NCBI RefSeq assembly: GCF_026151205.1
Contig: NC_087081.1
Span: forward strand, 9,171,246-9,235,245
Source: Bolinopsis microptera
Taxonomy: Eukaryota > Ctenophora > Tentaculata > Lobata > Bolinopsidae
Reading direction: 5' to 3'
Length of the DNA: 64,000 bases
Positions within the stretch are counted from its first letter, which is position 1, and the number at the start of each line of letters is the position of its first letter. This document shows, in pieces, positions 1 through 64,000 of this stretch. The notes under the pieces are model-generated. The model was not told the origin of the DNA. It searched no databases and saw only the letters and a program-made list of their open reading frames with translations. The position numbers were made by a program, and so were the translations under genes.

Positions 1-543
1 AAAACGGTATAAAATATGATTGGTATGTTTCTAACGGCAATTAGTCTTAAGTCTGTGAAGATGTGACCTTATCGTCAGGTTGCTGACATGAGTTGTGACT
101 CACCACCCTCAGATGAATACCTTACATAAGTCACTCGCTAGTGACGGTGTAGGCTGTAGTGATCTTTAAATTAGTTTGATCTCAGTACTGATGAGAAATG
201 CATTAAATTCTGTCCATGTGTAATGAAATCATGTGGGGTTGATTTCGGAACTGAATGATCTCTCATTATTTACTCCATCAGATTAGTTCTTTTACTGATT
301 TAAACCAAAAATCCCGAGCACAATACGATTTAAGACAAAAGCAGCGATTTTAGGTTGAGTACAAGCTCAATGAAAATCTACAAACAACAATAATTAAAAT
401 TATTATAAAATCATACCATACACAGGAGCTGGGTGTAAGTTAAAGGTGGGTGACTAGTGACTAGTGCTTCTATCGGGATATTAGTGATTACACTACTGCT
501 TCTAACAAATAGTACAGTTATAAATAACATTATCCCTCCGCAG
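1..543. other. Non-coding left edge, probably intron
   Basis: No exon or repeat is recognised here. The first exon in view needs an upstream exon ending in phase 1, so this stretch is most likely intron of the receptor kinase gene. A signal-peptide exon may be hidden here or left of the window. Confidence 0.5.
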
Positions 544-647
544 GACTGCCCCTGTTTCCTTCCGACATTACTGTCCTTCGGCTAAACTGTCTCTCCTTCG
601 ACCAATCAAGCCCGGAGTCTTACTTCGGACCTCTTACGGTGGGACGC
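544..647 (+). CDS. RTK exon 1 in view (N-terminal part of Ig1)
   Basis: The exon lies between a pyrimidine-rich acceptor ending CCGCAG and the donor GTAAGT at 648. It enters with two bases of a split codon and leaves in phase 0, which matches the next exon. It encodes 34 residues starting [15 protein letters not shown], a beta-strand pattern typical of an Ig fold. This is the least certain exon because it is short and 1.9 kb from the next. Confidence 0.6.
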
Positions 648-3600
648 GTAAGTAGGCTTGCTTTTTGCCGTTTCTCTCGCCAGGCTGTTTTCGGAAGTTT
701 CAGGTTTTGGAGTTTTGCGGAATTTTTTCGACCTAAAAAAAGGAATGACTGTTTGCTAGAGTGCTCTGTGGTTTGCAACTTTTTTAATCGAACTTGCATA
801 TTTCTAAAGTCTGAGGAAGTTTGTTCCCAAAAGTATAGTTGTACGGGATTATTCTTCATGCTCCGTTATTGTGACAGAAGGCAGGGATAAGGGAAACAAA
901 CGGGACAGTCTTACCTTATCCTTTGTAATCCTGTTTAAACCTTAGCTAAATTAGTAAATTATTGTGTTGGAGCCAACCAATTAAACTTTACAATCGAAGT
1001 CTAAATTTTAATTTACATTTGATGGCTCTATTTTTTTTCTAAGAAAAAGTTATCCTTTCCGAGGGATGAGATTTTGAAACGGCAATGAGCAATGTGCTGT
1101 ATATGTGAGTAAATATGTACACACTTAAAGTATTTGTTCACCACCACTCAGATATTGCACATAATTACTATAATTATGTATAATACAATGTTTAACACAC
1201 ACTATTCTGCACTTTTCGTTGATTGATCAATAGCCAATCTGGTACTTTGCAACTCTTCACACCCCACTGCAGGCACGAATAATGAATAATAATTGTTTCA
1301 TGTAAAGCAAATTCTTCATATAATAAAGCTCACTTCTTTTCTATGTTGTGCCGAATAAATCATGTAGAATGTAGATAATGTCGCCAGGACATTGCCCCCC
1401 TTCTTTTATCTTCAGCCACGGTTAGTTTTGTATACATCTTTTATTGATATCTTTTTATCTCGGTGAACTTGGTACTTTAGGGTAGCAGTGTATAATCAAA
1501 ACAATAGTCTGAGTTTAAATTGTGTTCATGATAGCTCAAACTCTCATTATATTTTTTCTGCGTTCATAGAACCGATGATTTATTACTGTTAAGTGCTCTT
1601 TTTTTGGTGAGCTGTTGACATATTTTCGTTGGAAATACTCTACAATATAATCAGTGGATTCCAGGAGAACATACCCATTACACGTTACAGATAAAAATCA
1701 AGTGTTTTTGACACTTCGAATTTTCAATTATTTCTTATCTTTCATAGTCTAGATTTAGGAGAAGGTTTTGCTAGCACGTATACTATTCGAAGAATGCCTA
1801 TAATAAACTGCAGTTGTATCTGATCTGAATGTGAAGTTCCCACCTCATCTTGGATTCTCAAAGTATGGCTATCAGCCAATTATAGGGCTATTAGCCCACC
1901 ATCATTGCCATTATAAATTTGTTGCTAATATTAACTCTGTTGAGTTTAATTAATCGTTGTTTTAATCTCACTGATTTTGTGAATGCAGAATGTTGTTCAT
2001 GAACTTATTTTTTGCTGCACGTTTTTAATCGCTTTAATAACTTACTAATACATAATATTATTCTAGACTAATCGACTATAACATTGCTTGAAATTGCACG
2101 TGCAACTTATGCATGTCGTAAACACAACAGATCCTCATTTTAAGCGAGAGATAATCTACAGTAGTAATAGTAGGCATTCAACCCCATCTTTATTATGACA
2201 AATATAAAGACAAGATTCAATAAAACATGTTCCATAGTTCCAAATTGTATATATTATTTGTGGATCTGTTGTGTTTACTAGATAATATCTTTTCATTTTC
2301 ATGCAACTGTGCCTGGTTCTTTACTTACCATTTTAAGCTCCGTTATCAACGTTTTAGGAATGTCCAAACTCCGAATGAATCGTCGAGATGAAATTTATTT
2401 CTGATTGTTATCAGCAACTTTGGGTTGCCTTGTAGGGCGCGTGCTCATTTTGTGTTCAAATTCATCATTTTGGACATTCCTTAAACGCTCTCACTTTTCC
2501 CATTTGCAAGTTTGTAACACGATTCTTTCTCAGAAATCTCGGCATCTCTGTTGCAAGACTCAGGGAAACCTCTACTCAAATACTTATCTCTGGTTTAACG
2601 GTTAGTTTAACATCTAACCAATTTTATAAAATCGTAGATTTATCTCATTTTCTCAAGGATCCAGGTCATGGATATTGCATAGATTAAAAACGTTATTATC
2701 TTTAATCAGCAAAAATAATAATACATTCAAAGTGCTTAAATATATCCTTGTCACAGGTGAAATTGTTCAACCCGATGATCTTCAAGTTGTTCAACCTGGA
2801 AACGCTGAAAGAGAAGCAATAAAAGACCTAGCAATAAGACCCCTGTACGACGACGAGGCTGGTGATGATGTAAAGCGTTACACCTGGTTTCAGGAAACTG
2901 TTGGTTATTATCAGGTCAGTATTATTTTTAACATAACCAAACAATTATTTAGGCTATTATATTCGATTAGATATTATAGAGTAAGACATTAGACAAATTA
3001 CTAATTTATAACTAAATTACTCACTGTGAATTATTGTCAGTGTTTTGTGGGCACGTACACTTATGAGATAGGAACTGGAGATAAGCAACCCCGGTATCCG
3101 GTTGTAAAACACAGAAACTACAAGATGGGTAAGCTAACAAATGTCATTATGTATGAGCATTATTATACATATAGTTGCAACTATTACTAAGGTATTGGCA
3201 GTTGTGATCGAACAAATCACTTGACACAGCTGTGTAAAAATGTAGTCATGATTCATAAGTTAGATCCGTACAATTCGACCGCAAACTTTTAGCCCCGACC
3301 TATATTATTATACTGGTAATAAAGTTCACAGAAGTCAGAACGTTAACAGCTGAAGATAACACCTTATCAGTGTCTTTTTATGTTCTCAATAAATTCTAAC
3401 AGTCAACATTACACAAACGATATAAATTATAATACTGATTATCTTCAACGTCAGGTTTCCAGATATCTCCAGATTTCTTTCATAAACAGTTGACTATCGA
3501 TCTAACGAGAACAGAAAGCTTTATACCCAGCCTCATTCAGAAAGACCTGGCCCCACTCATAAGGTGAGTTCAGTGACCGACAACTGAACGGGGGGGGGGG

Positions 3601-6600
3601 GGGGCCAATGGCATAAATGGAGAAAATGGAGAATTACTCATAGGTTTTTCCATTTTCTCCATAGAAATAGTCTCCATTTTATGCCATTTTATGCCATTTT
3701 ATGCCATTGAAAACCTGAAAAATTTAGAATTTCGAGAAAAATTATTTAAAAAAAAGATATTTTCGGCCAATAATGAACAGAGTATCATGAAACATGGAGA
3801 AAAGTGGTTTTCAGAAAAACTTTGAAAAATGTTGACTTAGAAAATGTTCGGTCCGAGTCATTTACGATACGTACCTCCCGTATCGAGAGCTCCCGATTCC
3901 CAGCTCGTGTTGCAAAGGGGAGGCCTGCCTTCCGAGATCGCATTACCTCGAGTCCAAAATTGTGTATCGAGGGGAAGGTGTGGACTTCGAAAAACCGATA
4001 AAATATATTCGGCCAATAATAAACAGAGTAGCATGAAACGTAGAGAAAAGTGTTTTTCAGAAAAACTTTGAAAAATTTTGACTTAGAAATTACCCCTCGG
4101 TACACAATTTTGAACTCGAGGCTTCCCCCTGGTAATGCGATCTCGGAAGGCAGGCCTCCCCTTTGCAACACGAGCTCGGAATCGGGAGCTCTCGATACGA
4201 GAGGTACGTATCGAAAATGACTCGGGCCGAAAATTTTCTAAGTCAAAATTTTTCAAAGTTTTTCTAAAAACAACTTTTATCCACGTTTCATGCTACCCTC
4301 TTCATTATAAGCCGAAAATATTTTTTTGGTTTTTCGGTTTATCGAAGTCTGCACCTACCCCTCGATACACAAATTTGGACTCGAGGCTTCCCCCTGGTAA
4401 TGTGATCTCGGAAGGCAGGCCTCCCCTTTGCAGTGCGAGCTTGTTTCGACTGTCGAGGATGTAGGTCTCACTTCTCAGTGCCTATTACTCTCCCCTATTA
4501 CTCACTCCTGCTGTAGCCTGTAGAAATAACTTTACACTAGGCTTGAGTAATTATGAGTTTGCCTGAAGTGTGCCTCTACTAACCTAGTATAAGCATTTAG
4601 TAGCCTACTATGAGCTTTCATAAGCTTGTTACGCCCCTAGTAAGCGTAAATAAACATGTTAGGATGTCCAATTTAGGTGTTAAATGGTGTTAAAGATGAA
4701 ATTTCGAAGACAAAATTCATGGCATAAAATGGAGAAAATGGAGAATTACTCATGGGTTTTTCCATTTTCTCCATAGAAAAAGTCTCCATTTTATGCCATT
4801 TTATGCCATTTTATGCCATTGGCCCCCCCCCCCAACTGAACCCAATTGGACCCAATTCCCACACACCCCCACCCCCTCCCCCTCCCTCACAGTATCAGGC
4901 CCCACACCCCCCCTCCCTCACAGTATCAGGCCCCACCCCCCCTCCCCCTCCCTCACAGTATCAGGCCCAACCCACCCCCCCCCCTCCCTCGCAGTATCAG
5001 GCCCCCCCCCCCCTCCCTCACAGTATCAGGCCCCACCCCCCCTCCCCCTCCCTCACAGTATCAGGCCCCACCCCCCCCCCCCCCTCCCTCACAGTATCAG
5101 GCCCCACACCCCCCCCTCCCTCACAGTATCAGGCCCCACACCCCCCTCCCTCCCCCTCCCTCACAGTATCAGGCCCCACCCCCCCCCTCCCTCACAGTAT
5201 CAGGCCCCCACCCCCCCCCTCCCCCTCCCTCACAGTATCAGGCCCCACCCCCTCCCCCTCCCTCGCAGTATCAGGCCCCACCCCCCCTCCCCCTCCTCAC
5301 AGTATCAGGCCCCACACCACCCCCCCCCCCCTCCCTCACAGTATCAGGCCCCACCCCCCCCCCCCCCTCCCTCACAGTATCAGGCCCCACACCCCCCCCC
5401 CCCCTCCCTCACAGTATCAGTATGTCCCTCTTTTTCAGACCTTCGCGGAATGCTTATACAGAAGGGGGTACGAATGTTACCGCTTATCAGATCACCAATC
5501 AGCTGGAGAAAGAGCTGACCGTAGTAAAAGGCAGCTGCGTAGGCTTGGTCGCCATGGGGGTCGTCTTCCCGCATGAGAAGATATCATGTAAGTTTTCATT
5601 AAATAAACTATTTAATTTATGATTACACATAATCATCATATTATATTTTATTGCATTCTATCATCGCCAACATCATTTTATAAATGTCCTGTCATATAAT
5701 CGAATAACTATCTAACTCCTAAAACTGCTTTGCCTGACACAATTTCTCGTAACCAGGGGATGCAACAACCGGAACCAGCTCTGGATCAATGCTGTTCAGT
5801 AATCGTGAGTGCAGTGAAACTTACGTGGGGGAGACTATTCTCAATACTAGCGATGATTACAAATCCTTGAACCCATCCTTTAAATATAGGTTCGTGTTTG
5901 GGATAGGCTATCCACTCCGATAATCGTAACCGATAATTATCTCCGATAATTCGTTTAAAAAAGTTATCTGTTTATCTAGATAAAACATATTTTTATCGGT
6001 ATAAAATTTCACTAGATATTACCGAAAATACTGCCACAATACCGTAAAATTGTAAAGAAATATTAGTGTTTTTGCCTTCCCAATTATCCAAGAAACAGTC
6101 CCAAACGTCTTCTAGTATGATAGAAGAGGTAGTTTACTTAGATGTGAGCTTAAGAGGTTTATTTACATTTGTATACCTTTGGAACTGTAGAACTGTATGA
6201 ACTGTTGAAATCCAGAGAAGGTTATCGACATTGTTCTCTTGAGGGTGCTGGCGTTTTACCTTATAATCATTCTGGAGACGGGAACGAGCATGTTACTGTT
6301 AACAAGAGTCAAGAAATACCGGCAGGGCACTCAATTGAATTCCGTAAGTGTTCTGGGAGTGAAACATTGTCTTCAGGAGAAGGAATCTGTTGCTCCAAGT
6401 TATCAACAGGATAAGAAAATGGTTCACTGAATCACTTTAAATGCTTTACTGTTTCGAGAAGGATTGGTATTTGGTGCACTACTGTTCTCAGGAGAAGGAA
6501 ACCCTTGGTCTACTGTTTGAAGAGAAAAGGTGCACTACTGTTCTCAGGAGAAGGAAACCCTTAGTCTACTGTTTTAAAGAGAACTGGTGCACTATAACTG

Positions 6601-9600
6601 TTCTCAGGAGAAGAAAACCGGTGGTCTACTGTTTTGAAGAGAACTATTGCGTTACTGTTCTCAGGAGAAGAAAACCGGTGGTCTACTGTTTTGAAGAGAA
6701 CTAGTGCGTTACTTCTCTCAAAAGAAGAAAACCGGTGGTCACTGGTCTACTGTTTTGAAGAGAACTAGTGCGTTTATACTGTTCTCAGGAGAAGAAAACC
6801 GTTGGTCTACTGTTTTGAAGAGAACTGGTAGTATACTACTGTTCTCAGGAGAAGGAAACCGTTGGTCTACTGTTTTGAAGAGAACAGGTGCACTACTGTT
6901 CTCAGGAGAAGGAAACCCTTGGTCTACTGTTTTGAAGAGAACAGGTGCACTACTGTTCTCAGGGGAAGGAAACCGTTGGTCTACTGTTTTGAAGAGAACT
7001 GGTGCACTACTGTTCTTAGGAGAAGGAAACCGTTGGTCTACTGTTTTGAAGAGAACTGGTGCACTACTGTTCATGTTATCAGGAGAAGGAAACCGTTGGT
7101 CTACTGTTTTGAAGAGAACTGGTAGTACACTACTGTTCTCAGGAGAAGGAAACCCTTGGTCTACTGTTTTGAAGAGAACTGGTAGTACACTACTGTTCTC
7201 AGGAGAAGGAAACCCTTGGTCTACTGTTTTGAATAGAACTGGTACACTACTGTTCTTAGAAGAAAACCGTTGGTCTACTGTTTTGAAGAAAACTGGTGCA
7301 CTTCTGCTCCTTGGAGAAGAAAACTGATGCTCTAATATTTTCAAAAGAAAGGAAGTGGTACTTTAGTAAGGTTACTGGTAAACAGTAATAAAAGTCGACT
7401 ATTAGTTTTTGCGAAATTTGGAAAACATTTAGGCTTTGGCCTTCAGCAGAAAAATTATCGGTTTTATCGGTTTTATCTAGATAAAACCTAAATCTTTATC
7501 TGTTTATCTAGATAAAAGATTTCATACCGATAATGGATAGCCTAGTTTGGGAACTATAATTATTGACATTAATAGCTGTTTTACAGGCTCCAATTTGGTT
7601 TCATTCCAGCCAATGGTTTTATATTCACAAAAGGCAGAAGAAGATATTGAACACGGTACTTCCAGGGATTTGATTCAACCTTGCTTTATTGATCAAATAA
7701 TCAAGAAACGTTTAGCTGCAATTTTTCATCACAAGATAACCATTTCAGTTACGATCCCTACGATAAAGTTACCATAGAATCCCAAGTTTACGTGGGTTTC
7801 ATTAATGATGAGCAGATTATTGTGACAGTCAGTATGGGAGGCGATGACTCCAGGAAGAGAAATGTTCAGAAGGAGTATACCATAACTATCAAAGGTAAGT
7901 AACGTAATTACTTGAGTTCAATTAGCATTTAGTGTGTCTTTATTTCAACTTCGCCTGAAACGTTGTTTTTTTATTTTTTGTTTTAAACGTATAAAGTAAC
8001 GTTTTTCTTGGAAGTGTATGCACCGTTGGCGGATGTTTAATTTCTTACATAAGTAACACACGTCTTTCAGCTGTGGCCCCCTTTCTGGATTTTCCGAAAC
8101 TGCAGCAAGCCCCTGATTTTAATAGTGTAACCTGCACTGTCAAAGGTTACCCAATAGAAAGTGTTACTATAACTGCTATCGATAAAAAGAAGGCGACGAC
8201 GGTTATAGGCACTTATGATGTGAGGACAGATGAAAAGGAAGAAGTAAGTACAGATAAAGAAACAGAAACATAAACAGAAACAGAAACAGAAACAGAAACA
8301 GAAACAGAAACAGAAACAGAAACAGAAACAGAAACAGAAACATTACAATTTAATTTATCGTATTGACTAGTTTTCACCCATTTTTCAGTCCAACTGTTTA
8401 TTGTAGACTGTAGAGGGAAACTATTATAAATATCCTTAGTATTTGCATATTTTCTGATGAATACTTTTTACGGCTTTTTAGCAAACAACTAAATTAATCA
8501 TTTTCATTATTCTAGAACGAAGTAGTTTTGTCCGCTTCATTGAAAGATAATCTGAAGAAAGCGAAATGTACAGCCTCCAACAGCCTAATAGAACCAAGAA
8601 ACCGAACTTCTCCTATCACAGAACTCGCCTGGCGTAAGTTGTAGAGTTAATAACATTTAAAAACTATTTTATTTATTGTATCCATAATACAAGATTGTAA
8701 AAAGATAAAAGTCACACTTACATCTACTTTCAAATATTACAATTAAGAATGTATGTTTGTTTGTTTGGGAACCAGCTTTGTTTACTGGTTAATGTTTACT
8801 CAAGAATTTATACATACAATAATATACAATAATTATATTCCTAAATCTGCTAATATAAAACCTAAATAACTCTAAAAATATACTCCACACGAAATTATGG
8901 ACCTGGAAGTAAGATTAAATACATCAGCTTAATACACAAATCAAAACAAAATTCTAGAAGACTGACAGTCTTGTGTTGAAAGACGAATATGATTTAGAAG
9001 CTTATCAAAAAAAATTAAAATCTTAGCCAACCAGGAATCCATAAATCCAAGCAAAACTCTGTCTTAACACATTTCAAACAACAATTTTGTCCACACTACA
9101 CACTTTGCCTCCTTTTATGTAGTGTCTCTTATCTGGCTCGTCGTTTGATCTCTTCTTGAGTTCTAAAACAAGCTTTTGCTGTTCGGCACGTTCCTCTGGA
9201 GACCTATCTGGACTGATAAAGACTTTACTGAAAAGTTCTGAGCTACGGAGATGCCTTGCTCTAGTCAAAATCTGCTGCACGATTGTGGAGCTCGTCAAAG
9301 TCACCTTAACAGGTCTGTCAGCCACTTGTTTCTTATCCTTGGGTTTATTCAAACCAATTCTGCTAGCTTCTATTTTTGGCTTTTCGCCAAGTTCCAACAA
9401 CACTTGAGCGACCTTGTCGCATAACAGCTCACCTTTCTCTTCTTTAATACCAAATAACATCAGATTCCGACTTCGGTCTCCTTCTGCCACAACATCCTTG
9501 ATGACATTCTTCAAAATGTTTCTATCCGAATCCAACAAAGGACCTGCTGCTGAGGTTTTTGATGCCTGTACTGCGGCGCTGTATGTCTTCAACTCTGATT

Positions 9601-12600
9601 TCACAGTATCCTCGACTGATGCTACAACCACAGATTTCAAGTCATCAAGCTGCTTGTCTTTGGCAGCTAGCAGCTCTTTCTGCAATACAACTACTGTTCC
9701 CTGACTGTCAATTACATCGGAGTGCAATTTCTGATTATATTTCTCTAGCTGATTAATGTACAACGACTGTCTATACATAACTTTTAACGCAGCGTTAAGA
9801 CTCTGAGCCATGACTTCCCTGGAGATTTCTCTTTTACCACTGAAACTCTGAGCTGCACACGCGTTAACATGATCTACTTTAGCAAGCCCAAGAGTTTTCC
9901 GGATCCATTCAGCTGCATCATCTTTCACTTCATCAAGCTTATAAGCCACGTATTTCTCCGATTTATACATCACACAACCACGGCACCGGTTAAACAAGCA
10001 AGTCTTATCAACGTAATGATAAGTAACTGATAAGCGAGTACAAACGTATTGAAAAGTGTAATTACTGAACTGAACGTATTGAAAAGTGTAATTACTGAAC
10101 TGACATGTATAACTTGATACCAAACCACTTTTATCGAAATACACTATAAAACATTATTTCCCACTTTTCAGCCAAGACATCATCTGGAATGACTCTAATT
10201 GTAGCGGCTGTTATTGGAATAGCACTTCTCGTTCTTATAATATGGATTGTTTGCGCGTGCGTTGCCATGGCAAGACATCCACAGACCAAGTTTGGAGAAG
10301 CTATGTGCTGTAGAACAGGTGAGAGAGAGATGTGGTCGGTAACAGGGAAGACTTGAAAATCAGAAGAGGGCGTAATTTTCAGTGACCTTCGGGAGAAATT
10401 AAAACTTACATTACAACTCTTTTTAACTATTTTATGAACAGTATTTAAAAAGGAGGTGTGTAACACAATTAAGTCTTGTTACAGTAACAACTGTTTCAGT
10501 AACAATATTACTGTTTCAGGAGCTTACTCGCAGATAGAAAAGATCCCCATGGACCCCTACAAGTTGGAGTACTTTACACTGAACCCAGGAGTTACCCTGG
10601 GAGGAGGTCACTTCGGTATTGTCAGACGAGGAAACTGTACTGCCCTTAAAGATAGGTAGGTCACATGTTAGAGAATTGTACTGCCCTTAAAGATAGGTAG
10701 GTCACATGTAGGTCACTTGTTAGAGAATTGTACTGCCCTTAAAGATAGGTAGGTCACATGTTAGGGAATTGTACTGCCCTTAAAGATAGGCAGGTCACAT
10801 GTTAGAGAATTGTACTGCCCTTAAAGATAGGTAGGTCTCATGTTGGTCATATGTTAGAGAATTGTACTGCCCTTTAAGATAGGTAGGTCACATGTAGGTC
10901 ACATGTTAGAGAATTGTACTGCCTTTAAAGATAGGTAGGTCACATGTTAGAGAATACTTTCGAGGTCACATCACACATGTTATAGTCACGTGTTATTTAC
11001 CTCCCAATGCCACGTCAATTATTATTATTGTAGCACTATGTATTTACACCACCAGTTAACCAGCTGTATTCCAGGGCGGGTGAGAGAACTGATATCGCTA
11101 TTAAAGAGGTTAAACCCTGTATAGACAGGATGAGGAGAGAGGACGATTTGAGACGAGAACGTGACATTATGATGAGGGTATGTGCGGTTAACGCTTTAAC
11201 GTGACATTATGATGAGGGTATGTGCGGTTAACGCTTTAACGTGACATTATGATGAGGGTATGTGCGGTTAACACTTTAACGTGACATTATGATGAGGGTA
11301 TGTGCGGTTAACGCTTTAACGTGACATTATGATGAGGGTATGTGCGGTTAACGCTTTAACGTGACATTATGATGAGGGTATGTGCGGTTAACGCTTTAAC
11401 GTGACATTATGATGAGGGTATGTGCGGTTAACGTGACATTATGATGAGGGTATGTGCGGTTAACGCTTTAACGTGACATTATGATGAGGGTATGTGCGGT
11501 TAACACTTTAAAGTGACATTATGATGAGGGTATGTGCGGTTAACGCTTTAACGTGACATTATGATGAGGGTATGTGCGGTTAACGCTTTAACGTGACATT
11601 ATGATGAGGGTATGTGCGGTTAACGTGACATTGTCACTTTAATATAGAACGTGACATTATGATGAGGGTATGTGCGGTTAACGTGACATTATGATGAGGG
11701 TATGTGCGGTTAACGTGACATTCTCACTTTAATATAGAACGTGACATTATGATGAGGGTATGTGCGGTTAACGTGACATTATGATGAGGGTATGTGCGGT
11801 TAACGTGACATTATGATGAGGGTATGTGCGGTTTAACGTGACATTATGATGAGGGTATGTGCGGTTAATATAACGTGACATTATGATGAGGGTATGTGCG
11901 GTTAGCGCTTTAACGTGACATTATGATGAGGGTATGTGCGGTTAACGCTTTAACGTGGCATTATGATGAGGGTATGTGCGGTTAACGCTTTAACGTGACA
12001 TTATGATGAGGGTATGTGCGGTTAACGCTTTAACGTGACATTATGATGAGGGTATGTGCGTTTAACGCTTTAACGTGACATTATGATGAGGGTATGTGCG
12101 GTTAACGTGACATTGTCACTTTAATATAACGTGACATTATGATGAGGGTATGTGCGGTTAACGCTTTAACGTGACATTATGATGAGGGTATGTGCGGTTA
12201 ACGCTTTAACGTGACATTATGATGAGGGTATGTGCGGTTAACGCTTTAACGTGACATTATGATGAGGGTATGTGCGGTTAACGTGAAATTGTCACTTTAA
12301 TATAACGAAACTTTTCCTTCGAATATCCAAATGTAAGGGTAGTGAAACGGGGTTCAATATTCTGGGAGTTTATTATTAATGTATAATCCCGCAGTTGAGA
12401 TCTCACAGTAACGTACTGCGAATATACGGTTACACGGACGAACCTGATCAGCTGGCTTTAGTCATTGAGTTTGCTGCGTTCGGTAGTTTGGATAAGCTTC
12501 TTATAGTAAGTTGTTACAGTTGTTACGTGTTGTTACAGTTGTTACAGTTGTTACAGTTGTTACAGTGGCACGTGAGCTTTGAACACTGGTATTTGATACA

Positions 12601-15600
12601 ATTTGGCTAACTTTTTTTAAATGATAATCTGAACGACTTGTTATTCTGAACGACTTGTTATTCGAATATAACTATGAATTATGATACACATTTCAGGAAG
12701 CAAGAAAGATGAAGTCAGATGGTTATTTAATGCCTAATGAGCAGATTGAAAACCCGATAAAAGCGTTTGAGTCTAAGCATATTATAGAATTTAGCAGGCA
12801 AATATCTGATGGGATGGACTATGTAGGCAGAAATCAGGTAACTTGATATAACGTTTATATTTTAAACAACCCAATATTATTTAAAATTATAATAGTATTA
12901 TACATTCTGGCAATAAAAGCGATTAAACATCTAACAAGCCTAGAGCAGCAGTTTTTATAAACCTTTAATAATACTTTACATACTTTACATACTTTACATA
13001 CTTTACATGCTTTACATACTTTACATACTTTACATACTTTACATGCTTTACATGCTTTACATACTTTACATACTTTACATACTTTACATACTTTACATAC
13101 TTTACATACTTTACAGGCTTTACATTTAACTAACTCTGTCCAAGATTGTACATCGTGATCTGGCCGCAAGGAATGTAGTAGTGTCAGGAGACGGCGGAGA
13201 TTACGTGTTAAAGATAACAGACTTTGGTCTGGCTAGGGAAATAAGCGACGGTTTGTAACGCTTGTAACGCTTGTAACACTTACATTCTCTTTTGTTCATG
13301 ATCATCCGTTTTTAAACTTACTCGGCTACCAATGGTTAAATTGATTCCAGATATTATGAACGATTCGGGTTCGTATTATTGAATAGACTGGATAAATATT
13401 CAATATTAAATAATGATAAATCTCTCTCCCTCAGATGGGTTTTATGAACGAGTAGAAGGAAAAGAAATCCCAATAAAATGGACAGCACCAGAAAGTTTAA
13501 GAGGCAACATTTACACCTCCAAAAGCGATGTTTGGTCGTACGGGATCACATTATGGGAGATCTGTACCTTAGGGGGCGAGCCCTACGCTGGGTACAACAA
13601 TGCAGAAACCATGGAGAATGTGAGAACGGGGTATCGGTTACAAAAGCCACCCTCCTGTAACATTGAATTGTAAGACTTCTTTACTTTCTCACTATTCTTT
13701 GTATTTGCTTTAGGATCTGAGAATTTGTTTAGGCAATGGGACTAATTGTATCCTATAATATCATTATTATACCGCAATATTGCATTTGTCTCGCTTAAAT
13801 TGTCCATACAAGATGTTAAGGTTAAAGTCACATAGCTAATAAATCACTTTATTAATGACTAACTGATCAATTAATTAATTACCCAATTAATACTGTTCAG
13901 GTATGAGCTAATGACGAGATGTTGGCTTGAGTCCCCTGAAGAGAGACCTACCTTCGCGCACATATTAACTCAGCTTACTAGCTACTCTCAAAAACCATCA
14001 GTATGTATAGTATAGTATTGTATAGTATTGTATAGTATTGTATAGTATTGTATAGTATTGTATAGTATTGTATAGTATTGTATAGTATTGTATAGTATTG
14101 TATAGTATTGTATAGTATTGTATAGTATTGTATAGTATTGTATAGTATTGTATAGTATTGTATAGTATTGTATAGTATTGTATAGTATTGTATAGTATTG
14201 TATAGTATTGTATAGTATTGTATAGTATTGTATAGTATTGTATAGTATTGTATAGTATTGTATAGTATTGTATAGTATTGTATAGTATTGTATAGTATTG
14301 TATAGTATTGTATAGTATTGTATAGTATTGTATAGCATTGTATAACATTGTATAGTATTGTATAGTATTGTATAGTATTGTATAGTATTGTGTAGTATTG
14401 TATAGTATTGTATAGTATTGTATAGTATTGTATAGTATTGTATATTATTGTATAGTATTGTATAGTATTGTATAGTATTGTATAGTAGACCCTGATCATT
14501 AGAAACACCCCTAAAAGTTCGTTTTTGAAAAAAAATGTAAAACATCCGTAATTTCTTTTCTGTTTTAGTTTTGCATTTAATTTTTTGTATGCGTATAGAA
14601 AATTAATACGGCTTAAAAATGAGATGTCCGGCGACCTCCTAGCTCACTCACAAGACTCAGTAGGAGTGATTGAACTGCGAGGGACAATTGAGGCTAACGA
14701 ATTTACTCATTATTTTCAAAAAAGAACATTCTCGTGTTACGTCCATGATATCCAAGTTGCAAGTATAATCCATAGTGATTATACTTGATCGAGATCTAAG
14801 CTTTAATTATTCGAGGTGAAAATGAGGCTAACCACCTTTTGAGAGGGTGAAATGAGGCTAACAAGTATACTTTTGTGTATATTTTCGAGATGGTTCGGTA
14901 TTGTGACTATCTAATATGTCAACAATAAAAATGTATTCATCCTCTTCAAGCTTAACATTTCAGAAATCGCCGAGTCTACTTGTAGGAGGCTAAAATGAGG
15001 CTAATAAAGAATTTGACCGCATTTTAACTTTAATGTACGGAAACATGTTATAGACCCACTATAAAACTTGTAATTGTAGCCCGAAGGTTATTGAGACTTT
15101 ATCGAAACTTATGTGAGGTTGGATTGAGGCTACCTTCCCTCCTTGAGGCAAAATTGAGGCTAACAGATACACTACGCAGAAAAACGTCACTGTGCCAGCT
15201 GTCAAGTAGTTGCTGAGCAGCAGCAGCAGTTAGATGAAGAAAATGAAGTTGAGGAAGGAAATGTATTCTAGAGCTGTTGGCTAGAGTAGGCCCCTTACTT
15301 CTATGGAGCTCTCTGGCCAATTGCTCTGGCAATGCTACCCATGGGGCCATGTAATACCACATGATCTGATATCATGCCAAATTAGACTCTAAACTATAAA
15401 GTATAATAAAAATGGAACTGTTTGAGAAATTTTACAAGGGAAGTCTTTATTTTGCTTGACACATCTCAAACGCAAGGAAATATTTTTAAACAAATTATAA
15501 ATATACATTTTTCCACAAGCTTTAATGTAAGCTGATTAATGCATTAATGAATAAAATTCTACGTCAAGCTGCAGAATAACTCCAATATTTAAATCAATAC

Positions 15601-18600
15601 CTCTTCATGGTAGTACAACTGGCGAGAAGGCTCAAAAAAAGCAGTGCAATTAGTTTTGAAATGTGCGATTTTGAAAATAATAAGTGGCTTTCAAAAGGGT
15701 CAAAAGTGGAGTTATATAAAGAAAATAAAAGCATCCAACATTAAAACTATCACTTATAAAATATTACAATAAGCAGGAGTTAGCCTCAATCTTACCTCTC
15801 AAATGAATACAGGTTAGGCAGAAACAATTTGAAATTGAAGGGCTAGTCCGAAGAAGCAGTAGAACAAGAAATGCAATGAACACAACCTTGATAGTTAGCC
15901 TTATTTTACCCTCCATCAAAAGACAGAAAGGGTAGGTGGAGTCTACCATCGACCTAAAGTATCCATATAATGTATACCAGGGCAAAGGATAGTTTAAAGG
16001 ACGTTATTGTTCAAACATAATTCAAAAATCAGAAAAGATCTGTTAGCCTCATTTTACCCTCCATTAGAAGGAAATGGGTGGGCCAGCCTTCGACCTAGAG
16101 CATCCATCTCATGTATACCAGGGCAAAGGATAGTTTAAAGGACGTTATTGTTCAAACATAATTCAAAAATTAGAAAAGATTTGTTAGCCTCATTTCCCCC
16201 TCCATTAGAAGGAAAAAAGGGGTCGGCTGGGCCAGCTTTCAACCTAAAGAATCCATATCATGTATTTTAGGTCAGAGGATACTTGGATACGTTATTATTC
16301 AAATATAATTCACAACTTAGTAATGACTTGTTAGCCTCATTTCCCCCTCCATTAGAAGGAAAAAAGGGGTTGGCTGGGCCAGCCTTCAACTTAGAGCATC
16401 CATCTCATGTAATTTAGGTCAGAGGATACCTTGATAGACGTTATTATTCAAATATAATTTCAAAATTAAAAATAATCTGTTAGCCTCACTTTACCCTCCA
16501 TTAGAAGAAAACAAGGGGTCGGTTGGGCAAGCCTTCGATCTAGAGCATCAATCTCATCTATTTTAGGTCAGAGGATACTTTGATAGACACTATTATTCAA
16601 AAATAATTCAAAAATTAGTAATAACTTGTTAGCCTCATTTTTCCCTCAATTAGTGAAAAAATTTCCCTCTTCTCTCTGGATTCTGAAAGAGTGAGATCTG
16701 ATGAATCGATTAAACATGTTTAAGCTTTTATAGTATGCTTGGAAGGTGTTATTAGGAGACAAAATGTAAATGACTCGTTAGCCTCAATTTGCCCTCGACT
16801 AAATGCTTCAAAACTTTTGTTAATCGAAACAAGATTAGTTGAACTATAGATATATGAAATATCATATGCCTATCTTAAAAGTTCTTCCTGTGACAATCTT
16901 CTAAAGTTAAAATGGGAAAATGTGGTCCATCTCGTGCGAACTTTCCTAATGACCAGGGTCAGTATTGTATAGTATTGTATAGTATTGTATAGTATTGTAT
17001 AGTATTGTATAGTATTGTATAGTATTGTATAGTATTGTATTGTATAGTATTGTATAGTATTGTATATTATTGTATAGTATTGTATAGTATTGTATTGTAT
17101 AGTATTGTATAGTATAGTATTGTATAGTATTGTATAGTATTGTATAGTATTGTATAGTATTGTATAGTATTGTATAGTATTGTATAGTATTGTATAGTAT
17201 TGTATAGTATTGTATAGTATTGTATAGTATTGTATAGTATTGTATAGTATTGTATAGTATTGTATAGTATTGTATAGTATTGTATAGTATTGTATAGTAT
17301 TGTATAGTATTGTATAGTATTGTATAGTATTGTATAGTATTGTATAGTATTGTATAGTATTGTATAGTATTGTATAGCATTGTATAACATTGTATAGCAT
17401 TGTATAGTATTGTATAGTATTGTATAGTATTGTATAGTATTGTATAGTATTGTATAGTATTGTATAGTATTGTATAGTATTGTATAGTATTGTATAGTAT
17501 TGTATAGTATTGTATAGTATTGTATAGTAGACCCTGATCATTAGAAACACCCCTAAAAGTTCGTTTTTGAAAAAAAATGTAAAACATCCGTAATTTCTTT
17601 TCTGTTTTAGTTTTGCATTTAATTTTTTGTATGCGTATAGAAAATTAATACGGCTTAAAAATGAGATGTCCGGCGACCTCCTAGCTCACTCACAAGACTC
17701 AGTAGGAGTGATTGAACTGCGAGGGACAATTGAGGCTAACGAATTTACTCATTATTTTCAAAAAAGAACATTCTCGTGTTACGTCCATGATATCCAAGTT
17801 GCAAGTATAATCCATAGTGATTATACTTGATCGAGATCTAAGCTTTAATTATTCGAGGTGAAAATGAGGCTAACCACCTTTTGAGAGGGTGAAATGAGGC
17901 TAACAAGTATACTTTTGTGTATATTTTCGAGATGGTTCGGTATTGTGACTATCTAATATGTCAACAATAAAAATGTATTCATCCTCTTCAAGCTTAACAT
18001 TTCAGAAATCGCCGAGTCTACTTGTAGGAGGCTAAAATGAGGCTAATAAAGAATTTGACCGCATTTTAACTTTAATGTACGGAAACATGTTATAGACCCA
18101 CTATAAAACTTGTAATTGTAGCCCGAAGGTTATTGAGACTTTATCGAAACTTATGTGAGGTTGGATTGAGGCTACCTTCCCTCCTTGAGGCAAAATTGAG
18201 GCTAACAGATACACTACGCAGAAAAACGTCACTGTGCCAGCTGTCAAGTAGTTGCTGAGCAGCAGCAGCAGTTAGATGAAGAAAATGAAGTTGAGGAAGG
18301 AAATGTATTCTAGAGCTGTTGGCTAGAGTAGGCCCCTTACTTCTATGGAGCTCTCTGGCCAATTGCTCTGGCAATGCTACCCATGGGGCCATGTAATACC
18401 ACATGATCTGATATCATGCCAAATTAGACTCTAAACTATAAAGTATAATAAAAATGGAACTGTTTGAGAAATTTTACAAGGGAAGTCTTTATTTTGCTTG
18501 ACACATCTCAAACGCAAGGAAATATTTTTAAACAAATTATAAATATACATTTTTCCACAAGCTTTAATGTAAGCTGATTAATGCATTAATGAATAAAATT

Positions 18601-21600
18601 CTACGTCAAGCTGCAGAATAACTCCAATATTTAAATCAATACCTCTTCATGGTAGTACAACTGGCGAGAAGGCTCAAAAAAAGCAGTGCAATTAGTTTTG
18701 AAATGTGCGATTTTGAAAATAATAAGTGGCTTTCAAAAGGGTCAAAAGTGGAGTTATATAAAGAAAATAAAAGCATCCAACATTAAAACTATCACTTATA
18801 AAATATTACAATAAGCAGGAGTTAGCCTCAATCTTACCTCTCAAATGAATACAGGTTAGGCAGAAACAATTTGAAATTGAAGGGCTAGTCCGAAGAAGCA
18901 GTAGAACAAGAAATGCAATGAACACAACCTTGATAGTTAGCCTTATTTTACCCTCCATCAAAAGACAGAAAGGGTAGGTGGAGTCTACCATCGACCTAAA
19001 GTATCCATATAATGTATACCAGGGCAAAGGATAGTTTAAAGGACGTTATTGTTCAAACATAATTCAAAAATCAGAAAAGATCTGTTAGCCTCATTTTACC
19101 CTCCATTAGAAGGAAATGGGTGGGCCAGCCTTCGACCTAGAGCATCCATCTCATGTATACCAGGGCAAAGGATAGTTTAAAGGACGTTATTGTTCAAACA
19201 TAATTCAAAAATTAGAAAAGATTTGTTAGCCTCATTTCCCCCTCCATTAGAAGGAAAAAAGGGGTCGGCTGGGCCAGCTTTCAACCTAAAGAATCCATAT
19301 CATGTATTTTAGGTCAGAGGATACTTGGATACGTTATTATTCAAATATAATTCACAACTTAGTAATGACTTGTTAGCCTCATTTCCCCCTCCATTAGAAG
19401 GAAAAAAGGGGTTGGCTGGGCCAGCCTTCAACTTAGAGCATCCATCTCATGTAATTTAGGTCAGAGGATACCTTGATAGACGTTATTATTCAAATATAAT
19501 TTCAAAATTAAAAATAATCTGTTAGCCTCACTTTACCCTCCATTAGAAGAAAACAAGGGGTCGGTTGGGCAAGCCTTCGATCTAGAGCATCAATCTCATC
19601 TATTTTAGGTCAGAGGATACTTTGATAGACACTATTATTCAAAAATAATTCAAAAATTAGTAATAACTTGTTAGCCTCATTTTTCCCTCAATTAGTGAAA
19701 AAATTTCCCTCTTCTCTCTGGATTCTGAAAGAGTGAGATCTGATGAATCGATTAAACATGTTTAAGCTTTTATAGTATGCTTGGAAGGTGTTATTAGGAG
19801 ACAAAATGTAAATGACTCGTTAGCCTCAATTTGCCCTCGACTAAATGCTTCAAAACTTTTGTTAATCGAAACAAGATTAGTTGAACTATAGATATATGAA
19901 ATATCATATGCCTATCTTAAAAGTTCTTCCTGTGACAATCTTCTAAAGTTAAAATGGGAAAATGTGGTCCATCTCGTGCGAACTTTCCTAATGACCAGGG
20001 TCAGTATTGTATAGTATTGTATAGTATTGTATAGTATTGTATAGTATTGTATAGTATTGTATAGTATTGTATAGTATTGTATTGTATAGTATTGTATAGT
20101 ATTGTATATTATTGTATAGTATTGTATAGTATTGTATTGTATAGTATTGTATAGTATAGTATTGTATAGTATTGTATAGTATTGTATAGTATTGTATAGT
20201 ATTGTATAGTATTGTATAGTATTGTATAGTATTGTATAGTATTGTATAGTATTGTATAGTATTGTATAGTATTGTATAGTATTGTATAGTATTGTATAGT
20301 ATTGTATAGTATTGTATAGTATTGTATAGTATTGTATAGTATTGTATAGTATTGTATAGTATTGTATAGTATTGTATAGTATTGTATAGTATTGTATAGT
20401 ATTGTATAGTATTGTATAGCATTGTATAACATTGTATAGCATTGTATAGTATTGTATAGTATTGTATAGTATTGTATAGTATTGTATAGTATTGTATAGT
20501 ATTGTATAGTATTGTATAGTATTGTATAGTATTGTATAGTATTGTATAGTATTGTATAGTATTGTACAGTAGACCCTGATCATTAGAAACACCCCTAAAA
20601 GTTCGTTTTTGAAAAAAAATGTAAAACATCCGTAATTTCTTTTCTGTTTTAGTTTTGCATTTAATTTTTTGTATGCGTATAGAAAATTAATACGGCTTAA
20701 AAATGAGATGTCCGGCGACCTCCTAGCTCACTCACAAGACTCAGTAGGAGTGATTGAACTGCGAGGGACAATTGAGGCTAACGAATTTACTCATTATTTT
20801 CAAAAAAGAACATTCTCGTGTTACGTCCATGATATCCAAGTTGCAAGTATAATCCATAGTGATTATACTTGATCGAGATCTAAGCTTTAATTATTCGAGG
20901 TGAAAATGAGGCTAACCACCTTTTGAGAGGGTGAAATGAGGCTAACAAGTATACTTTTGTGTATATTTTCGAGATGGTTCGGTATTGTGACTATCTAATA
21001 TGTCAACAATAAAAATGTATTCATCCTCTTCAAGCTTAACATTTCAGAAATCGCCGAGTCTACTTGTAGGAGGCTAAAATGAGGCTAATAAAGAATTTGA
21101 CCGCATTTTAACTTTAATGTACGGAAACATGTTATAGACCCACTATAAAACTTGTAATTGTAGCCCGAAGGTTATTGAGACTTTATCGAAACTTATGTGA
21201 GGTTGGATTGAGGCTACCTTCCCTCCTTGAGGCAAAATTGAGGCTAACAGATACACTACGCAGAAAAACGTCACTGTGCCAGCTGTCAAGTAGTTGCTGA
21301 GCAGCAGCAGCAGTTAGATGAAGAAAATGAAGTTGAGGAAGGAAATGTATTCTAGAGCTGTTGGCTAGAGTAGGCCCCTTACTTCTATGGAGCTCTCTGG
21401 CCAATTGCTCTGGCAATGCTACCCATGGGGCCATGTAATACCACATGATCTGATATCATGCCAAATTAGACTCTAAACTATAAAGTATAATAAAAATGGA
21501 ACTGTTTGAGAAATTTTACAAGGGAAGTCTTTATTTTGCTTGACACATCTCAAACGCAAGGAAATATTTTTAAACAAATTATAAATATACATTTTTCCAC

Positions 21601-24110
21601 AAGCTTTAATGTAAGCTGATTAATGCATTAATGAATAAAATTCTACGTCAAGCTGCAGAATAACTCCAATATTTAAATCAATACCTCTTCATGGTAGTAC
21701 AACTGGCGAGAAGGCTCAAAAAAAGCAGTGCAATTAGTTTTGAAATGTGCGATTTTGAAAATAATAAGTGGCTTTCAAAAGGGTCAAAAGTGGAGTTATA
21801 TAAAGAAAATAAAAGCATCCAACATTAAAACTATCACTTATAAAATATTACAATAAGCAGGAGTTAGCCTCAATCTTACCTCTCAAATGAATACAGGTTA
21901 GGCAGAAACAATTTGAAATTGAAGGGCTAGTCCGAAGAAGCAGTAGAACAAGAAATGCAATGAACACAACCTTGATAGTTAGCCTTATTTTACCCTCCAT
22001 CAAAAGACAGAAAGGGTAGGTGGAGTCTACCATCGACCTAAAGTATCCATATAATGTATACCAGGGCAAAGGATAGTTTAAAGGACGTTATTGTTCAAAC
22101 ATAATTCAAAAATCAGAAAAGATCTGTTAGCCTCATTTTACCCTCCATTAGAAGGAAATGGGTGGGCCAGCCTTCGACCTAGAGCATCCATCTCATGTAT
22201 ACCAGGGCAAAGGATAGTTTAAAGGACGTTATTGTTCAAACATAATTCAAAAATTAGAAAAGATTTGTTAGCCTCATTTCCCCCTCCATTAGAAGGAAAA
22301 AAGGGGTCGGCTGGGCCAGCTTTCAACCTAAAGAATCCATATCATGTATTTTAGGTCAGAGGATACTTGGATACGTTATTATTCAAATATAATTCACAAC
22401 TTAGTAATGACTTGTTAGCCTCATTTCCCCCTCCATTAGAAGGAAAAAAGGGGTTGGCTGGGCCAGCCTTCAACTTAGAGCATCCATCTCATGTAATTTA
22501 GGTCAGAGGATACCTTGATAGACGTTATTATTCAAATATAATTTCAAAATTAAAAATAATCTGTTAGCCTCACTTTACCCTCCATTAGAAGAAAACAAGG
22601 GGTCGGTTGGGCAAGCCTTCGATCTAGAGCATCAATCTCATCTATTTTAGGTCAGAGGATACTTTGATAGACACTATTATTCAAAAATAATTCAAAAATT
22701 AGTAATAACTTGTTAGCCTCATTTTTCCCTCAATTAGTGAAAAAATTTCCCTCTTCTCTCTGGATTCTGAAAGAGTGAGATCTGATGAATCGATTAAACA
22801 TGTTTAAGCTTTTATAGTATGCTTGGAAGGTGTTATTAGGAGACAAAATGTAAATGACTCGTTAGCCTCAATTTGCCCTCGACTAAATGCTTCAAAACTT
22901 TTGTTAATCGAAACAAGATTAGTTGAACTATAGATATATGAAATATCATATGCCTATCTTAAAAGTTCTTCCTGTGACAATCTTCTAAAGTTAAAATGGG
23001 AAAATGTGGTCCATCTCGTGCGAACTTTCCTAATGACCAGGGTCAGTATTGTATAGTATTGTATAGTATTGTATAGTATTGTATAGTATTGTATAGTATT
23101 GTATAGTATTGTATAGTATTGTATTGTATAGTATTGTATAGTATTGTATATTATTGTATAGTATTGTATAGTATTGTATTGTATAGTATTGTATAGTATA
23201 GTATTGTATAGTATTGTATAGTATTGTATAGTATTGTATAGTATTGTATAGTATTGTATAGTATTGTATAGTATTGTATAGTATTGTATAGTATTGTATA
23301 GTATTGTATAGTATTGTATTGTATAGTATTGTATAGTATTGTATATTATTGTATAGTATTGTATAGTATTGTATAGTATTGTATAGTTTTGTATAGTATT
23401 GTATAGTATTGTATAGTATTGTATAGTATTGTATAGTATTGTATAGTATTGTATAGTATTGTATAGTATTGTATAGTATTGTATAGTATTGTATAGTATT
23501 GTATAGTATTGTATAGTATTGTAACGGACTATCTGACCGTCTACCATGATCAATTATTGTAAACCTGAGAAGTTTTTAGGATGATAATTATTATCGTTTA
23601 TAAACGTTATAAATGAACGCAAATGGATAGCTCCTTCCAAAATATAGCTATGAGACATATCAACTGATTTGTTAATTGAACCGGTTAAATTAAATAATTG
23701 ATTAATTAGTTACCCATTATTAACCATCTCCACGCTCCCAGGACTATGTCCACATAGAGAGTCTATACGAAACAGACCTAAACCTAACACTGCGGCTCCA
23801 GACCCTGGAACCACCTCCCACCACCACCCCAAGCAACAACCACCACCCCTCCTCGCTGCCCCACACTCCTGTACGTGAGCACGGCGGTGGTGCTGGGTCA
23901 CATGACTCTTGTAACTCTCCGCGTGATTATCGCCAGCCCGATGACGGACAACCCGCCGCGGGGTCCATGGTCGAAAATGAGTACACGGTGGAGCCGTCTA
24001 CTTTACCTCATAATGTAACTATTTCACGGGACAGCGCTTTAAACGTGAACCGTGGTGACCATGGTAACCGTGGTAGCATGAAACACGGTCAAGGTGTCCC
24101 TCGTTGCTGA
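544..24110 (+). CDS. Ig-domain receptor tyrosine kinase (19 exons, 5' end not in view)
   Basis: Single-pass membrane receptor that should bind an extracellular ligand and phosphorylate tyrosines inside the cell. Coding exons: 544-647, 2534-2600, 2757-2914, 3041-3128, 3455-3563, 5439-5587, 5757-5889, 7716-7894, 8071-8243, 8516-8633, 10172-10318, 10520-10655, 11075-11177, 12395-12505, 12697-12837, 13145-13250, 13435-13669, 13901-14000, 23742-24110. All phases match and give 907 residues plus stop. Counting from the first full codon: Ig1 about 1-125 (C40/C41, W54, C110), Ig2 about 195-328 (C208, W225, C270), Ig3 about 330-425 (C350, C404), membrane helix 432-458, kinase about 495-785, tail 786-907. 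Kinase landmarks: LGGGHFG 501-507, K530, E548, gatekeeper I578, HRDLAARN 641-648, DFG 664-666, APE 691-693. HRDLAARN and the TLGG-PY segment resemble FGFR/VEGFR-type kinases, but WTAPE in place of WMAPE is less typical. The signal peptide is missing, so the gene begins upstream or in an unrecognised exon. Orthology is unassigned. Confidence 0.93.
648..2533. other. Intron 1 in view, AT-rich, no element recognised
   Basis: The 1.9-kb stretch is AT-rich and lacks a convincing exon. Open frames at 639-890 and 2405-2605 show no protein motif except where the second overlaps exon 2. Confidence 0.5.
2534..2600 (+). CDS. RTK exon 2 (Ig1, first Cys and Trp)
   Basis: The acceptor is TTTCTCAG and the donor GTTAGT. 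Phase goes from 0 to 1. The residues LCC and YLWFN give the Cys and the core Trp of an Ig domain, and the split Gly codon joins in frame to the exon at 2757. Confidence 0.72.
2757..2914 (+). CDS. RTK exon 3 (Ig1 middle)
   Basis: Acceptor TCACAG, donor GTCAGT, phase 1 to 0. It ends in GYYQ, and the next exon begins CFVGTY, so the Ig signature Y-x-C is cut exactly by the intron. Confidence 0.82.
3041..3128 (+). CDS. RTK exon 4 (Ig1 second Cys)
   Basis: Acceptor TTGTCAG, donor GTAAGC, phase 0 to 1. The first codon is the second Ig cysteine (C110). The segment is tyrosine- and lysine-rich after it. Confidence 0.8.
3455..3563 (+). CDS. RTK exon 5 (Ig1-Ig2 linker)
   Basis: Acceptor ACGTCAG, donor GTGAGT, phase 1 to 2. 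It encodes about 36 residues with no recognised motif and is placed by phase and position. The transposon-like foldback begins only 26 bases after its donor. Confidence 0.75.
3590..4833. mobile_element. Non-autonomous foldback transposon with G-tract ends
   Basis: The 1244-bp insert lies in the kinase intron after exon 5. It is bounded by AACTGAAC at 3582-3589 and 4834-4841, an 8-bp direct repeat (9 bp if the adjacent C is counted) that looks like a target duplication. It begins with a run of about 14 G followed by CCAATGGCATAAA and ends with the complement, ATGCCATTGG plus a run of 11 C. Each end is also a hairpin of about 100 bp. The centre is a larger foldback: about 3785-3990 pairs with about 4095-4310, and a third partial copy lies at 4355-4445. 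There is no transposase frame. The 8-bp duplication suggests hAT; a 9-bp one would suggest a Mutator-like element. Confidence 0.72.
4858..5436. repeat. C-rich minisatellite with acceptor-like units
   Basis: About 16 imperfect copies of a roughly 30-36-bp unit contain CCTCCCTCACAGTATCAGG. The array ends at the true acceptor of exon 6 at 5438. Each copy has a pyrimidine run followed by ACAG and TCAG, so each resembles a 3' splice site. Long open frames across it are products of the repeat. Confidence 0.9.
5439..5587 (+). CDS. RTK exon 6 (Ig2 first Cys)
   Basis: Acceptor TTTTTCAG, donor GTAAGT, phase 2 to 1. It carries [10 protein letters not shown] with C208 and ends in the first base of the Ig2 Trp codon. 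A C-rich array of acceptor-like repeats lies directly upstream. Confidence 0.83.
5757..5889 (+). CDS. RTK exon 7 (Ig2 Trp and middle strands)
   Basis: Acceptor ACCAG, donor GTTCGT (weak), phase 1 to 2. It opens by completing W225 and includes possible N-glycosylation sites. A hAT-like element with its target duplication begins six bases into the following intron. Confidence 0.78.
5896..7552. mobile_element. hAT-like non-autonomous element with 8-bp TSD
   Basis: GTTTGGGA occurs at 5896-5903 and again at 7545-7552. Between them the insert 5904-7544 starts TAGGCTATCCA and ends with the complement, TGGATAGCCTA. Further inside, both ends carry TTTATCTAGATAAA palindromes and CGATAA motifs. Perfect 8-bp duplications and short terminal inverted repeats are the hallmark of hAT transposons. 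No transposase is encoded. Without it the host intron would be about 177 bp, close to the other short introns. It carries an internal 57-bp minisatellite. Confidence 0.85.
6440..7330. repeat. 57-bp minisatellite inside the hAT-like element
   Basis: About 15 copies of a unit with the core TCTACTGTTTTGAAGAGAAC. The unit is near 57 bp, a multiple of three, so both strands stay open for about 200 codons (6704-7327 forward, 6739-7344 reverse). I treat these frames as by-products, since the array lies inside a transposon inside an intron. Confidence 0.88.
7716..7894 (+). CDS. RTK exon 8 (Ig2 second Cys)
   Basis: The acceptor GTTTAG was chosen because it alone keeps the frame: upstream in this frame is a TGA, and the join gives S269-C270-NFSSQD, the second Ig2 cysteine. 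Donor GTAAGT, phase 2 to 1. The pyrimidine tract before it is poor, so the exact start is less sure than the exon itself. Confidence 0.75.
8071..8243 (+). CDS. RTK exon 9 (Ig3 first Cys)
   Basis: Acceptor CTTTCAG, donor GTAAGT, phase 1 to 0. [10 protein letters not shown] gives Ig3 C350. The core Trp is not evident, so Ig3 may be a divergent set. Confidence 0.85.
8244..8342. repeat. ACAGAA hexamer array at a splice donor
   Basis: The donor GTAAGTACAGATAAAG leads directly into about 14 AACAGA units, starting within 20 bases of exon 9. Confidence 0.85.
8516..8633 (+). CDS. RTK exon 10 (Ig3 second Cys)
   Basis: Acceptor TTCTAG, donor GTAAGT, phase 0 to 1. [10 protein letters not shown] is a classic Ig C-terminal strand with C404 followed by a likely N-glycosylation site (NRT). 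Confidence 0.87.
9074..9970 (-). CDS. LINE-type ORF1 protein, antisense in RTK intron
   Basis: This is an open frame of 298 codons on the minus strand from the Met at 9970; the frame stays open to 10144, but the extra part contains a 30-bp duplication and looks non-coding. It has a coiled-coil-like middle, then [34 protein letters not shown] and [18 protein letters not shown]. This order (RRM-like fold, basic strand, SPDxxPEER) is familiar from ORF1 proteins of non-LTR retrotransposons, which coat the element RNA as nucleic-acid chaperones. A nearby CRGC may be the remnant of a zinc-binding motif. No reverse transcriptase frame is present, although LINE copies usually keep their 3' part. It lies wholly in the intron 8634-10171 opposite the receptor gene. 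Confidence 0.75.
   Translation of the reverse strand: MYKSEKYVAYKLDEVKDDAAEWIRKTLGLAKVDHVNACAAQSFSGKREISREVMAQSLNAALKVMYRQSLYINQLEKYNQKLHSDVIDSQGTVVVLQKELLAAKDKQLDDLKSVVVASVEDTVKSELKTYSAAVQASKTSAAGPLLDSDRNILKNVIKDVVAEGDRSRNLMLFGIKEEKGELLCDKVAQVLLELGEKPKIEASRIGLNKPKDKKQVADRPVKVTLTSSTIVQQILTRARHLRSSELFSKVFISPDRSPEERAEQQKLVLELKKRSNDEPDKRHYIKGGKVCSVDKIVV
10022..10105. repeat. Short direct duplication (about 36 bp x2)
   Basis: Two adjacent copies of a stretch containing GAAAAGTGTAATTACTGAAC, just upstream of the LINE ORF1 frame on the minus strand. Confidence 0.75.
10172..10318 (+). CDS. RTK exon 11 (transmembrane helix)
   Basis: Acceptor TTTTCAG, donor GTGAGA, phase 1 to 1. It encodes a hydrophobic stretch of about 27 residues (432-458, with [16 protein letters not shown]) followed by a basic residue and a Cys pair, as expected for a type I receptor stop-transfer segment. 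Confidence 0.92.
10520..10655 (+). CDS. RTK exon 12 (juxtamembrane and glycine loop)
   Basis: Acceptor TGTTTCAG, donor GTAGGT, phase 1 to 2. It includes juxtamembrane tyrosines 477, 488 and 492 and the ATP-binding loop LGGGHFG at 501-507. Its last 20 or so bases and its donor are repeated about seven times in the following intron. Confidence 0.93.
10634..10960. repeat. Tandem array duplicating an exon end plus 5' splice site
   Basis: The unit (about 40-53 bp) is made of the last 20 or so bases of exon 12 (core TGCCCTTAAAGATAG) followed by the donor GTAGGTCACATG. The coding copy is first, with six more in the intron, one or two with small changes. Every copy keeps AG|GTAGGT. Confidence 0.93.
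11075..11177 (+). CDS. RTK exon 13 (catalytic Lys, helix C)
   Basis: Acceptor TTCCAG, donor GTATGT, phase 2 to 0. DIAIKEVKP provides ATP-anchoring K530, and RRERDIMMR provides helix-C E548 by alignment with FGFR-type kinases. The final 17 coding bases plus the donor form the core of a repeat of about 28 copies. Confidence 0.93.
11159..12305. repeat. About 28-copy array of exon end plus 5' splice site
   Basis: The unit is mostly 40 bp, with 31-bp variants. It contains CGTGACATTATGATGAGG (end of exon 13) joined to GTATGTGCGGTTAACG (donor and intron start). Several insertions of a variant with GTCACTTTAATATA punctuate the array. Nearly all copies keep an intact GG|GTATGT donor. Confidence 0.95.
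12395..12505 (+). CDS. RTK exon 14 (hinge and gatekeeper)
   Basis: Acceptor CCGCAG, donor GTAAGT, phase 0 to 0. HSNVLRIYG and [17 protein letters not shown] match kinase strands 4-5 and the hinge, with gatekeeper I578 and E579. Confidence 0.93.
12506..12565. repeat. 9-bp TTGTTACAG array from a splice donor
   Basis: GTAAGTTGTTACAG is the donor of exon 14, and TTGTTACAG then repeats five to six times. Each unit also ends in an acceptor-like TTACAG. Confidence 0.85.
12697..12837 (+). CDS. RTK exon 15 (short kinase insert, helix E)
   Basis: Acceptor TTTCAG, donor GTAACT, phase 0 to 0. It encodes a short polar insert with Y600 and then [12 protein letters not shown], the helix E that precedes the catalytic loop. 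Confidence 0.92.
12968..13122. repeat. 10-bp ATACTTTACA array before exon 16
   Basis: About 15 copies of ATACTTTACA (some with ATGC) lie about 25 bases before the acceptor of exon 16. The reverse strand reads as a KVCKVC pseudo-peptide. Confidence 0.9.
13145..13250 (+). CDS. RTK exon 16 (HRDLAARN and DFG)
   Basis: Acceptor TCCAAG, donor GTTTGT, phase 0 to 1. It contains the receptor-type catalytic loop HRDLAARN with D643 and the Mg-binding ITDFGLAR with D664. Confidence 0.96.
13251..13282. repeat. 10-bp repeat starting at the donor of exon 16
   Basis: GTTTGTAACG is followed by CTTGTAACGC and a further near copy, so the donor itself is the first repeat unit. Confidence 0.7.
13435..13669 (+). 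CDS. RTK exon 17 (activation loop, APE, helix F)
   Basis: Acceptor CCCTCAG, donor GTAAGA, phase 1 to 2. It has one activation-loop tyrosine (Y677), [23 protein letters not shown] and [14 protein letters not shown] is more usual in Src, Tec and Eph kinases than in FGFR-like receptors. Confidence 0.96.
13901..14000 (+). CDS. RTK exon 18 (C-lobe end)
   Basis: Acceptor TGTTCAG, donor GTATGT, phase 2 to 0. [13 protein letters not shown] is the conserved CW-x6-RP motif that closes a tyrosine kinase domain. The donor sequence runs straight into the 10-bp satellite. Confidence 0.93.
14001..14487. repeat. 10-bp satellite (TATAGTATTG)n, first block
   Basis: The array begins at the donor of exon 18 (GTATGTATAGTATAGTATTG) and runs about 48 units with rare variants (TATAGCATTG, TATAACATTG). 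The reverse strand is open as a YTILYNTIQ pseudo-peptide, which I reject as a gene. Confidence 0.97.
14488..16960. mobile_element. 2473-bp inverted-repeat element, copy 1
   Basis: The ends are GACCCTGATCATTAGAAA and the complement of GACCCTGGTCATTAGGAAA, so the terminal inverted repeats match at 16 of 18 bases. The flanks in the satellite overlap by AGTA, a possible 4-bp target duplication. The left half has about seven GAGGCTAA-type motifs on the + strand (14690-15156). The right half has eight GTTAGCCTC motifs, the same word inverted (15779, 15894, 16042, 16183, 16330, 16479, 16628, 16777), in units of about 148 bp. Subterminal repeats of this kind bind transposase in known DNA transposons. 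Only frames under 90 codons exist and none resembles a transposase, so it would be non-autonomous. Family unassigned. Confidence 0.75.
16961..17529. repeat. 10-bp satellite, second block
   Basis: Same TATAGTATTG unit as at 14001, with a few shortened units near its left end (for example TATTGTATTG). Confidence 0.97.
17530..20002. mobile_element. 2473-bp inverted-repeat element, copy 2
   Basis: Same sequence as 14488-16960, offset exactly 3042 bp. I saw no difference where I compared it, including the translated small frames. Confidence 0.8.
20003..20571. repeat. 10-bp satellite, third block
   Basis: Copy of block 16961-17529, offset 3042 bp. The one difference I found is C at 20567 where the previous copy has T (17525). 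Confidence 0.97.
20572..23044. mobile_element. 2473-bp inverted-repeat element, copy 3
   Basis: Third copy, again at an offset of exactly 3042 bp, with the same ends and motif layout. After it the satellite differs in detail from the earlier blocks, so the amplification stops here. Confidence 0.8.
23045..23523. repeat. 10-bp satellite, last block
   Basis: TATAGTATTG units with variants. It ends at GTAACGGACT, about 220 bp before the acceptor of exon 19. Confidence 0.97.
23742..24110 (+). CDS. RTK exon 19 (C-terminal tail, stop)
   Basis: Acceptor CTCCCAG. It is open in the required phase 0 for 122 codons and ends in TGA at 24108-24110. It starts DYVHIES and has further tyrosines (794, 848, 866) that could recruit SH2 proteins. 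Its GC-rich, Pro/His-rich sequence contrasts with the AT-rich flanks, which supports coding. The 9.74-kb intron before it is the largest of the gene. Confidence 0.88.
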   Translation, partial: DYVHIESLYETDLNLTLRLQTLEPPPTTTPSNNHHPSSLPHTPVREHGGGAGSHDSCNSPRDYRQPDDGQPAAGSMVENEYTVEPSTLPHNVTISRDSALNVNRGDHGNRGSMKHGQGVPRC

Positions 24111-27100
24111 TCTCTTCTGATTACACTACCTCTCTGCACTCTCTAGGTCTTCCTTCCCGCCTTTCTCTGTTCTTTCTACTGCCACACATTTGCAAATTAC
24201 ACCTACGATAATGCGATATACGTATATCCATGTTTGGTTGGGATATGATTCAAGTCCCCCTGTTTCTTATCATTGAAAATTGTGTTTCTTACCATAAAAC
24301 CAAGCTGCTTTATGCTCTTTTCATGTACGACCACGGGCTTATATCTGCCGCAAAGCCTCTTTGCGCGTGCTTATTTCTGCCGCAAAGCCTCTTTGCGCAT
24401 GCTTATTTCTGCCGCAAAGCCTCTTTACGATTTCAGCGTTTTGCTGCCATACTGCTGCCGCTAGCCTGCTGCAACGTGTTTTCAGTATTTTACCTGTTGT
24501 AGACAGTATGATCAAGCACCATGGGAATAAGTGTTTTTGATGCCTCACGCCTGATTGAAGAGGACGCGTTTATAGCCACTAGGTTGTGCTGAATAATTGA
24601 CAAAGCACATTTCGGAATGATTACCCCTCGCAACCACCCTTAATGTTCCATAATATGTTGATTACTGTTGGGAATGGGGTTTGAGTCGTCTATTGGATTC
24701 AAGCAGATCGTTTTAACGTTTTTGTATCTATAGTTTTATTCTTTGTTGAACTGAAAAATGTAGTTTTAAAATTAAGTGATTGGAACAATAATCATAACTA
24801 CTGATGATTTCAGGAAGCCGTCTGAAAGGTGTTGGAGTTAGGAATTTACTTTGTCAAACAAAAGTTTGTCTTGTTCGCTTGTTTCAAGGGATAAAAGGGT
24901 CCGGGTCTGGAGTTACCATCACGTGATCAAAAGAAGCGCCGTATTCTAGCTGGATAAGATCATCCAACGGATTGATATTGTCAAACCACTGAAATCTGAA
25001 TCTTCATTCGAAATGATGTATCATGAAGAGATTACTAAAGGACGAAATGATTTCTAGAATATTAGTATTTTGTTACTTTCCTTGCTCGAGAAATTTAGCA
25101 TCTCTTTTCGAATATGATATCCAAGTTTTGTATATTATGGGGAGCTGCAAGGACTATTATTTTAGTGATAAAATTAACTGAAAATGATTGGTAAAACTGA
25201 GGGAACAGGAAATTATTTCCTGGGAGAATTACGTCAAGAAGTTATGATCGAACAAGCATGCTAGGGGTCCCGTTGTTATGGGCGCATTGTAATTTATATT
25301 TCTCTACCATACTTTGTACCAACAAATATCCAAAAAGTAAAGAAAAAATTGTAACTCGCAGTCGTTGTAGCCCCCTCCCCAATTTCAATTATGCTATCTT
25401 GAATTCTTCTTGAACTCTGCAATATTTAAATTTACGTTTTTGAATGAACAATTTATAATGAAATTGTAAAGTGTGGAAATTCTTTCTGACATTTTTACTG
25501 TACATTTACTTTCATGAAAAACTTTGAGGAATAATAAGTTTTTATAGCATTTTATTTTCTTATTATGGTTAAATGTCTCTAAATGCCACAAAATCACCTT
25601 GCTTTTTGGCATGTTTGATTTTTAACGCAGTTTATATTACATATTAGTTTATCATATATAATAGTGATTCACAATATTATTTTTAATTCTGTAGGACTGA
25701 ATCGTCCCTCCATTCAGGACTTTGATTGCATCGGAGTATGCAGTTCAATTACAATATTTTAGTTCATTGCAAATGGCTCACGAAAATGTTAGTAAAATCA
25801 TCGTATTTTACCGTAATCATGTAAAATTTGCCGGCAAAACATCGAAAATCGGCTAGGCCGTTGAAAAGTTCACATTTTATACTTATAAAACTTATTTTTG
25901 TTTGAAAAGGATTACCTGATTTAAAAATGTGTACTGATTGTAATTGTCTTTTATTCTTGTTGGGGTCAGTTCTTCCGTATCAAAATGTGTCATTTTTAGT
26001 GACTAAACCATCGTTATCATTTCCGCAATGAATATGCTTAGTTATGATTGTTTGATTATTAATATACTTCTTATATACCCATAATCGTCGATAGACAGTT
26101 TTTAGTATCGCCTCATCTATACTAGAGAGTAGAGAAGTGTTTGTTTTTCTTTTTATGCTTTGAGTTCTGGCCTATAAAATTGAACTAGAAGTATCGAATC
26201 TTCAGTTTTCGATTTTTTCATGTATTTTATTTGAGTTTTTATTCAACTGTTAGAGTTACAAGTATGAGATACGCGTTTCATTTGTTTTTGGCAGATTCCT
26301 GATATATTATATAGACAGTACCGCAATAATACGATTTATCAGAAATACGATGATCAGTGATCATTATAATTATATGCGGGCTCGACTACACTGTACAGAA
26401 TCTAAATCAATAACAATAGTTAATAACATAGCATTTTATTTAGGTAGGCAGTGCGCCATCGACAATAAGACGCGCGCGCTGACCATTGAATGGTTTTTTA
26501 GCTCTTATTTCGGCCAGCACAATATTTTGGAAACAAGCGAAAAGTTATAATACTTCCCATATAACAATTTTGTTGAAATTTGGTCAGCTTACGTAAACAC
26601 TTATGTTTTACTGAACCTAATTTAGTTTGAGCAATTTCGATGCTCAGAATTTGAGTTATCAACGAATTTATACCTATTTTGTCATTTTTAGACCTTTTAG
26701 TCAAGGCCAATCTCTCCCAACTAAATTAGGTTCGGTAGTTAAGTATGATTGGAAGGTTCTGACAAATTTTCAGCATGATTCATGTTCAGGAACCAAAGAT
26801 ATGACAGAATAATACGACAAAAATCAACGAATTTCGTCAAATTACGCGACTTTTACACCTAATTTTGCTCCAAAAGCCGCGCACCATCAAATATGGCACC
26901 TAGGCGAAACTCACTGATCATTCCAAAAAGGTATGATAAATTTGGTACTGTGAAAATTCTCACAGTCTCTAGAAAACGATGGTACAAACATTTTGAAAAT
27001 CCGAGCAAGTTTATTTTTATCGTGCACCGCCTAATTTAGGCGCAGGTTATATCTCCACCGAAAGCACATTCAATTTGATGTGGTTGAAATTTGTCTATAA

Positions 27101-27455
27101 CTTGCTTGATTCTGCACTAAGTTCAAAGTTGACGTGTACTGACCGTGACCAAAATTGAACGTTTAACTTTAAGATCACTTCCGAGGCACACGCTTATATA
27201 TCAAATATTGTGCTTTTCACGGAGAAATAATGAATAAGACAGTATGCAGTAACGTTTATTTATTCGCATAATTTAACCATGCATGTGCTTTCGCGCAACT
27301 GCGGGCGCGCTTATTTCACAAAGGCTCTGGTTACTGGTTAGAGCAATTTTATTTACTGGCCGGCGGTGCTTTGATTACCTGGGGACCTCACGCTATTATA
27401 TTATAAGATTCGGCGGAATGACAGGCTGAGCGCGGCCCCGTAATCAGTATAATGC
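24111..27455. other. RTK 3' UTR and intergenic DNA
   Basis: The beginning should be 3' UTR. A 31-bp unit with GCCGCAAAGCCTCTTTGCGC is repeated about three times at 24345-24430; each unit is partly self-complementary (AAAG/CTTT with GCGC). The rest is AT-rich without a recognised gene, though it turns more GC-rich after about 27240. Confidence 0.6.
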
Positions 27456-28453
27456 TTTGACGGATGTTACTCGTCTAAATTTCTAAATTTTTTCGAAATA
27501 GCGCGCGCCGCTTTCTTTTCGAAATGGCCCGATGCGTTACTCTGGCTAGATCGGCAAAATGCGCTAATGTGCCGCGCCGAGCTGCCATGAATTGACATCG
27601 TCAATAAAGTGGTACCAAGAAGTTTTAATTTTAAAATTTTATAGCTTAGCACACGACTTAACTCCGGGCCGGCAAATGACCTCGGGCAAATAAAAGCGCT
27701 GCGAAGAGTCACAAATATTAACGGGTGATGTGTTTACATAGTCATGAGTCTACTGTTTACGCATACAGCGTGGTTCGCACTGGTTTCACCTTGACGGATG
27801 TTACTCTTCTAAATTTCTTCGAAGTAGCGCGCGCCGCTTTCTTCTCGAAATGTTACCGACGGCACGAGCTACGAAGTAGCGCGCGCCGGGCCAAATCATT
27901 AACAATGGTCAAGTTTCACCATTCGGCGGTCGCGCGCTACTGCAAGCGAGAGGGCTCTGGTTTCAGCAAGGTGATATAATACTCGTAAAATATGTATTCC
28001 AAAGAACCATCAACGAGTTCAACTTGTACTTGTTTTGATAATTGTTATAATGTATAAACTTGGAGGACTTCGACGCTTTGACGCGCCGCGCAAACTATAA
28101 TTTTTACTTCGCATCGAAGATATCTGACGAGATCGTTGCTTTCTTAATTCGCAGAGCAACGATCTGGAAGTAAAGGATTGACATCGTCAATCAATTAATA
28201 AACGTAAATCTACAACGAGAATATAACTGTAGCGCGAGCCGCCGGTATACAATATATATAGCTATAACATATAAATGCAAAATGATAAATATTATACAAA
28301 TATATTAAATGTAATAAATATCATACAAATTTAGTTGACCATTGTTAATTATCTGGCCTGGCGCGCGCTATACTTCGTAGCTCGTGCCATCAAGAAGAAA
28401 GCGGCGCGCGCTACTATACTTCGAAGAAAGTTAGACGAGTAACATCCGTCAAA
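27456..28453. mobile_element. GC-rich foldback element (MITE-like)
   Basis: The left end has TTTGACGGATGTTACTCGTC and the right end has GACGAGTAACATCCGTCAAA, an inverted repeat of 20 bp that extends inward with gaps. A second left-type end lies at 27791. GCGCGCGCC islands and AAGAAAGCGG-type blocks occur in both orientations. The palindrome-like TTGACATCGTCAA occurs at both about 27591 and 28179. No transposase frame. A nested insertion of one copy in another would explain the extra end. Confidence 0.65.
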
Positions 28454-29082
28454 AATTTAGCTGTTCAAATATTTACAAAATTTAAAGCTAAATCTGTTTA
28501 ATTAATTGACTATTGTTAAATATAATCACATATAAATTTACACAATATATAATAATTAATACAATTTACAAAATCGACAATAATTGCATCAGTTCATTTT
28601 GTAATGTTTGATCACATACCAAAATTTTATAATCGTTTTACATTAAGTAAAACACTTTTACATTATTTAGGTGATTGGCTAAAGTATTTATTTTTATGTT
28701 TGATGTAAAATAATTATCCTCATTATATATTATGCATAAACAAGTTAAATTTTGATTTTTGCAAATTATTGCAGATTTAAAATTTATAATTTGGTATTGA
28801 GCGCTGCACCAAGCTGCTAATTTGCAACTCATCGATGCAGATGATGTTATATTGTGATTTTAATGTGGTCCGTATCTTCATATCATGATTAAATTTAAGG
28901 AAAGGAATCAAATATGTACCGTGTCGAATGTCGATATTTGGTAATTAACTTATCTTACCTTCGCTTTTATTTTTAACCGTAAAGTTAGGCTTTGAATTAG
29001 GATGTAGACAATTTAAAGTATGAAATACTTGATTTGTATTTCATATATTATGCTATGCTGTAAGACTGGGTATCAAATAGTT

Positions 29083-29445
29083 TTAGTTTGTGCTTACACC
29101 AAATAACAATAAATCGTTATGATGTATGAACATGAGTTTTATTATAATATCATCATGAAATATCATCATGAAATAAAGACTCTGCAAACATCTCAGAGAA
29201 ATATTACCACCATAAAGAACAAAGAGGGAGTATCCTGGACCCCGAAATCCACCACTTTTCTGTTCTTTCAGAGGTACCAATGTGGCAGGAAACCAGGGCT
29301 CATGCTGCCGCTGAGCTAAAGCAGTAGAGGGGATGGCGGCTTCTCTAGGATCTAACACGTCCTGAAGCAGACCAACACTATGTCCCAACGCACTGGTGTT
29401 GGGATGTCTGCCCCCGGTGCCTGTCCCGGTCAATAAAGCAGTCAA
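29083..29445 (-). pseudogene. Possible retroelement coding fragment
   Basis: A minus-strand open stretch of 120 codons whose first 70 residues look protein-like (for example ALAQRQHEPWFPATL) while the rest looks non-coding. It adjoins the possible LTR at 29454-30182 in the orientation of an internal region following a 5' LTR. No domain is recognised. Confidence 0.3.
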
Positions 29446-29453
29446 GCATCATG

Positions 29454-30182
29454 TGTTGGAACCCTGTTCTTGGGTTAATTAAATAACAAATAATACTCAA
29501 TTATTATAAATACAAATTAGATGAATAAAGAGGTTATACAAATAAATGGTGTTTCAAATGTAACCTTGTTACTCTATGTACTCACCCTCAAATAGTGAAT
29601 GAGTGATTAAAAGGTGATTGGTGTGACTCAGTTACTCACACTGCTCTAACTAATACACAAATCAATTCTAAACTAAATAATGTCTTTTTACTATTAGATT
29701 AAACAACTATTAAATTAAAACTACTACTCTGATGATGATGTTCTTCTTACTATATGAGGGACTTCTGAATGATGAGGACTTCAACTAAACTGGAACTGAT
29801 AACTATAATAAAAAACCCTGGGGGAAAACTACCGTGAGTAAAGTGAAAGGTAATCCACGTGAAACTATAAATAAAAGTGAAAGAGGAAGCGGGAACTCCT
29901 AGACTAAACTACTAAACTATAACTATAAACTACTTACCACTCTTTCCACGTCACAGAACACAGATAGTATCTGTCGACTGGAATCTGTGGGATCACTAAA
30001 ACAACGTCACTCCTCTCCCTTCTGCTACGCTAGAGTCTGGAGTCGACAACGTCACTCCTCTCCCTTCTGCTTCGCTAGAGTCTGGAGTCAACTAAACACT
30101 GGACACTCCTCTCTCTTCTGTTACTTCAACTAGAGTCTGGAGTCGAGCCTTGTCTGCCTTCTGGAGTCCCTTTACCCCAACA
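29454..30182 (-). mobile_element. Possible solitary or partial LTR
   Basis: A 729-bp block starts TGTTGG and ends CCAACA, the inverted TG...CA ends expected of an LTR. It contains three tandem copies of a roughly 50-bp segment with CTAGAGTCTGGAGTC (about 30000-30145). I see no second LTR, primer site or target duplication, so this is tentative. Confidence 0.3.
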
Positions 30183-33100
30183 CTGTATATACAATCACTG
30201 GAACTAAACCTTTGCTAAAGTGAGATACAGGGTTAGTAATATGAAGTACAAAAACAAGCTACAAATAGAATTAAGATTCTAACATCATGTATGTTATGTT
30301 GAGCATTCTCAACCAACAAATGTGGGAACTCCCACGAAAGACCAAAACAGATCTAAAGAGACACTTAACAACATTGGAAAATAGACTTCAATTTGTTTAT
30401 ATAATTTATAAAGCGTATATTATTGCCCACGTTAAGGGGCCTGTTAATAATTTATTAAATTATTAGCTATTTTAGATTTAATAATAATATTATAATATGT
30501 ATACTGCCACTGGCCTTGAACATAGTACGTGTTTGGAGTCTTGATTTGATTTCATTAGGAACTTCACTAATGCTCGGATGACATAATTTTATGTTTTATT
30601 TTTTTAAACACTATTGCAAAATCCTTTAAGGGACAGAACTGTCATTCTCATATATCCCCAAAATGTTCGCAACCTGACGAATTTCTGTCCAAAATTGCAT
30701 GCGCAGGGGTGTTATGTTATGAATATCGCAAATAAATGTTGAACGAGACATAACCTTCGTGTCTGTGCTTCTGCTTGAGTAGCGAGGAAATAATTTTTTC
30801 TTCTTTCATGAATGTTATCCAGTATCTGACCCTCACTCTGATTTATTCTGGGGTTCAGCAGGATATGTTTATCCAAGTAAAGTCCATGAAGCGGGTTATT
30901 TCTTCTTTTGAGTAGCTGACAGCACCGTTCTGGACACTAGTACTGTTTGACATTTTGTTCTTTACAAAGAAAAGAAGGTCAGAAGGTCTATTTTGCTTCT
31001 GTTTAGTTCGTTGGACCCATTTTTCCACGTTAGAACATTACGTATCTCGTCAATATGGTGCTGGTATCGGTGGGCCTTTGCCTCCTCTAGCTGCAATATG
31101 AGCCCTTGCTTAAATGGGTCACTTGTAAGTGCCTTTATTATAAATTGTATAGTGACAATCTTGTAGGATATCTCAAGGGGTGGAATCCCAAGCGCAACAG
31201 AGGTCGAATCTTTGTGAGGATGGTGAGTGGCCCCGTTAGCTTATCTTCAAGAGGACCCTCATTCATAAAGAAGCCATTTTCCTTACAAAATTTTAGTAGT
31301 TTCAAATGAAGTAGTCATTGCATGAGGAGTAAATCGACCGTTTCAAACAAATTTTCACTGATCATGATTTTGTTTTTGTATTGAAGTCATTTTTCTAGTG
31401 ACAAGAAATTTGTTTTCATTAAACATGATCGAGTGCTCGACTGCGAAAAATCTTCATTGAAGGTAGCTATGTCTATCAGGAGACAGTAAGGCGTTCTCCC
31501 CTGTTTCTGTTGGACCGATTGGATAACTCGGAGGAAGATTAGATATACAGTCTTGATCTTACACTACATTTTTGCCTTTTTTGGCCTATGCTATGGTGTA
31601 GTAAAAAGTGTAGTAAAAAGGTACACTTTTTACACTATTTTACACTTTTAAATACACTAACTAAATTCTAAAAATCTTCTTTTTTACTATTCTTATCCAA
31701 TCAGTCTTCAAATAGTACATTTTCAAAGGTAAAACATACCTTTAAAGTGGTTAAAAAACTGTAGAGAACCCCCCCCCCCCAATACTTGATACCACTCTGG
31801 CCAACAGACAGTATATAATGAAGATTGAAGATTTGACTGCCAATGATGGTGGTATCGACTTTGATCTAGTAGTCTCCTTTGGGCCTGGTGAAATCGATAA
31901 CAATGACTTTAAAATAATACCTTCACAGGGTAGCCGCCCTGCCCCTGGGATTTTACACTCCAAACACACTTCAGTCTCAGTGCTTCGGTGAAACATCAGA
32001 ACATCTGATATTCTTTCGAAATGAATAAACGTGGTACAGTGTGAGACTTTATCAATGTTTGTTGGACTCCCATTATTGGGATTTACAGCTCCAGATATCA
32101 GGGAAATGCTCTAAACTGTCTCAATCTGCTATAGATACATTATAATGACTTAACTCATGACAATGGTTTTAGAACGTATCAGAGCTAGAGGTGATATATT
32201 TAAAATTCAACTGATACATTTCCTCCTAGCATGTGAATTGAAAGATGTACATGATAATGATATGTCAGTTAACTGACTAACTAAATGTATATTAAAGATC
32301 TTTAATTGTTTGAGCTCAATTCTAAGGTTTTTGATGTAGTCTGGAAACGAAACCTCTCTAACTTTACCTGGTACCTTCTCATGTGTGGGTTGTAGCAGCA
32401 TGTAACACCTTACTGTTATTGAAACTTTTAATAGTGTGAAATAAATAGCTTTACTTCACGTTATTCATTTATTACCCGAAACTACTCAACAAATGATATC
32501 TAGGTTTCATCACTGTCTGCTGTTTCGATACCATGTCAGATCTTAAACAATACAATACAAACATGAAATTGGGTCATAGATGTTAAATATATATTAAATT
32601 AAAGAATTTATATGTTTCCTTGGTCTATATTTTCAAACTCGTTTTGTGACTAAAACTTTGGTTATCTAATATCTTAACAAAAAAGAGCATTTCTTTAGAA
32701 ATATGATGAAAGCCAAAAGGCTTGTTGGAGCATTATTACCTTTAGCACTTTGCTTAAACAGTTCTTAAAATAAAAAATCTTACTTATAGGTTTTCATGTC
32801 TGCATTTCGTGAGAGCCTATTTTTTGCGTTTTGCATTTTAATGTCTCAATATCTTTAAATAGAAAATAACAATACGTCTTCTTAACTTATTAATTTATTA
32901 AATGAATCTAGGATAAAAATTAATATTTGAGTTTAATTAACTATTATTGATAAGTGATGTAACTATTTATTTATTTTACTTAATCAAATTACATCATATC
33001 ATTCTTACATCAATTCTTCAATCATTATAGAATCAGGATGAAGTAATAATTAACCAAATTCACTTTAACCAGGGTGATATGTCGGTTTAAGAACGAGTGC

Positions 33101-34260
33101 AGGTACCACCAGCAACCACCGTTAGCTGCACTCACGAGTTCTGGTGCGATACAATGACTGCCTGCTAGTTTACCCCACGTGCATCGCATCGCTTGTTGGC
33201 TATATTCATCCTGGTGAAGGTAATTAAATCGTTAATTAAATTGATTGGTTGAATTATTATAAATTATCAATTAGTCAGATCGATGTTGGTAATTTTGTCT
33301 GACGGCTACGTTCTGAGGCTTTATTTCTTTAAACACTGTTTTGAAGAGTCATCTGACATCTAGAACACTTTTCTGTAATCATCTATATAAGAGACAAAGC
33401 TGAATGCTCGTCTCATATCAACTAACTAGACCACAAAAATTTGACTGTACTAACCTGTAACCATCACACTTTCTTCATAGGCCATTATTCTGAGGCAATT
33501 TGACCCTACTTATTACACGAGTGATCACTGGACCATTATTACTTGTCGTTCTTTTCAACCCAATTAGGTGTCTTGACCTCTGCTAACAGCTAATTAGGTT
33601 GACCCCACTATGACACTGATTACATGATAACTGACTCCAAGTGCTTCTTTCTGTCTAATGAGGTTAATTTGGGGATAGTGAGAGGTGCCCTCATCTCTCA
33701 TTTTAGTGCCCTTTTTTAGAAACTAGACTGTTTTATGTGTCACTGCTTTGAACAGCTTCAAGTATTATCCATTATTGATTTATTTATAGTGTTGCTCTGA
33801 TAGTTTCTTTCCGAATTGTTGTTGCTGTTTTGTTACTTTGTTACAGTTTTGTGTTATTGTAACCCGACCAATAATATATTTGTATTAAATATAATATCTT
33901 GTTTAACTCGTAGTGATGTAAGACGTGAGTATTAAACTTATGATAATTCAACAGGTTGCTTCTTTGACAGTTTTAACTGTCAATAGTTAAATGACATAGG
34001 ACCCTTTTTCTCGAATAATCCCCACTCATATTTATCTAAGTAGACTATTTGACTCTAACATGACCAGCTTTAACCAACTGTTCGGTTGTTATTTCTTTTT
34101 CGTATAGCAAGATCACCCCCTCCTTCTCATCCCCCTTATACCCAATAATCCATTATGCTTCCTAACAATGCATCCATTATGCTTCCTAACAATACCTCCA
34201 TTTCAGCCTACTCGCTAAACGCACCCCGAAGAAACGTGTTAAAACCACGCTCTGGTCACC
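30183..34260. other. Intergenic DNA with decayed coding scraps
   Basis: AT-rich. Minus-strand text at about 30960-31560 reads as protein-like stretches broken by a frameshift and stops. A short repeat of GTGTAGTAAAAAG occurs near 31600. The stretch 31776-31991 is listed separately. The last part should hold the promoter and 5' UTR of the Speedy gene, but I see no clear TATA box. Confidence 0.5.
31776..31991 (+). pseudogene. Orphan coding-like fragment
   Basis: A frame that is open from the C-run at about 31776 to TGA at 31989-31991 (ATG at 31818, 57 codons). Residues such as GGIDFDLVVSFGPGEID and NNDFKIIPSQGSRPAPG look like real protein rather than translated AT-rich noise. It has no visible acceptor or partner exon. 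It may be the last exon of a lost gene or part of a retroelement. Confidence 0.35.
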
Positions 34261-34363
34261 ATGGTGAATGCTACGCTTCCTCATCTTACCCTCCATCAAA
34301 CCCCTTCCCCTAACATCAACACTTCCCTCTACGATACCATGCAGAAATTCCTTACCTTGATCA
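34261..34363 (+). CDS. SPDY: Speedy exon 1
   Basis: From ATG to donor GTGAGT, phase 1 at the end. It encodes 34 residues ending in the first core helix (MQKFLTLI). An acceptor-like TTTCAG at 34201-34206 could mean a non-coding 5' exon splices here. Confidence 0.75.
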
Positions 34364-37300
34364 GTGAGTTATTTTTAGTTTACATGATCTTTGAGTTTAC
34401 ATGATCTCTGATCAGCGAGATATTTTGATCTAAGATAAGTGATAACATTATATTATTATTATCAGTAAGTCTGTGAAACTGTTACCTTTCGGTTATAGTG
34501 AGCTATTTAGTTTTAACCGTCGTCTGGAATGTTCTAAATTATCTGGAAAGTTCTAAATTGTGGTTTCTGGAAAGTTCTAAATTGTGGTTTCTGGAAAGTT
34601 CTAAATGTTGTTTCCCAGGCACGGACCAGCTGATCCAAGTCTTGCTACAGTGCGACAGACACAACCAAGTCTGTGACAAGGTAGACAAGCATGTATTAAA
34701 CTTTAAATAATTATAAGTTACATACCTGCACTGCGTATAGTTTAGTATCATGGGTATTATATTTAGAATTTATTTTTATACATGCGAAGGAAAACTTACA
34801 GTTAAATGTACCATCTCAGTGGTTGTTGGCGATAGTGTTCGAGTATTTCCAGCGCTCCAAACTCCTGCATTATCAGTTCACCAGAGAAAAGTTCTTCATA
34901 GCTCTGTGAGTACCGAATAGTTCACATAGTTTATTTAAATTCAAAGCTCTGTTGGCAATGAAATATGAATAGTTTGAATAGTTTTTCCTTATTCACAACA
35001 CTGTCAATATACAAGGGTCTGCGAGTAATAATACATAGTTTACACAATGTTATGTTGTGAAACGTTAATTAATAAATTAATCACTCAAAAAATTTGGAAA
35101 CGATCGTAGGGAAAATAATAAAATTGATAACATTTTAAATGAAGATACAAATTCACGTCTCGATCTCTAAGAGTAATTACAACCAGTACTACCACATCAA
35201 AGTTAAGTGATCGAAAACAAAAATTCTCAACTTTAATTAAAATTTATAAAACTGGTTAGCGGGTTCATCACTGACTCTGTATATATTTGCATCGCTGTTT
35301 AGTATCCTGCAACATTATAGAGACTGCAACTGCAGTTAGAGACTGCAACTGCAGTTAAACCAAAAAGGAATTGGGCTCGTTTGTTAAAAGTGGAAGCTGG
35401 ATTTTCATCAGATGTAACCTGGCCACACGATAAACTGATGGTAAGCGGTTTTTTGCTCAGTCAAATAAAACAATCTGCCACTTGGTGACCAACAGTTGTG
35501 TGTAAAATTTAGTAGCTATGTGTAAAACTGTAGTCGTGACAATGTGAGTTCGGAGTTATAATTTATGCGCATAATATATTATGTATAATATATGATAATA
35601 TACAATGTCATAATAATATGTACAAGTTGTAACTTTAACACTGGTTATAGTGTTATGTGTCGCTATATGGACGTGTAATTTGTTGGAGTGTGGTAGTATA
35701 GCGCACTAAGTCTAACAATTTGATGAGTGAATGTTACTGTGATGAGTTTTATGGGTGTAAGCTTTCTTAAAATGTAGCATTATTCGTTAGATTGATAATG
35801 TGGTAGTTCAAGTAAAATGTAATATAATTATAACATTTTATCATGTTAAATGTACTAAAAAATACAATATAATATGTAAAAAAACATAATATATTATATT
35901 AATAACGTTTAAACGTTATCCTGGCCATGCTTGCGGGCTCAAGCTAGTTTTACGAGCTGTATTAACCTGAAGTTAGCAAGCGTCCCTAACCACATTCGTT
36001 TTACATCACACGGGCGTGGTTAGATTTTCACAAACATCTACAGTCGTGGCTATACTATATCACACAGCTATAACAGGCGTGGCTATACTATATCACACAC
36101 AGCTATAACAGTCGTGGCTATACTATATCACACACAGCTATAACAGGCGTGGCTATACTATATCACACACAGCTATAACAGGCGTGGCTATACTATATCA
36201 CACAGCTATAACAGTCGTGGCTATACTATATCACACACAGCTATAACAGTCGTGGCTATACTATATCACACACAGCTATAACAGGCGTGGCTATACTATA
36301 TCACACAGCTATAACAGTCGTGGCTATACTATATCACACAGATATAACAGTCGTGGCTATACTATATCACACACAGCTATAACAGGCGTGGCTATACTAT
36401 ATCACACAGCTATAACAGTCGTGGCTATACTATATCACACACAGCTATAACAGTCGTGGCTATACTATATCACACACAGCTATAACAGGCGTGGCTATAC
36501 TATATCACACAGCTATAACAGTCGTGGCTATACTATATCACACAGCTATAACAGTCGTGGCTATACTATATCACACACAGCTATAACAGTCGTGGCTATA
36601 CTATATCACACACAGCTATAACAGTCGTGGCTATACTATATCACACACAGCTATAACAGTCGTGGCTATACTATATCACACACAGCTATAACAGTCGTGG
36701 CTATACTATATCACACACAGCTATAACAGTCGTGGCTATACTATATCACACACAGCTATAACAGTCGTGGCTATACTATATCACACACAGCTATAACAGT
36801 CGTGGCTATACTATATCACACACAGCGATAACAGTCGTGGCTATACTATATCACACACAGCTATAACAGTCGTGGCTATACTATATCACACAGCTATAAC
36901 AGTCGTGGCTATACTTTATCACACAGCTATAACAGTCGTGGCTATACTATATCACACACAGCTATAACAGTCGTGGCTATACTATAACTCACACAGCTAT
37001 AACAGTCGTGGCTATACTATATCACACACAGCTATAACAGTCGTGGCTATACTATATCACACACAGCTATAACAGTCGTGGCTATACTATATCACACACA
37101 GCTATAACAGTCGTGGCTATACTATATCACACACAGCTATAACAGTCGTGGCTATACTATATCACACACAGCTATAACAGTCGTGGCTATACTATATCAC
37201 ACACAGCTATAACAGTTGTGGCTATACTATATCACACACAGCTATAACAGTCGTGGCTATACTATATCACACACAGCTATAACAGTCGTGGCTATACTAT

Positions 37301-40300
37301 ATCACACACAGCTATAACAGTCGTGGCTATACTATATCACACACAGCTATAACAGTCGTGGCTATCCTATATCACACAGCTATAACAGTTGTGGCTATGC
37401 TATATCACACACAGCTATAACAGTCGTGGCTATACTATATCACACACAGCTAAAACAGTCGTGGCTATACTATATCACACAGCTATAACAGTTGTGGCTA
37501 TACTATATCACACACAGCTATAACAGTCGTGGCTATACTATATCACACACAGCTATAACAGTCGTGGCTATACTATATCACACACAGCTATAACAGTCGT
37601 GGCTATACTATATCACACACAGCTATAACAGTCGTGGCTATACTATATCACACAGCTATAACAGTTGTGGCTATACTATATCACACACAGCTATAACAGT
37701 CGTGGCTATACTATATCACACACAGCTATAACAGTCGTGGCTATACTTAATCACACAGAGCTATAACAGGCGTGGCTATACTATATCACACAGCTAGAGG
37801 AGTAGTAACTGTGATCAGCTACAGGCTTGATATGTATCTTAACGCAGCTAGGCGTGTGGCGGTGTGTCCTACATAATGGTTGTAGACTGGTTATTGCGTG
37901 TGTTCTGGAAGATTCTCCAGCCAGACGGCCATTACAGCTACCTGATTCCTCCGCTCCACCTCTCTCATTATACACAGCTCTCATCCAATCACGTGTCTCC
38001 TCACGTCGTCTCCACCAATCAGACAGCTCGAATTAGATCACGTCGTGACGGTGCTCTATGAGAATCAGTCTGTGTGATTGCACCGAGAGATATAACACTG
38101 CCGCTTCCACAGCCATGCACCTGGTCACGTGAACAATGAGAACCAATCACTAGGCTCGAGTATGCCCACGTGCTAGGCTCGAGTATGCCCACGTGGTGAA
38201 CCAGTTTTGATGTAGGGCTTGTATGTTATTTATTTCAACTTCCTGGCCCAGGCTACAGAGGAAATAAACCAGTTAACTAGCCAATCACGCAACTAACACC
38301 CCACATCCAAGCAGGGTCTCAGCCAATTGCAGGCTTTCTGATGTACTTAGTGCTAAAAACCACGGCCCAACCGTCCAATCAGGTTACAGTATTCTTATCA
38401 CGTGATGTGAGTCAGCCAATCGGAAGAAAACAGCTGCAGCGTGTATAATTGCAGGGTGTATTTCTAGAAAAACCGTGTTCAACTCTCAAAGCTAGCACAT
38501 ATTACTGGTCACTGAACTTGAACAGTGAACTTAAACATGTGTTTAAGAACACGTACTTTTGTGGGCATGTAGTCTCCCAATCGTGATTACACGTGTTTAA
38601 TGCTGGAGCCGTGAGTGTATGTTCATGAGGAGTAAATGATGTTGGTCTCCTTAATGTTTCTATAAAATTGTGAGCCCTGTATTTCAGCTACAAAGTTATA
38701 AGTTAAATGATAAAAACATTAAGTTATCAGTTAACCGCCCCTATGAATACACGAAGATGAAAGAATGGGCAAGAGACTAAGATTGATATAACTTCAGTTA
38801 TAAGCTATAGAAAATGTATATATATCTATATCTATATAAGCTATGTTTAATGAAATGGTCTGCCCAGATATTAATAGCTGTGATCTCGACCTTTGAGATA
38901 TCAGTGTGCAGGCTATTTAAGATCAATCTATTTATTACCAGGGTAATCGCTACAAAAAGCTGTTTTTTTGTGCATAGAATTAGAAATTGCCGTACCGGGT
39001 AATCTACAGCGTAGACACACTATAACATAGATAAATTGACTGTAAAATGATTTTTTGGACACCGCCATTCTTGTTATGTAGGAATATGTAGGAATATGTA
39101 GGAATATGTAGGAATATTCTTCATCTCAAGATAATTAAATTTATAATTCAGCTTTTTTATCGTGTTTAAATATGAGTTATAAAAAAAAAGCCAGAGGTGG
39201 AGCAACAATTGTTCAGTGTCAGTAGTTTTTTTCACGAATGTACAGTATTACTCTTTATATTGTCATTAATATCATCTCATAGTTTAATAACTTTTAATAA
39301 TCATTAAGTAACTTTGCTGCAATAAACTGAACAATGTAAGACGTGGCTGAAACCCAAATTTGGAGTAGATGATATAGAATCTCGTTTCACAGAGGATAAC
39401 AGGATTACAAGCTAAAACCGTTCAGCGTCTTTAGATTGAATTCTAACAACTATTTAAGGACCCATTGTCTTACAGCGACCATCGTAAATGAATCTAATTA
39501 CCTAATTAATCTTCTAATCTGCGTGTTCATAACAATATGTGGTATTGGGGTTGATTAATTTCCCATTGTAAACCGATCAGTTTAACGAGTAAATTGTGTT
39601 TCCCATGGTTAGTGAACAGATTTGATTTTGACACCACTAATGGTCCTAGGTCTCTAGGTATTTGTAAATAAGGTTTCTGCTGACATCTTAATCAGTCGTG
39701 GGATTTCATTTCGGATCTTAACTCTCTGTATTACCATCACATGGAAACTTCATCATGAAATAAGAGCAAGATGTTATCCAAAACCTTGACAAATATAGAA
39801 AATGAAATCTTAATCAGATGAATGATAAATGCACGTTCAATTATCATCGAGGAAAATTTATAAATGATTCACAATGTGTGCAGTGCAATGCCTCCCCAAA
39901 AAATGTTGTTCCCTCGATTATAGTGCTATGTCAACTTTACTAAGAGTGATGTTGAGTGTTGTTCACTAGGCGGAATGTTGAGTGTTGTTCACCTATAATG
40001 TGTGTTGGGAGTGTAACTTTACTCCTCGAGTGAACGGCCGCGCTCTGCATGTAATATTTTAATGACTCTCTTGTGAGAAGTCCATCTCTTGCTTCTGATA
40101 GCGTGAAATCACGTGGTGTCGGACCCGTCATCTCAGAGGCTCATCTAATATCACGTGACACAGCTTAACCTGCTGATTGGCTGCTCTCCGGCCGCGTGAC
40201 TGAAATAGCGGTGGCTAATTGGTTCCCCCGGCGACAGACAGAGCAGTGTGAGAACAGTGCTGAGTCACGTGGGATGTGTTGGCTCGGTGCCAGAGCATCT

Positions 40301-41142
40301 CAAAATCATTCGTTCAGTAGCAAACATATTTTGTTCAGGTCACAACGAGCAGCGCTGCGTGCTAAGCTTAAATCAAGCGGCGGTGGCGAGACTTCAGCGG
40401 GACTTTTTTCATTATGCCATTTTAAGAATATTATAATCAAGTTGATATTTTATGGTCTTCCGAACTGATTTTATCGGGGATATGTGGCGATATTTTAAAT
40501 GAAATGTCGAATATTTGCGGGAGAGAGAAAGAGAGGAAGTGTTTTAGTGACATTATTACTAGTTGTTATGCGAAGTGTACACACTTGGTCACATCAATGT
40601 AATATTAGGCTAGCCGTAGTCCGTACTGAGCTGTTATGTTGGCGGATGCTGAGAGGGAATCTATATTTTCTTGAATTTTCCAGAACGATTTTTTGTACAA
40701 TAATTGTTCTGGAAAATTCGGGTATTCAAAATTCAGTATTCAAAATTCGAAAATTTTGAATACTGTAAGTGGATTTTAAAATCTACATACAGTATTCAAA
40801 ATCGATTCTACAGCGACTCGATATCAAGTATTAAAAGTAGGTATGTTTGAGAAACAAGCCCAGACTTATTTAAAACTGTGACATGAAATATACCGGCAGA
40901 TTTACGGCCTCATATTTCAGGCTTGTTTCAGTCACTGGTCCAAGTGATTTACTGTCCTTCCGTTATAGATATGACTATCGGAAACAGTCCTGATAAAACA
41001 GTTATTGTTACAGCTCAAACGTAACAATAACTGTTGAGAAGGACCCGTTGGCCGTTACCCGGTTACATGGTTCGGTCTTGAATTTACATCTTTTATATTG
41101 TGTCAAACGTCTATTTTGTGGGCGACTCAAAGCGGGCATGAC

Positions 41143-41201
<59 letters not shown>

Positions 41202-41986
41202 AGGGAGGGAGGGAGGGAGGGAGGGAGGGAGGGAGGGAGGGAGGGAGGGAGGGAGGGAGGGAGGGAGGGAGGGAGGGAGGGAGGGAGGGAGGGAGGGAGG
41301 GAGGGAGGGAGGGAGGGAGGGAGGGAGGGAGGGAGGGAGGGAGGGAGGGAGGGAGGGAGGGAGGGAGGGAGGGAGGGAGGGAGGGAGGGAGGGAGGGAGG
41401 GAGGGAGGGAGGGAGGGAGGGAGGGAGGGAGGGAGGGAGGGAGGGAGGGAGGGAGGGAGGGAGGGAGGGAGGGAGGGAGGGAGGGAGGGAGGGAGGGAGG
41501 GAGGGAGGGAGGGAGGGAGGGAGGGAGGGAGGGAGGGAGGGAGGGAGGGAGGGAGGGAGGGAGGGAGGGAGGGAGGGAGGGAGGGAGGGAGGGAGGGAGG
41601 GAGGGAGGGAGGGAGGGAGGGAGGGAGGGAGGGAGGGAGGGAGGGAGGGAGGGAGGGAGGGAGGGAGGGAGGGAGGGAGGGAGGGAGGGAGGGAGGGAGG
41701 GAGGGAGGGAGGGAGGGAGGGGAGGGAGGGAGAGGAGGGAGGGGGGGGAGGGAGGGAGGGAGGGAGGGAGGGAGGGAGGGAGGGAGAGAGGAGGGAGAGA
41801 GGAGAGAGAGAGAGAGGGAGAGAGAGAGAGAGAGGGAGGGAGGGAGAGAGAGAGGAGAGAGAGAGAGAGAGAGGGAGAGAGAGAGAGAGAGAGGGAGGGA
41901 GAGAGAGAGGGAGGAGAGAGAGAGGGGAGAGAGAGAGAGGGGAGAGAGAGAGGAGAGGGAGAGAGAGAGGGAGAGAGGGAGAGAGG

Positions 41987-42018
<32 letters not shown>

Positions 42019-45000
42019 GGGAGAGAGAGGGAGAGAGAGGGAGAGAGAGAGAGGGCTGACAGTTTGTTACTCCGAGAGGTGACTTGACACATTATTATGT
42101 CTCATTTATAACACATTATAACAAAACACATATTATTATAGCAAACACACACACACTCACACACTCACTAATGATCGTAATACTGGCAATATAACCGTGT
42201 AAATTACTTCTTAAATTACCTACACTCTCCAACTCTCACCCCATCCTCCCAGCTAACTCTCTCAGAGAAGTTGAGTCAGTTTTATTTTTAGATCAAATTA
42301 CCTGAGACCCTGGCCAGGGGGCACTTTCCTCTCTCTCCACTCCTCAAAAGAGAGCGTGAGAGAGAGAGGGAGAGAGAGAGAGAGAGCTAGGGAGTTCCCA
42401 GACGTACTGTGTAACCAAATTAGAGTTTAGGCAGGGCAACTGTCCCCTGACTAGCTCGGAGAAATGATCATTAGACTGCCTCATCATGCCTGTAAATACG
42501 TGTGTGACATTGTGTCATGTGACCAGTAATACGTGTGTGTCATTGTGTCACGTGGCATAGCTCAGAACGTGACGTTGAGAGATGTGACGACCCACAAACC
42601 CTACACAATGTTAATATCTTGACAGGGTGTGTGAGTTACAGAGCAGACCTAGTTTGATATTACGTAGGAGCAAGGACACCTCCCCGGGACTCAGTACATT
42701 CATCTGGCAATATATTATATTATAAAGGAGCACTGACAATTATATATGTTATATAATTCTCAGATGTGTCACGTGACATATCCTATACCAGAGTTAGTGT
42801 CCAGCAAGTGCTTAGAGTATAAATCAATCAGTCGTTTACTCCCTAAATGTTAACACATCACCGTGAAGTTTGTCTGTTTCTGTATTTTGGGGAAACGTGA
42901 TATTGCTAAAATGTAAAATCAATAAGTCTTCTAGGTAACTGCAAGAACTCTCAAGTCATCTCTCTAAGGAGCTTACTCTCGCAGTATCCTGTACATCGTA
43001 AACTGCTGAGATAAAATAACTCAATATAATGCATTTAACTATAATGTTATCTTCCTCGTTCAAGTAATAAATTTAAGAGGCAACAAATTAGTTAACCATC
43101 GTAAAAGATAGAATAGCACAAAATAACACATGCGTGACATGACATAACCACATTTTGGAACTCAGTATAGTCTAAATATAATATCTCTGTAATCTGTATA
43201 TTATTATCTTTCTCATTATTATAATAATATTATCTTCCTCGACTATAGGAATGTATGTTCTGATGAGGATAATCTAGAGAACTTGCTCCCACGGCCTCTT
43301 TAACACCACACCTCCACAGCTTGCCTACTGGGAATTGACTCTGCCATTAACCTACATATAATATTATATATCTTTGGCATTTCTTCCTGGGCGGTCTTCA
43401 CTTGCTGAGGTCAATCCATCTTTAAATAGAGATTAACTCCCTTTTACAATGGATAAACTGTAAACTGTATTATAATATGCATTTTAATAGTAAGGTATAA
43501 TATTGTCTCTTAACATATTACCGTTTTTAAATGGTGAATGCCAGGGCCTTTACTGTAAAATGTCAGGGCCTTTACTGTAAAATGTCAGGGCTTTTACTGT
43601 AAAATGTCAGGGCCTTTACTGTAAAATGTCAGGGCCTTTACTGTAAAATGTCAGGGCCTTTACTGTAAAATGTCAGGGCCTTTACTGTAAAATGTCAGGG
43701 CCTTTACTGTAAAATGTCAGGGCCTTTACTGTAAAATGTCAGGGCCTTTACTGTAAAATGTCAGGGCCTTTACTGTAAAATGTCAGGGCCTTTACTGTAA
43801 AATGTCAGGGCCTTTACTGTAAAATGTCAGGGCCTTTACTGTAAAATGTCAGGGCCTTAACTGTAAAATGGTGAATGCCAGGGCCTTAACTGTAAAATGT
43901 CAGGGCCTTTACTGTAAAATGTCAGGGCCTTTACTGTAAAATGGACGTAAAGAAACAGTTCCCATAAGATTATTTTCCTCAGAATTAAACTAAGATTAAT
44001 TTAAAAGGTGTTACATAATCTGAAGAGTTGGAGTGGCGGCTAAACGAGGGATCGTTAAGAAACTGCTGTTAAAGTCATGATTAGTTTAACTTGGTCACAT
44101 TATAATAGTTGCCAACTTGCGCTCACTGACTGAGAAACGTTTATAAGTTCTATAAATAGAATAAATATATATTTATTGGTGGTCAGAAAAGTTGTAGGTA
44201 TCCCGATCCAACCAATAAATGTATAAATTTATTTATATATTGTCTGATTAATAATGTGTAAGTTCAATAATGCAAAACATTTCCTCTGACGTTGAATAAT
44301 ATCATCAAACTATCCAAGTCATCATATTGACAACTCAACGGCCATATAAGTTTATGAATTGTTTAATAATTTCAAACTATTAGAGAAAGAACTCTTGATC
44401 TGCTTACCGTCAAAGAGGGGGGCCTGCTGAGTACACATATTAATATCTTGTGGTTTAAAACACACCCGTATAACAATAATACTCTAAAAGTTTGAAACAT
44501 GCAGTTCGGAAAATGTCACATGTGATTCCAGTTTTACGCATTTTTCAAATATTATGTGCATATTTTGAATATTAGGTTACCATGTGCATCTCACAAAACA
44601 CCACACCCGTTGGTTTGTGTTTAAATAATTCCTCCTTGTTAGTTATTGTAAATCATATGTGTGTAACTGTATAATGATGTGCATTCATTATTAATATATG
44701 GCAACGTCACCAATGCGTCAAGTCACGAAAATCGGGTTGAATCCTCTGACTTTAAACTCTAAAATATTTGGGGAATGATGATCAGATCAAACACATGCTA
44801 CAGTCTCATGTCATGCTTGTGTCTGTGTGAAATTTAAATTTATAGCAGCAATATTTTATAAAGCAATAATGTTCGGTAACGTTAAGTGGTTGTGCAACCT
44901 CGAGGCGTCATGCTGAGTAGACTTCACTGTCAGGAGAGAAATCCACCCCGCTGTCATTCCACTGTCACATCCTGTCCTGTGATAGAATCTGTGACATATT

Positions 45001-48000
45001 CATGATCATACTAAATTCTCAAAGTTAGACCGTTTATCTCTCCAGTCACTGCGGCTCCCCCTTAGGTCACAGCGGTCCCCTTAAGACTTAGGTCACAGCG
45101 GTCCCCTTAAGACTTAGGTCACAGCGGTCCCCTTAAGACTTAGGTCACAGCGGTCCCCTTAAGACTTAGGTCACAGCGGTCCCCTTAAGACTTAGGTCAC
45201 AGCGGTCCCCTTAAGACTTAGGTCACAGCGGTCCCCTTAAGACTTAGGTCACAGCGCGGCGGTCCCCTTAGGTCACAAAGCCTCTTAGGTCACAGCAGTC
45301 ACATCATGACCAAGTCTCAATTGTGAGTCACAGTGTGACTCTGTGTGACTCTGTGTGACTCTGTGTGACTATTTGTGACTCTGTGTGACTCTGTGTGACT
45401 ATGTGTGACTCTGTGTGACTCTGTGTGACTCTATTACAGGGTAGTGGGCGTGAACTGTTTTATTACAGAATAATGAGACAAATATAACCTTACAAAACAT
45501 TTGGTGAGACGTGTTACTCGCCTACAGAGACATACTCAATACATTTATTATGTGCGGCGCACATTATCATTCACATTTATTATTATTAATTCTGTTGAAT
45601 TGTTATCACTAAACAATTAGCCACAATGTTTGAATGTTGAGCAAAATTCGAGAACATAATACTTTCAATATGTTCGTGTGGGCACTGCAGGACGTATTAC
45701 TGGAGGGAAGATTTAGATGTTACACTCTTCCAGAATCTAGTTACAATGTTCTTATCATTGTTACGAGCTTGTAGTCTTCTCAAGAAATCATCAGCAGGAT
45801 ATTAAATTACACTAGCTTACAGTCACTCGACATCATACATAGAACTGGACATAATGTCGTCAAATGAAGTTGACTTCTGAGATCACTAAAAATTAACTTC
45901 TGTATCTTAAATGGCGTGTTAATTGGTTCTGGCCCATTGTAGATCTGAGGTGGCGACTTTATCTGATCACACTATAGTAGACCAGTAACAGACCAGTCAC
46001 AGATCAGTCACAAACCAGTCACGGACCAGTAACAGACCAGTCACGCCAGCTACCGGCGCTACAAAAAGAAGACAGTAACTTCGCTAAACTGCGCCCATTA
46101 TCATGCCGTTATATAATCATGTCACAAGACGGCCGGCTGGTCGAGAACATTCCATTCTTTCTCTCCAGCCCTGGTTAATAATATGTACGGTTACACAAGA
46201 TAAGCATGTAACTGTGCACTGTTAGCCGGCTGACTTCTCTTGACGCGACTTCTTCTGTTAATCTGTAAGCGACACGAGACACGCTCACTTCGGGAGATGC
46301 TCTATTCTCTAATAATGAGACACGCTCACTTCGGGAGATGCTCTAATAATGAGACACGCTCACTTCGGGAGATGCTCTAATAATGAGACACGCTCACTTC
46401 GGGAGATGCTCTAATAATGAGACACGCTCACTTCGGGAGATGCTCTATTCTCTAATAATGAGACACGCTCACTTCGGGAGATGCTCTAATAATGAGACAC
46501 GCTCACTTCGGGAGATGCTCTAATAATGATACACGCTCACTTCGGGAGATGCTCAAATAATGAGACACGCTCACTTCGGGAGATGCTCTAATAATGATAC
46601 ACGCTCACTTCGGGAGATTCTCTAATAATGAGACACGCTCACTTCGGGAGATGCTCTAATAATGAGACACGCTCACTTCGGGAGATGCTCTAATAATGAG
46701 ACACGCTCACTTCGGGAGATGCTCTAATAATGAGACACGCTCACTTCGGGAGATGCTCTATTCTCTAATAATGAGACACGCTCACTTCGGGAGATGCTCT
46801 AATAATGAGACACGCTGACTTCGGGAGATGCTCTAATAATGAGACACGCTCACTTCGGGAGATGCTCTATTCTCTAATAATGAGACACGCTCACTTCGGG
46901 AGATGCTCTAATAATGAGACACACTCACTTCGGGAGATGCTCTAATAATGATACACGCTCACTTCGGGAGATGCTCTAATAATGAGACACGCTCACTTCG
47001 GGAGATGCTCTAATAATGAGACACGCTCACTTCGGGAGATGCTCTATTCTCTAATAATGAGACACGCTCACTTCGGGAGATGCTCTAATAATGATACACG
47101 CTCACTTCGGGAGATGCTCTAATAATGAGACACGCTCACTTCGGGAGATGCTCTAATAATGAGACACGCTCACTTCGGGAGATGCTCTAATAATGAGACA
47201 CGCTCACTTCGGGAGATGCTCTATTCTCTAATAATGAGACACGCTCACTTCGGGAGATGCTCTAATAATGAGACACGGTTGACAGAGAAGTTTTATAATG
47301 TCTTAAAGAAAGCCGCAAACTTACCCATCATGAAATAAAACCGAGCTGAGGTCAAATCTCTCATACAATACGTATGAAGTTACCGATGTTAACGACTAGC
47401 CGTGACAAAACTTAGAAACGACCGCTATTTCTTATATATTATTAACGTTGGACAGGGAAGTTTCATATATCATTTTAAAGGTTTGGTTGGATTGTTGGGA
47501 GCTAATCCTAGCTCTGATATCATCATCCTTTCTCATGTAAATGATAATGTCCTCCGAATCTCTGGCAACAAAGGGGTCAAAGCACTTCCAAAATCACCAC
47601 TTGTTGTCGCTGATTGGTTCTCTTCACGTCTCGTGACTGCAACATTGCTCCTTACTTGGTTAGTTTGAATCACGTGATAGCGATCTGGCTTACTGATTGG
47701 CTGACTCGGTAGATGTAGGAAACAGTGTATACGCGAGTGTGAGAAAAACCACGCCTTGCAACTTGGAAAGGAAATTTTCAGCAATTAGGCCACACTTCAC
47801 GACTTTCTTTTCACAGCATCAAGGGCACGACTCAGTTCTAAAAATCCGGAGAATGTGAATTGTGAAGCTCTTGTAAAATTCCAGGACTTTTTTGACTGCG
47901 TATTAGATTTCAGGCAGCAGGGGCTTATATTTCACTTTCTCTGAAAACAATTTTACTTTTCTTTCTTTTACTTTTATTTCTGGAAACTTCTCTCACAAGA

Positions 48001-51000
48001 TCACCATGATTATATCTGTTTACACTTTACAGCAACAGTTCATGTTAAACTACTCAATGTAAAGTTCCAGCTGTATCTTGACATAGAAAAGTGTGTATGA
48101 CACAACATTGAAGCTTGTGGACATAAACACAGAAACAGTAGAAAAGTGAAGTTCAGTATTGGCGAACTGGGCGTGAAATAAGTACACTTACAGTATGAAG
48201 ATTGAAGAATTGTACCTTTACAAAAGGGAAGCTCTGACATTAGATTGGTCCTCTACCTCAATAATAGAGGACCAATGTCTGGTTTACGTTAAACACAATT
48301 CTACACTCCTGTTACACGTTACACACAAGTCTGTACACTCCTGTGTAACATGTCAAGTCAGCAACACTATAATGAGGATTTAATAGTTCAGTGTAGGTTT
48401 CTAATGGTCTGATATGTTCAGCTATTAGACGAGCACACACAATGTATTATATTATAAAGGAGCAGTGTCTACAAGGGGACTATTATTGGAATGTTTGAGT
48501 GTAGGACCAATGTCTAGCTCCTTGTTTAAACGTGTGTAACAGTAACACAACATGTCAACTGTCAAGCTAGCACCGTGCTGTAGCACTACTACAGTTGGAC
48601 ACACTGCTGCTACCTTTGTAGTGTCTGTCTGACCTCAAGTTAGGTAGTTAAGTGTCTAACTTGAGCTACACATCTCTCATCACTGTCTTCAGAACTCAAT
48701 TATTATCCGAGAATTGGAGTGTTATAGCTGATTAAACATGTATTAGGGATCAGATACATTGCAGACAGTTTAACTGGTAGAAGTTAAACTGTTGACTTCT
48801 TTAATTCGGTAAATCCCGTGATTTGTAAAGATATTATTAACTTAAAACAAGTACAGTTCCAGCTTCCACTGTCATTACCAGGACGTGCTGTTTATCACGT
48901 GCTGTCCACGTGTTGTCTTATCACCACATCACGTGATATACGAGGTTGTATCACGTGCTGTTTAGTCGTCTGGTTCTCAATCCTTTTCAACGCTGCACCT
49001 GTCCTCCAACAATGGGAATTTAAACGTTTTGACCAGCGAGCTGGATAGTTAAAATTAGGATATCAGGATTCACAGTCTCGATTAATATTTGGATTGGTAT
49101 TGCAGTTAAGTTGGTGGCAATGACCGAACATAAGGATTAATGTTGTCATGAAATAAAGGCCGTTACATTAGTAGTTCTTCTTTAACTTTCCGGGTTATGA
49201 GGGTCCGGGGGAGGTAAGGGTCGTGTCACGTGTAACTCTGTAAACAGAGGGTCCTCACGTGACACACAACACGAATAACGTCTGGTTATTGTAGGTTCCC
49301 TTTGATACATACTGTCGACACCGACAGCTATATCAAATTATTTGGGCTCTCTTCTCATTTGGGTTCTTTCATCTAAAAGAGCCGACATGTTCCAAATTTC
49401 AAACTTTGATAGGTTGACAGTTCATCTTGACACATTGTTCTGATTGAATGTGAGAATAGGAAATGAAATAGAGCCAGAGAGGGAGGGGGAGAGGAAGAAC
49501 TAGAGAGAGGGAGAGAGAGACAATAGTGCATTGTAATGTGACGATAGTAAATTGTACCGGAATATAGTTAAATCTTTACTTCGTTTAGCGTATGACGTGG
49601 GGTTTACCTCCCATAAAGCTTGTGTTGTACTGGCAAACCTACCCACCAACCAAGGTCAAGCGAGTTGGCGGCTGTCCAGAACATTACAGGTTGTATACAG
49701 AGTTCTGAGTTATTCTCTGATAATGTTTTGAATACATAATGACCTTAATCTCATGCTCACGTGATGGAATAAATGAGATACAGTATATCTTAACATTTAT
49801 ATAATATATATTATAAGTATTATGATATACAATCCTTATTCTATCGTAAATCGTAGTAAAACAGTTCATGTAATAATACTCGATAAAAATGTGCTAAAAT
49901 GGATAAGTATGCTAAAGGTTGGGGACGTGGTAAATACAAATCTAGGGGAGCGGAGGAGACCATTATAATTAGTATATTTTACAAGTCTGGCAACTGGTTA
50001 AATCAAAGTATTTAGGTAATTCAACGTCAGAACCGTTTATATTTTAAAATGCTTTGAATGACAATCTCGCTGATCGAGATATTTAAATATGCAAGAGTTC
50101 TCTTGCTTACTAGAAAATAAGTCATACTTCCACTACCACTCATTCTTGTAACTATGTTATTAGAATATAACATAGTGAACACCCCCTACCAAACCCCCTA
50201 CCACGTGCTCACATATTCAGCTGACAGGTAATTATAATCTGATAATCAGAACCTCTACTACCACTAGGACTATCCTCTCCTTCATTACAACTTCCCCGCA
50301 GTTTGAGGTCCTCCTCATACCTCACTGCTAAAATGTACTGTTACTCAACCTCCACAAGACACAACCTCACTGCTTTAACATAAAACCAGCCTCACGTTTA
50401 CCCTGCCCACATCTTATTGTTACTTCTCAACTTAAGTTACTATAGTAACCCACCTAGTTACTACAAGAGGAGCAACATATCACGTGCTACATATCCCGTG
50501 CTACATATCACGTGCTAAATATCACGTGCTAAATATCACGTGCTAAATATCACGTGCTACATATCACGTGCTAAATATCACGTGTCATTATATTATCACG
50601 TGTCATGTCACTGGCAGGTGAAATAACCACATTTTAATACACCCACTCCACTGCTCCTTCCCAATCACCTTATAATGCATAATGCGAGACACGCCGTTCA
50701 AATATACAGATGGAGAATAACGGCGTCAGTATTCCATTAAAATCATTATAATATATCGGTATGTGTGTGGGTATTAAAGTAGTTACATTATTACGTGGTA
50801 TTAACCTACATTTTACGTACATTCAACGTAAATGTAACGTGTGTGGTAGTAACGTTTGTGTAACGTTTGGAAAATGTGGCCGCGTATTTTAAAGCGTTTC
50901 CTGTACGTGTACGTGGGTGAGCTGAAAAATAGAAGATATAGAAATAAACAGAGAGCCAGTGTAGCAGTAGTACAATTATAGAGTAGTTATAGAGTAGTTG

Positions 51001-53493
51001 TAATGTAGCTACAGTGTAGCTGGATTGCCAGTGTAGTTCAATTGCCCATTGGGCCTGGCAGTTAGTATATATTATAAGTGTGTAGATGCATTGTCGAGCT
51101 TTCCGGTACGGTAATAGTGGCCCACTATTAGTGGGGGTACACGGTTATAACTTATAATGAAGAGTTACAGTGTACTGTGTACTGAGAGGCGTACTGTAAA
51201 CTGTAGGGCTTTAAGGTAAAAAATACCCATTGCCCCCCCCCCCCCCCCCTTTAGGTGTACTGCTCGCGGGTTTAATCAGCTAAGTCTACACTAGCTTTAC
51301 ACTTTACAGTCTACAGTGTACTACACTATCTTTACAGTCTACAGTGTACTACACTAGTTCTACAGTCTACAGTCTACACTATCTTTACAGTCTACAGTGT
51401 ACTACACTAGCTCTACAGTCTACAGTGTACTACACTAGCTTTACAGTCTACAGTGTACTACACTAGCTCTACACTGCAACACTAGTGGGGAGTGTTATAA
51501 TTATGTAGATAATATCCTAGACTACAATGTAGTCCTGGTGATATAAGAAGCACACACCCACTATGAAGCACACACCCACCCTCCATGACCACCCTAGATT
51601 TGTCCGACTGTGTAGGGTACGGGTTGTTACGAGTAATGAACTGGACAGTAAATAACATGTTATCTGGTGAACAGTTAGCACTGTGTTAAGTTAGGGTACT
51701 GAATATAGCCGGTAATCATAACAATATCTGCTAACTGTTAGAAAATGTTCACTTTATGGAATTTCAAATCATGGTTTATAATATTATATAAGCATATTCT
51801 TATATACTTATACCCGATTTAGTTGTGCTATATAATATCAAATGAATCGTATGGCGTGATTGTGTCAGATGCTCACTGACCCGCTGTCACGTTTCTGATG
51901 GGCTGTCACGTTTCTGATGGGCTGTCACGTTTCAAGCCAGCCTGATGTGCCAGCCTCCTGGTGTGAAATGTGGCAGTCAACTCTATAACTTGTAGCAGTT
52001 AACGAAACCTCAGATTAGATTTTATAATCTTCAAAAATAAAATTGAATTTTAATTCAAAATCATGATTTGGTGGTAGGTGATATTTATCATTAGGGCGTA
52101 GTTTTATCTGTGTGTGTAACAGTACACCCTAAAATAACAGCTAAGTGTTGAGTCGACCCGCCCATCTATTAGATATCTCGTTTTTTTGGTATAATTTCTA
52201 CCAACTAATGAGATGTAATAGATATATTTTCTAGATATCTAAAATTTGATTCTTGTGTAAAATTTCAAATGGATTTCCCCACGATCATTTAATATTGAGT
52301 GAAATTAATTGTTCAAAAGTAACCGACCGTTATCATGATGGCATATTACCTAAAGATAATGATACAAATTAATCTAAGTTGAGCATAAAACAATTATGGC
52401 AATTTTCTGAAATCTTAATAAAATCTTAATATAATAGTGATTTCACTGAGTCCGTCTGTAGAGGATTAATTCGTGCTTAATGTTTGTTAAATGTCATGAC
52501 GGTGTTAAAATGAGTAACACAAACACGTCATGACAATATTGTATAGAAAAGTCATTGTAGAATGTAGATGCATCTGAGATTGGGCTGTCTTGGTTTTGTT
52601 GAATGTGACACAAGACTAAAACCTTTACACACAATTTTTTACTCAATGTTACACACACTGTTACTACATAAGTCATATTATAATAATGTTACACCCCTTT
52701 TTACACCCTTTTTACACTCCTTTTTACACTCCTTTTTACACGATTAATGTTTCAGATACCTGGCAATAGAGTTTGAGGAGGACGAGGACCGGAAGGTGAA
52801 GGATGTTCTGTTGGACTACATGTTACACCACGATAACATCTGGACAAGTACGTTCCTTTTATTAATTAATACAATATATTAAGTTTAATTATTAATTCAT
52901 TATTTGATTTAGTTAAAGTTTTGTAGTAATTTAGTTATTATAGGAAATTGTATTTTTTGTGGGTGTATTTTCTTTCTGGGATTTTTCACTGCCCTTGTCT
53001 TTTTCATGCGAAAATTACTGTCTAATAATAATCTTTGGTATGTGAATTGAAGATGACAGTTATGTTTCATCAGGTAAGCGACAGTTCATAAAGAAGAAAG
53101 ACAAGTACTGGAAAAAGTTAGGTTTCCGGTGCATGGTCACACGACAGCGACTTGAACAGGTTTGTCAGTTTGTCAGTCTGTTTACGTGCAATGTCAGTTT
53201 GTCAGTCTGTTTACGCGTATTGTCAGTTTGTCAGTCTGTTTACGTGTATTGTCAGTTTGTCAGTCTGTTTACGTGTATTGTCAGTTTGTCAGTCTGTTTA
53301 CGTGTATTGTCAGTCTGTTTACTGTAACAGGTTCCTCTCTTTGATCTCCATATTATTATAACAGGGGCTGTATAACGGGGCTGTAAAACTCCGTCCACTA
53401 CGTAATCTCCAACATCTCTTGTGTTACGTATCCCTTGTTCGGTTAATCTCTGTGTCTGTCCCGTCTGTCCCGTGTAATACGTCCGGTGAGTGA
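34261..53493 (+). CDS. SPDY: Speedy/RINGO-like CDK activator (6 exons)
   Basis: Speedy/RINGO proteins bind CDK1 and CDK2 and activate them without being cyclins, acting in meiotic maturation and S-phase control. Exons: 34261-34363, 34619-34680, 34802-34905, 52756-52847, 53074-53159, 53365-53493. Phases agree and give 191 residues plus stop. The Speedy core is clear: QKFLTLI then DQLIQVLLQCD, then PSQWLLAIVFEYFQRSKL (vertebrate DKYLLAM-VYFKRA), then FFIALYLAIEFEEDED (vertebrate LFLALYLANDMEEDEE), then a W-containing loop and KKLGFRCMVTRQRLEQ (vertebrate RM-xRAxVSRRCCEE). The ATG at 34261 is in a good context (CACCATGG) with an in-frame TAA upstream. It is shorter than vertebrate members, with almost no N-terminal tail. 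One intron is 17.85 kb; the others are 0.1-0.3 kb. Confidence 0.88.
34536..34610. repeat. SPDY: 25-bp repeat before Speedy exon 2
   Basis: About three copies of a unit with GGAAAGTTCTAAATTGTGG lie directly upstream of the acceptor at 34618. Confidence 0.85.
34619..34680 (+). CDS. SPDY: Speedy exon 2
   Basis: Acceptor TTTCCCAG, donor GTAGAC, phase 1 to 0. It encodes TDQLIQVLLQCDRHNQVCDK, the start of the Speedy core. Confidence 0.86.
34802..34905 (+). CDS. SPDY: Speedy exon 3
   Basis: Acceptor ACTTACAG, donor GTGAGT, phase 0 to 2. It carries the best-conserved helices (WLLAIVFEYFQRSKLLHY and REKFFIAL). Confidence 0.92.
34906..36039. other. Start of the giant Speedy intron
   Basis: AT-rich with a short duplicated AGAGACTGCAACTGCAGTTA near 35325. 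No other feature seen. Confidence 0.5.
36040..37792. repeat. 35-37-bp satellite in the Speedy intron
   Basis: About 48 copies of a unit with GTGGCTATACTATATCACAC and CAGCTATAACAG. Two length forms differ by one extra CA or AC step. Early copies carry GGCGTGG, later ones GTCGTGG, so the array is ordered. Confidence 0.95.
37980..38425. promoter_or_regulatory. CCAAT/CACGTG cluster inside the Speedy intron
   Basis: Seven CCAAT boxes, all on the + strand (about 37985, 38014, 38143, 38281, 38333, 38375, 38416), mix with CACGTG at about 37989, 38126, 38168, 38189 and 38399. CCAAT binds NF-Y and CACGTG binds bHLH-ZIP factors such as USF, Myc/Max or TFEB. The density suggests an enhancer or an alternative promoter. 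No binding is shown. Confidence 0.45.
38426..41140. other. Intron DNA, no gene recognised
   Basis: Small repeats include AGGAATATGT about four times at 39080-39118 and a GTTGAGTGTTGTTCAC duplication at 39950-39990. A second CCAAT/CACGTG group lies at 40110-40280. ORFs here lack motifs. Confidence 0.5.
41143..42052. repeat. Long (GA)n / (GAGG)n tract
   Basis: GA dinucleotides, then about 580 bp of nearly pure GAGG, then mixed GA/GAGG. The whole 910 bp is purine-only on the + strand, able to form a triplex or G-quadruplex. It ends close to CTGACAG at 42055. Confidence 0.97.
42053..43530. other. Intron DNA between repeats
   Basis: No gene. A GA stretch occurs near 42350. A dispersed short repeat (TATTATATTATAAAGGAGCA) at about 42713 recurs at about 48444. 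Confidence 0.5.
43535..43945. repeat. 22-bp minisatellite
   Basis: About 18 copies of a unit with GTCAGGGCCTTTACTGTAAA, almost invariant. Confidence 0.95.
43946..45043. other. Intron DNA between repeats
   Basis: AT-rich. I see no exon, element or repeat here. Confidence 0.5.
45044..45435. repeat. 26-bp and 10-bp arrays
   Basis: About eight copies of a unit with TAGGTCACAGCGGTCCCCTT (45063-45260), then after a 60-bp gap about ten copies of CTGTGTGACT (45335-45432). Confidence 0.92.
45970..46048. repeat. ACCAGTCACAG repeat
   Basis: About six imperfect copies of a 10-11-bp unit (ACCAGTCACAG, ACCAGTAACAG). Confidence 0.8.
46268..47278. repeat. 34-bp minisatellite with 40-bp variants
   Basis: About 28 copies of a unit with CACGCTCACTTCGGGAGATG. 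Every few units there is a 6-bp insertion (TATTCT), so a higher-order pattern of variants is visible. Confidence 0.95.
47279..50475. other. Intron DNA rich in CACGTG
   Basis: No gene is recognised. CACGTG sites occur at about 47671, 48894, 48907, 48931, 48954, 49227, 49257 and 49760. ATTGG boxes flank the first. A GA-rich stretch lies at 49470-49520. Confidence 0.5.
50476..50625. repeat. 14-bp array carrying CACGTG
   Basis: About eight copies of TATCACGTGCTAAA (or TACA), each with a CACGTG palindrome. It could act as a dense bHLH-ZIP site cluster. Confidence 0.85.
51295..51480. repeat. 27-28-bp CTACAGTGTACTACACTA array
   Basis: About five imperfect copies of a unit with TCTACAGTGTACTACACTA; TGTA and TACA make it partly palindromic. 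Confidence 0.88.
51481..52680. other. End of giant Speedy intron
   Basis: AT-rich; a triplicated GGGCTGTCACGTTTCTGAT-type stretch lies at 51880-51935. No exon found. Confidence 0.5.
52756..52847 (+). CDS. SPDY: Speedy exon 4
   Basis: Acceptor GTTTCAG, donor GTACGT, phase 2 to 1. Its first residues YLAIEFEEDED complete the motif begun in exon 3, which ties it to the exon 17.85 kb upstream. The acceptor is preceded by a (TTTTTACACTCC)-type repeat. Confidence 0.92.
53074..53159 (+). CDS. SPDY: Speedy exon 5
   Basis: Acceptor CATCAG, donor GTTTGT, phase 1 to 0. It is lysine-rich, with DKYWKKLGFRCMVTRQ matching the end of the Speedy core. The donor is the first unit of the repeat that follows. 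Confidence 0.9.
53160..53330. repeat. SPDY: 29-bp repeat starting at the donor of Speedy exon 5
   Basis: The donor GTTTGTCAGTTTGTCAGTC begins about six units of TCAGTCTGTTTACGTGTATT type, filling most of the intron. Confidence 0.92.
53365..53493 (+). CDS. SPDY: Speedy exon 6 (terminal)
   Basis: Acceptor TAACAG; open for 42 codons to TGA at 53491-53493. The stop lies inside a perfect donor consensus (G|GTGAGTGA at 53486), so the exon could instead splice onward to an unseen exon with a different C-terminus. Confidence 0.65.
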   Translation, partial: GLYNGAVKLRPLRNLQHLLCYVSLVRLISVSVPSVPCNTSGE

Positions 53494-53523
53494 TCTGGTG
53501 CCAGGAACAAAGAGAGGCGGGAC

Positions 53524-54195
53524 TGTGGGGAGTTACTGTGCAGGTCACAGTTTGCAGGTCACAGTGGCCCTGTCTGTGGGGAGTTACTGTGCAGGTCACA
53601 GTTTGCAGGTCACAGTGACCCTGTCTGTGGGGAGTTACTGTGCAGGTCACAGTTTGCAGGTCACAGTGACCCTGTCTGTGGGGAGTTACTGTGCAGGTCA
53701 CAGTTTGCAGGTCACAGTGGCCCTGTCTGTGGGGAGTTACTGTGCAGGTCACAGTTTGCAGGTCACAGTGGCCCTGTCTGTGGGGAGTTACTGTGCAGGT
53801 CACAGTTTGCAGGTCACAGTGGCCCTGTCTGTGGGGAGTTACTGTGCAGGTCACAGTTTGCAGGTCACAGTGGCCCTGTCTGTGGGGAGTTACTGTGCAG
53901 GTCACAGTTTGCAGGTCACAGTGGCCCTGTCTGTGGGGAGTTACTGTGCAGGTCACAGTTTGCAGGTCACAGTGGCCCTGTCTGTGGGGAGTTACTGTGC
54001 AGGTCACAGTTTGCAGGTCACAGTGGCCCTGTCTGTGGGGAGTTACTGTGCAGGTCACAGTTTGCAGGTCACAGTGGCCCTGTCTGTGGGGAGTTACTGT
54101 GCAGGTCACAGTTTGCAGGTCACAGTGGCCCTGTCTGTGGGGAGTTACTGTGCAGGTCACAGTTTGCAGGTCACAGTGGCCCTGTCTGTGATGGT
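53524..54195. repeat. 51-bp minisatellite after the Speedy stop
   Basis: Thirteen copies of a 51-bp unit with GGGGAGTTACTGTGCAGGTC and two CAGGTCACAG steps. The unit length is a multiple of three, which leaves several frames open on both strands (302 codons on the minus strand). It starts about 30 bp beyond the Speedy stop, so it may be 3' UTR. Confidence 0.95.
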
Positions 54196-54215
54196 GACGT
54201 GACCGTGGACCTGTC

Positions 54216-54410
54216 TGCGATGTAGTGTGATGTAGTGTGATGTAGTGTGATGTAGTGTGATGTAGTGTGAAGTAGTGTGATGTTGTGTGATGTTGTGTGA
54301 TGTAGTGTGATGTAGTGTGATGTTGTGTGATGTAGTGTGATGTTGTGTGATGTAGTGTGATGTAGTGTGATTTAGTGTGATGTTGTGTGATGTAGTGTGA
54401 TGTAGTGTGT
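54216..54410. repeat. 10-bp TGATGTAGTG array
   Basis: About 19 copies of TGTGATGTAG with T-for-A variants (TGTTGTG). Confidence 0.93.
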
Positions 54411-56725
<2,315 letters not shown>

Positions 56726-56794
56726 CTGTGCTAAAACGAGTCCTTCACCAATGCGGACAGATATACTTGCACACAAACGGACATACTTACATAT

Positions 56795-57055
<261 letters not shown>

Positions 57056-57277
57056 ATCAGGCACCGCTAATCCCGGAGTGGATCGCAATTATCGTGGTTG
57101 CTCTATAAATACACCTGTCCACATAGTAGCTCATCCTACATCATAACATAACACTGCGCCGTATAGCAGTCTAATAATAAGTTCGTATATCATAACGTGG
57201 CAGCTAGCAGTAGTTAGAATGTCGCATCATGTGTGGTATAACACTCTCCTCCTGTTAAGTGAGGAGGTCCGGTGAGG

Positions 57278-57405
57278 GGATCACGTGACGTGCAGGATCA
57301 CGTGACGTGTAGAATCACGTGTTATCGTCTGATCACGTGTTATCGTCTGATCACGTGGGATATCTGCGTCACGTGTTATCGTCTGATCACGTGGGATATC
57401 TGCGT
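57278..57405. promoter_or_regulatory. CACGTG cluster with ATCACGTG units
   Basis: Eight CACGTG sites in about 130 bp, mostly in GATCACGTGTTATCGTCT repeats. Possible bHLH-ZIP cluster or just a repeat. Confidence 0.4.
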
Positions 57406-58478
57406 TGAACCGGCCCAAACTTGTATTGTAACTTTGTAATGTATAGTGTAAGTAAACAAGATTGGTACAAGGAAATGGGAGTGTATTATTATATGGTACT
57501 ATTCTTGTGCTTTGTGTCAGCCTATTATTCCTTTAAAGGCAGCATTATCAAGGTTATAGCATTATCAGTTTCATCGCGTGATATTAAACATTTTCAATCT
57601 AGCACGAAAAACGTGCCCTTAAGAAAAACGTGCCCTTTAACATCATGTAACAACATTTCTTGTAAAATTTGTTGTCTAATTTTTTTTGTGAAAATAAATA
57701 AGTCATTGAATGCCGCAAAATTTTACAGTAAAGTAAGTGTAATTTGAAGCGCCTGAGGATGACTAATGAAAAAAAGAAAATTCAAACGCCGATTAGTCGT
57801 ATTTCAAATTAGCACTAAATAACTGAATTCCAATTCGTCGTTAAACAAAAATGTTACCGCACATTAAATTCGTATAAAAACGACTACAATATAGTGTGCC
57901 TGATGCTGGTACACATTTCGCTACAGTAATAAACCTGTTTATTCTAGAGTCATGCTGCTCAGAGTTATTCTTGTGCACATTCAAGCTCACTACTACTCTA
58001 CTCAGCTCTACTCAGCTCCATGATAGTTCTACAGATCTGTAGAGATCTATGTCCCTCTCCTGTAGATATCTCTACCTCCCAGAGCTCCCACAAATTACAT
58101 TGGTCCCCACTTCCCAACCTAACCACTACCTCTAACAGTCCCTACATGTATCCATCTGCTCCTTCTCCCACGTGACCTCTAATCCAGCTCTCCTATTGGT
58201 CCTCCCTCTTCCCACGTGACTCGCTCCCTGCATTGTGATTGGCTAGAGCTGTTCCACAGTGTTATTAAGTCTTGGAGCAAGGCCAGACCCCCTTCTCTTC
58301 TCCCGAGTGACACGCTTGACTCTGTAAGCTCCGATGTATATTGGGGTCCTTTGATTGGTCCGTTTTTGTCACGTGGTGAGAGATCCTGATGGGTGATTGG
58401 TGGAGGAGACACGTGGTTGTAAAAATATGGTGTAATTATTTGATTGGAGGGCTGTAAGAAGTGGTTATCCTACCGGTG
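57406..58478. other. Non-coding, no gene recognised
   Basis: The frame at 57421-57747 has a hydrophobic start but no family resemblance. CCAAT/ATTGG and CACGTG boxes recur at 58160-58420. Confidence 0.45.
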
Positions 58479-60000
58479 TGTGACAGCTCTAGTAGAACTC
58501 ATTTGAACCACACAGCTCTAGTAGGACTCATTTGAACCACGCAGCTCTAGTAGGACTCATTTGAACCACACAGCTCTAGTAGGACCTTACCCCAGCTCTG
58601 ACTTGAACCACACAGCTCTAGTAGGACTCATTTGAACCACACAGCTCTAGTAGGACTCATTTGAACCACACAGCTCTAGTAGGACTCATTTGAACCACAC
58701 AGCTCTAGTAGGACTCATTTGAACCACACAGCTCTAGTAGGACTCATTTGAACCACACAGCTCTAGTAGGACTCATTTGAACCACACAGCTCTAGTAGGA
58801 CTCATTTGAACCACACAGCTCTAGTAGGACTCATTTGAACCACACAGCTCTAGTAGGACTCATTTGAACCACGCAGCTCTAGTAGGACTCATTTGAACCA
58901 CACAGCTCTAGTAGGACTCATTTGAACCACACAGCTCTAGTAGGACTCATTTGAACCACGCAGCTCTAGTAGGACTCATTTGAACCACACAGCTCTAGTA
59001 GGACTCATTTGAACCACACAGCTCTAGTAGGACTCATTTGAACCACACAGCTCTAGTAGGACTCATTTGAACCACACAGCTCTAGTAGGACTCATTTGAA
59101 CCACACAGCTCTAGTAGGACTCATTTGAACCACACAGCTCTAGTAGACTCATTTGAACCACACAGCTCTAGTAGGACTCATTTGAACCACACAGCTCTAG
59201 TAGGACTCATTTGAACCACACAGCTCTAGTAGGACTCATTTGAACCACACAGCTCTAGTAGGACTCATTTGAACCACACAGCTCTAGTAGGACTCATTTG
59301 AACCACACAGCTCTAGTAGGACTCATTTGAACCACACAGCTCTAGTAGGACTCATTTGAACCACACAGCTCTAGTAGGACTCATTTGAACCACACAGCTC
59401 TAGTAGGACTCATTTGAACCACACAGCTCTAGTAGGACTCATTTGAACCACACAGCTCTAGTAGGACTCATTTGAACCACACAGCTCTAGTAGGACTCAT
59501 TTGAACCACACAGCTCTAGTAGGACTCATTTGAACCACACAGCTCTAGTAGGACTCATTTGAACCACACAGCTCTAGTAGGACTCATTTGAACCACACAG
59601 CTCTAGTAGGACTCATTTGAACCACACAGCTCTAGTAGGACTCATTTGAACCACACAGCTCTAGTAGGACTCATTTGAACCACACAGCTCTAGTAGGACT
59701 CATTTGAACGACACAGCTCTAGTAGGACTCATTTGAACCACACAGCTCTAGTAGGACTCATTTGAACCACACAGCTCTAGTAGGACTCATTTGAACCACA
59801 CAGCTCTAGTAGGACTCATTTGAACCACACAGCTCTAGTAGGACTCATTTGAACCACACAGCTCTAGTAGGACTCATTTGAACCACACAGCTCTAGTAGG
59901 ACTCATTCGAACCACACAGCTCTAGTAGGACTCATTTGAACGACACAGCTCTAGTAGGACTCATTCGAACCACACAGCTCTAGTAGGACTCATTTGAACA
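58479..60000. repeat. 29-bp satellite, about 52 copies
   Basis: Unit with CAGCTCTAGTAGGACTCATT and GAACCACA. It is very homogeneous; variants include one shortened unit near 59147, an aberrant one at about 58580 with CTTACCCCAGC, and GAACGACA units near 59708 and 59940. Confidence 0.97.
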
Positions 60001-62341
60001 GCTAGCCGGGCCACAGTGCACCGATTAGCACACCACCTGAACAAAGCAAATTATCTGCTGTCATACCATCACGTGACTATTTCTCTGAATGATCACGTGA
60101 TAATTTCTGAGAATGAGTTGTCCCAATTTATACACTTGGTGTTGTGAGACATGACAAAGATGTGATGTCGTGGATTTAATGGTATTGCGATTAGAGCGAG
60201 ATCTGTGTCGAGTCTTGATTGTCAGCGTGGAAGTTACTGTAACCACTCAGTGCACCATTGTACCAATATTCCTTGATAATACCACAGTAGGGGGGAGGGG
60301 GGGTTACCCGTTACAAGCTGTTGTGATTGGGGAAATGGCCGAAATGGCACTGTCTATTGAAAACGTGCCAATATTCCTGTTCAATACCACAATAGGTGAG
60401 TTATCAGTTCCAGAGCGAGGTTAGAGGACGTCCTCTCATTGTAGGATTGGTGTGATTAGTAAGCTTATAATTGCATAATTAGTAAGCTTATAATTGAATA
60501 ATTAGTAAGCTTATAATTGAATAATTAGGGCCACACGTGGGAACACTTCTAAATCATCCACTGTACCTATATTACTTGATAATATCCAGACTTGCTGATC
60601 GGATGAGATTCTTCATATTATAATAATATGTGATATCGTGGTCATGTTGATTGAGTCTGCAATCTGCATTGATACAGCATGGAAAATAAGAATAAGATCT
60701 ATCTAAGATTTAATCCTTACCAGCACTACACATTACACACTACACAGGTGTAATAACATATTGGAAGACTAAGGACACACCATACTCCTGTCCTCACGTT
60801 ACCACTTCCGTGGCACACAATTATCTTCAGTATTATTCAGTACAAAAGACGGGGTATTCCTCCGCAGTACTTCTCATGTATTCCTCTTCTTTCTATCATC
60901 TCAAGAGGAATACTATGATAGATATTATTTACAACAAATAACCCCACTCCTTCAACAAGTTTCTCTCGTAATAATAACCTGGCAGAATTTGTCCATTATT
61001 TAGCCTCCATTCTAAAAGACGTGTCACGTGACTCGTGACGTGACGTGTCACGGACGTGTCACGTGACGAGAATGACGCAGACACCGTGTGTATTACAACA
61101 ATAATTATTAAACACATTTTGTTTGGATACTCACAAAACTAGTGTATTTCAAAACGATCCTCCCACTCAAAATGTACAGAGTAACCGGATCCAGAGCTGT
61201 GGTAATCTACTGAACCTATTGTGCTGTACTAGGTCACGGACTTTAGGAGTGTTCCAGAATGTTGTTCTGGAGTTTGGGGTGTCGTTTTAAACAGGGTGAC
61301 GTTGGTTAGGGTGTCGTTGTAAACAGGGTGACGTTGGTTAGGGTGTCGTTGTAAAGCAACAGTAACGTTACTATCATTACCATCACTTCATGTGCCAAGG
61401 AGATTAAGAATATGATATTGTTGACATAATCTCCCCTCCTTGCTATACTTGTAAACAGGTCCAAACGATGCTCTGTGATTCCTCATTTGGCTAAACCTGT
61501 CACGTGGGGGAAATGCAGCGATCTGATTGGTTGTTGGTTGTTCGGTGGGCAGACGTAACTCTTAAATAGTTTAGATACGTCGTCTACTCCGTCTAGACAT
61601 TTTACGTCTCACTGACTAATAAAAATATGTCTCAAATATCAGTAACTTTTGCTAAATATCATAAGATAGCCGCAGTTTGGTCATGTGATCTGAAAACATG
61701 TCACGTGATCTGGGGACACCAATCAGGTCGCTAGTATGCCGTCACGTGATGTTTCCTTTCCAAACGTATTATGGTATTCTTCTGTATTAAACGGTGCGCC
61801 GTAAGGTCTATTTTTGGGATACCATGTATTTTATTGACCCGGACGACGGACCCGGCTGAGAACTTGTAAGATGAGTTTCCAACTGCATATCTAACGGGAT
61901 GTTGCTAATAGGTCACTAAAATGTGTTGAAGATAACACAAATCACGGGATTTACCTTCTTTGGAAAGTCACGTGACTTATATTTCTCACGTACTTCCACA
62001 CTGTTTTGTTCCACAGAACGTGAGATAAAATTATTTGGAAATGGAGAAACTACACACACACATTACGGGGTAGGAGCTGGTGGTGGTAGGCTCCATTTTC
62101 TTTCTTCTCTGAACACTCACTACTTTCAGGGAGCACCATCGGAAGTGTAGCCAGATCAATCTCACCACCATGGCAACTTTGAATCACGTGACCATGACAA
62201 CAAACAATAAGCTCACAGAATTATGCCCACATGACTAATCTCGGCCAATGAGCGATGAGCACGGTGGGAGCAATTATCGATATTGTTTAACATGGTGGCG
62301 CTGTGGACTGAGGGTTAAGAGCGGAGAGATAGAAGGAGAGA

Positions 62342-62345
<4 letters not shown>
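60001..62345. other. Non-coding, CACGTG-rich
   Basis: No exon accepted. AGTAAGCTTATAATTG occurs three times at 60460-60525. GGGTGACGTTGGTTAGG repeats at 61290-61350. CACGTG lies at about 60071, 60095, 60535, 61025, 61062, 61501, 61702, 61744, 61969 and 62186. Confidence 0.5.

Positions 62346-64000
<1,655 letters not shown>

Follow-up and report, generated by a model that had tools for sequence, protein, structure and literature searches.

The question raised by this stretch of the Bolinopsis microptera genome is why so many of its tandem arrays lie at exon borders, and whether they point to duplication of splice-site DNA or to the birth of introns. The window, by which we mean the whole 64,000-nucleotide stretch that was analysed (C10:9171246-9235245 of a genome searched as 264.65 Mb in 232 contigs), carries such arrays in two genes, which are unrelated, as had been claimed from the sequence alone. 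Gene A lies on the forward strand, with a start at or before 2.7 kb and an end at about 24.1 kb, and is a predicted receptor-type tyrosine kinase; its kinase part matches PF07714 (3.1e-78), its kinase exons give a single open frame once spliced, and the top PDB match of the kinase is an EGFR construct containing the kinase twice, followed by the RET, TIE-2, and FGFR kinases. Gene B (about 52.7 to 53.2 kb) has two exons matching Spy1 (Speedy, PF11357; 5.3e-7) and is, on this match, Speedy/Spy1-like. The last coding exon of gene A (about 23742..24110, +) runs to a stop and is in phase with the donor at 14001; for the splice-frame check, this tail exon was begun 3 bp earlier than 23742, which left the phase unchanged.

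Several gene A introns contain larger structures. In the last intron, which spans 14001 to about 23741, a segment of about 3.04 kb is present three times in tandem (14001-23523; 99.4 to 99.7% identity), and each copy bears the 10-bp (GTATAGTATT) array seen at 14001, a pattern that would fit duplication of the segment by recombination between arrays. The intron at 3564-5438 holds an element at 3590-4840 with similar sequence at both ends (GGCATAAA(A)TGGAG... and CCATTTTATG repeats), and the C-rich array whose end lies close to the acceptor at 5438 follows directly after this element. An antisense open frame of 359 amino acids (9074-10153, −) lies within the intron at 8634-10171; it looks like the first open reading frame of a retroelement.

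Arrays in the window were called with TRF, and offsets are given as the left end of the array relative to the donor. The sequence-only reading had named seven donors with an array beginning at or next to them, and this was borne out at all seven, with left ends between −20 and +6 bp. Two arrays straddle the exon border, each with its left end at −20 bp. The first (10636..10955, +) follows the exon at 10520..10655 (+), the 3' 20 bp of which form the 5' part of the repeat unit; it has seven units of about 41/52 bp, made of these 20 bp of exon plus GTAGGTCACATG..., and the donor GT of 10656 is intact in six of the seven, the seventh reading GC. The second (11158..12283, +) is built in the same way from the 3' 20 bp of the exon at 11075..11177 (+) plus GTATGTGCGGTTAACGCTTT, in about 28 copies of about 40 bp; GGGTATGTG and the donor GT are kept in 28/28 units, and an in-frame stop is found 24 bp past the first donor, at 11178. 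At the remaining donors, (ACAGAA)15.5 begins 6 bp past 8244 (8250..8342, +), (AGTTGTTAC)6.3 begins 3 bp past 12506 (12509..12566, +), (TTGTAACGC)3.2 begins 2 bp past 13251 (13253..13281, +), and (GTATAGTATT)48.8 begins on the GT of the last-intron donor of gene A at 14001, at offset 0 and including no exon base (14001..14487, +). In gene B, 5.4 copies of a 29-bp unit begin 2 bp past the donor at 53160 (53162..53318, +). The accompanying claim that at least five donors are part of the first unit is true only if partial overlap is counted; the donors at 10656, 11178, and 14001 are wholly contained in the first unit, whereas those at 12506, 13251, and 53160 overlap it in part.

At the acceptors, the same reading held up in part. 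A C-rich array of 15.8 copies (4872..5420, +) ends 18 bp ahead of the acceptor at 5438, (ATACTTTAC)17.2 (12971..13125, +) ends 19 bp ahead of 13144 (not the 25 bp first given), and the 12-bp array of gene B (52689..52741, +) ends about 14 bp (formerly about 13 bp) ahead of 52755. The fourth site, 34618, is preceded by 3.1 copies of a 24-bp unit (34542..34614, +), and its candidate exon encodes 30 amino acids with no Pfam match. In 17 introns of gene A, 4/18 arrays begin 0 to 10 bp past a donor compared with 0.47 expected (p 0.0006), and two further arrays straddle donors; the array in the intron at 12838 sits away from its donor. At the acceptor side (16 introns), the right end of 3/11 arrays falls no more than 30 bp from an acceptor compared with 1.28 expected, which is not significant (p 0.12). 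The earlier assertion that arrays lie at exon borders more often than scatter would give is thus upheld in gene A for donors and not for acceptors.

Gene A was treated as the discovery set, and an independent set of introns was assembled from outside the window, using four unrelated families of the same genome, the kinesins, myosins, tyrosine kinases, and dyneins. Profiles were made from the genome's own copies, and splice sites were set by spliced alignment, blind to repeats. Loci were picked by eye from match lists as multi-exon clusters, a choice that favours short introns; the dynein sample comprises 8 of 13 picked loci. Ten introns with a margin of <3 or a negative alignment score were dropped, as were two spurious junctions in the L043 array and, by the same rule, three dynein junctions. 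This left 146 introns from kinesins, myosins, and tyrosine kinases and 25 from dyneins, 171 in total. At 13 of the 171, an array starts between −53 and +10 of the donor (L035, L040, L043, L046, L048 [two introns], L050, L057, L069, L071 [two introns], L079, and L085). Examples come from kinesins and a dynein: L043 has 52 copies of 33 bp, L069 has 25 copies of 35 bp (30 bp of exon plus GTAAG), L048 has 21.7 copies of GTGAGGTTAATTA beginning on the GT, and dynein L085 has 12 copies of 65 bp (about 53 bp of exon plus GTTAGTTTCCT). Five of the donor-anchored arrays have at least 10 copies, and within each of these the copies are 92 to 97% alike. No array straddles a donor in the myosins or in the tyrosine kinases taken from outside the window, where the anchored arrays are small and have no more than 5.7 copies.

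Other structures were encountered at these loci. Compared with L093, a recent segmental duplicate, L033 has an insertion of about 0.93 kb (L033:941-1871) whose two ends share a repeat of about 9 bp and which contains tandem arrays in inverse orientation (TAAGACAACAT / TGTTGTCTTA); it is probably a DNA transposon with array-like termini. At L069:2546-3888, two neighbouring 35-bp arrays have units that look mutually reverse-complementary, possibly a transposon with long inverted array arms. At L050, arrays lie ahead of and across the acceptor (4244-4566 and 5417-5948), and the order TTTTCAG, GAG, GTAACA makes each unit resemble a tiny exon; in one unit (acceptor 5937), the acceptor and a donor-like GT are adjacent. 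The donor-straddling units supply a donor. Three dynein heavy chain regions (C3:8954112-8955092, C1:6100405-6101388, and C4:10070770-10071132) fall within open frames that are 3357, 3703, and 2539 amino acids long and apparently have few or no introns; elsewhere in the genome, dynein genes are matched one exon at a time. Of two ionotropic glutamate receptors of the genome, L092 has ML032222a, a receptor of Mnemiopsis leidyi, as its best PDB match; for L091, chains named as kainate and AMPA-type receptors score higher in total, ML032222a being represented there by a 256-residue chain.

The comparison of array starts with random positions, which had been proposed along with the original observation, was carried out on the 171 introns by sliding each wholly intronic array at random inside its own intron. 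Seven of the 56 intronic arrays begin 0 to 10 bp past the donor, compared with 1.6 to 1.7 expected (p 0.0003 to 0.0008). With TRF score cut-offs of 40, 50, 60, and 80, we observed 7, 7, 7, and 5 such arrays compared with 2.14, 1.64, 1.41, and 0.69 expected (p 0.005, 0.0008, 0.0001, and 0.0002, respectively). There was no excess 11 to 30 bp from donors (2 compared with 2.95 expected). On the acceptor side, 3/56 arrays end within 10 bp compared with 1.67 expected (p 0.23); a weak excess was seen only for arrays of at least three copies ending 11 to 30 bp upstream of the acceptor (4/22 compared with 0.98; p 0.011). Counting array starts by density in a broader zone (−45 to +10) of the kinesin, myosin, and tyrosine kinase introns gave a modest, 2-fold excess (12 compared with 5.7; p 0.014), and the placement test, which is conditioned on intron and array length, is the cleaner of the two.

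For donors that lie inside the first unit of an array, the background was taken as the share of intron bases in first units of interior arrays; interior arrays resembling transposon ends (L033 and L069) were retained and enlarge this background, and the L043 and L085 donors were moved 4 bp by eye onto the GT of the first copy beforehand. Donors are inside first units in 7/171 introns compared with 2.80 expected (P 0.023). For arrays with 5 or more copies, the count is 4/171 compared with 0.52 (P 0.002), and for those with 10 or more it is 4/171 compared with 0.38, about 10-fold (P 0.0006). Last units show no such enrichment for acceptors (2/171; P 0.77). Among the 12 arrays of at least 10 copies, a small sample like the 171 introns themselves, five have their start between −53 and +5 relative to a donor, and one ends on an acceptor.

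The whole genome was then represented by a word search that is not tied to proven exons, in which three copies of an octamer separated by 8 to 38 bases were counted, with the word read backwards as the control. The donor words AGGTAAGT, AGGTGAGT, and AGGTATGT gave 1260, 1231, and 1857 triple matches compared with 11, 183, and 31 backwards (summed, 4348 compared with 225; ratios of 7- to 115-fold), and the acceptor word TTTTCAGG gave 204 compared with 85. A scrambled non-donor word, AAGTAGGT, also scored 558 compared with 0 backwards; the counts are therefore strongly over-dispersed, and we use them as support only. Because each long array yields many matches, separate clusters were also counted by eye among the matches listed. 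For the three donor words, in the same order, this gave 0.24 per Mb (7 clusters in 28.9 Mb), 0.51 per Mb (9 in 17.6 Mb), and 0.34 per Mb (6 in 17.4 Mb); the rates were about 0.12 per Mb for AAGTAGGT (8 in 69.4 Mb) and 0.08 per Mb for the acceptor word (16 in 192 Mb). Single words outside arrays in a 363-kb sample occurred 8 (AGGTAAGT), 6 (AGGTGAGT), 22 (AGGTATGT), 9 (AAGTAGGT), and 26 (TTTTCAGG) times, so the difference is not explained by word frequency. Inside the arrays of that sample, the asymmetry between donor and acceptor words is absent, with TTTTCAGG found 40 times, L050 accounting for 37 of these, and the three donor words found 3, 1, and 0 times.

The reading that we prefer, with a probability of about 0.68, is that these are mirage-type minisatellites, sitting at least in part on pre-existing introns, whose duplication and expansion begin at donors and which persist because splicing uses the first donor. 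A short stretch lying on or spanning the 5' splice site, with 0 to 53 bp of exon and the first intron bases, would be duplicated in tandem; the arrays have this anatomy, presumably as the outcome of such a molecular event. The duplication would then expand downstream within the intron, and expansion is seen as up to 52 copies, with the copies 92 to 97% alike in the five longer donor-anchored arrays outside the window. The 5'-most donor would stay in use, with the array and its decoy donors leaving with the intron. Such use of the first donor fits the 10 arrays that hold a whole donor, since in 9/10 the unit is not a multiple of three (taking the 10656 unit as 41 bp) and in 8/10 an in-frame stop comes ahead of the second donor when the frame is read on through the first. 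Conserved protein is also obtained when exons are joined at the first donor, which lends indirect support to undisturbed splicing. Donors would be hit more than acceptors, presumably because duplication at a donor spares the first, earliest-transcribed site, whereas duplication at an acceptor, were the first acceptor chosen, would carry array sequence into the mRNA.

Tolerance might be the whole explanation: duplications would arise evenly, those in exons and across acceptors would be purged, and those across donors would survive on a first donor that still works, with no mutational bias at donors. We consider this unlikely. It agrees with the count of straddling arrays among the 171 introns (6 to 7 at donors compared with 1 to 2 at acceptors) and with duplications of fewer than three copies, which are not clearly enriched at donors (3 compared with about 1.7) and so stay near background. 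It cannot, however, place purely intronic arrays 0 to 10 bp past the donor (7 compared with 1.6), and it leaves unexplained the roughly 10-fold excess at donors of arrays with 10 or more copies (4 compared with 0.38). Tolerance leaves the 0-to-10-bp excess unaccounted for, and we therefore propose a mutational or expansion bias at donors as well. The idea that splice-site DNA seeds duplication is supported for donors, by the within-intron starts, the first-unit test, and the tandem words, and is not supported for acceptors, apart from the weak excess at 11 to 30 bp.

That excess, together with arrays lying directly behind a minimal donor, would suit a packing effect, in which introns shrink by deletion to their splice signals and arrays so that arrays flank both sites. 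We regard this as very unlikely. No array lies within 10 bp of the donor and also within 30 bp of the acceptor, either outside the window (0/56) or in gene A (0/18), and we rejected packing since not one array hugs both intron ends. Donor-anchored arrays leave other intron sequence, 69 to 416 bp outside and 130 to 173 bp and 9.2 kb in gene A; the absence of an excess 11 to 30 bp from donors also speaks against packing, which has no means of copying exon sequence into introns.

It had also been suggested that the arrays are raw material for, or a by-product of, intron birth, with tandem duplication of AGGT-containing exon DNA making the introns and the arrays as remnants. Some units do carry AG/GT within repeated exon sequence, and in gene A none of the four placed array-anchored kinase-domain donors matches any of 24 sampled tyrosine kinase positions, one of which is matched by the intron at 12838. 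Outside the window the suggestion found no support. Of the 13 anchored introns there, 11 could be placed on profiles (a match being the same position, within one column, and phase), and 6/11 share position and phase with a paralogue lacking an anchored array, compared with 53/154 other introns. Donors exceed expectation in first units, but acceptors in last units do not. The paralogue test led us to reject intron birth as the main reading for most of the placed outside cases, and we consider it highly improbable. Since 6/11 anchored introns are common to a paralogue, arrays often sit on pre-existing introns, and they seem to lengthen existing introns more than to create new ones. An artefact of assembly or gene models, with wrong exon borders or misplaced arrays, is barely credible: the proposed gene A exon at 7587-7655 has an in-frame stop ahead of its donor, leaving the borders near the 6472-7349 array unsure, but conserved protein results when the kinase exons, like those of the outside genes, are joined at the array-bearing donors, and the same anatomy recurs on several contigs.

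Starting points of minisatellites and the lengthening of introns are old questions, and this genome allows one to ask whether DNA at splice sites is duplicated in tandem more readily than usual; the dozens of intact decoy donors behind a true donor are also a natural test of how the spliceosome chooses the first 5' splice site. A model of intron gain by tandem genomic duplication reportedly goes back to Rogers in 1989, with potato RdRp said to be a case. The likeness is that exon-border DNA with AG/GT is duplicated in tandem; here, however, the duplications lengthen introns, 6/11 of the placed ones being shared with a paralogue, and do not make new ones. Zhuo in 2007, judging by the title, reportedly proposed tandem arrays as the origin of human introns; both accounts link tandem arrays with splice sites, but there the arrays are the origin, whereas here they begin at existing donors.

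To our knowledge, the mirage pattern is known by name only from amphioxus, and searches of open PMC papers turned up no report of it in ctenophores; looking up the word "minisatellite" in three ctenophore papers gave no match (PMC8527503, PMC11797021, and PMC12221973). In amphioxus, mirage minisatellites are described in Adh3 and the globins BflGb6/BflGb9 (PMC3087553) and in troponin C and PGBD5 (PMC3902484), and they are reported there not to disturb splicing (PMC3087553 and PMC3902484). For the amphioxus globins, the intron-birth route is also proposed (PMC3087553). The likeness lies in tandem units across an exon-intron boundary with the splice signal repeated. This anatomy was found at 10656 and 11178 in the window and at L035, L043, L046, L050, L069, and L085 outside it; the arrays at 8244, 12506, 13251, and 53160 start within the intron and that at 14001 has no exon base, which places them outside the anatomical definition. 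Straddling units are 20 to 65 bp outside the window and about 40 to 52 bp inside it, within the range of short minisatellites, and the units of outside-window arrays holding a whole donor, at 13 to 65 bp, can be set against the 10 to 72 bp given for Adh3, the globin cases having units of 150 to 160 bp (PMC3087553).

The anatomy itself is thus of the known mirage kind, and its presence outside amphioxus suggests that mirages are no mere cephalochordate oddity. Because the very distant ctenophore and amphioxus both show boundary-copying arrays, 5' splice sites might be general mutational hot spots for the birth and expansion of minisatellites, perhaps through transcription-linked structures at the start of the intron, and this may be a widespread and little-noticed route of intron growth in animals; we offer this extension tentatively, as a possibility with somewhat less than even odds. 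What is new here is the host, a ctenophore where the amphioxus cases are cephalochordate, and the donor bias and statistical scale: in amphioxus, donor and acceptor sides are both reported, with no such statistics in the passages concerned, whereas in this genome the arrays favour donors, reach 52 copies, and were tested over 171 introns.
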